NCBI GenBank assembly: GCA_963969365.1
Contig: OZ017752.1
Coordinates: 1,302,001-1,366,000, forward strand
From: Asterochloris sp. CNOR1
Lineage: Eukaryota; Chlorophyta; Trebouxiophyceae; Trebouxiales; Trebouxiaceae
Length of the DNA stretch: 64,000 bases
Direction: 5' to 3'
The position numbers and the translations under genes are program-made. Positions 1-64,000 of the stretch are shown here, piece after piece; the stretch's first letter is position 1, and the number at the start of each line of letters is the position of its first letter. The notes beneath the pieces are model-generated. The model saw nothing but the letters and a program-made list of their open reading frames with translations. It was not told the DNA's origin and did no database searches.

Positions 1-555
1 CTTGATTGCTGCAGTGCTGCAGGGGCGTACGACAGCAAGGCGTCGCGCACCTCCCTCAGGGTCAGCTTGCAGGCTGCCAGCACCTTCTCGCAGTTCAAGT
101 AGTCCGCCAGGCTCACGATGGGCAGCAGAGAGTGGTTGCTGATGTCCAGCCAAGTCTCACCAGCCAGGGCTGCAGCAGCAAGGATGCTGCTGGTGCGCAG
201 CAGAGGCAAATGAGTGTTGTGGACAGCAAAGCTCACCCTGAACGAAGTTGTGGAGCTGGGCTATGCTGACCTGCCGCTGCGGGCTGATCCTGTAGAGGGG
301 CATCAGGACGTCAGAGAGCCATGCAAAATGCAACTGCACTTCACCCCAGCCACGTGTGCAAGTGACCCACATGAGCACATCGCAAATCTTGCAGGCCGAG
401 CTTGCATCAGCAATGACTTTGCAGCTCTGCTGCAGTGCTGCCAGGCCGGCAGGAACCTTTTCGCCATTGTCCAGCTCAAGTGTGACTGTTTCAGGGCTCA
501 CTGAGTAGCTTGCAAGATCGACCTGCTTGTGGAAGGCAGGCGCCTTAGCCAGCAT
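1..555 (-). CDS. BTB/POZ domain protein, 5' part (gene continues off the left edge)
   Basis: I see an ATG at 555 on the minus strand, followed by a short beta-strand pair (TVTLELDNGEKVP) and a helix-like stretch. After a likely intron acceptor at 170, an exon (1-169) reads LLPIVSLADYLNCEKVLAACK. That is the typical helix pair of a BTB/POZ fold, where a residue run like LLxLADYLxCxxLLxAC closes the domain. BTB proteins usually act as adaptors for Cullin-3 ubiquitin ligases. The stretch between the two parts (170-430) stays open in the same frame, so it may hold another exon (about 233-290, VSIAQLHNFVQ) or simply be read through. The 3' end lies outside the window, so length and any partner domain are unknown. 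The BTB call rests mainly on the last exon; a SKP1-like fold is the alternative. Confidence 0.5.
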
Positions 556-1638
556 GGTCAAGGAGGGGGCAGAGATATGTAGGTGTGAAGTTCGGGGCAC
601 ACAATGGGATGAACGGAATCAAAGTCTCGGGCATGGGACTGAACGATGACAGCTGTTGACTAGCTATAGCACACTTGACCATTCAGCTGTACATGACTGC
701 AAGTGTTAAGTTAACATCAAAGTAGAGCACCCGAATGACCGATCGATCGCGACCTGCAGTAGCTCCATGTCAAGGCGCTGCTCAGTAGCCAGCCCTGATG
801 TCTGAGCAGATCTCACAGGCATGAGGTATGTGTCATACCGCCCCCTTGCTGTTGCGGAGCAGGACTAGCAGGTGCCAATGCCGGGTAGCATGCTGCAGCA
901 TGAGACACGGCGCACATCAGTTCTTACTACCCAACTCTGGTCTGTGTGGTGCAGACTTGGGGTCAACGCCAGACAATCTGGCAGCAGATGGCACGCACCC
1001 GCAGCATAAAGGGCATGCACACAAAGACGGCACCGCTGCTGCCCCATGCTCTATATTATGGAGGAAGATGACATCTCTGTTGTGCCCGGCAGCCGCCTCT
1101 CTGTGGCTCAGATGCTTATGTACAACCAGCGCTGTGGGGCTTTCCTGCAGATGAAGGCTTGTCGCATGCAGGACACCCACTGAATCCTGCAAAATGGCCT
1201 CCTATCCCTCCTCTCCTGGTCGTCCTTAGCCCTTGTATGGCAGGTGTCGCATTGCACACCCAATGCATGAAGGACAGCTATCACATCTTTGCTGCTCTGT
1301 TGCTATCGACATGTGCCAGGGCAAGCGCTTTCTGCTGTTGTGCATGCTGGCAGCTTCCTTTTTGGGGTTCAGTCAGGCCAGGGAATACTAAAGCCTGCAA
1401 GCACTTAGCTGAAGCTCCTGACAGCCAGCTGCTGGCCTGGATTGACTACCACTTTCCAAGAGTCACTGAATAGGCGTCCGTGGCCAAATTATCATCGGGC
1501 CTTAGTGGAGTCACTTCGCTGTGCAGCTCACCCGTGACAGAGTAGAAGGTGCCAGAGATCAGGGGCTGAGAGGGTGCCCCACTGACAGCAGTGACAGGTG
1601 GTTTGCCACAACCTCTCTGACACTGGAGGCAGCAAGCC
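556..1638. other. Intergenic region between divergent BTB-like gene and VPS4
   Basis: About 1.1 kb between the minus-strand BTB-like gene and the plus-strand VPS4 gene, so it should hold both promoters. I see no convincing coding exon in either strand; the open frames are short and lack splice-site support. No TATA-like element or clear repeat stands out. Confidence 0.5.
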
Positions 1639-6044
<4,406 letters not shown>

Positions 6045-6315
6045 AACGCTCAATGAACCGTTGGTGGGATCTAGCCTCTCCTGTATCAAGTGCGCCTTTT
6101 GTAGCCCCTGCATCCCTTGGAGCCGCACCTTACACCACCAGCAACCTGGACCACCATGTTTAACAGTGGGCACCTTTCCTTCTATGACAAAACAGCGGTG
6201 CAGCGGTGGTGCTCCAGAGGGCAGTCACAGCCCAGTCTGCGCACATCTGCAATTTGCAAGAGTTCCACGTGATTGTGGAGAGCCCACCAATTGCTGGTAA
6301 AATTTCAAGGACCCC

Positions 6316-9300
6316 ATGGCCTCTGTGGTTTGGCTAGAAAACAGTGTGGAAAGTGAGTCTTGCATGCAGCCCATCTCTTAGTTCCATGCCGTGAAGCTGC
6401 CTGTGGGTGCCATCTGCAGCCCCCCAGAGCTATGTCGTGGCTGTTGCTTGGCTAGGTTATTCCCGCATTTCTGCAGCTGACCCAGCTCATGCCCATACCT
6501 CTCACAATGTCCCATATGTGTGCAGGCACAGCAGGTCTACCCCCAGAGCTGCAGCGCACGCTAGAAACCATCAGGGATCTGGATGATCGAGCCCAAAGTA
6601 TGTTGCACAAAGCTCGCCTTCAAACTCATGTGCCATCTGTGTCTAGACCTGGACTTCGTGCCTGCAGCGCTGGCTGAGAGGATCCATCGCCAGGTGGAGA
6701 CCTGCCTAGGCCCCAAACTTGGGGACGGAGAGGCAAGCCCCACGCTTCTGCATGTGCCTCTCTGCATGAGCGGCTGCAGAGCACTGCTGCAAACTGTAGC
6801 AGTCAAGCAAGGCAGCGAGCCTGATTACACAGCTATGCAATGTCCAGTCCCGCTGTTACCAACTGCCTGCTGCGGAGCCTGCACTGCCTGCATCCGATGT
6901 GCTGCCAGCCTGTTGTGTTATTTGGCACTGCTGGCGGTGTCACTATCCTTCTGCCTGGCTGAGTGACCGCGGGCACAGATGTCCATCAGGTCGCCTGTGA
7001 CCAGGCAAATGTGTTGTGCCACCTGCAGGCTCCCCATTTTGGAGGCCTCCAAATCTCCATTTGTTGGCAGACAGGCCATTTGCCGTTGACATGCACTGCA
7101 GGGCCCTTGCAGGTGGCTGCTTCCCTGCCAAGCTGATGGCAGGAAGTTGGCCAGCCATGAGCTCTGGCGGGCAAGGGGCTGCCCCTGCAGCGCGCTCTTG
7201 TGCCTTTTGACTGTCGCTCCTTGCGCCTTACAGCCTTCCAGCTCCACAGCGCCGTCTAAGCAGTGCCTGGCTACTTGCTGGGACGCTGCCCATGCTGCGC
7301 CTGATAACTGCATAGACTTGTGGTGCACTCCCTGACCGCCAGGACACCTTCATGCAGGTGTTCAAGCTGTGCCAGTAACCATTTCAGCTGTTCCTGCTCC
7401 CTGGCCATGATTGCCAGGGGCGCAGCCCACTGAGCTATGACCTCGTAGCATTGTGAAGTAAGAGACCTCGCTGCTGTTCCTGCAGGTGGCCAAGCTGCGG
7501 CGGGCCATAGAGGAGGACCAGCGCCTGCTGATGCACTGGGCAGAGGAGAAGGTGGCTCTGGCCAACAGCCTGGTCAGCCTGCTACAGTTGCATTCTGCCC
7601 AGTCCGCGCGCGATCTGGCGGGGCTGGAGGCAGAGCTGCAGGTAGGGGTCTTCACTGCCAATGCTTTTCACTTCAGCCAGACATGAAGCCCCGTGATGCA
7701 GAGTCCTCACCGTTGCGCTTCTGCCTGGTCCCATCAGAATGCCGACTGGCAAGGGTGGTGACACAGCTGCAAGCGAGATGCTTCGGGGCTGAGGTTGCAG
7801 GTGGAGCAGCGTCCAGGGGGAGGGGTGCAGCATGTGCCTGATGATGCACATACTGCAGGCCTGAGCTGCCCTGCTGTGCAGGCAGAGGCGGCAGCTGAGG
7901 GTGAGATGGTGGAGTACATGTCCTCTGAGGAGATGAAGCGCTACCGCCTGCAGGAGCTGGAGAGGGAGCGCCAGGACAAGGTGGGTGCCACGGTTGATGT
8001 AACCCGTATGCAACGTGCCCGTTGTGGCCCTGTGCTTCCAGCATCAGCGCACCCGCCTCAGACGTCTGACAGGGAGCACCAGGACAGGGTGGGGACGGCA
8101 CCCATGTTCAGAGATCCCTGGCCGGCATCCATCATAAGCAATGTTTCACAAAGTGCTTGCTGCCGGACACAGCGACACTGCCTCGGCACCACTTGCTGCC
8201 TGGACAAGGAGAGCTGTGATAGTAGTGGGCGCGATGGTGGATCTCACTCAATTGTCGTAGGCATTGCTGACTCTTGCAAGCTGGACCCCAGGCTCATGCA
8301 GTCTGTTTTGGCAGATGCTACGCTAGTGCTGTGGCTGGGAGGTCAAAGTGGTGCACTGTGCTCCAGGTGGAGGCGGCAGGGGAGGACTGCTTCCAGCACC
8401 AGGACTTGCATGCACAGCCTGGCTCACACTGTACTGTACTTCCACTCAAACTGCCAGCACTGCTCTGCATGCTGCTGTTCACATACCTCACATCCTGCTG
8501 CAGCCACACCCATGGCTTTGCTGTCCAGGCCTCCAGTGACCACCCCAAGCGCACCCCCTGCAGCAGGCCAAGCAGCTGCATGGGGCACGCTGCTGGCGCT
8601 GCCCTAGACATTTCTTTGTGATTTCAGACCAAGCCGCTCTGTCTAACCTAGTCCGCTTGCGCCACAAGTCTTGGGGGCAGCTTGGCTGCACGTCAGTACG
8701 TTCGCGCCCTGACTTTCTGCTGATCTGAAGGGGGAAGGTCCTGCTTGAGGTTGACGAGCACCATTCTCTCACACTGCGCCTCCCTGCATGATGCAGGAAG
8801 CCAAGCGGCGGCAGAGGGAGCTGGCGCAGGTGGAGCAGCAGCGGCTGGCGGCCCAGCAGCCGCCCCCCAGCATGGAACCCCTGCAGCTGCAGCTCGCGCT
8901 GACGCTGCCCAATGGCCACACAGCCACCAGCGAACAGCAGGCGCAGGAGCAGGGGCCAGCAGCGGCGCCGGCGCGCGCTGCATCGCCTGCCCCCCAGCCC
9001 ATGCAGGAGCCAGGTGGGGCACTGCGGTTTGGCTTACATGACGGCACATGATGGCACGATGAAAGGCTTTGCACAGTGCCCCATGGCAACGGCGAAGCTT
9101 GTTGCTTCGCACAAGTGCAATCCTATTGGCTCATTTGTTTCTCATAAGGGCATTACAGTTGTGTTGATTCGGTTGGGACAGAGTCCAGCAGCGCCGCCCA
9201 ACCCCCACTCGCTGAGAACCCAGGTAGGCGCTGTGGTTTGCCTTGAAGCAGCCCTGCCCATGGCTGGGTGGAGGAGCAATTTGGAGTGTCCCAGCAGCAG

Positions 9301-12010
9301 TTCCCAGCTCAGCCTGCGGCGTAGCCAGATCTGGTGCCGTGGGTTGTCTCAGACTAGGCCTGGCCTTGTCGGCTGCACAGGAGGCGCCGAGACCATGTAG
9401 CCGACTGCATTGCGCCCATTAAGCACTCGTGCTCTGCCTACGCATCAAAGGTCCTCTGCTGGCTCTGCTGACGCAGACTGCTAGTGGCCCCATCCTGGAG
9501 GCTGTGTCTCTGCTGGCTGTGCGATGTGCACACATGTGTCGTGTTTGTGACAGGAAAGTGTGGGAAGAGTGGCCACTTGTAGCCAGCCATCAATGCCAGC
9601 AGCTTCCTGGCCTGGAGTAGTCTACTTCTATGACCTAACCGCAGCTCCTTGCCCTTACAGCTGCAGGCAGCCAGAATCCGAAGGAGGCTGCCCGCAGCCA
9701 AAGCCAAAGCGTGGGGCCCCCTCGCAGCGTCAGCGCAGCTGCTGTGGAGCAAACACCCACGCCAGCGGCCAGACCACAAGCACAGAAACGCAAGGCCCCT
9801 CCAGAGGGCAAGGAGGGTGAGCGGGCAACCAAGAAGGCAAAGGAGGAGGCCAAGTGCACGTCTGCAGCAGCTGCTACCGCAGCTGCCACTGCAGGCACGT
9901 GACTTGATCGCCTGCCTACATGCACCCCTCCAGGTTGTGCCCCTCTCTGTGTGCAGCATTTCACCTGGCTGCCACTGCTGAGATGCTCGGATGCCAGGCA
10001 CCATCACTGGCCAGAAGCGTCTCTGCAGCAGCTGCTGCTCCAGCCGCAGGTGCCTGGACTACCAGCCCATCCACATACAGCTCTCAAGGGTGTGGCCTCG
10101 CCTGTGCAGCAGGTCACATGGTGCTGCAGAGGTGAAGTGTGGTGCCTGGCACCGTCACAGGTCAACAGCAGGGTGCAGCAGCAATCGCTGGGTGCCTGAC
10201 TGTCTCAACGTGCAGCAGCCAGCCCATCCATGGACAACAGTCATGTTGAAGGGGCCAACGCTTAGGCTGCTGGCTTGATTCAGGCTCAGCACTGCTGGGT
10301 GATGGCGAAGCCACATGCAGTGAGGAGTTGGCCCATGCAGCATGCTGCAGAGCGCTCAAGGGCGTGGCAGCCCCCTCCCTGGCCATCAATGGCGTGAACA
10401 GCTGGGTCTGTCTGTACAGCAGAGCAGTCGCGGTGGCATCCTGTGCGTGACTCTGGCACAGGTTCTGCTGACAAGTGCCCGGGGCTGTGCACGCCTCACT
10501 TCCACAACCTCGGGGTGTTGTGGAGTCTGCAGTGTGTGTGCCACTGCCAGCCCTCATGAGGGGCATGTCTTCCCCACTGTGCAGCCCCACTCCTGGCTGC
10601 ACCCCCAGCAGGAGCGTGAGGCTGCTACCCCCTTGGCCATAGACACGTTTGCCTCCCACACCCTTACGCATACGCTGAGCCGCAGACCATGCTGCATGGG
10701 GGTTGCACGCGTCTGTGCTGCCTGCAGCTGCGCCTGTGTGGGGGATGAAGACGGCCATGCCGGCCCCCTTGTCAGACCCCAGCCTGCGCCCATGCAGCTT
10801 GCCCCGGGGGGCATGCGTGTCCACAGTATACTTGCTGCCGGCGGCTGTGCGCATGTGCCAGGCACTTGCAGCAGCGCTGCTCCCCAGCCTGGGAGCCTGC
10901 CGGCTGTCATGCACGTCTCAGGGTGCACATGCCCCCTGCAGCTGCGCCCGAGCAGGAGGCCAAGCCAGCAACATCCTCCCCACCCCCAGAACCCCAGCCT
11001 GCGCCCACGCCGGCAGTCGAGACCCAGCCGCCCCCTGAGGAGCCTGCAGGCTCCAGCCTGGACATGCCCATGCCGGAGTGGGCTCCGCCAGGCATGTCAC
11101 ATGCGGGTGACTTTCCCAAGGTCAGCCGAGTGCAGCCACCTGCAGGTCCGTCCAGGCCAGAGTGTGCTCCGCCTGGCATATCAAATGTCGGTAATCCGCC
11201 ATTGTCAGCTGACTCTGCGGGGTCGTGCTGCTGCCCACTGTCAAAGACCTTGACGCAGGTCTGTCCATGCCAGAGTAGGCTCCATGTGGCACCCAGCATG
11301 TGGGCGTGCCCTGTCAGGTTTGGCCGGCTCTGGGGCAAGCATCACAGGATGGGAGCTCTGCTTTGGCACCCAGCCGCTTGGTTGTGCAGACCGGACAGGC
11401 TGCAAGGTCCTGCATCTGCAGCCTCTGCATCGAGGCTCCCTGTGTGTTCTCTGCCAACCCATTTGTGACATGCCACCACCCCTGACTTGTGCTTGGCTGC
11501 AAATTGGACGGTGGCAGCAATGCACACACCGACTCTTTCAACGAAGCCCACAGGACCCATCTTCTGGATGGTGTGGCGCTGCTTCAAAAGAGCCAAACCC
11601 TCTGGCTGGGCTGCAGATGAGAGGGTACAGCTGAGATGTCTCAAGGCGCTGCTGTACATTTGAAAGCTGCATCTCATGCAAAGCTGCAACTGAGGTTGTC
11701 TCAAGCATCACAGCTGCTTGTCACACAGAGCTGCATGCGCCATAGTGGAGAACTGCATGGAGGTGCCCCATGGTTGCAGGCCAACGGGCGGCTACTCACC
11801 TACCAGGACATCAATGAAAAGCTCAAGCACCGGCGGGCAGAGCTGTTCTGGCCAGCTGACAACTCCTGGTACCTGATCATGATCGACGATGTAGACCTGG
11901 AGAACAAAGAGGCTGGCATCATCTACAGCACTGGGGAGACAGAGTCCCTCAAGCTGGAGGACATAGTCAAGGAGGGGCACATGAGCCTCATCAATGATGC
12001 CAAGCCCTGA
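6316..12010 (+). CDS. ING-family (inhibitor of growth) protein with C-terminal Tudor-like domain
   Basis: Exon 1 (6316-6352) and exon 2 (6526-6597) join as MASVVWLENSVES-TAGLPPELQRTLETIRDLDDRAQ, the start of an ING N-terminal domain. Next come 6668-6732, 7486-7641 (a coiled coil with EEKVALANSLVSLLQLH) and 7882-7980 and 8797-9013. All phases agree. Exon 9667 to about 9897 encodes a lysine-rich nuclear signal (KRKAPPEGKEGERATKKAK). Proline-rich exon(s) include about 10942-11119. The last exon (11780-12010) ends ...NDAKP and reads AELFWPADNSWYLIMIDDVD, a Tudor-like beta barrel. ING proteins normally end in an H3K4me3-reading PHD finger inside histone acetyltransferase or deacetylase complexes. 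I find no Cys/His PHD pattern here. Exons between 9.0 and 11.7 kb are uncertain, so the Tudor exon could belong to a separate small gene; a continuous model is preferred because no stop, start or gap separates them clearly. Confidence 0.7.
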
Positions 12011-12627
12011 CGGTGGCACAGCTGAACAACACTGTGAACCCATCTGACATCTCCCCCTCTACGTGACACAGCTGACTGATTCTGTGATCACCTGAAGTGT
12101 GGTTCACACACCAAAATTTACAGTGTGAAGACAGAATCAGGGTTTGCAAGGTTTATTGCAGCACCATTTTGGGGCTGCTGTGCGCTGCCTGCGCTCTGTC
12201 GGGGCTCTTCACTTCTTAGCTGCCTCAATAAGACTAGCAGGTCTCCATAGACGGCCATGCAGGCAAGGTGAACATGGACATGGAACTGGCATGCGAGCCC
12301 TTGACCACCAGAGCTATGCCGACACGTGAGCTATTGCTTTGCTCACTAACCACTTCATTGTTGCAACCACCCGCAGTGTAATTTGCAGAGGATGTCCACG
12401 CGACATCTTGCAGTAATCTCTGACGCAAATGTCCATCGAACCAGCATGCACCTAACCTGGAGGAACTGATGCTTGCAGTCCTAGGCTGACATCAATCGGC
12501 AGTGCGGAACCAGCACGCAGCAGCGTCAGTGCTGATGGGGTACACCCATGGGGGCTTGTGGCCCTCAGATCAGGGCCTGCAGGGAGTCAGGGCTCACCAT
12601 GACCCAGCCATCCTCTCCAAGCCGGCA
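12011..12627. other. Intergenic region between ING-like and DZIP1-like genes
   Basis: About 600 bases holding the 3' end of the ING-like gene and the promoter of the DZIP1-like gene, which run in the same direction. I see no conserved coding exon. The frame of DZIP1 exon 1 is open upstream to 12502 but has no conserved residues there. Confidence 0.5.
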
Positions 12628-15600
12628 ATGCCGCAGAGAGGCTTCCGCTTTGATGCCCGGAGGACCCGCATTGACTGGCGGGCGCTGCACGGCGTGGACA
12701 TAAACAAGCTGGTGAGCAGGCCTTCACAGGCCACCACAACGTTTCCACTGCGTTGGGAGGGCATGCGGCAAAGCTGGTTGAAGCTCAGAGGTGCATGTCC
12801 CGCCAACTGCTTGTGAGCAGGCACTCAGCTTGCAGAATGCTTTCCGCGAGCATTCATTGCCCCGATCAGCAGTTGACCAAGCCTGCTGCATGCCTGCTGC
12901 AAATCTGTGTGTCTGCAAGTCCAGGACATCATTGTTGACACTGCTTCCATGCTTGGCCCACACCACAGCAGCCCTCCAAAGCTGCAGCCCCTTCAGATAA
13001 TGAAGTCTGTCACACCAGCAACCAGCCAGCCCCTATACAGGAAGTTTCGTGGCGGCAAGGGTGCCCCAGCCACAGCAACAGGCTTGAGGTGTATTCAGCA
13101 CCCCATCTGTCCGAACCCCCACAAAGGCAAGCCTGCAGGTGTGGGAGACAGACACCCACACTCTGCAGATTGTGCTGGGCATGGTGGCATCGCACAGCAT
13201 TCAGCGCTTGGGTCAGCATGCCTGCAGGTCGGGAGACAGAGTTTGGCGCTGCTACCTGACACCATGAGCTTCAGTAACGCAGAGACCCTGGCACCAGCAG
13301 CCATCCATAATGGGTCCCCACAAGCAGTTAGTTTATGCGCCTGCAGGTGCGCGAGACAGACATCAACACGCTGGAGAAGGTCGTGGGCATCGTGGCCTTT
13401 GGGGATATTGAAGCGGAGGAGGCCCGCAACCTGACCGAGCTCAACTTCACGCGCATGCTGCGCCTGAGCCAGCTGGCCACCGAGTATCTGCTGCATGTGC
13501 AGGACCAGCTGGCCTATGACAATGGGCGCCTCAAGGTGCGGCTGCGGCTGCTGGGCAGCTCTCATGCCGGGGTTGCCTGGTATGCAGCTGCAGGCTTGAG
13601 CAAGACAGGGTTCCTCGGGTGCAGCTGCGCGTGTGTCGGTGCTGCCTGGCACCTGGGCATGCTGGGATGCCTGCTGCACGTGCTGGACCAGCTGGCCCTT
13701 GACACTGGGTGCCTCAAGGTGCGACTGCGGCTGCGGCTGCGGCTACGGCTGCGGCTGCTGTGCAGCAATCATGCTGGGGTCGCCTGCTGAGCGGGTGTAG
13801 GCTTGAGCGTGAAGGGCGCCCCCAAGGTGCGCCTGCGCCTGTCATGGACCGCCTCGCTGCCTGCCAGGGGCACTCGCAGTGCAGCAGCTGCACACCATGT
13901 GCAGGACAGGCTGACAGCAAGCGCCTGAAGTCGTACCCCTGGCTGCCCCTGGGCTGCGTGGCTGGCGGACCTGACCTCATTCCTGAGCAAAGTATGGCAT
14001 GCAGCACGCACTCATCGTGCTGCCTGGCAGCCGTGTATGCGCCATGGCAGCTCTGGCTCTTTGATGCAACACAGCACCTAAGTCGCCAGCGAGAGGCGGA
14101 ACTAAACACAATTGGTGGTGGTGCCTGGACGTCGCTCGCCTGGGCCTTGTCAGGTGGCAGGCAAGCTGTTCTGCAGCGGTGCCTGCAGGATGAGGCTGTT
14201 CGGGGCCAGCAGCATGTGGAGGGGCTGCAGCTGCGGGTGTCTGAGCAGAAGCAGCTGTTGGCGCAGCACCGCAAGGAAGGGCGCCGCATGAAAAAGACGC
14301 TGGCCACTTATGAGGTGGGCCCAGCAGCACGAAACCAGTGCACAGGCGTGGCCTTGCTGTACTGGCCTGGCCAATGCTACATCATCTTACCTCCTTGTTT
14401 GTGAAGCGTGGTCTGCATCAGCCAGGTGCAGGGTGCAGTGGTGGGTGCCCAGATCGCGCTGCACACCGCAGGGCATCTTCTGCAAGTGCCAGCGCTCAGG
14501 AAGATTGTAGAAGTCCAAAAGGAGCTGTCATGAGATCAGGCAGCCCCCTGGCGTGCAGGCGGTGGTGCCCTGCATCGCCTGCCCTTGCTCCAGGACTGCT
14601 TCGCGCAACGCAGCACTTGGCCTCAAGCCCCCAGCTCCTGCAGGTGCTGGCACAGGCTGCCCGCCAGCAGCAGGAGCAGCAGGCCAAGCAGCAGCCCCCA
14701 CAGGCGCCGGCCGCATCACCAGCTGTCCCCCCTGCACAGACGCAGACAATGTTGCGCACTCAGGAGCCTGATCCGGTGCTGCTGTACAAGCTTGAGCGTG
14801 TAGAGAGGCAGGTGGGGCCCAGCACGGCAGTTGAAGCACTCAGGTGCATGTTGCAGCAGCACATGCCTTGCCATGTGAGAAGGAGCGCCAGCTGCACCAG
14901 GGCTTGCAGGAGGGGCCCTGCCTGCCAGGTCACGCTGGAGCGTTCCTGCCTGCAGGCTCACGACCTGCGAGAAGAAAGGGAGGGTCTGATGAGGGACGTG
15001 GCCAAGCTGAGAACCGCTCTGCAGGAGGTGTCTGCTGCAGGCAAAGGTGCAGCCCTTGGTTGCATGCTGCCCTTGGCCGTTGTGGGTTGAGCGCCCCTGA
15101 GGGGCATGATGGGGCCAGGCTTTGCACCTGGCAGCCTACGGCTGTGGGAGAGTGGCTGCTGCGGGGAGAGGTGGTCCCCAGCTGTGCCTCCTGCCCATTT
15201 GTGATGGTTGGGAAGGGGCTGCTGCAGGGTCAGATGGGGCCCAGCCAGGCAACTGGCAGTCTCGAGCCCAGCCATCTGTCTTGAGCCCAGCTTCGCCTGT
15301 GATCGTGGGTTATGGGCCGCTTCAGTACAAGACGTGCCCAACGCCTTGCAGCCGCAGACTTTTGGCCGAGCTTGGCCAGTTGGGCCCTGCTGCCAGACCC
15401 AGCCCTGAGGCTGATACACTCGCGAAGCTTCACAATGCTCCTCAGCAAAGCTTCCTTCTGGGTGCTGCTGCCTGAGGCCTCAACATCTGACCTGTTCTGC
15501 CTGCGGACTGCTGGCCCCCAGTCTGGGCACCAGTGCAGGGAGTTGTGGGCAGGAAGTGGCAGCCAAGGTGGCAAGCAGCCACCCAAGGGCTGGTGACTGC

Positions 15601-18600
15601 TGTGTGCACCATTGCTGGTGAGTGCCTGCAGGGCCCAGTGAGCAGGAACTGGCAGCCCAAGGGACTGCTGTGTGCACCGTTGCTGGTGAATGCCTGCAGG
15701 GCCCAGTGAGCAGGAGTTGGCAGCCCAGGTGCAGTCTGCCCGGCAGGAGGAGCGTGCCGCTGCTGAGCAGCGCTTTGCAACTCGTCTGGAGCAGGAGAGG
15801 GCTCGCATGCCCGTCCAGGACAGGTGGGCTGTGCACACGAGGAGTCTGCGGGCACTTGGGGTGGGTTGCATGTGCCAGCCTTCGCCTGCCTTGTCTGCGT
15901 GATGCATCTGCCTCTGCTGGGCATGGACAGCATGCAGAAGCAGGTTGGACCATGTTGCACGTGCTGCTGACGCATGCCTTTCTGTGCTGGCGATGCTGCA
16001 GGACCAATGTCAGCCTTTCAGCAGAGTCAGGACAGGCCCGAGCGCTGCGGCTGAAGCTTGATGAGGCGCTGGCAATGTAGGGCAAGCAGTGCAGGCAGAG
16101 TTCCGATGGGGTCATGCAAACTGCTTACGAAGTGTACCCCCCAGCATTTGCCATGCAGCATGTGCTGCAGCTACAGCAGGCCGCTGCACAAGTCTTACGT
16201 GTATGCTTCCTGCAAGACAGCTTCCTTTGCCTGCAAGCTGCCAGTGCCCCTGCAGCGCGGCGCGGCTGCATGCATAGTGCCTCATGTGCACACCTGCTGC
16301 TTCTCACATGGACAGCAAATGATGTGGCAATGGGTGGCTAGATGGGGTCAAACACTGTAGCACTTTCCTAGCAGATAGCAGGCCCTGGCTCGCCACAGAA
16401 ACGCTGCTCCAGCTCCACACTGTACCGGCAGCTGCTGCAACATTGCCAGCACAGCTGAAGCCCCGTGGAGGCAGCCTGCCTGTGTCACACCTCTCGAGCG
16501 GTTGACCAGAACACCGCTTCCATGCAGGCAGCGTGCCCTGGCCCGCCAAAAGGATGCTGCAGAGGTGGAGCTGCTGCACCTCAAGAAAACCCTGCCCAGA
16601 TTCCCCCTTGCGCGGGGGCAGTCAGGCATGAGCTCCCAGCGGGAGCAGCAGCTCGCGCGGGACTTGAGGGATGCCGAGGAGGAGATTGCCTCTCTGCGGC
16701 GCAAGCTGCAGCAGCAGGTGGGTGTCTTCTGTGCGGTTGTGGAGCAAGCAAACGGCACAGCATGTGTGGTGCTGCCTGCGCATGACATCCTACAGCCAAC
16801 ACCAGAAGCAAAGACTGTATCTGCGCTGCGACCGTCTGTGCAGCATCACATACCGTCAAGTACATGGTCAGGGTGGCAGTGGTTGTGCAAGCTGCCGGGG
16901 GGATGTCTCAGCACCAGGTAGCAGCACTCACATGGCTGCGCCTAGACTTGCATGGTTGCCTGCTGCATGAAGCCCTCAGCTCAAGTCAGTGTGCGGCGTC
17001 AAGCTGTGCCCTGCCTGCTGCAGGAGCGGGAGCTGGCACAGGTCGGCAGCAGGGGCAGCGCTGGCCGTGCCACTGCAGAGGGCAGTGCTGCAGCCCATGA
17101 GGTGAGCCTGCGGCAGGCTGCTCTGAGCAGGTCGAGTGATGTTCCTCACACTATGCCTCAGCATGGGCTTGGAGCTGGCACTGCAAGTCTTGCTCCAGCA
17201 ACAGCAGCAGGATCCTTTAAGTTTCCGCTGTTACGTATATGGAGACTGCAAACCACCTCAGAGCCTGCATGCTGAGTGTACCTGCTGGTGCTGGTCACCT
17301 GCTGTACTGCCTTTGTGCACCCCTTGCTCTGCAACACCCACTGTGCTGGGTGTGTACCGCTGGCTGCCCCCGCAGGTCCACACCCTTCGGGCTGAGTTGG
17401 ATGCTGTGAATGACGACCGCTTGCGGCTGCGCGGAGACTTAGCTGAAGTCAAGGAGCAGGTGAGGGGCCTGCCCTTGCGCCCCATGATGTCCAGCACCTA
17501 CCACGGTATCGGTGCTGCATTGTAAACTAGTGTCTGTGTGAGGCGGTCTGGTGCAGAACAGATACAAACAAGTCGATCAGAGGATGGGGGCTTGGCAAAA
17601 GGCTCGTTAGGCTTCAACAAAGCCATTCCCCATTGTGCCTGCAAGACCTGGCCTGCAGCAGACCACTTCAGGCCACTGCTGTCTGACAAGGTCCCTAGGC
17701 CAGGCTGAGCTGTGCTGGACCCCCCTGATGCAGCCTGTGCTGGCGTCACGGTGGGGTCCAGCAACTGCTGCAGTTGGTGACCCAAATGCTGGAGCTGATG
17801 CCCCACAAATGCATAACTTCACTTGGCAGCTGATCCCTCTCTGGCTGCTTGTGCTGAGCTGAGCTGATAGACTTGGATATGCTGTGAGTGCCAGCCTGCA
17901 TGAGCAATGTTGCTCTGCAGATACGCGCTGCAGCATGCTAAGTGCCCAAGCTGTGCCTCATATGATCTCATCAGCAAAAATTCTAATCTTTTCCCTGCAG
18001 ATGCATGACCTAGAGCTGCAGCTGCGCCGGTCCCAGCTGGACAGGGGCAACAGCGTGGCAGAGAGTGTTGTGGGGAGGGACTTAAGGACACAAGAACTGG
18101 CGCAATTGAGGCAGGAGGTGAGTGCATGACGCATGCCGCTCAACTCCGGTGCTGCTGTGGAGCGCCTATAGCAGGGCAGGGCTCTGCCTGCCGGGGCTTC
18201 CTTTGCAGGCAGCAAGAGGCAGTGCTGAAGCCTCCCTAGCAGTTGCACAAAGCGGGTCATGAGTGCATGACACCTCAAGCTGCTGGACTGAATCATTTGG
18301 GAGTACAGAGTCCACAGGTCTGCTGGAAGGTGGAGCACAATCAGCACATCACTCCAGTGAAGCATGCCCAGACCGGTGACAGTAGTGCCCTCTTAAATAG
18401 TCGCAACATAGCCGTTGCCAGTACCATGGAAGCCTGGTGGCTAACAGACCAGAATGAGTATGGCTGTGTTACATTACTGCAGGTGGCTGCTCTGGAGGCG
18501 GAAAATGCGCGCCTGACCAGACGCAATCAGCCTGAAGCTTCACGGCATCAGGTGCGTGGCCATCTCACGGAGGCTGTACTGCTGCTACTGCGAGATGTCT

Positions 18601-21600
18601 GCCTGCTGTGTGGCTCTTCAACAATCACTGCAGAGCAAGCTGAGATGCATGTGGCCCAGAACTGCTGTGCTGTTGGCCTCATGGGTCCAGGACGCCATGC
18701 TGATGAGCACTGTGGACGCAGCAACGCTTATAATCAGCTGACAAAAGGGCTGCCTGCAGGAGGCCCCAGCGTCTGAACCTGCAGCAGCAGGGGACAGGAC
18801 AGCTGTGCAGGAGCTGCCAGGGCCCTCGCAGAGCGAGCAGAGCCCTGCCCGCCCCCAGCGGCCCAGCCCTCAAGACGCACACCTGTCACCCCAAGCGCAG
18901 GTGCGTGCCGTTGGGGTTGAAAATATGTTTGACAGAACCTCTGCCCCTGGCAGTGCACCTGCGTTGCAGCTGGCAGTAGATGAGTCAGACCATGGCCCGG
19001 GGGTGCAGGCACGTCTTCAACAGGGTGCCTGTGAGCAGGCAGCGTGTCTCTTTTGCCTGTACACTGCAGCAGCTCTGCAGCTTGCAGGCTTTGCCACAAG
19101 TTGGGTTTGCAGAGGCTGCACATTGGCAGAATTTGCAATGCCTGTGCTTGACATGATCATGCTGCCTGTCCTGTCAGGGACCCCGCCATCAAGGCAGCGC
19201 CCTCACTGGATCGCTGGAGACTGCCTCGTCTGTGATGCTGCCTGCTGTTATGCTGATGCCCACCCTGCTGCCTTCTTTCCAAGGGATCCGCGTCCACTGC
19301 AGCGCTGCCCAATCAGAGGTGGTGAGTGCCTGTTGCCTGTGGTGCTGACAGCTTCCCTGCTGCCTGCTCGGCCAGGACCCCCACCACCGCGGCAGTGGTG
19401 CCTTCCCAGAGCCGGTGGGGCGCACCAGCTCCACAGTCATGCACGTGGAGTTCCACCCGCGCCTCAGCGCAGCCCCCGGCCCGATGGAGGCCGCTGCCCT
19501 GGAGATGCCGCTGGCTGAGGAGGTGTCCCAGTTCAAGGATGAGGTGGGCTGTCGGGTGGCATCTGCAGGCAGTCACCTGCAAGCCTCTGTCCCTAGCAGA
19601 GGCATTTTGACACCCGTCTGAAGCGCCCCACAGTGAAGGGCCAGCGCTGCGCTGCCCTGCCTGCAGGAGACCGCTTATGGGAGTGAGGCGGGCAGTCCCT
19701 CACGAGCGCAGTCCCCGGAGGTTGCAGCAGGGGGCCGGCAGGGGAGCCCCTCACCCCAGGTGGAGCGCAGCGGCGCGGCCTGGCAGGACCACCCCCGCAG
19801 CGCTGCTGCCAGCGCTTCGGACCTGCCCCAGCAGCGCAGTCAGCGGGAGCTTGAACAGGTACGCACTCCTGGCGCTGTGCTGGCCTCGTGGCTTTCAGGG
19901 CAATCTTCGCGTCAGGGTAGACCTGCCGTGCCGTGCAGTCAGCGCTACCTTGAGAAGGGCAGCACTCTCAGTGGAATGAAAGGCATGCCTGGACACGCAT
20001 GGACAACTAAACCATTGTGCTGCAAACGTTTCAGGGTCAGAAACGTGCAGCCGATGTGGCCTGGCCAGGGCATAACACCGGGCAGACGTCTGCACTGGTC
20101 CCTTGCAGGGAATCTAAGCTCAGGTGGCAACCGCCAAGATGGCCCACCAGCACTTGCGCAGCAGAGGCGGCCTGGCGCTCATAAGAGGCCCCACCACGGT
20201 TGTCAGCATCCCCTTTGTGGTCAGGACTGCCATCCTCAGTGGCCAGCTTGAAGCTGGATGTCGGTGCCCTGTAGGAGTATCAGGCTCAAGCGCAAGCAGC
20301 ACGGAAAGCCGCCCGCACCCGTGCCGCTGAGGCAGCCAGCCGTGCGAATGAGACCCCCATGCCCACTGCCGCCGGGCAGCGCCGCTTCCGCCAGGAGATG
20401 CCCGCCCTGTTGAACGACCACGAGCGCCCGGGGCTTGTGTCACGCTTCACGCACACAGGGCCCGAATTTGTGGAGACAAGGGGGGACGTCGAGGTGGGAA
20501 ACCAAAGTCTTTCACTCTTCTGTCTGCCCAGTACCCTGGGGTGGTGGGGGCGGCATGTCTCCTTCATCCTGCGTGGTGAAGGTGGGTGAAAATGAGACAA
20601 GCAATACACCTCCACCTCCCCAGTGGTATGCATACACTCAGGCCTCGAGTGCTACAACACCAGCAAGGTCAGCTTTGCTACACCACTGGCACCAATGCTG
20701 TCTTGCCTGTTGTACATCAGCAGTTGAATGACCGTCTTGCCCACCCCACCTCAGCAACATATGAGATGAGGACTAACAGTGAAATCGCATTGCAGGTAGC
20801 TTGGCAGGCAGACCAGCAGCAAGCATGACTTTGCCTCCTGCCCCTCTTTGGGAGTGACCTCTGGGAGTGCACAGAATCTGAGGGAATACTGCAGTGCAGC
20901 TTGCCCCCCATGCCGTGCTGCTCTCACAATGACTTGCCTGCCTGCTGCACGTCAAGCTGGGAGCTCCAGCTTATTCTTCTGTGGCAAAGCTGGTCTCTCG
21001 GTTGCAGTGCAGTCTCTCTTCAAGCCCTAAGTACATGTGGTTGCTGCAGGGCAGGCTGGCTGCTGAGCCCCAAGAATTGTAAAGGTGGCTGGCCTGTTTG
21101 GCAGCCTTCCTATCGAGCAGGATGCACAGTTGCTTATCTGCTGCAGGCTGACCTGGGAGCCATCACGCTGCATGCAGCTCAGCGGGCGTCCACTAATGCA
21201 GCTTCTTGCAGGGTCTTTGTGCCAGACAAGTTTACCTGCCTCTCTCAGCGCAAGCTGGATGCTCAACTTCAGAGGCGTGCAACTGCAGCCCACCCCGTGG
21301 TACTCTTGACTGCTGCAAGCAGTAGGTTCTAAAGCCACACAAGGGCAGCGGCAAGCAGGAGGCAGGCACCAAGACAGCTGACGTTCCAATTGCCTTCGGC
21401 TGCAGGGGGAGCTGGATGCAGAGCTGGCCCGGGAGCTGCAGTCCTACAACATCGACCCCCTGGCCGAGGGCATGACTGATGTGCAGTACGCCGATGCCAT
21501 GGCTGAGCTGAAGAGGCGGCGTGAAGCCGCGCTGATGGGAAAGAGCAGGGCGGAGCTGGCACGGGTGGACCACATGAGGACCACCCTCATGTGGCACATC

Positions 21601-24600
21601 CAGCATGTGAGCAGTGGCCCTGATGCATGGGCAGCTCACAACCCACTCCAATGCCTTCTGGCTCTGATCAGGGGGTGCTCTCACGCAAAGTTTGGAGACC
21701 TTGTAAATGGGCAGCAGGGGCACCAAAGGCAAGTCATGCCCCATTCACATGCGACAGATGACATGCAGCGGCAGCGGCGCTCGTTGCTGGGAGCCGAGGT
21801 GTCGGGGCTTGTGATAGCACTGGCCACAAAGAAGAACCAGCATACAGCGGCAGCACCACCCATACTTGGGCTGCTGGTAGCAGACGGCACTGAGATGAGC
21901 CTCAAGCACACAGGCAACAACTGCAATGAATGCCTGCCTGCAGGTGGCGAATAACCGGGCGCGACCTGAAGCTCATGCACATGGGCAGCAGCAGCAAGAG
22001 TCACTGCCTATAGGTGCCGGCTGGCAATGCAGCAGCAGTGGCTTAGAATCTCAGGACTGAGGCTCAAGCACAGCTTCAGCATCCGACATGGATGCCCTGC
22101 AGGTGGCAGACGACATGCAGCGGCAGCGGCGACTGCTGCCCTCCGGGCGGGCAGCGGCTGCTCCGATCGAGCGGGACCAGCCCCTGCCCCGCCAGCCGCC
22201 GCCACCTGCAGAGCTCCGCACCCTCAAGTCCCCGCGCCTGAGGTGAGGTGCAGCCCAGTTTCTGGCAGGTCTTTGGGCGCATTGACTGCAGGCTGCTGCC
22301 CCAGCTGTTCACGAATGCTAGACAGGGTCATACATTGGTCTCTGCTGAGCTTTGTGCCCCCTCAGTGACAATGCTGTGCAAAGCTGAATCTGGCTGATGA
22401 ACTGCACTGCTGCATGCCTGGCTGGAGCCTCTGACGCCTGCATCTGTTGAGGTGCACATCAGCCAGGCTCCACTGTCTGACTGCAGCAACGAGGGTGAGG
22501 GTGAAGCAGACAGGCCACGAATGAGGCTCGGTGCAGAGACCTGGCGCCCAGAAGCCAGTGCTGCCCCCAGCAGCAGCCTGGGCTACACGCGCCGCTATGC
22601 ACCACGCAGCAATGAAGCCTCTGAGGCAAGGAGGGCGGCAGGTGGGCAACACAGTCACAGTGCTCCACCAGAGATGGCCCCTGTGCCAATGAAACTGTTG
22701 TGGCCTGAGCAAGATGTCCGCTGCACGCTTCTTCACTCCTGTGCAGCGTCAAGACTGATGCTCCATGGTGCCTTCGGCCAGGCAGCAGCAACCTCACAGG
22801 TCTTGGGCTGCGCAGCGTCTGACAGGTGCGCAGCATCTGACGGGGTGCATGCGAGGGATGGCTGCAGGTACCGGCGAGCCCCAGACCCGGAGTCAGCCCC
22901 CAGCGGAGGTGCCTGCCAGCAGCCAGGGGCGCCAGGAGCAGCGGCTGTGGAGCAGGCCGGCTGTCGAGGGGGACAGCACCAGCTACACCAATGGAGCCTT
23001 TGAGGGGGCAGCGTCCTCCTCTGCCGGTGGGCCGTGCAGCAGTGCCGCGCAGCAGTGTCGCTCACACCTGATGTGGGGGGTCCCAGATACTTGGTGCCTG
23101 CAGCAATGCCACTGATTTGTTGCATCTGCCCCAGCCAGGGGGTGCAGGCAGCAGGCCCTCATAAGGTATGTGGGTCATTACTACCCCCCACCCCCCCTCC
23201 CCCTCCAACCCCTCCCCCTCCCACATGCAGCGCCATGCAGCTGTTGTCAGCCGCTGGCAGTCCGACTGTCTGCCATAGGGGTTGCCGCTGAAGGGCAGGC
23301 GTAGTGGCAGTGTTCAGCTCAGGCTCAGATGGCTGAAGCTCTGCAGGGACCACCAGTGCCTCAGCTGACCTGCAAACTGCTGTGCCCATTCCTGCTCCTG
23401 CCCTGCACTGCAGCTGGGACCCGAGCGCTGGTACCGCCCACTCCAGTGCCCACCCCCGTGTCGCAGCCTGCACTTGCTGCGGTCTTCCAGCCCAGCCGCA
23501 GCACTGAGTACCGGCCCAGCCGCCTGAGGCCCATGGATGCAGGGACAGCCAGGGCAGCACCCAGCAGCAGGTGAGGCAATGTGTTAGCAGTGTAAGGCTG
23601 CCTGAAGCGACAGCAGCAGCTTTGAGCCTGGGTCAGCGTAAGGCCTGTGGATGCTGGCTATGTCACAGCAGCTGGCCAGCATCGCCCCACCTCACGACCC
23701 TGAACTCAGCTGCGGCATGCCCAGCAGGTGAGGGGTGGGCTCTTGGTGCAATGGCTGCCTGAGGCCTTAAGCTACCATGAGCCCTGCTCTCTCAGCAGCC
23801 GTCAAACAAGCAGCAATCTTGCGCAGTCGTGCTGTGCAGGATCTTGCCAGGCGTGGTTCAGATGTTACAGTGCTATGTCATCAACTCATGCATGAACTGC
23901 AGCCACACACACGTATCCAGGGGTCTGCACGCTGATCAGCGAGTGTGTGTGCAGGCTGTCGCTGCCCAGCCTGCCGGAGGCAGAATCCGGACAGCTGGGT
24001 CCCCCCTCAGCAGGTGCTGCCTCTGCTCAGGCTGGGACACCACCCAGCCCCCTGAGCACCACTGCCAGCCCAATGGCGGCAGCAGGAGCCAGTGCAGCCA
24101 CAGGGGAGCCTGAGGGCCGCACAGCACCTGAGCACAGCACGGCTGCAGCCTCAGCGCAGGCCGCTGCCCAGGTGAAACCTGCAGGCGTCACTTGTACCCC
24201 CGTCACATGCACTGTAGTGACAGGCTGGAGGGTTGGCATGTCTTGGGGCAGCAAGGGGTCATGTCTGCATGATATGCAGGCCACCCTGTCCTGTGCTGAC
24301 CAGGCTGTCATCATCATCTGCGAGGATGTGAGGCAGGCACGTTAGTTTTCATTACTATCAGTTAGTCCGTTGGGGGCCTTCATGACATTTCACATGCGAG
24401 TGTCGCCCCAATGACGCATCCCAGGACGCTCAGCTGTCTCAAAGGTGACATGACTGCATTGCGCCGCAGGAGGTAGAGGAGGAGCTTTATGAAGACGACT
24501 TTGACAGCGCGATTCCAGATCTGGACGCAGCTGCCAGAGAGCAGGGAACCTCAACAGGGCAGCCGCAGACCACACAGCCCAGCAGCGGCCAGCCATTAGG

Positions 24601-24701
24601 GTCTGACGGCATGGCCCTGGCAGCTTCACTCCCCAGCCGTTTGCAGCAGGAGGTGGTGCAGCCTGTGCAGGATGAGGTGTCAGATGTGGAGGATGTCTGA
24701 T
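12628..24701 (+). CDS. DZIP1/Iguana-like cilium basal-body protein
   Basis: Exon 1 (12628-12711, FRFDARRTRIDWRALHGVDI) joins in phase to exon 2 (13347-13535), which gives KLVRETDINTLEKVV and then LRLSQLATEYLLHVQDQLA. This is the Dzip1 N-terminal domain: an FxFRxRRxRIDWR start, the IDV/VREVD pair and the R-L-x-Q-L-x-x-E-Y-LLH helix. Many coiled-coil exons follow, including 14189-14314, 14644-14811, 14956-15027, about 15697-15821, about 16527-16715, 17377-17461, 18001-18117 and 18484-18551. A later conserved exon (about 21405-21608) has LQSYNIDPLAEGMTDVQYA, resembling the helical C-terminal part of DZIP1. The last exon (about 24470-24701) is acidic and ends DEVSDVEDV. In animals DZIP1 sits at the basal body and transition zone and supports cilium assembly and Hedgehog signalling. 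I could not find the usual C2H2 finger. Linker exons between 18.7 and 24.4 kb are Ser/Pro/Ala-rich and their exact edges are uncertain. Confidence 0.82.
13491..13930 (+). repeat. Decayed tandem copies of DZIP1-like exon 2 end and donor
   Basis: The end of exon 2 plus its donor and early intron (13491-13581) recurs at 13671-13780, with a (CGGCTG)n expansion, and in shorter form near 13815-13846 and 13897-13930. The true copy encodes LLHVQDQLAYDNGRLK; later copies are diverged and lie in the following intron. Confidence 0.85.
15533..15728 (+). repeat. Tandem copies of an acceptor plus exon start in DZIP1-like gene
   Basis: Two nearly identical units of about 66 bases (15595-15660 and 15663-15728, period 68) carry a CTGCAG acceptor followed by GGCCCAGTGAGCAGGA. 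A third, more decayed partial copy precedes them at about 15533-15590. The rightmost copy is the functional exon start (GPSEQELAAQ). Confidence 0.88.
23181..23225 (+). repeat. C-rich pyrimidine tract in DZIP1-like intron
   Basis: A run of CCCCC(A/T) units without purine interruptions longer than one or two bases, ending just before CATGCAG. It could act as an extended polypyrimidine tract for a nearby acceptor. The complementary strand is G-rich and could fold as a quadruplex. Confidence 0.7.
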
Positions 24702-24859
24702 TGCTTCCTGGCCAGTAAAGCTTCACACGGTCAATTCCACTGAACGCTTTCTCGCTCGTGCCATCTAGCAAGGCCATGTGCATGCCTGTCCCCTACATAC
24801 TTTCATGGATGGACCCGCAGTCATCATACACAAGCCCCCGCATGCACAACCTAAGACAA

Positions 24860-25340
24860 GAGAAGAGTGCTGAGGAGATCTCCTGGCTGGACAGCTTTCT
24901 CCTCCAGGCTGGTGTGGTGTGGGAGAGAAGTTTCCAGCACAAGTGAACAGATGTTTTTGAGGAGCTCCCAGACGAGGAAATCCACTTCTGCCCCTTGAGT
25001 TGACAGCTTGCAGGGGAATGCTCAATCTTTAGAGAGCTGAGACCTGCCTTTGACACACCTCCTGGCAATGATGTCTGTGATGGCCATCACCCAAAGATCC
25101 CAGCATCAGCTGCATCTTCTGCTGTCCTGAGTATGCAATCTGGCCCAAACGCTGAACAGCTCCAAGCAGTCTGAGCACCTGTGCTTGACAGGTTGAAAGG
25201 TGTGACGAGGGAGCAGCTGGAGCAAGTATGTCTGGCTCATATCTGGGAGGTGAGCAGGGCATGCTGTCCCTCTTGCCAAGCCAAGCACAGGTCACGTCCA
25301 GATGGAAGGTGACCCTTTCCGTGGGTCGTCGGGTCATCAA
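24860..25340 (-). CDS. Possible short minus-strand gene, unrecognised
   Basis: Two stretches look protein-like on the minus strand. One (about 25065-25175) reads VLRLLGAVQRLGQIAYSGQQ in one frame and MAITDIIARR in another. The other (about 24863-25010), after a possible acceptor, reads VDFLVWELLKNICSLVLETS and ends in a stop near 24863. Leucine-rich helical character is the only support. I could not join them in phase and recognise no family. A chance open frame in CTG-rich DNA is an equal possibility. Confidence 0.2.
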
Positions 25341-26061
25341 TGCTCCCTGTGCGTTGTGTGCTGAGCAAGCAGCACAGTGTGCTGTGTACCAGTGACTTAG
25401 TCAGCACCGCTGCATGCTGTGTCGTGCGGGGCGGGCAGAAGACCCATTACAACAGGTGGCCAGGAGCCAGAGCCATTTCGGACCACATTTTGCAGCCTTG
25501 GGAAGGGCAGATGGCACGCCTGCAAACATGTGCTCTCAGCAGGTAGCACAGCCTTTGCAGGGTGCAGCTGAAGTATAGTTATGGCTGCATCTGTTTGTTT
25601 GCTTGACTGACTGTCACCTGCCAGAGTTGCAGCAGTGCGGGCTGCTGGCACTGCTCTTCCAGCTGGCTGCTGGGGCCCTCAGTGTATGTAGACATAGCAG
25701 CTGATGCACTCTGAAGTCATGCAAGGAGACTTGGAAAGCCACACTGCTTCAGCTGGTCAAGAACCCCCAGCTCATTCAGAGCATCTCAATTGCTGGTGGC
25801 CTCAACAGTGCTGCGTGGAGGGTCCAAGCTTGATCTAAGGCCACTCCAATAGAAGCCTTGACTGCCCCTGAGACAGCATACTCTCACGTGTCTACCTGAA
25901 TCTCACTAGCCGCCGCCTGTTGCCAAGACTCTGCTGCTTGCTGAGGAACCCTTGTGCTCAACTACAAAGCAGCTGACACCGCAGCACTGCATTTGGTGGC
26001 CTCCTGCACGTGGGGAGCATACATGAATCGCTCAAATGGCAAGAACGCAAGTCTCAATCAC

Positions 26062-26099
26062 ATGCCCCAGGTTTATTGGAATGCCCCAGGTTTACTGGA
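26062..26099 (+). repeat. 19-base tandem pair upstream of carA
   Basis: ATGCCCCAGGTTTATTGGA is followed directly by a copy with one change (TTTACT for TTTATT). The pair ends 10 bases before the proposed carA start codon, so it lies in the likely 5' leader or promoter. Confidence 0.9.
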
Positions 26100-26109
26100 A
26101 TTGGGAAGC

Positions 26110-29100
26110 ATGCACACACAGAGCCTGCTGAGCACCACTCTGGCAGCATCCAGATCCCTCGTGCCGCCAGGCCTACGATCCCCGCCGGTCACATCAGCAG
26201 CACCTGCCCACCTCGGGTAAACCCTTGCTGGTCAACCAGGCCGGCCACCTTTGCCAGGCGGGGCAGATTACACCGTGTCCAGGCACAGGCAGCAGGTGAT
26301 GGACCAGCTGCTCCCTGGAAAGTCAATGATGCACGGCTGGTGCTGGAGGATGGCTCAGTGTGGCCTGGCAAGGCCTTTGGGGCCACTGACGATCAAGTCG
26401 GAGAGGTGGTGTTCAACACCAGCCTGACAGGCTACCAGGAGATCCTGACAGACCCCAGCTACAAGGGCCAATTTGTCGTGTTCACCCACCCTCACATTGG
26501 CAATGTGGGCATCAACAAGGGTGAGCGCCTGCTGCAGAATGGCATGCACCATTGCCTCATGGCTGGGAATGTAGCAGTGTGCGCTACTACCTCTGCTTGA
26601 ACACTGCAATTGTGGCCCCTTTGCGTGCTGGCGCCGTGCTCTGGCTGGCATGGGGCAGCCTCAACCTGCCGACGCTCAGAGGTTGGGTGATGCACATGTC
26701 CGAAAACACGATGACATGTTGGCCTGACGCACTGTGCATTGCACCCCTGCTGGGTCCACAACATGCAGCACCAGACTGCCAGCCGGGCATGACCCGGGCG
26801 ACATGGGCCGTGCCAAGCTCAGCTCGATGCTGCAGCAATGTCCAGGCAGCGATTGCCAGTGGCTCACGCGGTGATGACGCCCCGTGCTGCATGCAGATCG
26901 AGATCTCGCAGCGCTCTGGCTTGCGTAATGCAGCCTCCCTCTGCACGCCGCTCACAGCTGGGTGCTTAAGTGCATTTTGCCGGGTAAACTTCACTTGGAC
27001 TGTTGCACTATCCTGATTGGCCAGATTCTGCTGCCCCAGGCTATCAGCTGTTCACAGCTGAATTAGGTGCCTCTGTCTGCAGGCCACTCATCCATCAGCA
27101 GCTGTCTCACGCCACTAGCTGTCTGCAGAAGATGGCGCGTCCACAAGTGCAGTAGTGCCCTGGCTGGCAAGCTGCAGCCCATGGCCGAGCTGGATTCCTG
27201 CACATGCTGGTTCACCATCTTGTTTACCTCGCCTGACACAATGTCTCTTTGGCTGCCCTGCACGCGATTCACAGTCCACCAAGTAGTGCAGTGCCCAGGC
27301 TGGCGCTTCGCTGCTGTCCAAGCCCAGAGTCACCCACCCTTCTGCCAGGTCTGACTCAGTGTTTGCTGCCTGCAGATGACGGCGAGTCCACCAAATGCCA
27401 CCTGGAGGGCATCATTGTACGCGACCTCTCGGCGGTGGTCTCCAACTATCGCAGCACCATGACGCTGGACGAATACCTCAAGAAAGAAAACGTGCGCGGC
27501 ATTGCCAATGTGGACACCCGGGCCATCACGCGGCGCCTCAGGTGGGCTGCGTTGGCCTGGCGGTGCTTCAAGTGCTGTCTTTGCGGCAATGACAGTTGTT
27601 CCTGGAGGTACGGGGGCTCATGTGGTGCCTCCATGTGATTGTTGCCTTGCTCAACAAAGCTGGCTGGCTTGGTTGGCATCCTGGCATATCTAGCTGCATT
27701 GGACTATCTAGCTGCACTGGCTGGTGCTGTGTTGAAGGCATATGCAGATGTATTTGGGCATGCAGTATCTGTGATGTGATGCTCCAGGCATGCTGCAGCG
27801 GCCCAGCAGATCAGTGTGGCTTTGCTGATAACGTATCTAAGCTGTTGCCCGGTCTGGTTAGTATGCATGACAGGGGAAGGGGGAGGCATTGGAGCTCAAC
27901 CAGTTCTGCCTGGGTGTGATGACAGGCTGGCACAGCTCCTGGTGCAGTGACGGGCCTGCTTGCTGACATGCCTGCCCCTGTGTGCAGGGAAACAGGGTGC
28001 CTGAACGGCGTGATCACCTCTGACGCCTCCATCTCCAGCGAGAAGCTGGTGGAGATGGCCAAGGGATACAATATCGTGGGCAAGGACCTTATCTCAGAAG
28101 TGAGCTGAGCTGCATATCTTGGGCCAGCCCATTTATGAGCTAGGCTGTATGCCCCAGGTCAATGTGAGCACATGACACAACAGATGCGGCAGCTGCATGC
28201 TGGTGTGCCTTGCAATGCATGTGGCCTCAGCCCTCCTGGCATTGGGGAAGCTCTTGCTTCAGGCTGTGTCGCCTGGTCCCTGTGGGGAGGGGTCCAGGTG
28301 TGTGGCTGCTCAGTTGGGGGCTGCACTGCATGGTGGCGTCCTGTCAAGCATCCCCAGCTGCATGCCCTGCAGATGCTGCTGTAGCCTTGTGCCCGAAGCT
28401 GCATGCCCCCTGCAGTGACTGTGACAGCATGCTGAGTGGGCAGGACCTGCAGCCGTCCTCTGCAGACTGGGGACGGGCAGATTGCAATGCTCATGATGGA
28501 GGGCTTGCAAGCCAGAGCCTGGCCTGCAGATCCCTGTCAGTCAGAAGTATCGCTGCTGTGTTGTCATGTCTGAGCTGTTGCAGCTAGGCTCCCCATACTG
28601 AGCCCAGCTGAGCATGCCTTGTGCCAAACTGCCAAGATCTACGACCAGAACCAGCAGCTGAATTTGTATGCATGGCTGCAGGTGACCTGCTCTGAGCCAT
28701 ATGAGTGGAAGGACCCTACCATCAGCGAGTGGGAGTTCAGCCAGAAAGTCAGGAGCCTAAATGGTGCCGAGCCACTTCATGTGAGCATAGAGTGGGCTGT
28801 GACCAGCGGCTCTGCCGCAGGCTGTCTTCCTGACATCTGAAGCTGCTTGTCGGCACCCAGACTGCATATGGTCCTAGGTGCTCCTTCATGATCTGCTGCA
28901 TGTATCCCCCGCTCTCTGCTGACTGAGCACCGTTTACGTGTGTTTGGTGCCTGTCGCATCCAAGCAGCGCCAGATGTCGTGTGGCAGTCGCTTCATGCAG
29001 CCACATGGCCAGGTTGAGCTGGACTCTGCAGATTGTGGCATACGACTTTGGGTGCAAGTCCAACATCCTGCGGCGGCTGACCTCCTTCGGGTGCCGAGTC

Positions 29101-30142
29101 ACAGTGGTGCCTGCCAGCTACCCTGCTGACAAGGTCATGGAGATGAACCCTGACGGCGTCTTCCTCAGCAATGGGCCGGTGTGTGTGCATGCAATGGGTG
29201 TGCCTCACTGGCATCGGGTGTGCTGCCTTGCTGCAGATGCCTTGTACTTCTGCCCACTGCGCAACCTGTGTTTGGACACAGCTTCAATGCAGCCACTACA
29301 TGCAGGCTGCCCAGGGTGTTGACTTCTTAGCCTTGCCTGCACCGCCCTGCCCTAGCTTCTGCTTGCAGCGCTGCCTCCATGAGTGTGCCCACCAACTATG
29401 ACCTGCTGGGTTGCTGCAGGGTGACCCATCAGCAGTGCCCTATGCTGTGGACAATGTGAAGCAACTGCTGGGCAAGAAGCCCATGTTTGGCATCTGCATG
29501 GGACACCAGCTGCTGGGGCAGGCCTTTGGGGGCACCACCTTCAAGCTCAAGTTTGGGCACCATGGCGGGAACCACCCCATCCGGCATGGCCCCACCGGTG
29601 AGCAGGCCAGACCCTTTGATATGCTGGGTCTGAGCGGACTTGCTGAGCATTTGGGACTCTGATGCAGGCTGGGACTGCCTGCGCTGGGGATTCCCCAACC
29701 TGTCAGCGGGCTGCCCTTATGCGCCAGCTTCAGTGTTGCTTCTGGGAGGCATTTACTGTCAGGAAGCAGACTTTGGGTATCTCTTGAAGACAACTTCTGC
29801 ACACTCAGCATCTCCGGCTCGGGCCTCGCTGTGTTTGGGGCATGTCAGCAGCTGTCACTCTCTCCACTCACACACTTGCTCCCGCATGCAGGCCGCATTG
29901 AGATCAGTGCGCAGAATCACAACTTTGCAGTGGATCCCAGCAGCCTGCCCTCGGACGTGGACGTCACCCACATCAACCTGAACGATGGCACCTGCGCTGG
30001 CATGGTGGTGTCCAGCAAGAAGGCGATGGCCATCCAGTACCACCCTGAGGCGTCCCCAGGGCCCCATGATGCTGATGTCTGCTTTGAGCAATTCATTGAT
30101 ATGGTTCAGAAGGAGCGCAGCGGCAAGGCAGCCGTGGCTTAG
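26110..30142 (+). CDS. carA: Carbamoyl-phosphate synthase small (glutamine-hydrolysing) subunit, plastid
   Basis: Proposed exons: 26110-26216, 26258-26520, 27376-27541, 27988-28099, 28682-28780, 29032-29178, 29420-29597, 29892-30142, totalling 441 codons with the stop, normal for plant CarA. The N-terminal CPSase small-chain domain begins [13 protein letters not shown] and includes [16 protein letters not shown]. The class I glutamine amidotransferase domain has the nucleophile Cys324 in MFGICMGHQ, and His408 and Glu410 in YHPEASPGP, so it should release ammonia from glutamine for the large subunit, feeding arginine and pyrimidine synthesis. All exons from the second on join in phase with GT-AG sites. 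The first 60 residues are Ser/Ala/Leu/Arg-rich and precede VQAQAA, like a chloroplast transit peptide. The start requires a 41-base intron (26217-26257), which is very short; an upstream exon or an indel in the assembly are alternatives. No ATG is in frame in the long open stretch itself. Confidence 0.95.
27685..27722 (+). repeat. 18-base tandem pair in carA intron
   Basis: ATCTAGCTGCATTGGACT is followed by ATCTAGCTGCACTGGCTG inside the third carA intron. It is a short local duplication with three or so changes and no evident function. Confidence 0.8.
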
Positions 30143-30512
30143 AGGCTCATCTGGTATCGCTATGAGGCAGCCATTGCTGCATGCTTAGAGATTCCTGACT
30201 TTGTGTGCAGTTTTTTTGTATGCACTGCAGTTGACCTTCCCAATTAGTACACAGTGTTAGCCCACCAGCTAGGAGTTAGCCGAAGAGTCCACACCAGTCT
30301 GTGTGTGTTAAGTGACATGTGATGAAGCAGATCCCCCGTATGAAGAAGGTAGTCCAGTGATCCAACCTCTATGATCAAGGGAAGTGAGATAGGCTTGTGT
30401 TTGTTGAGTGAGCAGCCAAAGATGCATTGGATGCCTCGCACAGGTCCTGAACAAGGGAAAGCGTACCCTGCACAATGAAGTTGAGACTGACAGATACCTC
30501 ATCTGCGATGCG
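30143..30512. other. Convergent intergenic region, carA and unidentified minus gene
   Basis: About 370 bases between the 3' ends of two convergent genes. It should hold both 3' untranslated regions. I see no further gene or clear terminator motif. Confidence 0.5.
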
Positions 30513-33500
30513 TCATGTCTCCTCTGGTGTCTCTTTAATAAACTCCAAGCTATTGTGAGAGGCTTCCGCAGGTCCTGTGCCAGCATCTGGCGACAGGTCC
30601 TGTAGCCTTACTTTCCAATGGGCCTTGGACATGGTCTTCTGCCGCATGCCTGCATGTGCAAGCCCAGGCTCAACAACTGACCTTGAGTGACAAGTGACCG
30701 GCAGCAAGCAGGTGGTGGTGGACAGACAAGAAGGCAAGCAGCAGCTCACCTGTGGACCAGGCCTGTGGGGCGCCAGCAGGTTTCTCAGTGGAAGGCCCGC
30801 CCATGGATGCCTTCTGGCGTGTCTGCTGCAGCTGCCCAGACACGATGCGTTTGAAGCTGTGCTCCAGCATGTGCTTGCCCATGGGCGTTGCAGCCTGCAA
30901 CCGGCCAGAGTGGAAGATCAGGCACAGGTCACCGAGCTCCCAGACCAGAGACACATGGATGTTGCGCAGCCTCACTGGACCTGCAAGCTGCCGCCACTCT
31001 CCAGCCACGGCGAGGAATGTCAGACCAGTCACAAAATTTCCAGAGACCTTTCCCTGCTTGGCAGACCACACGGCAGCTGTGGCGGCTGGACTTACCTGAC
31101 AGGGTGTTGAACTGGCAGTCGTGAGCCTCTTGTACTTCCTCTGCTTGTCACGCCTGACAGGACACGCACCTGGCTGCCAGGCACCTGCTCCTGCCTGCTG
31201 AGCTCCTCTGCGCCGTAGATCAGGGGGCCGCACCCCAGCCGCTGGCACTGCCTGAAGAAGGTGTGCTCCTCCAGGCCCACGCACTTGCGCATGAAGGTGA
31301 ACAGGGGCAGCAGGAAGGGTGCGGGTTGCTTGTTCAACCCACTCCGGGTGGCAAAGGAGCTCACGTCCTCCAGCAGTTGCAGCACCAGGGAGGGACGCAG
31401 CACGCTGCCCATCTCCAGGAGCCGCTTGGTCTGCAGCAGGCAGGGCCACAAGCTAGCACAGCAGGGCAACATGCAGCATCACAGATGCAGACATGTGCAC
31501 GCTGCCCGTCTCCAGGGGCAGCCTGGTCTGCAGCAGGCGGGACTACGAGCCAGGCACCGTGCAGCGTCGCAAAGTTCGGCGGGGTGCATACTGCCTGTCT
31601 GGTCAGGTTACCCCACTGCAAGACAGGCGGCTAAAGATAGGCTGCTGGTGAAGCCCTACACCTGGAGCTACACATGGCTGCCATGTCTGTGAGGCCACCA
31701 CGCTCTCCAACCAGCCGAGATCTTGCCTGTGCTTACTTGCTCACGCCGCAGGGGTCACTCCAAGGTTGCCAGGGGTGATTGCTTTCGACCAAGACATCTG
31801 CAGCCTCTCTGCTCTGGATGTAACATGCGTGCAGGACCAGCCCAACTGCAAGCCAGGCAGCCCAGTGCAGCCCTGCCTCCTAGGCTGACCTCCTCAACCA
31901 GCACCAGGCTGAGGGTGTCCACGGCCTTCATGCTCATGACCAGGCGGCACAGGCTGTCGTAGAAGTTGGAGATGACTTTAACCTCAATCTTGTCCGCCTG
32001 GGTTAGCTCCACAGCCGGCATCTCGGCAGCAATGGCCGCCATGCGGCTTTCGATGAGGGCCTCTGTCTGAGCCAGAAGGCCCTCAGGCTCCTCCCCTGCA
32101 GCAAGACAGGCACCAGCTATGCTCAGTGCAGCCGCTTTCTCGAACAAGCCGAAGGGGTTGTGGTGCTAAGCACCAGCCTGGGCGGCTTCCTGCTTCAGGG
32201 CAGATCTGTTGTAGGCAGATCCGCTGCCAGAGATCAGCATGCCGCAGGCAGGGCGGCGGTCGACACCATTTTTGGAGGCCAGACAGGACATCCATGCATT
32301 GCATGCACCCAGCAGCTCAAGCAGCCCAATCTCTCATGCCTCCAGCCCCCAAGATGCACCCCTGCAGTAGTGCAGGTGCTACTCAAGGTGCCAACAGAGG
32401 AGTTTGAATCTGAGCACAGATCAGCAACAGCCTGGGCTGCTGTATGTCCTTAGCACACCCCCTTGCAGAGCACGGCAACCAGGCCATGGCAGTAGCCAGC
32501 ACCATGCTTGAATGCCACTTGCAGCAGCCACAGATGCCTGTGCATCCAGCAGCCTGAGCAGCCTCGCCTCTCATGCCTCAGGCATCAGAGACGTGCCCAG
32601 GTCTCTGAAGCACTTGCAACACAATCAGCCTCCTGGCAGTGATTCACTGCTTTCTGGAAGTTGGACACAGAAACACGGACAGCATTGCTCAACCTCATGG
32701 CAAGCTCTGCTGCCCAAATGAAGGGGTAAGGCAGTCATGGTTGGCCTCAGGTTGGGGCAACACTAGCGCCCTCCGTGCACCTCCATCACGAACCACACCT
32801 CATGCACTACAGAAGTCCCAAGCAGTGGCATACCAGGGCGGGACTGTGCCCGTGAGGCGCGCCCCTTGCTGGCCTGCAGGTCCCGTAGCACCAACTCGCA
32901 GAACCCCGCAGCGTGGGGGGTGCTACTGCGCACGGCTTGCCGGCGCTGCGCCCGCTCCCACAGCGTGTGCTGCAGGTGGTGACGCTGCCGCTGGCGCACA
33001 GCCACGAAGGCATCATGCCACCTGCACCAGGTGGGACGACAGTGGAGGCCAAACACATGCTCCAGAACAACACAATGGTGCAGGGTGGTTAGGAGAACCC
33101 TACTGCATGACAGCTAGCGCTCCAGGTCTGGCGCAGTACACCAAATGGACCGCCTGCGCTTCATCAAGTTGTGTCAATGCACTGACACATTGCGGTGCTG
33201 GCACGGGCGTGAAAGTGGACATCTGCAAAGCCACCCCATGCAGATGGTGCTGGTCATGCTCCAAGCGGTTCCCCATACTGACAGTTGACGCACCCTTTCA
33301 AGAAGTCGTCATCGGTGCCTTTCACCCTTGAGCAGGCTGCAAGCAACTCTGTGCAGAGGCCCAGAGAAGTATACAGCCACAGGCCCCAACTCACTGCCTC
33401 ACGGGATCATTCTCCTGCCCCAGCGCCGCTCTGCGATTGTGCACAAGGTCGGTAAAGTCCGGGGTTGGAGGCAGGGCAGCGTGCCTCGTCATCGCCTGGG

Positions 33501-36500
33501 TTGCCCCATAGCTGGTTCGCATGGTCCCTCCACCTACGGTGCCGGGCGTGGACTGGACATCACTGGAGCGCCGGCGTCCGGTCTGGTAGAGGCCGCCTGT
33601 CTGGAAGAGGACATGTGCCTCTGAGGCAGCTGTGGGCAGGCCACCCTGCACGGGTGAGAAGGCTGCATGTGAGGTTGCTGCAAGACCAAGGCCTGCTGCC
33701 TTTAAAGAGCCCAGGTCAGGCCACCCTCCAAACCCCTGTATGGGCAGGTAAACAAAGAAGCTGAGCAAGGCTGAACATACCGCAGGGTGCAAGTTGAGAC
33801 TCGCGGGGAGACTCTTGAGGTGGGCCTGGGCCACTGCCCTCGAGAGATGTCCAAAGGGGTTGCTCAACATGCCTTGCAAGGGCAGGCAGGGACTTGGAGT
33901 GAGCAGCACCCCATACGTCTACTTTTGGCTGCAAGGCTTCCTTGCTCATCTGCATTATGCAAGGGATGCAGCAGGCAAGGTGATGTCAGGCACACTGTGC
34001 ATGAGTAGTGAAGCACCCAGTGTGAGCACATTTGTCTGTGTGACAGGGTGCAGGTGTGTCTGCAGCAACCTGGGGGCACATCTTCCAGCCAGGCAGGCAG
34101 CTGCCGCTGCAAGCCCAACCTTGCCTCGACTGACGTCTTGGAGGGCCCAAAACAGGAACATACCTGTGTTATGGCCCTGGCCTCATCAGAGATGCTTTGT
34201 GCCACAGATGCCTGCTAGCTTGAGTGCCGCACCCCTGAGCAGGGCCAGCTGCCCGCCTACCCTCTGAGCCCTGCCCCAGCACCAGCCAGCACAGGCAGCC
34301 ACAGCAGGCGCCTGCCGCCTAATCAGACTGTCACAGTCTCACGGGAAGGGAGAGCAGGGACTGACCTGAGGGCTGGCCCCATCAGAGACGCTCTGTGCTG
34401 CAGACTCCTGCGCCAGCTCCCCTGGGAGGGGTGTTGACAAGGGGTGACTGCCTGGCTGGCCCCCGGAGCCTGCTCCCATGTCAGCCAGCACAGGGTGCAG
34501 GTCTGAGTCCAGGGTTGGCTGCAACAGGGTTGCACTGCTGCCGCCGGACGGCTGCAGCACGGCTGCAGAGCTGTGGACACGGCGGCTGGGGCCGGCAAAG
34601 GCCTTCGCTGTGGGGGTTGCATGAGCTGACTCCCCAGACACGCTGAAGGAGGCTGCCAGTGCCGAGCGGCCGCTGCGGGGCCCGCGCTGCTTGGTCAGGC
34701 GTGCTGGGAGCAGCAGTGACTGGCCAACTGCACACAGCAGGTGGCAGCTACTTAGGCCAGAGATGACAGGCAGGACATGCTCATATAGAGGTGGAGCAAC
34801 ACCTGAGCCGATGTGCACAGATGTAGTCGAAGCTTTTGCAAGTGATCAAGTGGGCTGATTGCCGTGGCCCAACCTAAGTGTGGTGCAATCCTGGAAACCC
34901 AGAATTGCGTCTGGCATTGACTGGCGGCCCATTGCGCAGCTGCAGCTGTGTAGTCTACTCTGTTCGCAGCTCTGCCAGGCTACAGCAGCAATGCAAGCAA
35001 TAGGCATTTATTTCATGCATGATATGGCACTGAAGCCTTGTCGCACACACATCTGCTGCGGCAGAGGTCCATACCTCCAGCCAAACAACTTGAGCCATGC
35101 AGTGCTGAGTGGTCATCAACTGCTGCTGCAGTGAAGTGGCGCTTGAATCATGCTCTCTACAACATCAGTAGCTGCAAAGACCTCTGCTTGCTGTGATGCG
35201 GCGCCCATCCTCATTTGGAAGGTGCTCATCCCACTGCAGCGGATCCTCGGCATCTGTGTTGGCAGCATCCGCGCTCATAAAGCCTCTGCCTGTCCTCCGC
35301 GACAACTGAGCGCGCTCCTCAGCCATTTGCAACACCTGCCGCGGGAAGCTGCAGACAAAACGTATAACGAATATGAGCTGGAAGCTGGAGGGAGCACATC
35401 GTGTGCCTGCAGGCGGGAAGACCAGGGAGCCTGAATAGCTCTGCCATGCGCAACACGTGCTGCTGGGAGCTGCAGTCAGTAGTCAGGTGGTTCTTCAGTC
35501 ATTGGGAGCTGCAAGCAGAAAGATCTGTGAGCTTGCAGCCTGCTGTAGGCTCTGTCATGTGCAGCCAGCACCTGCCACAGAAAGCTGCAGGCAGCAGGAT
35601 GGGAATGTCAGGAGGCTGCAATGGCTGAAGCAAGCAGTGAGCCTGAAAGCAGGAACTGTGGGACCCTGAAAGCTTGCTTGTGCAGCGTCTGCTGCCAAAA
35701 GCTGCAGGCGTGTGCTACAAGGGTGTTCAGTTGAGCCAGCACCCGCCATGCGAAGCTGCAGGCAGCAGGTGGGAATGACCAGGAGCCCAGAGGCTGTAAT
35801 GGGCTGCAGCAAGCACACTATGACTCAGGTGAGGAAAGGACAGGCAGCTTAAGCAACACTGCCACTGCATTGCCTCTCCTGACCATTCTGCTTGCAGCCG
35901 TCTAGGTTAGGTCAGGGATGTGTGAGACGCTGGAGCTTTCTGCTGGCGCACAGCATAGTATGTAGATGTCACTGGCATGCGTGTGGCGACCAAGTGCGCA
36001 GTATGCTTGGGGCAGGCACAGCAAGACGCCACAAAGCAAGGCAAGGGATAAGGGCTGCACGGATGCTGCAGAACGATGCATTTGGAATGCTGGTGAGGAC
36101 CGGCGCTTAGTTCTGCAACCCTAGAGCCTGAGTGCTGAGCACACCTCACCTGGCTTCCCGCCTGTCAGCATTGGTCAGCAGCACAGCTTTGCTCTGGCTC
36201 AGCATGGCTTTGGTCACCCGGTCCAGCGTGGCTGGATCAGTCTGCAGGTCCCTCCCATCACCTGCAGCGAGCGCAGCTCTGGTGCTGCCAAACATGTGTG
36301 CTGCAGACAGACATGACAAGCTGTGATGCAGGCAGGTAGAGCAGCCCGTGTGGCAGGGGACAGGCTTTCTGCAGAGCTGGCCAACAGCACTGCTGCACTC
36401 AGGCTGCCAAGAGCTCTGTGCGGCACGGGCACGACTGAGTGCTGAGTCCTGCAGAGCTGGCCCAAGTGCATGGAAACCATGCCTGCAGCCTTCTGAGCGC

Positions 36501-38135
36501 CTGAGGCAGCTGCTTGCAGAGGTGCTGGGAGTATCAGGTGTGCAGGCGTGGCAATCTGACGCTCTGAGCACTTGACAGCACATGTGCCAGTAGGCACCTG
36601 CATGCCTGCAGAGGATGGAGTTCTGTCGGACCTCCAGGGGATGTCTACAGGGTGGCAGTGTGATGTCTGGGGGTCGTACACTTGATGTGCCTGCAGGGAT
36701 GCACTTGCCTGCAGAAGAGGGGGGTTCCTCTGGTGTCCAGGTGGCACGGTGGCCAGTGCTCCCTGCCGAGGTTGGGCGGCTGCGCTTCGCGGCAGCTGCG
36801 TTGAAGACCTCCTTGGCCTGCCTCTTGGCCTGAGCCCTGTGCCACGCCGCAGGCCACAAGTAAACATGCTGAGCTAGGCAGCAGGTTGGCTGGTAGCATA
36901 GCCCGAAGGCCCGCCAGGCCATGCTGTTGTCAGTAATGTGTGATATGATCGGCCCTGAGCATGAAAGCACCAGGGTTGGCAGTGGATTCGAGACATATGC
37001 TGTGCATTGCCAACATCAGCATGGCCATCCACAACCCACCTTACTGCCTGTGCTGCTTTGACCTCGTATTTCAACAGAGATGGCATGGAGTTCATGACCT
37101 GCAGATGCAGACAGCGTCTGTGTGCATCCAGGGTGCAGGTCATCACGACACCCCCAGTCATTGGGCTACATCTCTTCATGGCCAGCAGGGCACCTCCTTG
37201 TTTGAGAGCATGGCCAGTGCTGCTCCTGGCACACAAGCTTCTGTATCTGCTTGAAGTGCCGCTTGTGGTGTAGCTAAGAACTGGCAGGCCACAAAATTGC
37301 ATAGCTTGGTCAAACATGCAAAAGCTATCATGCGCACTGTGACTCCTCATGGCAATGGCAGCAACATGCACAAATGTGGGCAGCGCCCCCTCTGGCTGAG
37401 GCCCTGGCTGGTCAGTGTAGAGCTTCAAGGAAGCAAGTGCAGACGCAATCATGCATGCTCCGCTTCTCTGCAGCACTGACAGCCAGATATCCATAAGGGC
37501 TCAATCTGGCTGAGGCACTGACGGGTCACAAAAGTGCACAGCTGCATGCAATCAAGTGCCACTGCAAACGCAACTTCTGCCTGCCCTGGCTGCCCACAGC
37601 AAGACATGCAGAAGGAGTTGCACCTGCTCTGGCTCCCCGTAACACTGATAGGGCTCCCCAGTGATGCTCCATACCCCTCTGCGGCTGTACTGTTCCTTGG
37701 CAGCCACCTGGCGCAGGCTGTCGAACATGCGCATGCGCCCATCCATCTCCCGCATCTGCTGCTTCCCTGACCCTGCAGACCACAGTGTTTTCTGAATGTG
37801 GTTGCTGCAACTAAACGGCAGCCTGCACTTGTGTTGGTTGCTGTCCTGATTCAGCTCAATATGAGGTTAGCAGTGGCAGGCATGCTGCACCATCGCCTGC
37901 AACCACCTGCTGACTCTGGCCTGACAGGGTAGGTGTTGAGCAGTTCCTTGTAGATTTTGTTGTGTTGCAGAGTATGCATTGCGCGCTTCTGCTGGTGCAA
38001 ACTGGCCCTGATGCCGTCCACGCTGGCAACTGTAGAGAGAGCTTTGCTGCGTGGAGGCCGGGGGACCCTATCAACGTCATGCTGCAACACAAAGGTTGTC
38101 AGGGTGTCTTTGTACTCCTGAGCGTAGGTTTTCAT
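30513..38135 (-). CDS. Unidentified multi-exon protein, helical, nuclear or cytosolic
   Basis: A chain of minus-strand exons with good splice sites starts at ATG 38135 (MKTYAQEYKDTLTTFVLQH). It continues near 37641-37790 (EMDGRMRMFDSLRQVAAKEQ), 37366-37480 (ALASLKLYTDQPGPQPEG), 37050-37110, 36690-36850 (basic, AKRQAKEVFNAAAAKRSRP), 36150-36262, 35190-35346, 34470-34720 (Ser/Ala/Pro-rich), 33430-33640, 32830-33030, 31890-32115 (EVKVISNFYDSLCRLVMSM), 31150-31435 (LLPLFTFMRKCVGLEEHTFF), 30740-31010 (NIHVSLVWELGDLCLIF) and a last exon ending PEET near 30513. The conserved-looking parts are helical and resemble a repeat or scaffold protein, with a disordered middle. There are no membrane segments or catalytic motifs that I recognise, so I give no function. 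Its ATG lies only 128 bases after the stop of the upstream PAS gene in the same direction, so the two could be one longer gene if that stop is spliced out. Confidence 0.55.
31401..31537 (-). repeat. Copy of exon start in the preceding intron of the unidentified gene
   Basis: The acceptor and first codons of the exon at 31150-31435 (plus-strand 31401-31440) recur at 31498-31537, matching at 36 of 40 bases. The outer copy lies in the upstream intron and is not in a usable frame. Confidence 0.88.
35325..35800 (-). repeat. Array of degenerate exon-edge copies in an intron of the unidentified gene
   Basis: The acceptor region of the exon at 35190-35346 (plus-strand motif with AACACCTGCCGCGGGAAGCTGCAG) recurs in decayed form near 35438, 35566, 35684 and 35735. 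The units at about 35566-35625 and 35735-35800 are the most alike, sharing AGCTGCAGGCAGCAGG followed by GGGAATG. Confidence 0.75.
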
Positions 38136-38263
38136 GGCAAAGTGGCCTCTTCAGTGGAGAGGAGGAAAGCCTCAGCTCATAAAGCGCTGATGTGTAAAAT
38201 GTCCTGCTGTTGTGATGTGCACACCGCTCAGCTTTCGGCCAACCTCAGTGCGATCCAGAGGAC
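38136..38263. other. Short spacer between two minus-strand genes
   Basis: Only 128 bases separate the stop of the PAS gene (38264-38266) from the ATG of the unidentified gene (38135). This is tight for two genes in the same direction in an intron-rich genome and is the reason a single fused gene is kept as an alternative. Confidence 0.5.
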
Positions 38264-41200
38264 CTAACACCTTGCCCTATGCGACAATGTGTAAAAGTTG
38301 ACTTCTACCGGCAGACCTTGCAAGGCCAGCACCTGCAAGGCCAGCACCAGCAGGTAACTTGCTGCGCAGATGATTGCCATTGCGGCACACACACAACACC
38401 GTGCCCGAGCCTTCCACTTGTGCAGCATGCTTAGTCTAAGGTCCCTGTCAGCAGGCATCTGTGCTCTCCACCACTCCTGATGCAAATGCAAGGCTGTCTC
38501 GTCACAGATGGGCATTTCAAGTTCTTGAGTCACAAGCAAAGCAGGAACTGGACTCAGGCCGCAAACTTGAACTTGGACTTGCGCTTGGGCCCAGTCAGGC
38601 CAGGGACGGACTGCACCTCTGCCCCCAGCAGAGGCTGGCTGCTGCCTGCCCGCTTCAAGGATGGGTCATCCTGTAGCATCAGTGCCCTGCTAAGGCTCAG
38701 CTCATGTGGGTGGTCGTGGACATGCAATCTGGTCAGACTTACTTCTGCTTCCAGCGCAATAATCTGAACTGGCTCGGATTCAGCAGCAGGCTTGAATCCA
38801 GCAGCGGACGCGCTTTCATCAGCAGACTCCTCCTTGGGGGGCAGGCCTCCCTCGTCTGCTGTGTTGAATAGTCCCTGCCCCGTCCGGTCACTTGTCATGG
38901 GCTCTTGAGTGAGCAGAGCTCTGTTCACAAGGCCTGCAGCATCCGGGCAGTCCAGTCTCTGCCCAGTCTGGCAGGCCAAGCCTGCATTGTCACAGAGACT
39001 TCAAGCTGGACCGCATCCAGCTCACCAACAACATCCATTGTGGTTGGCAGCTGCGACATGAGATCGGCCATCCTATGGGACTCCTGCAGCAGGGCGGGCA
39101 GCGTTGCTGGGGGCAGGTCTTCAGCTTACAAGCAGCCCCCTGACAGCAAATGTTCTGATGCCAGGCCTGGTGCCACCCCATGATGCCTATCACAGCCTCT
39201 AACCTTGGCCAGCTGCTTGCAGAAGGGCTGCAGCACAGCCAGGAAGAACACAGGGATGGCGCACAGGAGGATCACCAACACCACAACCTGCAAGGGCGGT
39301 GCAAGGGCAGTCTTTCAGTGAGCGGCTCAACTGCTCTGGCAAGACAACACAGCGGGCTGCCTGGATCATGGGCAAAGGTGCTGGTCTGCAGGGCAAGGCA
39401 GCTGGGCTCGAGTGGGCCTTACAGGATGGTTTCAGGCGCCACCAGTGGCAAGACCTGCAGAGCCCCACCTCGAGCGTCTTCTTGGAGTTGAGCACATGCA
39501 CTGCCTCGTCAAACCACGACCCACAAAGTGTCAAGAGCCCTCCATACATGTCAAAGGCTCCAATCTGTTTAATGAGCTGCATCCATATGGGAAGGTCATG
39601 TTGATGTGGCATGCAGCTGAAGTCACTGCCTGGGAGAGCAAGCTGACCTGAAGGTTGGTGTCATTGATGGATAGAGGATATGCAGCATTGGCCAACATCT
39701 CAGCGCTGGAAATGAACGAAGACAACATGCCTCTCAGGCCGGATATTGACACTGCATAGTACCTGCAGGGCAGGACAGCTCCAGGGAATAATTGTGCATG
39801 CCAGCAGGGAATGTAGCAGTCCTCACCCTGTACAAGTCGCTAGGGACCAAGCAGGCTGACCAGCTGTTGCGCAGGTCACAGGATTGTGCTCAAGGCTGCC
39901 CAACCAGTACTCACACAACTTGAGAGTTGATTAACTGGTGGCTCTGATGTGGCACAGGGCAGGCAGTCACAGGCTGAGGCACAGGCCACCAGGCACATAG
40001 CCGCGACTCACGGGCTGCTTGGGGTCAAGCACGATGTCTGGTCGGTGCGCATACACCCAGGCTTGATCAGGGTGTTGAGGAGGGTTGTGTCTGAGATCAT
40101 GGAGGTGCTTCGTGGCAGGTCCAGGGATGTGTTCCCAAATTGAAGACCGTTGAGCAACATGTTGAGCGTCGAGACAGTGCTCAATATGCTGTTCATGCAG
40201 GAGGGGGACAAGCATAGTTCAGAGTTGTACATGTCAACAAGCAGCCTGGCTGCACCAGAAGCATACTCAGCACAAAGCAGCATGGCCAACGCATTACAAG
40301 CACCAAAGAACACTCACGTTGCTTGCGCAGAGGCAGCAGCCTGTGCATTGGGCGCCAGCTGCAGGCGCATGGCTGCAGCCCTGATGCGGGCCTGATTCAC
40401 ATTGAGTGACCTGCAAGCGCGGGCAGTGTCCTGCTGGGCTCTGGAACCAACAGCAGGATGGGACAGGCACAACACACACCTGCACAACAAGCAACCAGTG
40501 ACACGGCCCTGATTGCCCTGCATTGCCGTGTAGGAGGTAGAAATCAGCACCTGCAGGGTACCATGTAGGCGACCAGTGGCTGGCTGGCTTGTTACAGCTG
40601 AAGCAAAGAAGTATACATACAGCCTCACAATGATGACAACTGCCCAGAGGGCAAACGGCAGCAGGAGAAGGTAGTGTGTGTCCCAAATGGATCCTTTCTG
40701 CACAGCATGGCACGTGGTTAGCAGCCAGACTCAGCTACGTGCTGCAACACATAAGCATCCAGAGCAGCAGGCCAGGGGAAAGCCCAGCTCCTTCACGTAT
40801 GACCGCCAATTCGAAATCGCCAATGCCCGACAAGCCCAGCAGCAGCAAGGCTTCACTATGGTATGGAACAGCAAGTCAATCAGCAGACCAGCCTCCCCAC
40901 CTGCAGCTGCCGCCCTGATTGCGTGAACTTGAGAGCTGCGTCCTGATCCTCTGCTTGCTGGTCTGCTTGCTGTTGTGCCGGATGCTCAGCAGCCTCATCA
41001 AAGTCATCTGCAGTCAGCAGCCAGCTCATGTCATCTGGCACATGAGCACAGACATGCCAAAGGGATGCATACAGGTAAAGGTGATCAGCAGTCCAGGTCG
41101 CTGCATATGTCACAGTGCCTTGAGGCACAGGTGCACCAAGTTTGCAGACGCAGCTGGCCTGCTGCAGTATTAACAAGGCATCATTGCCCCCGCCTGCTCT

Positions 41201-44200
41201 CACCACCAAGGTCAACCTGTTTTTGTGCCAATGCCGTCACTGTAGGCCGGGGGAGCAGCAGGAAGGCCTGGAAAGTTCGCTTCCTGACTGCCCTGACCCG
41301 CTCCAGCTGAAACCACAGCCTGCGCCACAGTAGCTGGAGTGGGAGCACTTAATGCTGGAAATGACAAAGTGATGGCAGGTGCATGCGCAGCAGAAGCAGC
41401 TGGAATGGCCAGCACCATGGCCTCACCCTGCTGTGATTGCAGGCATGATGACCAGGCCGTAGATCACCATGAGAACGAGCAGCAGCTGCACGCAATGAAT
41501 GGGCAGCCTTAGGTAGCTATCACCTGCAGGTGTGCGAGCTAAGCCTGTTGAAGCTTGCATACCTTAGTGGCTGAGCCATTGGCTGCTGTAGCACTGGCAG
41601 TCTGCAACAGCAGAGACTGTCACTGTGCTTGAGGGGAAGCAGGGTCCTTTCCACTCTTTTTGTCTCAAAATGCTAAATCTGATCATGATGCTACCACCTG
41701 CGCTCACCTCCATGTCCCTGAACTCATCCAGGGCCCAGCCCAGGACACTTTGGATGTTGTCCTCTGGATAGTGCCACTCAAAGCGTTGATGCAGCTGCTG
41801 CAGCTCATCTGAGCCCATGTTGCTGATTGAGAGGCAGTACTGGACAAGCCTGCACGATGGTCACAAGCTTCTGCAAGGGTGCAGTTTGCATTACACACAG
41901 CAGCAGATGGCTCTGAAGGGCAGTGAGGCCAGGCAGTGCAGGTGTGTGGCGTGTATGTGGCTGCTTCAAGCATGTTTGACACTTGAAGTCAAGATCAGAA
42001 TCCTACTTGGTGGTGGCAATCTCAAGCCCAGTGCGTTGCCAATATTGATGCGGTGGTGTGGTGTTAGCAAACGCCTGCAGCAGCACTTGGACGTTGGTGG
42101 AGACAGGAGTCTGACTGCCTTTGTGCCTCTCATCTGGCAGGAGATCCAGACCTGCACGTAGAAGTCAGCGCTGGTCCCTGACACCATGAAGCTCCAGATA
42201 TCGCTGCCCGGCTGGCTCTGGGTGAAGGCGGTTTGCAGGACATTGCCATAGTCTTGTGTCTGCAGCACAAGCTCAGTGGTACTGGGCAAGGGGCTGGCGT
42301 CGAGCTCATGCAGCAGTGGCTACATGAGATGTGCAAAGGGGGCTGGCAACGGACCAGGAAGCAAGGGCCACAAGCAGCGGCAGGCACGCTTCTACAGCAT
42401 TGTGACTCACTGCCATGTGCAGCGTGGCCTGTTGTGCCGTCACATAGCTGCTGATCCATGCTGGGCTGTAGGTGTTCCAGCTTGGGGGCGACGTGGAATC
42501 CATGGCACCGTAGAGGTTCTGAGCAGCCTCATCCATGGCATGAATGCGGATAGCCCCCTGAGGCAAAGCAAGCTTCAAGTCAGCGGTGCCAGAAACAGAC
42601 CTAAGGCACTGGCTGTTGCAGATGATAGGCTTACGCTGATGAGCTGATAGGCCGTCATAGTTTTGCTGCACACACAAACAGCTGTGAGACGCCGTCGCAA
42701 GGCTGGCTGTCATGATGCTGAACAAGTAATATGGCTTTTGCATGGGACCTAAGTATGAAGTTTCCCTAGCTCTGATCTGGTTTGGGTACACAAGCTGGGC
42801 TCCGCCTGCATAATGCAGGTGGCCAATGCTGTTGTGCAGGGGCTGGCTCACCTGGAAATTTTGTTGTAGATGGTACGGTCCCCAAAAAAGCAGGAGGTGT
42901 GGGTGACAGCCACTGCTAGCAGGAGCACCACAGTGGCTCGCCAGAGAATGGTGAGGTGACGTGTGGCTGCAGGAGCTTTCATGGCAGCCGTCAGCTTCTT
43001 GAAACGCTTGGCTCTGGCAAAAGCTTGGCGCTGCTCCTCGTGACCTACATCTTCACTCTGCATGTGCAGGGCGGAGGCACTCCCACAGGCTTCAGCATGT
43101 CAGCAGCCTATGCAATGCCGGTGCAGGACAAAGGCTGTGTCTAAGACCCTGGTGCATGAGCAGGCCGTGAAAGAGAGCAGTGCATGCAAAGCTCCAGCGC
43201 AGGTGCTCCCTCAGAAAATGGGTTGTATTGGCAGGCCTGAGGAAGTCAGGTCGTGCATGCGACGATGCTTCAGCACGCTCTGCCACACATGTGCAAGGGC
43301 TTTCTCTTGCAAAACACAACGTGCCTGCTTGCTCTGTGCGTCAGATCTGGCATCAACGGAAGATTGCTCTGCAGCCAGTCAGGATGACGTCAGAAGGGGG
43401 AGGAGCTGCAACCACCTGGCAGTTTGCGGCAGCTCAACAGAAGCCTTGCACCTGACTGTGCTGCCTCGCTGGCTGCTTTGTCCTCATCTGCTGCACCTTC
43501 TTCATTTTCGTCCAAAGCCGGATTGTCAGCCGCGCTAGGGTCAGCTTCCCTGCAAGTATGCCAGCCAGCCTCAATGGTGAGCAGCTGCATTAGTGCCAAT
43601 GCTTGCACTGTCTTTTGGTCAAAATGGCACTCCAACGATGCAACCTGGGCTGGCTCATCATGCCTGGCCTTACTCCACTCAACAACATCATATCTAGCAT
43701 GCACAGCAGGGTCCCCAAGCCTGCAGGTGGTGCCTGCTGGGCGCTCGGTGCGGCAAGTCAGGTGCTGGATTGCACACAGTCAGCGCTGCCGGGAAGCCTG
43801 ATTTTTGCAGAGGCTAACCATCTGCCTCAGGCTTGCCTGCTGTACATATGTCTTGCAGCGTGGAGAGCTGCTGCACCTCATCCAGCCCAGCCGCCTAGAA
43901 CGAGCAGAGCACAAAGGCCAAGTCTCTCATATAGTGGCTGCAATTCAGCAAAGCTCTTGACCGGAACCAGTCAGCAGGTCGTACTCACACAGCCGTCAGG
44001 GCCAGGTTGCCAGATGCAGACTGCGCCACAGGCCTAGCCCTCAGGAGACTGGACACAATGCGCTGTGGGTTGAGTGGCACCTTGGCCTTGCCCTGAGTAG
44101 TGATGCGCAGCACATACCTGCAGTGAGACAGCAGGGCTAGATGGCTGGTGCAGTAGCACAAACAATATGCTGAGTGCACATGGCGGCCCAAGAGGCGCAA

Positions 44201-47200
44201 TGGCGATAGCTGCTTAGCCAACACAGCCCTGCGCAGAGCTCAAATGCACCTCTGAACGATGCCGGTGCAATTGCCCGTGGTGTCTCCTGGTGGGCCATGA
44301 GAGGTAAGACTTGCCTGAGGCTGTCCCCATGCTTGTCCATCCCTTGCAGGCTGCACTGCACTTTGGAGCCATCTGCATGCAGGCCCGTTGCAGCTTGCTT
44401 CTCGCTGACCAGCTCCCCTGGGCCAGGCTTGGCCACAGCTTTCATGGCAGTTGGGTGTGCCAGGCCAAGCATATCTGCCAGGTTCATGGCAGAAGAACGT
44501 GCCATGTCTCCTGCAGAGAGTGCTGTCCCAAGTTGTGAGGAGTCAAGCAGCACGAGCAAAGTCTGTGGTGGCGCTTGCACAGCATGACTCTGATGCTGGT
44601 GAGACAGCCCAGCGTTGTTGGAGGTGGGCTCAACCCTGGATTCTGAAGCAGGCAGGCAGAGGCTGATGATGCAGCAGCAACATGTACAGTCGGTAAAGAT
44701 GTACAGCAGCTGCATGCAGGGCGTCACACCTGGAAGCTGCAACAGGTTGCGGATGTTGGCTTTTGTTATCGCTTGGGGTGTCATGCCAAACAGGGCTGTT
44801 GCATCATGGTTGCTGCTCTTGATGGCGCCGCTGCTGTCCACCTCCAGAATGGCCTCCAAAAGGTCAGCTGCCCAGAGGTCAAGGCAGGCCAATGCACTGC
44901 CATCCATGTCAGCTGCAGGCAGCAGAGTCCTGGTACATTGACTTGTGGGCTGCAGCTAGCAGTGGCTCTGCATTCGTCAGGCAGCCTGCACAGGGCTGGT
45001 CCCAGGTACAGCATAGTGCATGCTGAACCCCATCAGCAGAGGCTCAGTGGCAGAACCCCATTCCAGCACTGGACCATGATTTGGCTCAAATAGCGCTTGC
45101 CTGCCTCAGCAAAGGGAGACCCAACATCTACCTGGAGAACCCAGCATGTCCTGGCTGATCGTACCCATATCTCTTAGATCAAAGAGCTCCACACCAGCAA
45201 CGTCTGGGCTGAGAGCGTCGACATGCACTCTGGTTCTCGCCTGCAGCAAGCATCATGCCTGGTGCTGCATGCGCGCTCAGGCTATTGTGACCACCTAAAG
45301 TGATCATGCTGCCCAGCAACAGCTCACAGCAACAGACGAGCCCAGCTGCTTTCTAGCTCTGCGTTCACACATGATGCGGATCTGCTGACAGCTTTGCTCA
45401 GAAAAGCAGCAACTCTGTTGCAAAGCAAGTCTTGCCTGCATGGTACAAAACGTGCTGTCCTGGGCCACATGCTGGAAGCCCATAGCAAATGATGCCGGTC
45501 CCAAAGTTGTGCCAGAAACAATGGACGTGTGCAGCAGCATGGCCTTCAGCAGATCTGCGGTGCCGTTGCCAGCCTGACTGTCATCATTCCCAGCTGGGCC
45601 TGCAAGTGTGCAGTGCACAGGAAGTTGTGACCACCAGATCAGGAGACTAGAATCTGAAGATAGCAGGCCTCATTGAACTACAGGTGCTGAGCCAGCTGCT
45701 ACATGTCTGAGCTTCCAAACACCTGAGTGAGCATCTGAGTCCAGTGTTGCAGCGGCTGCAAAGAAGTCCAGGCAGTCGTTGATGTGAGAGTTTGCCAGGT
45801 CCTGGGGGTTGACTCCAAAGTTCCGCTTGGCATGGTTGACGTCTCCACAGGCTGCCAGAACCTGGCCACCATTGCAGCTGACCAGCAGACGCAGCCGCTT
45901 GGTGGATGCCATGGCCTCCTGCAAGCGTGAGCAGAAAGCTAAAGCTGCTGTGGGAAGCTCCACAGCCACCCATCAACAAGCAGCGCAAGATGCAAAAGCC
46001 CACTGCTTCAGTCTTGATCCCCCACTCCTCGCGTAGTTGCCCTTGCCAGGGCCTCATCTGGGCCAGCAAAAATTGCTGGCCTGCAGGTCCTTCATTGATC
46101 TGAGTGTCCATAGTCACAAAGCTGGGCTGACGGTGTCGCCCCCCCAGCATTGCCACAACGCGGCCAGTTCGGCAGGACAGTTTCCCTGGCTGTGCCCTGC
46201 AGCAGCCCCCAGAAGAGCTAGGAAGGGGAGAGCACGAATGCAAGTTGCAGCCACGCCCATCAGCAAGTCAGCAGCACTCACTTGGTTCTGATGGCAGCAG
46301 CCCTCCATTTTTCGTGCATTGCCCTGTGGGGCTCAGGCATGAAGTCGCTGAGCTTCTTGGAGCCGCCCATAAGATGTACTGCAGGCAAATGCCAGGCAAT
46401 TGATTACTATGTCCCTGGCAAAGGGCTCAGGCAGCAGTGGTGCTGCGTCTGCTCACCCAATGGCACATGCAGGGTGGTGCTGAAGGCACTGTTGGCGTAG
46501 ACAATTCTCCCCCTCGAGTCTGCCACTACCATGCCAATCTTGGCTTGCTCAGGGCTCACGCTGATGGTGCAGCACAGCACTGAGCCCTGCTTGTCCATAA
46601 GAGACGAGGCCAGGCTCACAGTGACTGGGACCTTGATACCATAGCGGTGACGCAAGCTGGCCTGCAGGCCAGTGCAGAGACTTTGACTTCTGCTCCCATG
46701 GAGGCGGCTTTGATAACAAAGGTGTCCTTCAATTGCTGTTAGCATAGCCACCCTAGGGCCTGGCAGCTTGAGGGCTGTATGTCAATACTGGCACACACAG
46801 CCTGACCTGGAATGAGCAGGCCTCTGCGCCTGCGGGCGGTGCAGGCCGAGGCCCCGTCAGACCAGCAGCTGTGGGCTCTGGGGCAGCTGCAGCTGTTGTG
46901 GTGGCGGCGCTGGCAGTCCCAGAGGGCGTTGTGATGCTGTCCAAAGCCCGTGTGAGCTGCCTCTCAAGGTCTTGTCCACCTGGGTGGGCAGACTGTGCTC
47001 CTACAGTCCTGCCTGGTGCAAAGCCAAAAACTAGTATTGCTCTGCATAGCAGCCCCAAAATCTCTCACCCAGGCTCTGGAGAGAACTGCCTTCCACATCA
47101 GAGGGAGTGTGGCCAAGCAGATGGTGCAGTCCCTGGCTGCAGCAAAAGATGTGGCCATCCCGGCTTAGCCACAGCAGACCAGTGTTTGGGTCCTCCTCAA

Positions 47201-50200
47201 CCTGCAGAAAGCACGGAACATGAGCACTCTGTAGGTCTTGCTTTGTAGCGCAAAGAAGCAAGGCTACAATGCTATCTGACAAGCAGGCCGCTCCTTGTGT
47301 AGGAAACATAACCATCAGAACTAAGACAGGATGAGAGGCTCACCTCTTCAAAGACCCCAGTGAGGCCCTCACCACCAATGTTTGTGGTGACTTCCAGTCT
47401 GACAGGGACCCCGTATCCGTCAGCGCTCAGCGCAACAGTCTCTTGTGCGCTCTTGTCTACCTTGGTGGCCCGGTGGGTCTGCTTGTAGGACTGCATGTAG
47501 CCGGGGTGCTGGAAGTTGGCCGGTCCAGGGATGAGGACTGAAATGCTGCTGCCATTGAGGGCATTGGGCTTATATCCGAGCATGTCACTGAGCGCCTAGC
47601 AGACACACACAGAGGCCCTGAGTGCCAGCACTCTTGATGCAAGCTCTCAAGGTGCACACAGTTGAGCAGCCCCCAGGCTGCATGGCAGAAGCATGATGTG
47701 CCATGTTTACAAAGTCATCAGGCAGAACCGAAGCGCAGCAGCTGAGGAGGTGCTGCTCAGATTGCTGGCTAGACACATGTTGCAAGGTTCAGCATCAAGC
47801 TCAACATGATGTCTGGGGTTGAAGATCTGTGGATGCTGCCTACCTGATTGCTGTATGTAATGACACCTTCATCTGAGCAGATGACAACTGCACCCCTGAT
47901 GTCTGCTGCCAGCAGCGTCCCATCGCCACCGTCAGCACCAGCAAAAGTTGCCTGAATCGCTGCTGTCTTTTGATCTTCCGTTTGCAGCTGCAGTAGCAGG
48001 ACCACATCGTTGCTAGTCTACCTGATGGTGGCCTGAAGCGCCTGAGGCTGTAATGCGGCGTGGCAGAGCTGCCCTCTCAACAACATGAGCAAGCTCCGGC
48101 TTCGAACAAGAGGCATGGAAGCTCACAATGTCCTGCTTATCAGCCTGTTCCAAGTACCTACAGCAAGATCGATCTTGAGTCTTGTCTCAACTCTGCAACG
48201 ATATGATTGAGCTTGGCAAAGAAAATTGCAGTTACTGAATCCCAGTCACCTCTGGGCCTTCCAAGGATCACACTTGACCTCTTGCAGGAAATGTGCATAT
48301 GCTCGCAGTACCTGCGGCACACATTACTTGCGTGCTTTTGGTGAAATGGTCTGCACCTAGCAGCCGCAATCCGAGTTAGCACACCTTGGGGTTTGTACCA
48401 TAGCGCTCCAGCACCAGGCGATAGGTATCTTCTGCCTGAGTCTCAGTGTGGTCTACAATTGTGAATGCCTGCAGCATGGCACACGGTTTGACAAGGCTGC
48501 TCACGCATCCTTGCCCACAGCAGCTCAAGGTGTCTTCATAGTGAGTGTCCCAGCTGGGAAGCAGGCCAGGCCAGTAGTTGCTTTTGAGTGATTTATTCTG
48601 CTGTCAGCAGTCTTTCTGCCTGTGGAAGTGTTAATCTTGACGGTCAGGCAGCTGCACATGCATGTCAAGTGCTGCTCTCAGCTGGAACATGTCGGCATAC
48701 ATGTGTGGTCATCTACCTTAGCCAGACTTGCAACGCTGGCTTTGCTGCTGAGCACCTCACGCCAAAAGGCCCTGATGGCAACAAGCGCTTCCATGTGTTT
48801 CTGTGTCAGGCCCTGGTAGTAGTGCTGCAGCTCGCCAGCAGAAACCAGATCTGTGCTGGCAACAGACTTTGAGCCGTGTTTGCTGCTCCTGCAGCAGCAG
48901 CATTTCTGGTAGGGGCGCCTGGCCACCAGCAGCATGTGTGCCAATATGGGGCCATGCATCTCGGCAGCAATACCCTAGAGAGGCAGTCAAGCAGCGCTAC
49001 AGCTGCAGAGCTCAACGCACATGACGAACAGAGCGTAGCGCTCCGGCAGAGAAGGACTGCACTTGCGGGCCAGCGCCAGTTCCGCACTGAAAGCTCCCTG
49101 CAGGATGGCACTGAGCCTCTGAGTATGGCAGCTGTCCTCCTTCCCCCCCCCCCCCCCCCCCCCCCCCCCCCGCCCCTCACACAGGCCACAGGTCAGCCTT
49201 CATAATCTGGACAGCGCCAGCTGAAATGAGACCAACTGTGATACAGAGGCAATCTGCAGAGAAAGGGTAGGAGCGGCCCCATGCTGACCCAATCTGGTTG
49301 ACAAGAAGCTTGATGGTCGACCCGATTGGCATACACCTTTGAGTGAACACGCTCACACCACGTGCAGTGAGACTTGATGCTGCAACTGGCCCCTGCTTGC
49401 CAGTATCTCAACACAGGAACCTCATGGTAGCCATTGGCCCAGCTAGAGATGCAGGTGCACAAGGGTTGCCCTGGCCAGCAGGAGGGTAGACTCACCTTGC
49501 TGACTGGCTTGAATGCTGCCAGAAAGCAGGCAAGTCTGAGATGCAGGTATGCGCTCTTGGGCATCTGCTGCTTGCCCTCCAGATATGCTGCCTCAGCTGC
49601 AGCAACCCAGGCAGGGATGTAATCTCTGTCCTGGTCTTGCTTCCGGGCACATCTGCAGGCGCAGAACAGAGGTATACTGCTGCAACTCATGGTTGTGTCT
49701 GCACAGTGCCAAGGCCTGCTGCGAGGTAAGCTACTTGACAGCGGCTGCACCTGCACAGGACAGAAATTATGTTGCAGCACACATTGTCTTGCTTGCAGGT
49801 GCTGTCCCTCAGGGTGGTGCAGCAGCCAGTCCCGTCGCATGCCAGCTGACATGTAGGTGAGGGGCACAGCGCTCACACCCAGCAGTCTGCCATGATCGCA
49901 GCACAAGTGCTGCATGGGCGCCTTGGCCACCCAGCGGGTCCCCGCAAGTTGTGGCAGAAAGTCAGACCAGAGGGTCGCATATACAAGGGAAGCCGACATA
50001 TACAATATGTGCAGCAACCACTGCCGCTTGAAGCCCCACCTTGCTGTGACCTCCACCTCCTGGGCATCCCAGAAGCGGTGCCGCACACGCAGCAAGTTGG
50101 ATGCCTTGGCATTGTGGAAGCGCTGAGCAGTCTTGTGGGCGTACAGCATGCGGCCATGGGCACCCAGAGCCCCAGCCGCAAAGGCAAAGGGGAGCCCACC

Positions 50201-50666
50201 CAGGACGACATAGGTGCTGAGCTCAGCAGAGAGATGGCTGCTCTGGGTCAGAGCCATGATGAACAGCACAAGGGAGCTCCAGGTCAGCATGGAGTACAGG
50301 CCGGCCTGCAGTGACATTGAACATCATGTGGAGGTGTCAGAGAGCATGCGGCAGGGTGCAGGGGTGCAGGAACATGCAGCAGGAAGCTGATATGTTGTGA
50401 TGCCTGCATGAGGTCGGTCTGAGATACAAGGCCAGTGCAAGTCTTGCTGCGTGGACATGACTCTGTGGCAGATGTGCAGGATCACATTGAATAGAGCAGC
50501 ACCCCAATGCCTGCCTGCACGCAGTGGCCTTCTGCTGCTGCACAACATGATGCTCGTGCGGCAACTGTGCCGTGCACAGGCTACTGTGCTGCCTGCACCC
50601 AAAGCAAGCATTGAATTCGCCCCACCTGCAGGTAGTTGACCCAGCTCGTGAGATAGACAACATCCT
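38264..50666 (-). CDS. Tiny macrocysts B-like membrane protein with multiple PAS domains
   Basis: The visible N-terminal part starts at the gap edge (50626-50666, VVYLTSWVNYLQ) and joins in phase to 50057-50305, with a membrane segment and NLLRVRHRFW. Exon 49496-49652 has MPKSAYLHLRLACFLAAFK; 48700-48850 has HMEALVAIRAFWREVLSS; 48390-48475 has AEDTYRLVLERYGTNPK. These are hallmark blocks of TmcB proteins. At least four PAS units follow: 47830-47990 with 47344-47595 (GAVVICSDEGVITYSNQ), 47068-47205 (GLLWLSRDGHIFCCSQGL), 46275-46540 (GMVVADSRGRIVYANSAF) and 44720-44925 (LEAILEVDSSGAIKSSNHDA). The C-terminal half carries membrane segments near 42870-42950, 41430-41500, 40610-40700, 39220-39290 (VVVLVILLCAIPVFFLAVLQ) and 38330-38400. 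The family is large, membrane-bound and poorly understood, probably sensory. The 5' end is lost in the gap; weaker linker exons are not fixed. Confidence 0.75.
38318..38350 (-). repeat. Short tandem repeat inside the last membrane segment of the PAS gene
   Basis: A 15-16-base unit (GCAAGGCCAGCACCT) occurs twice and partly a third time. On the minus strand it encodes the repeating LVLALQVLALQ of the final membrane helix, so the helix has grown by local duplication. Confidence 0.8.
49143..49171 (+). repeat. 29-base poly-C run
   Basis: An uninterrupted run of 29 cytosines (29 guanines on the coding strand of the PAS gene), in an intron between conserved exons at 48700-48850 and 49496-49652. It is expected to be unstable and hard to sequence, so its true length is uncertain. 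Confidence 0.98.
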
Positions 50667-50866
50667 NNNNNNNNNNNNNNNNNNNNNNNNNNNNNNNNNN
50701 NNNNNNNNNNNNNNNNNNNNNNNNNNNNNNNNNNNNNNNNNNNNNNNNNNNNNNNNNNNNNNNNNNNNNNNNNNNNNNNNNNNNNNNNNNNNNNNNNNNN
50801 NNNNNNNNNNNNNNNNNNNNNNNNNNNNNNNNNNNNNNNNNNNNNNNNNNNNNNNNNNNNNNNNNN
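50667..50866. other. Assembly gap (200 N)
   Basis: Exactly 200 N, a conventional placeholder, so the true length is unknown. Coding sequence runs into it from both sides: the PAS gene on the minus strand at 50626-50666 and, on the plus strand, the TPR gene soon after 50866. It therefore hides the 5' ends and the shared promoter of two divergent genes. Confidence 0.99.
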
Positions 50867-52893
50867 ACTTCAGCAGGATGTGCTTGCTGGCCTGCCCCTG
50901 CAGCCTGCGTGAGGCGTTGACGGACTTTGGACAGGCCATTGCCTTGGACCATGCCAGCGCGCTGTCCTTCAACGCACGGGGCCTGCTGCTGGAGCGCATG
51001 GGGCAGTCAGAGGCTGCTCTGGCGGACTTCAACCAGGCCATCGCCCTCCAGGGCAGTAATGTGGCCTTTCTGAGAAACAGGGGGTTGTGCTATCGCGCAA
51101 GGGGGAACTATCAGCATGCTGTGGAGGATTTTGACAGGTGGGTGGGGTGGGTGACTCGTGGTGTGAGTATGTCACTGAGAGCTGGCAACAGAGAGGTGGC
51201 CGCAGAGAATCTTGGGTACTTGCAAAGCCTCAGCAAGCTGCTGCACTGCAAGGTGCCCTGTCGCCCTGTCAGTGCTGCACAACTGATTGCTGCAAAAAGT
51301 GTCTGCAGGCGCTGGCTGAGCTCCTGGCCTGACAGGCAGGCTGCCTTTGCTGTTATCCATGGAGGCTGGCCCTCGCATAGTGCTGCAGCCTTTTGACCTC
51401 TAAGCTTCCTGTGCTGCCATGCAGGGTGCTGGCCCTGGCGCCCACAGATGTGGCTTCCCTAAGCAATCGGGGCTATGCCTTCCGCAAGCTGAGCGCCTTC
51501 CAAAAGGCAGCAGCAGACTACAGCATGGCCCTGCAGCTCAGCCCAGGCACGGTGAGGCTGCCAGGCATTGCTGCTGCCTCTAGATCATCTGCTGCCTGCG
51601 CGAGATCACCCAGGTCTGCTCAGCTTTCACCCATGCCGATTGGGCAGCAGAAGCAATGTGGCCAGGGCTACCTGAGCTCGCCCCCTCGTTGCTCGTGAGC
51701 ACCGCTGTGCAGGCAGCAGGTCATCTCCCCAGCGCTCAAGTCATCCTGGGCTGCCTGCACCTGCATGCCTGTCGTTGCAAGGTTTGTGATCAGCAAACAC
51801 ATCTTTGGAGGCTTGCATGTGGAACCTATCACAAACGCTTTGTGTCAAGTGCTGCACCTGCCTGCACCACTACAAATGTGGTGCACAGTCAGGTGATACA
51901 TCCACTTCCCACTCTGCTTGCCGCCAGGATGCTGCTTCCTGCACTGCATCTGACTGAGGGCCTGTGCGAGGGTGCGGGTGCGCAGCCTAGAGGTGATGCA
52001 TCCCCTGCTCATGTCGGTAAGCTGCCAAAGTGGTTCTCCCAGTGCTGCATCTGACTCAGGCTTGCATGTGCAGGTGCGCTTGTACAACAACAGAGGCTAC
52101 TGCCTGGCCAAGCTGGGCAAGTACAGGGCTGCAGTGGCCGACTACAACAAGGTGCTGGAGCTTGATCAGACCAATTGCCATGCCTACCACAACAGGTTAG
52201 CCAACCAATTGTGCAGCACCAGCACTGCTTGCCTTGGGCTGCCAAGGGCTTCCGATGCGGCATGGCACTGCACTGCTGCCTGAACTGAGCTGCTTCAAGC
52301 CTGTGCTCCCTTGCTACTTGATATGCAGGCTGTACGGAACTCACCTGCATGCCACCTCAGCGATCCTGCCTCTGCACAACAAACCCTGCTGCCTGCACTA
52401 GGCCTCTATGACCCTGCTTTGTGCTGTCTCAATGGGGTGGCCTCAGAGACTCGGTTGCACCGAGATGTGGGACATTTGATTCACAAGCATGGCTGGTTGC
52501 AGCTTGCTGCCTCCCAGCTCGTATGCACCCTACAGGGGCATCTCGTTTGACAAGCTCGGCCAGTTTGAGGAGGCCGTTGCAGACTTCACCCGCGTTCTGG
52601 AGCTGGACCCCAGCAACGTCAATGCCTATTTCAACAGGTGTGTAGTGGCCTGCTCCACACTGCAGTCACTTATTGCAGGATTGTGCATGCTTTGTGTGTG
52701 TTGACCCCGCTGGGTGGTGTGCAGAGGCAGTGCATATGATAGCCTTGGACAGTATGAGAGGGCTGTCGCTGACTATACTAAGGCACTGGAGCTTGACCTG
52801 GACTCTGGCGATGTTGGCCTTAGTGGCAACACCGGAAGGCGACATGCCAAGGCCCAGCAGATGCAGTCCATGCCTTCAAGTCCTCTTAAATAG
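50867..52893 (+). CDS. TPR repeat protein (5' end missing in gap)
   Basis: Exons: from about 50904 to 51137, then 51425-51551, 52074-52195, 52536-52637 and 52725-52893, all in phase, ending SSPLK-stop. The protein is a chain of at least six tetratricopeptide units of 34 residues, such as GLLLERMGQSEAALADFNQA, GYCLAKLGKYRAAVADYNKV, GISFDKLGQFEEAVADFTRV and GSAYDSLGQYERAVADYTKA. Each has the W/L-G-Y-A-F-A-P pattern of the family. TPR chains bind partner proteins; there is no catalytic domain, so the partner cannot be named. Exon 52536-52637 is exactly 102 bases, one repeat, with phase-2 introns at both ends, and introns fall at the same NR|G position in successive repeats. The first exon(s) lie in the gap, so the true length is unknown. 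Confidence 0.9.
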
Positions 52894-53189
52894 CTGCAAG
52901 CAAATGCACCTGCAGGCCCTTGCAGTATGTCCAGCACCCAGCCCAACACCTTGAAGATCTAATGCAAGCAATTTGAACAAAACAAACTTGAAAATCATGA
53001 AACGGGGCCAATGGTTCCTCTCAAAGCATCCTGAGATGCTGTTCATATGACTGTGTTCCACACATGCATACACCTGCCAAAACTGGTGGCAAAATAGTCA
53101 GCTTGCCCCCTGTGGCAGCGCTGTTGGGCTCCCAGGTTGACTGTCAGTAGCACTGTCTCCTTCCAACTCTTCCTCCTGTGAGCCATGGG
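52894..53189. other. Convergent spacer between TPR and NTT genes
   Basis: About 300 bases between two convergent 3' ends. It is the most AT-rich stretch of this part of the window and probably holds both 3' untranslated regions. I see no gene in it. Confidence 0.5.
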
Positions 53190-56100
53190 TCATGCTGATA
53201 TTGCCATGGGTTGCGAGAGACTTGACAGCGCCTGCAATTGTTGAAGAGATCTGTTGGATGTGCAGCCATCAGCAGCAGAGCTACGTCTACAGGACACATG
53301 CTGACGGGCAGTCAAGGCAGGCACACCTATCCACGATCTGAGCATTGCAAAGAAGGCCACTGCCATGATTGGCAGTGAGCCTGCTCTGGACCCTCCACTG
53401 AGCAACAGCAGCACCTGCACACACCAGCATACAGGATCTCAGCAGAGTGCGTGGGTTTGCTGGTGACAACGTAAACAGCAGCAAACAACCAGCCTCGCGC
53501 AATACTGTGGAGGAGGCACACACCAGCAAGCCACCAGCCTCAATGAGCTGACTCTGATTGCTCAGTGCTGGCGCTGCACGCCCGCTGCATAGGGGCCAAG
53601 CAAGCAGCCCGCAAGTGTTGTGCTCTGCTGCCTCCAGCGGCGCAAGGCAGGGTCTAAAATGACACCCTGGCTGCTAAACTTTGAAACTCCTCAGGCCACC
53701 ACCCCACCACTGCAAGTGTCCCAGCATGCTCCCAGCCTGGCGCTCCAGGCTGCTGCATGGGGCCCCACAATCATCAAGCAGCCACGATGTGTTTGGCAGT
53801 CTCCTATAGCGCAGAGCAGAACTGAGCACCCAGCACACCACCTGCTGCAGCACACTGCCAATAGATTTCCCGGTCTGCGCGCCGACCACATCAATCGCAG
53901 CCTTGCCCTTGGTCCTGCTCTCCTCATCCAGCCCAATGTACACCATCTCCTCTGCGGGCTTGTACATCGCAAATTTTGCTCCCCTCGCAAAGATCTGCAG
54001 CAGCGGCATGTGTGATTGCTGAAGATGCAGCACCTCTTGCATACTTTGCTCCACATGCCAGGATGGGCGGCGGCAGGCTGTGCGCTTGCAGGAAATGCAG
54101 CTGCCTCAGGTCAGCTGATGCATCACCTTGCTGCCAGCCACTGCTGCGGTTGAAATCGCCATACTATGCCAGGACAGCAAGGGCACGTTTCATGGGGATC
54201 AGCATGAAGCCAGCTCCGACAAGGAGACATCAGCCTTAGGGTAAATGCCCATGCAGAGCTCAGCACTCCAGCTGCAGCCAAGGCCTTTTGGGCACGGCGC
54301 TCATGGCGCGCAGCAGCAAGCTGATTAGGGGCGCTGCCGGCAAAAGCAGCATCTCTGTGAAGGAATGCACTTCACAGCAGGCACTGACCTGCAGCATGGC
54401 GCCCCCGAGCACAAGGATGCGCAGCGTGGCCACTGCCCCAAGTCCGCTGTGGGCAGGCCACAGCGCGTACAGGGAGATCCCTGCAAAGAAGGGCATGCCC
54501 GCCCACAGCATGAAGCGGGGCGTTACACTGGCCACGCCCTGCCACCCGAGGCGCTCAAATAGAATTGGGGACGCAAACATGAAGGTCCCGGTCACGATGC
54601 CCGTCCACATGGCTACCTCGCCCATGAACGCCTGCAAGCTGGGGACAAAGGCCATGAAGGGGTGTGCCTGCAAGTTGCTGAGCGTGTTGCAATGAGGTGC
54701 ACATCACAGGTCTTGCCCAAAGGTTGGTGGGGTTGCTGTGCAAGCATGCTGCTGCTGCACATGTTGGCTTGACGTCCTCGCCACATGACGCCGCTGCACC
54801 TCTGAAGGCAACCAGAGTTTGAGGCATTGAGTGCGCAACCAGGGCACTTGCTGAGGGCTCTAGCTGGGTGACAGGGCTGAGGGCTGAGGCAGTCCTTCCC
54901 GCAGCAAAGATTTGGAGCGCAATGCCCTGGCAGAACCAACCCTCTTGACGTGGTCACGATATGAGAGTTTGTGTTTGAGCCAATGGCATTTATCCCTCAA
55001 CCTGTCCAGTGTTGAGCTGCTCTGTCACTGGAATGGACATGCGCACCGCGTATGCCCCTGGCGAGGGGTGCAGCATGTGGAGGTGGGTCTTCCAAGCGAT
55101 GTCCAGCAGATTGGTGCTCAGGCCTTGGGCCAGGGCCATCAGCGCGAGGCACCGAATCTGGGGGGACTTCACCAGAAACACGACGGCCTGCTTGAGACTC
55201 ATGGATGGCCTGCGACGTCCCTGTCCTCTACGGGAATCAGGAGGCTGCTGCTGCCTCGGCTGGTACTCCAATTCCTGACCAGAGGGGCTGGCAGCTGCCC
55301 CACTGCTGATGCGGGCGGCATCGGCGGCAGCAGCGGCAATGGTGGGGGCCTGCTGAGCGCTGTCGGCCCCGTTGAGGCTGGCAGGCGGGGCGCTGTAGCT
55401 GGGGAGCGCCTCCTGCTGCTGGCCTGCAAGAGGAAACAGTAGCATCGTCGGGCGACATGGATGTGCACAGGGGCCTGCAGAGCCCGGCAGCCTGCGTGGC
55501 GCTCTCGCTGGGGAGCTGCCGCTGACTCTGGCCCACAAGATTGTTGCACATCAGCAGCTGCAGGCAAGTCAGCAACGGCTTGACATTGCAGGAAGAAGAA
55601 GCGGGGAGGAAACCTGCCATGGTGTGGAGACGGTATTCCCACCTGCTGCAGAGTCCCTGTGGGCTTCCTGGGCCTCCAGTCTGTCCTCCTTCCTCTGCTG
55701 GAAGGCGTCCATCTCGACCGCATTTGAGGGGAAGGTCTGGCTGATGTAGTTGTGCAGGAACAGCACCACCACGCCCAGGGTCAGCACCACGCCCATGCAC
55801 AGCTGCAGCAGAGGGAGCAGCACGCTGGGCGGCAGCCCAGGGCACCTGGAGGCACTGCCCTGCTGAGGGTGCTGTCCCCTGACAGGGCCGCCAAGTCCTG
55901 TGTCAGCAGTTGAGCATCAGGTGCCCCTGTGAGCACCCCTGGCACAAGCGAATCCCTGTGCCCTGACTGCCGCTGCAGCACCAGCAGGCTACCTTTGGGC
56001 CCAGCAAGCTGTGGCGGGCATCTCCCCTGTCATGCAGGGAACATCCACACCCCTACGTCAACTGCGGCCTGCCATCACTCCCCTGCCCGCCGCCCACCTG

Positions 56101-57950
56101 CAGCTGCCTGTCGTAACTCATGCGCGGCCCCGCCACGCTGCTGAACACGCTGAGCATGCGCCCGGCCAGCGTCTGCGCCACATTGGCGCCCACCCCAAAC
56201 AGGGGATACAGCAGGGGGGCATCCCGCAGGGTGGTGGTGTCGTTGGCCAGCCCCCAGAAGAGCAGGGACAGCACGATGTCCCCCCACAGCTCCGAGACGC
56301 AGTAGAACATGGTGAACATCCTGCACCGAGACCTGCTCTGTCACAGCAAAGTGCACACTTGGGAAGCCAGGGGATGTCAGGCTGAGGGGAAAGGGCGTGT
56401 AAGTTGCATTGTCTGCCTCTGACACATAGCGCAGAGGCAATTGCACCGGCTTACCAGTTGCGCACCATGCCCACCAGGCCTGCAGAGTAGGGTCTAGAAT
56501 GATGAGACATGCTTGTGCTTTGGGCGGCAGCCAATAGAGTGTCTCAGTGCTGATTGCATGCAGCTGGAGGCGCAATCAGAAGCTGCCTGTCAGGCAGGCT
56601 CTGCCATCAGTGCATTGCCACTACAAGGTGTGGGGCCAGCTGCTGCTGCAGAGGCTGTGCAGAGGTCATGACTGCCTATGGCAGGCCTATCTGAAAGTTC
56701 AGCTGTCAGCAATGTGATTGAAGTTCATGCCGCTCACACCTGCTAGACCAATCGGCAAAGTTGTCAGCGCCTGCAGAGCAGGGAGCAGTGCTAAGTTGCT
56801 GCTCAGCTGTGCATGGGAAATAGGCCATGCACTGTGCAGCAAGGTGCTGTGCGTCCCACCTGGACAGTGGCAACGCCATTGCTTTGCAGACATTGGCAGT
56901 GTGGCCACCTTCATGCAACCTTGCAGGTTGTGTGGCAGTTGAGTACAAAGAGTGCTGCAACCATGGCTCACCTGGTCAGCCATCATGTGGAAGTGCAGGC
57001 TCTCGTGGCTGGGGTACAGAAGCGCAAAAGCAGAATACAGGAGTAGGAAGGAGGAGATGATTATGTTGAACAGGATCTGCCGCGACAGGCGCTGCGTGGC
57101 CCAGGAGTAGGCCACCAGGAACAGCAGGGAGCAGGGCAGCACGCCGTACACTGCAGGGCAGGAGCAGCAGACTCGACAGGAAGTACGCTGCACACAGCAG
57201 ATGCAGAAAGTTAGTCTGCAGGCCCCTGCAGCCTAGTAGCTGTACAGCAGCAGCAGGAGGGAGCAGGGCAAGGCCACCAGGGACTGCATTGTGCAGGTGC
57301 AAGCCACAAGTGCAGGGTGGCTCTTGACTACTGCTGAGGCCAGCGTTCTCAGGTGCAGCTGCTGGTTCATGCGCATCTGTGTGTGCTTGCCTGTCAGAAA
57401 TGGGATGACCTCGGTGCCGCCTCCTGGTGCTGTGATCACAAGAGAGTTGGCCAGACTGCAAATTCAAGAATGACAGCCCAGTCATTGGCAGACAGGCAGG
57501 GGCAGCCAAGGAGCATCACAGGAGCTCCTGCCTCACCTATCCAAAATTGTGTTAATGAATGACATGCAGAAGAACCTGCAGCACCAGAGACAGTGTGGGT
57601 CAACAGCAATGGCAGCAGGTGCTGGCAGCAACACACTGGACTCACAAAGTGACCATTGGTAGGAAGCGTCCCCAGAGCCCATCCATCTTTTTAAGCTGGC
57701 GCTTGGCTGCCCGCACTGTCTTCTTGACAGAGGCTCTGGGAGGCTGCTTGGCTGAGTCTGAGGAATGTGCCAGATTGGATGCAGCATGACAGAGCAATTG
57801 CAGCCGAGCATGCCTGGACGGCATGCTGCAGGATTGAACACAGCAGCATCCTGTGGCATGCCTCCAGGTCTGTTGCATTTGCACCCGAACATGGTGGTTA
57901 GCCGACCGCCCATGCTGCTGCACTCCCAAGTGCTGCATGATTGATGTCAT
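53190..57950 (-). CDS. NTT: Plastid-type ATP/ADP carrier (NTT family)
   Basis: Starts near 57950. The first exon ends ...KKMDGLWGRFLPMVTL (57646) and joins in phase to FFCMSFINTILDR, then ANSLVITAPGGGTEVIPFL. Further exons carry RQILFNIIISSFLLLYSAFA with LLYPSHESLH (about 56976-57150), then MFYCVSELWGDIVLSLLFWG with YPLFGVGANVAQTLAGR (about 56100-56320), KSPQIRCLALMALAQGLSTN (about 55080-55200), FMGEVAMWTGIVTGTFMF (about 54370-54640) and GAKFAMYKPAEEMVYIGLDE (about 53870-54000). These are signature blocks of the NTT (TLC) family, which exchanges cytosolic ATP for plastid ADP through about twelve membrane helices. A hydrophilic Ala/Gln-rich loop is encoded near 55240-55430. The roughly 70 residues before the first block could be a transit peptide. 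The last two exons (to 53190) add membrane helices and a Ser-rich tail of weaker similarity; the end is the least certain part. Confidence 0.93.
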
Positions 57951-58578
57951 GCTGCAGAAAGCAAGTGCCGAGAAGGAAAATCAGGTGCGTCTTCTTCAAA
58001 AGGTCTGCTTCCCCCTGCATGCAGCTATCGGATGCAGCTGGGGCAACGAGCAAGTCTCTCAAGCGATGGCTTTGAAAGCAGCTGGTGGTGGACCAAGATT
58101 GGCTAAGGGCACCAGGCGGCAGCAGTATGCTTCAGCTTGCTGATGCCAAGCAGCTCAAAGCTCCCTCCATTGCACGTGATGACTTGAGCTCTCCCCAGGG
58201 GGCAGTGACAGGCTGGCTGTTATACAGCACCTGGCAGCTGGCAGCCTTGCAAGTGCTGTGTGCCCTGTCAGTCAGACAGATGGACCCTCCTTCCCCTCCC
58301 TCCTGGCCAGGTGGCATTTCATTCTCAGTATGTGTATATGCTGCCAGGCCCTCAATGGAGTCATGCAGATCATGCAATTGATGACAAGCAATCCTGCTCG
58401 TGCGCAGGACATAAGCAAGGAGTTCCATGGGGCATCTGTTGAAGATGCCTCTCCATATGCTGTTTTGCGGCCTACATGTTGCCTTGGGCTGCAGGATACT
58501 GTGCTCGCATTGCTTCTGGCACAGAGTGCAGGAAGGACCAAGGCAGGGAGTGGTGTGGAGCACAAGGGGGATGTGTGA
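57937..58578 (+). CDS. Possible small plus-strand gene, unrecognised
   Basis: Between the NTT start and the DUF427 3' end, the plus strand holds protein-like pieces with fair splice sites: MIDVMLQKASAEKENQ followed by a GTGCGT donor (57985), and an exon after TGCCAG (58348) reading ALNGVMQIMQLMTSNPARAQ, then DISKEFHGASVEDASPYAV, to a stop at 58578. No family is recognised and the middle exon cannot be fixed. It could be a small helical protein or chance. Confidence 0.22.
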
Positions 58579-58596
58579 GCGCTGAGGGTACTTGCT

Positions 58597-59960
58597 TCAC
58601 CAGCCCCAGGTGCCAGGGTCTCCTGCAGTGAACATGTGCAATGCATGGCATGGATGCTGCCAGAGCTTGATGCCGTGCATAACGCTCCAGCCTACCCACC
58701 TTTGAAAGGACCCACCACCTGCAACACCAGAAAGGTCAAGTGAGACTGACTGGCTTTGCAGGCAGCCATGTTGCTTGTCTGCCACACCAGGTGCAGAATC
58801 TCACCTTGCTGTACTGCCATCCACCATAGAAGTCGCCAGGCTGCACACAGAGACAGGCAGCAGGTGAGACCAGTGCTCCCTCCTTGCTGGCAGGAGCTCA
58901 GGCAGTATAGCACCTGGACTGTACCTGCATTTTGACGACTTCGCCATCCACTGTGGCTTGGTCCAGCTTTCCTGCACAGCAGAGAGCACCCACGTGTCAG
59001 CAATGTTGATGTACACATCAGCACCCCTGTGTTCATGCCCAACAGACACGAATATGCTTCCTGATGCGCAAATCGGCACGTTTCTGCTTGACTGGGAACA
59101 CAGCCCTGTCACAGCCCCTGCACGAATTCCATACGCAGCAAGCAGAGGCCAGATCCAGGGCTGAGCACCTCAATCGGCAGCTGCAGCCAGCCACGGAGCT
59201 GAGTGCCAGAGGCAAATGCCTACCTGCATAGAACGCCAGGTGGTCTTTGATGGGTTTGAAGTTGCGGCTGGGGTCCTTGTAGGTCCATGCAATGGAGGGC
59301 CTGCCTGGTGCATCAAAGTAGGCAGCACTGCAGTCACCAGCAAAGTTCCTGCGGGCTCTGTGGACAGGTGCTGCGGACATCCAGAACTCATGAGCTGGGT
59401 GCGCTCCTAACAGGTGTGCTCCTCAAAGGGTGTGCTCCTCAACAGGTGTGCAGCAGGACCTCCGTGCAGCCCTGAAGCAATTATCCGGACAGCCCAAGAC
59501 TGCACGCCAGCAGCCTGAGGCTTGCGGGGTTTTGTAAACATGACGTGCCTGCCTATACACACTGGCGGGAGGCAGGTGAACGCAGCTGCACATAGGCTGA
59601 CTGATTGCCGCTGACTGACTGAGGCATGCAGCCACAACCTGCCTGCCTTTCCACTCGCAGAAAGTGCTGCGGGCCCCAGAGGGCTGCAGCTGGGTCATGT
59701 CAATGTCCCCAGGAGGAATGTAAAACGTGGGGGGGTGAGAGGTCTCCTTGACAGCCCAGGCTGCCTTTGTGTCAAAGAGCTTCTGCAAGTTGATTGGCAT
59801 TTGGTGTTGGTTCAGGTAGCAGCAAAGTGTAGCAGCCTCGGCTTACCTTGCCATTCAGCACTCCCACGATGTGGGCATCAGATCGCTCCAGCTTTGGCGG
59901 TCGGGGATAGTCCCAGCAGCTTTCCTGGCCAGGGCCTGGCTCCACTCTCTGGGGTCTCAT
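58597..59960 (-). CDS. DUF427 (NTP_transf_9) domain protein
   Basis: Exon 1 (59847-59960) reads MRPQRVEPGPGQESCWDYPR and on to HIVGVLNGK, the standard opening of plant and bacterial DUF427 proteins. Later exons give SHPPTFYIPPGDIDMTQLQP with FCEWKG, AAYFDAPGRPSIAWTYKDPS with IKDHLAFYAG (about 59222-59350), KLDQATVDGEVVKMQ (about 58925-58975), PGDFYGGWQYSK and VVGPFKG. The last exon (58597-58622) supplies DPGTWGW-stop, the usual GTRGW-type tail. The family is small, cytosolic and of unknown biochemical role, though it is grouped with nucleotidyltransferase-like folds in domain databases. The junction after FCEWKG is unclear: the best frame needs a GC donor. The gene is head to head with AGM1, 214 bases apart, so the two may share a promoter. 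Confidence 0.92.
59403..59451 (+). repeat. 16-base tandem repeat in DUF427 intron
   Basis: Three units of CTCCTCAACAGGTGTG or near variants in a row. Each contains an AG|GTGTG that resembles a splice-site junction, in line with the local duplications of exon edges seen elsewhere in the window. Confidence 0.85.
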
Positions 59961-60174
59961 TGCTGCAGTAAGTACACTGTGAGCTCCTCTCCGTGCAGAA
60001 TTCGGGGCAAATTCTGCACGGTAAGCCCCTGTCTCCGCGGAGCTTAGTCTGCAGCACCTGGCTGATCCACCTCTTAATACCTTGAGATGTGAGCAGGGAG
60101 CAATGAGGATCAGCATGCAGCCAGCGTGGCAGGAGCAATCTGTAGTCAACGCCATTGCGACCTTTGCGACCTAC
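59961..60174. promoter_or_regulatory. Bidirectional promoter between DUF427 and AGM1 genes
   Basis: Only 214 bases separate the two start codons, so both promoters must share or abut here. The centre holds a perfect inverted repeat (listed separately). No TATA box is evident. If the AGM1 start were the upstream in-frame ATG (60109 or 60118) the region would be shorter still. Confidence 0.7.
59991..60021. promoter_or_regulatory. Perfect 12-base inverted repeat with 7-base spacer
   Basis: CCGTGCAGAATT (59991-60002) and AATTCTGCACGG (60010-60021) are exact reverse complements around CGGGGCA. It is 30 bases upstream of the DUF427 start and about 155 from the AGM1 start, so it could be a dimeric transcription-factor site or a hairpin in a 5' leader. 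Confidence 0.9.
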
Positions 60175-63100
60175 ATGTCTTTGTCCATGAGTGCTCTTGA
60201 CCAGGTGGCTCAAGCCAGCCAGAACTACCCCAAGGCTCAAGGCTTCACTCCCTCGTATGGCACAGCAGGCTTCCGGGCTGCAGCTGATATGCTGCCTCCC
60301 ACAGTGTTCAGGCAGGTGCAGTGCATTGATGCAGAGCAATGGCAGTCGCAACCCTGATCCAAGGTGGCCTCTGGTGCAGATGTGGTCTCCTTATGGCCGC
60401 TCGCAGCATGCAGCTGGCCAAGGCCACAGGTATCTGCATCACAGCATCCCACAATCCTGCAAGGGACAATGGTGTGAAGCTGGTGGACCCCTCTGGCAAC
60501 ATGCTCAGCCAGGCGTGGGAGGTGGGCGCTGTTCCAGACAGATGCTTGACACCGTCGAGGCTGCTGCCTGTGCGTTCTGGGAGGGTCATGCTCAAGCTGC
60601 ATCCTGCGACAGCACAGGCAGGGCGCTGTGCTTGATTGATGCTGTCTTGAGGCCTGTGCAGGTGCATGCTGATGAGCTGGCTCGCAGCGACAATTTGGAA
60701 CAGCTGATGCAGGCACTTCTTCAGCAAGAGAACATTGTCGTAGGTGTGCAGAAGCGCTATTCTGAAGAAACTTTGTGAGGCAAGCTGTATTGCCTGCGCC
60801 ATGCCCTGCCGATGTGCTGATGGCCATGATGCTTGGGGAACAAGCAAGCAAGAAAATGAAAGCCTCATAAACTTGTTGGAGACGCCAGCAAAGCAGGCCT
60901 GCACCCACAGCTGGACACCAGGCCTGATGCTCAGCACTGCGCTGCAGTGCAGGACCTGCCCATGTCTTGCTGGCTCATGACACCCGCGCCAGTGCAGAGT
61001 CCCTGATGGCAGCAGCAGTGGCTGGTGTGCAGGCAAGCTGACAGAGACAACCCCCATTGTGTGCACTGGCAGCAGCTTTAGTTGGCTTTTTCGCCCTCCC
61101 TACTCACCCTATCATCACAAAGCTGCACACAGCTTCAGAGCTCGTTTGCCAGCAGCATCTATTGCCAGGTGTCTGCCATTGGAGCGCTACATGCATAGCA
61201 GCAGCATCAGCCAGCTCTGTTGCCCCCTGTGTGCAGGCCCTGGGAGCAGAGGCTTCCCAGCTGGGGCTGCTGACCACTCCCCAGCTGCACTGGATGGTGC
61301 AGCAGACAAACTTAGGCCTGCCTGCCACAGAGGAGGCCTACTTTGAGACCCTGGCGTCCAGCTTTGCGCTGCTGGTCAAGAACCATCCGGGAGTTGCTGA
61401 TGGAGTGAGCTGAGTGGACATGGTGTTGGCAGGGCCTGCTAGTGACAAGTTTCTGAGTGTGCTGCAATCTCATGCTGCCAGCTGGTGAGACAGAAGCCTG
61501 AGAGAGTGACCTGGTCTGAATGGCTGCCGCTTGCAGCAGCAACACTTGTATGGCTCATGCCGTGGCACTTGACTGCAACCTGCACCTCCTGAACCAACTG
61601 GGACCATTGCAAAGCAGGATTGACATCAAGTCGTGTGCTCTGCACAGGTGGTCCATGTGGACTGTGCCAATGGCGTGGGAGGCCTCAAGCTGCAGCAGCT
61701 GCAACGGCGCCTGGCAAGCGGCGGGCTGCAGATGCGCCTGCATGCCACGGGGGATGGGGAGCTGAATGGGGACTGCGGGGCAGACTTTGTGCAGAAGGAG
61801 CGGGGTGTGCCGGCAGGCTTCCCCAGGAAGGCCCTGACCCAGGCAGGGGCCAGGTCAGTATGAACGGGACCCACCAGCTGCTGCATAGCTGCAGCCAGCA
61901 GGCGGCCTGATGCTGCGGGTGGGGCCTCTTCAGCCCTGTGTGCGCCTGCAGGCATGCTGTCTGGAGAGCCAGAGATCACAAGCTGTGGGAGCAGGCCCAC
62001 TTGCTGCCTTCTGCAGGTGTGCAAGCATTGATGGGGATGCCGACCGCCTTGTGTACTTCTCGCAGTCAGACAGCAGCCTGCGCCTCTTTGATGGCGACAG
62101 GATTGCTGTCCTGGCTGCACTGCTGATCCACGACCTGGCACAGGACCTGCCCCAGAGCTTTTCACGTCCGAAAGTGAGCTGTGCAGATTGTTGAAGACAC
62201 TGCCTGCTGCCTGGCATTTCAGTGCAACACAGTACAGCTTTGAGGGTGGGCTCTACCAGAGAACTAGCTGTGCTGGCGTCTGCTGCATGGCACTGCAGCG
62301 TAGTGTTTGCAGCAACGAATGCGATGACAAGGAAAAGCTGGCTGCATTTCGGCTGGCTTGTTCAGGGCCCAGGCAGCCACCAGGAGTTCACTCCGTGTGC
62401 TTCGTGTGCTGCCAGGGCCATGTGCTTTGATGCATGCAACTGCCCTGCATAGCTGCTTTCTGCCGCAAGCTGAACGGAAGCGCCCCTGCAGGTGGGCATG
62501 GTGCAGACGGCATATGCCAATGGTGCTGGCACGCACTTCATCACAGACACGCTGGGCCTGGCTGTGGCCTGCACCCCCACAGGGGTCAAGCACCTCCATG
62601 GCGCAGCAGAGAAGTTTGACATTGGCATCTATTTTGAGGCAAATGGACATGGGACTGTGCTCTTCCAGAGGAGGCTGCTGCAGCAACTGCAGGAGGTGAG
62701 CTGAGACCCAGGTATGCAGTCATGTATCAGGCAATGGAGGAAGTGGAGCTGGGACACAAGAGCCCTTGGAGCCGGAATGGAGTCTGATGTGCTGCTTTTG
62801 ACTTGCATGCAGGCAGTGCAGACCCCAGGCAGAGCCTGCACACCGGCAGCAAATCTCTGCAGCTGGCAAAGCATCAGTTGTGCCTGTGCAGGTACCCGGC
62901 AAGGGCAGGAATGGTATCTGCAGCACACCACTGCATCTGTCACGTCAAGCTTGGTGCTTGAGTGCAGGCCAAGAGCATGTTGACAGTCTCATTGCAGAGC
63001 TCGCACACCTGTCGCGCATGTGACACTTGCATCAGCATCACATCTGCGGTGTTTGGTTGCAGGCGGCCGGGAGCTCCCCAGCAGCAGCCGACCTTCTGCT

Positions 63101-63942
63101 TCTGGGCCACATGGTCAACCAGGCAGTTGGGGATGCCATCTCAGGCCTGCTCCTGGTGGAGGTGGCCCTTCGGCGCAAGAGCTGGAGCATGCAGCAGTGG
63201 GCGGCGCTGTACAACGACCTGCCAAGCCGGCAGCTCAAAGTTCAGGTGATGTTGGGGAAATGTTGGGGAAGCAGCTGCTTGGTACCTCTGCAGTGTTCAA
63301 GGGTTGGCAGATAGGGGTGGACTTGCTAAGCTGCCCACTGGCAGCTCTACTGCAGGTGATGGAGCTGCAGGGGCTGCCTTGGTGTGTTTCTGTGGCCGCA
63401 TGGCTTTGCTATGCTTCTGAGGATGGACAGATGGCACAGAAGCAGCCTCCTTGATGCGCAGCAAAGGCGTGCTGCGCCAGGGCCATCATTATTGCAACAC
63501 CAGTGTCTACTTTGTTTTGCAGTGCTGGGGGCCACCCTCTGATGCCTCGTGCGCACCTGCAGGTGGCGAACCGAGCTGTGGTGAAGACTGCAGATGCAGA
63601 GCGGAAAGTCATACACCCAGAGGGGCTGCAGGCCTCCATTGACCAGGCAGTAAAGTTGGTCCCTTCAGGTCAGGCTGTTCCCAGCAGATTTCCTGCGTCG
63701 ATCACATTGCAGAGCAGGTGATGCCTGAGGGCTGATGATTGTCATCTGGGCCTTGCAGGTGCTGCACTGTCGTTTAGACCTCCAACACATTGTCTCCTGC
63801 TGCAGGGCGGTCCTTTGTCAGACCGAGTGGAACAGAGGATGTGGTGCGAGTGTATGCTGAGGCCCAAACACAGCAACAAGCTGATGACCTTGCCAAGCAA
63901 GTTGCCTGCTTTGTTTCTGAGCAGGCTGGGGGTGTCAGCTAG
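60175..63942 (+). CDS. AGM1: Phosphoacetylglucosamine mutase (AGM1/PGM3)
   Basis: Eleven exons: 60175-60311, 60380-60521, 60662-60743, 60953-61032, 61237-61404, 61648-61853, 62017-62173, 62492-62695, 63063-63245, 63563-63668, 63806-63942. They sum to 534 codons and give a 533-residue protein, normal for the family. The enzyme converts GlcNAc-6-phosphate to GlcNAc-1-phosphate in the cytosol, on the way to UDP-GlcNAc. Visible sites are the phosphoserine loop ITASHNP (Ser69), the magnesium loop DGDADR (277-282), the sugar-binding EANGHGTV region and the phosphate-binding RPSGTED (494-500). Introns 1 and 4 start with GC (60312 GCAGGT, 61033 GCAAGC); protein conservation across both junctions (VFR|CGLL and GVQ|ALGA) fixes them. 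The start at 60175 is preferred because upstream residues in the same frame have no family match. Confidence 0.97.
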
Positions 63943-64000
63943 CTGATGGGTGATAGTTGTCATGAAACAAATGTGCATGCAATGTTTCAAATTGAGGGGA

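What the first reader, a model, noticed from the sequence alone, without database searches (positions are those of the whole stretch)
7963..35800. Introns repeatedly carry decayed copies of the adjoining exon edge and splice site
At eight or more places in four genes, an intron contains one to four diverged copies of the end or start of the exon next to it, always including the splice site. Examples are given as separate findings below. The direction is not random: copies lie in tandem next to the functional edge, and the functional copy keeps the frame. This suggests that introns in this genome grow, or even arise, by tandem duplication of exon-intron boundaries, with one boundary kept and the others left to decay. 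Intron creation by duplication of AGGT-bearing exon segments has been proposed in other eukaryotes; seeing it at many ages in one window is unusual.
Basis: partly seen in the sequence, partly recalled or inferred. Interest (0 to 1): 0.72.

Follow-up and report, generated by a model that had tools for sequence, protein, structure and literature searches.

The report
Exon-edge fossils inside growing introns
Many introns of this green-alga-like genome hold worn copies of the edge of the neighbouring exon; they look like what ordinary small tandem duplications leave behind when they happen to cross an exon-intron border, and a test for introns being born this way came out negative.

Summary
With a gene finder trained here on 264 kb, 23 of 211 donor edges and 24 of 211 acceptor edges have a significant direct copy in the adjoining intron (about 1 each expected); reversed and reverse-complement templates give 1, 2 and 0 of 211, and introns one or two away give 11 of 956. 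Composition is not the cause. The copies look like unconstrained relics: mismatches fall almost evenly on codon positions and GT or AG survives in 19 of 38. In three genes checked by homology (DZIP1, prolyl endopeptidase, Cpn60) the exon-proximal copy is the one in the protein. Local direct repeats also lie wholly within introns and in intergenic DNA, and border-crossing pairs are about as common as simulated position-blind duplication allows. So introns grow by tandem duplication, but border targeting is not needed. The signature of intron birth is absent: 0 of 211 reach the score threshold. No introner-like family was seen. Two loose ends: few young copies, and weaker intron-side homology than the simulations give.

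The parts
7937..7985 (+). functional donor edge (exon 7882-7980)
8046..8093 (+). diverged copy of that donor edge in the intron, GTGGG kept
11045..11126 (+). functional donor edge (exon 10942-11120)
11131..11209 (+). diverged copy of that donor edge, almost adjoining it
13339..13396 (+). functional acceptor edge of the DZIP1-like exon 13347-13535
   Evidence: Dzip-like_N, 117 residues on 117 profile positions, with a query that joins exon 12583-12711 to 13347
13131..13188 (+). copy of that acceptor edge, 81% identical, 208 bp upstream
13220..13250 (+). second, more decayed copy of the same acceptor edge
   Evidence: read by eye; start; not tested on its own
13488..13670 (+). unit with the functional donor at 13535 (48 exon nt + 135 intron nt)
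   Evidence: unit limits by inspection
13671..13853 (+). adjacent copy of that unit, donor GTGCG kept; lengthened by a CTGCGG run
   Evidence: unit limits by inspection
15595..15662 (+). copy of a 68-bp unit with an unused acceptor
15663..15730 (+). 68-bp unit with the functional acceptor (exon starts 15700)
19820..19866 (+). functional donor edge (exon 19667-19858)
19920..19965 (+). decayed copy; GT lost
22100..22131 (+). functional acceptor edge (exon 22103-22242)
21748..21779 (+). copy of that acceptor edge; AG lost
31378..31436 (-). functional acceptor edge (exon 31170-31430)
31472..31533 (-). copy of that acceptor edge, CTGCAG kept
34373..34411 (-). functional donor-side exon edge (exon 34366-34727)
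34177..34215 (-). copy of that edge; splice site not recognisable
35330..35356 (-). functional acceptor edge (exon 35182-35348)
35451..35763 (-). four diverged copies of that acceptor edge; start-to-start spacings of the series 121, 115, 117, 54 bp
4092..4138 (+). functional donor edge in a VPS4-like gene (outside the given range)
4181..4226 (+). copy of that donor edge

Best explanation
Small direct tandem duplications (mostly about 50-300 bp) arise at any position in this genome. One that lies inside an intron just lengthens it. One that crosses a donor or acceptor border gives two copies of exon edge plus splice site; if the exon-proximal site goes on being used the protein is unchanged, so the duplication can fix and the spare copy decays as intron. 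Because the exon copy is held by selection, only one of the two copies drifts, so these border fossils stay recognisable longer than intron-only duplications. Shown: excess, adjacency, direct orientation, decay without clear coding constraint, and exon-proximal use in three homology-checked genes. Inferred: the duplication step itself, its near-neutrality, and the reason for the exon-proximal choice.
For: Excess in the adjoining intron and in direct orientation only. Local repeats concentrate at offsets of 20-420 bp and nearly vanish at larger and far offsets. Head-to-tail units, limits by inspection: 13488-13853, 15595-15730, and at G000:C2:558768 a 106-bp unit of 78 exon plus 28 intron nt; a five-copy series at 35330-35763. 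Intron-only pairs are nearly as common as border pairs: 46 and 55 at score 18; pairs in predicted intergenic sequence 0.33 per kb (8 pairs) against 0.47 in introns (76). Coverage by repeats is 12-15% at exon edges, about 5-8% just inside the intron and about 8-15% further in, the shape I expect if each position is hit alike and exon copies do not drift. Codon positions 1, 2, 3 match at 520/671, 535/671 and 506/669. GT or AG kept in 19 of 38 against 0.51-0.67 in neutral simulations. Pfam and PDB alignments show no room for the copy in DZIP1, prolyl endopeptidase and Cpn60.
Against: Intron-side homology is weak: p<=0.05 in 10 of 38 and p<=0.01 in 7 of 38 against 0.49-0.68 and 0.43-0.56 in eight simulation settings. 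After matching exon identity, alignments that run over 20 nt into the intron are 9 of 47 observed against 9.9-23.2 in five settings, and those ending 0-8 nt past the border 14 against 7.6-10.7; no setting fits every bin. Young copies are few: identity >=0.88 in 5 of 38 border-reaching copies against 0.35-0.80 under even ages. No RNA data and no relative were available.
Confidence: 0.8

Rival explanations
1. Exon borders are a preferred target: a transcription- or splicing-coupled process copies the exon edge up to the splice site into the intron.
For: 14 of 47 alignments end 0-8 nt past the border, against 7.6-10.7 in five identity-matched settings; intron-side homology at p<=0.05 in only 10 of 38; border to intron-only ratio 1.11-1.43 against 0.85-0.99 in even-age simulations.
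Against: Leaving out the youngest events brings the simulated ratio to 1.20-1.36 or above; identity matching narrows the end-point gap; the clearest young cases include 28-135 nt of intron in the unit.
Confidence: 0.1
2. Introns are born here by tandem duplication of AGGT-bearing exon segments, and the copies are remnants of that.
For: The mechanism is documented elsewhere (PMC3443670, PMC4974935, PMC2891723; passages). 5 of 211 introns score 10 or more in the register test against 1.3 expected.
Against: 0 of 211 score 12 or more (0.22 expected); the two gapped tests give 1 of 211 each with 0.8 expected.
Confidence: 0.04
3. The copies are live alternative exons or alternative splice sites.
For: Some copies keep an open frame and GT or AG; the finder called several copies exons, e.g. 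13139-13183, G000:C2:539752-539841 and G000:C1:589122-589169.
Against: Mismatches are nearly even over codon positions, with gaps in many alignments; splice dinucleotides are lost in 19 of 38; homologous proteins lack the three copies checked.
Confidence: 0.05
4. Chance or composition (CTGCAG-rich introns, splice consensus, simple repeats).
For: The acceptor consensus is CTGCAG|G and the sequence holds CTG-rich runs.
Against: Other introns of the same genome serve as the control; 23 and 24 of 211 against about 1. Enrichment does not fall with exon confidence: 12 of 77 and 15 of 74 for the best-scoring exons.
Confidence: 0.01

Closest known systems
Internal gene duplication (Gao and Lynch 2009; recalled, and cited in passages of PMC4974935; the paper itself is not held)
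   Same: Duplication inside genes that can include splice sites.
   Different: Here the outcome I could see is a longer intron and a decaying spare edge, not a new intron; such fossils occur at about 11% of tested edges in the 264-kb sample (47 of 422).
Potato RdRp intron (PMC4974935; passages seen)
   Same: The duplicated segment crosses an intron-exon border.
   Different: There the duplication made a new intron through a cryptic donor; the two candidates I followed up here turned out to be relics.
Tandem genomic duplication model of intron gain, Rogers 1989 (via passages of PMC3443670 and PMC4974935)
   Same: Tandem duplication supplies an extra splice site.
   Different: That model needs a repeat spaced by the intron length; not found in 211 introns.
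Introners / introner-like elements (PMC4457414, seen in a search listing only)
   Same: Introns shaped by copied sequence.
   Different: No two of 211 different introns match at E<=1e-4.

Membership tests
Tandem duplication across an exon-intron border | direct orientation, in the adjoining intron only | tested here: met
Tandem duplication across an exon-intron border | copies head to tail, unit length equal to offset | tested here: inconclusive
   seen in the clearest cases (13488-13853, 15595-15730, G000:C2:558768, by inspection); older copies are too decayed; some fairly similar ones (G000:C2:598212, G000:C1:596061) show no intron half
Tandem duplication across an exon-intron border | absent in a relative without the event | not testable with these tools
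   no relatives held
[quoted passage not shown]
   0 of 211 at score 12 or more; 5 at 10 or more against 1.3 expected
Introners | near-identical introns at unrelated sites | tested here: not met
   0 pairs among 211 introns; the rest of the genome was not compared intron by intron
Tandem exon duplication / mutually exclusive exons | copy keeps reading frame under coding constraint | tested here: not met
   codon positions, pooled over 47 copies; for three genes
Tandem exon duplication / mutually exclusive exons | copy present in transcripts | not testable with these tools
   no RNA data

The most novel reading that the evidence does not exclude
Exon edges are copied into introns preferentially by a process tied to splicing or transcription that stops near the splice site, making these algal introns a running record of it and a standing supply of second splice sites from which alternative exons or introns can start.
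Probability: 0.1. Interest if true: 0.75.

Novelty: new member of a known kind. Interest (0 to 1): 0.4.

Why it matters
Exon-anchored fossils make intron growth measurable: the exon side dates each event and shows whether duplicating a splice site is tolerated. Here border-crossing duplications appear about as freely as intron-only ones, which suggests that they are close to neutral when the exon-proximal site stays in use. That bears on how introns lengthen and on how often raw material for new introns or alternative exons arises. A rough hand estimate from simulated detection rates (0.12-0.36) and 47 hits at 422 edges is about 0.3-0.9 border-crossing events per exon edge per neutral substitution per site; it rests on the simulation's assumptions.

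Tried and rejected
Composition or chance: rejected by the other-intron control. Introners or dispersed repeats: not seen in the sample; six genome searches with edge regions listed only the query's own locus, plus its local copy; this search is weak for diverged copies, since it did not list even the known local ones. Intron birth: register and gapped tests negative. Functional splice sites in the copies: retention 10 of 18 GT and 9 of 20 AG fits neutral decay. Exon-exon repeat pairs as candidate intron births or exon duplications: of these I followed up the prolyl endopeptidase and Cpn60 cases, which look like relics, and looked at a 54-bp array and an acyl-CoA-synthetase-like case without settling them. 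Failed or superseded work: crashed, collapsed to no genes, over-called tiny exons; one search is the version used. The first simulations made deletions too rare; redo them and are the ones I rely on. The 'observed' line printed at the end was typed by hand and holds two slightly wrong values (mean identity 0.79 and share 0.16; one search gives 0.808 and 5 of 38). Genes are still merged in the models, which affects intergenic estimates and the gene count. Rows dropped: 255 of 466 predicted introns were left out of the main test for weak or short flanking exons or length outside 60-1500 bp. In one search, introns over 1200 bp were set apart.
Full report
Setting. The window is G000:C7:1302001-1366000 of a 56.4-Mb, 21-contig genome, GC 58% in the sample. 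Size, GC and intron load fit the lichen alga Asterochloris glomerata (56 Mb, GC 56-62% in 98% of the genome, 9 introns per gene; PMC6652019, passages); that identity is inference. No relative and no RNA data were available. I fetched two further 100-kb stretches, C1 and C2 from base 500001; 'C1 n' and 'C2 n' below mean base n + 500000 on those contigs.

Gene models. A self-trained HMM gene finder gave 502 exons and 466 introns in 264 kb, donor CAG|GTGAGC and acceptor CTGCAG|G, median intron 298 bp. It merges neighbouring genes and sometimes calls a decayed copy an exon, so counts of copies are probably lower bounds. Of the 466 introns, 211 have well-scored flanking exons and lengths of 60-1500 bp; the other 255 were left out.

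Is it more than chance? The last or first 80 nt (or less, in short exons) of each flanking exon was aligned to its own intron and to 400 equal-length pieces made from other introns. p<=0.005 in 23 of 211 donor edges and 24 of 211 acceptor edges, about 1 expected each; reversed donor edges 1 of 211, reverse complements 2 and 0 of 211. Introns one or two away in the same gene: 11 of 956 at p<=0.0067, about 6.4 expected. With the best-scoring exons only, 12 of 77 and 15 of 74.

What the copies look like. Distances between functional and copied border run 51-295 bp for donors and 68-577 bp for acceptors; 38 of 47 copies reach within 8 nt of the border. Mean identity of the exon part is 0.81 over a mean of 40.5 aligned bases. 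Matches by codon position 1, 2, 3 are 520/671, 535/671 and 506/669, so there is little sign of coding constraint. The splice dinucleotide is kept in 10 of 18 donor and 9 of 20 acceptor copies. The exon-proximal copy is the one in the protein: Pfam Dzip-like_N aligns 117 residues to 117 positions across 12711|13347 and 13535|14189, and prolyl endopeptidase and Cpn60 chains in the PDB align without a counterpart of the copies at C2 39752-39841 and C1 89122-89169. The three queries were built without the copies; the alignments show no gap where they would go.

What makes them. Ungapped direct repeats (score 18) at offsets 20-219 number 30, 48 and 98 in window, C1 and C2, against 1, 1 and 0 at offsets 20000-20199. 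In the 211 exon-intron-exon units 55 pairs join exon edge and intron, about 1.2 expected from swapped introns, and 46 pairs lie wholly in introns. Predicted intergenic sequence has 0.33 pairs per kb against 0.47 in introns (8 and 76 pairs; only 24 kb intergenic). Repeat coverage is 12-15% at exon edges, about 5-8% just inside the intron and about 8-15% further in; deeper in exons it is 3-9%. A position-blind process should give this shape, because border-crossing units are seen for longer (the exon copy does not drift) while positions just inside the intron can only be in one of the two copies; that argument is mine and not computed. The clearest units are head to tail by inspection: 13488-13670/13671-13853, 15595-15662/15663-15730, C2 58768 (106 bp = 78 exon + 28 intron). 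A series at 35330-35763 has spacings 121, 115, 117 and 54.

Test against simulation. Neutral, position-blind duplications give border to intron-only ratios of 0.85-0.99 with even ages (four settings); leaving out events younger than 0.12 substitutions per site gives 1.20-1.36 at indel rate 0.1 and 1.56-2.70 at 0.3. Observed: 71:64, 55:46 and 43:30, or 1.11, 1.20 and 1.43. So border targeting is not needed, though a modest preference is not excluded. Two results fit less well. Intron-side homology is found at p<=0.05 in 10 of 38 and p<=0.01 in 7 of 38 against 0.49-0.68 and 0.43-0.56 in eight settings. With exon identity matched, the four end-point bins (short of the border / 0-8 / 9-20 / over 20 nt into the intron) are 14/14/10/9 observed; the five settings give 8.4/7.7/7.7/23.2, 10.3/10.7/9.5/16.5, 21.1/7.6/7.3/11.0, 20.3/8.3/8.5/9.9 and 8.2/9.7/8.5/20.5. 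Young copies are scarce: 5 of 38 at identity 0.88 or more against 0.35-0.80; intron-only pairs show the same, 0.13 against 0.33-0.72 under even ages. Faster intron turnover, a slow-down of duplication, or hiding of young copies by the gene finder could each contribute; I cannot separate them.

Intron birth. If a duplicated AGGT segment had made an intron, donor and acceptor junctions would match in register at an offset equal to intron length. 0 of 211 score 12 or more (0.22 expected), 5 score 10 or more (1.3 expected); the gapped versions give 1 of 211 each, 0.8 expected. The model itself is documented elsewhere (PMC3443670, PMC2891723, PMC4974935; passages). No two of the 211 introns resemble each other at E<=1e-4, so introners are not a likely cause.

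Literature check. Eight completed searches of an open-licence library listed no survey of decayed exon-edge copies inside introns; I saw listings and, for four papers, passages. Most subscription journals are missing and Gao and Lynch 2009 is not held, so this is weak evidence of novelty.

Verdict. A real pattern, present in all three stretches examined, whose best reading is ordinary: random small tandem duplications, made visible at exon borders by one-sided decay.

Noticed in passing
L020:1168-1361 (G000:C2:571168-571361): Four tandem copies of a 54-bp unit, up to 97% identical, each with CTGCAG and an in-frame continuation, at the start of a predicted exon: a young acceptor-edge array whose used acceptor is unclear.
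   Followed up: partly
L022:6742-6865 (G000:C2:596742-596865): 62-bp tandem duplication, 94% identical, at a predicted exon and its downstream flank.
   Followed up: no
L013:1335-1503 (G000:C2:501335-501503): A minus-strand exon that reads like an acyl-CoA synthetase (by eye, not searched) has a 75% identical copy 121 bp upstream of it in the gene, partly called an exon.
   Followed up: no
window 13719-13770: A CTGCGG run has expanded inside the duplicated donor copy; the repeat offset goes from 183 to 207 bp across it.
   Followed up: no
window 12583-24694: A DZIP1-like gene (Pfam Dzip-like_N), a family linked to cilia (recalled), carries six of the 12 edge hits in the range.
   Followed up: partly
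window 50667-50866: 200 bases read N.
   Followed up: no
whole 264-kb sample: Local duplications at least 88% identical are scarcer than even ages would give, in introns as well as at borders.
   Followed up: partly
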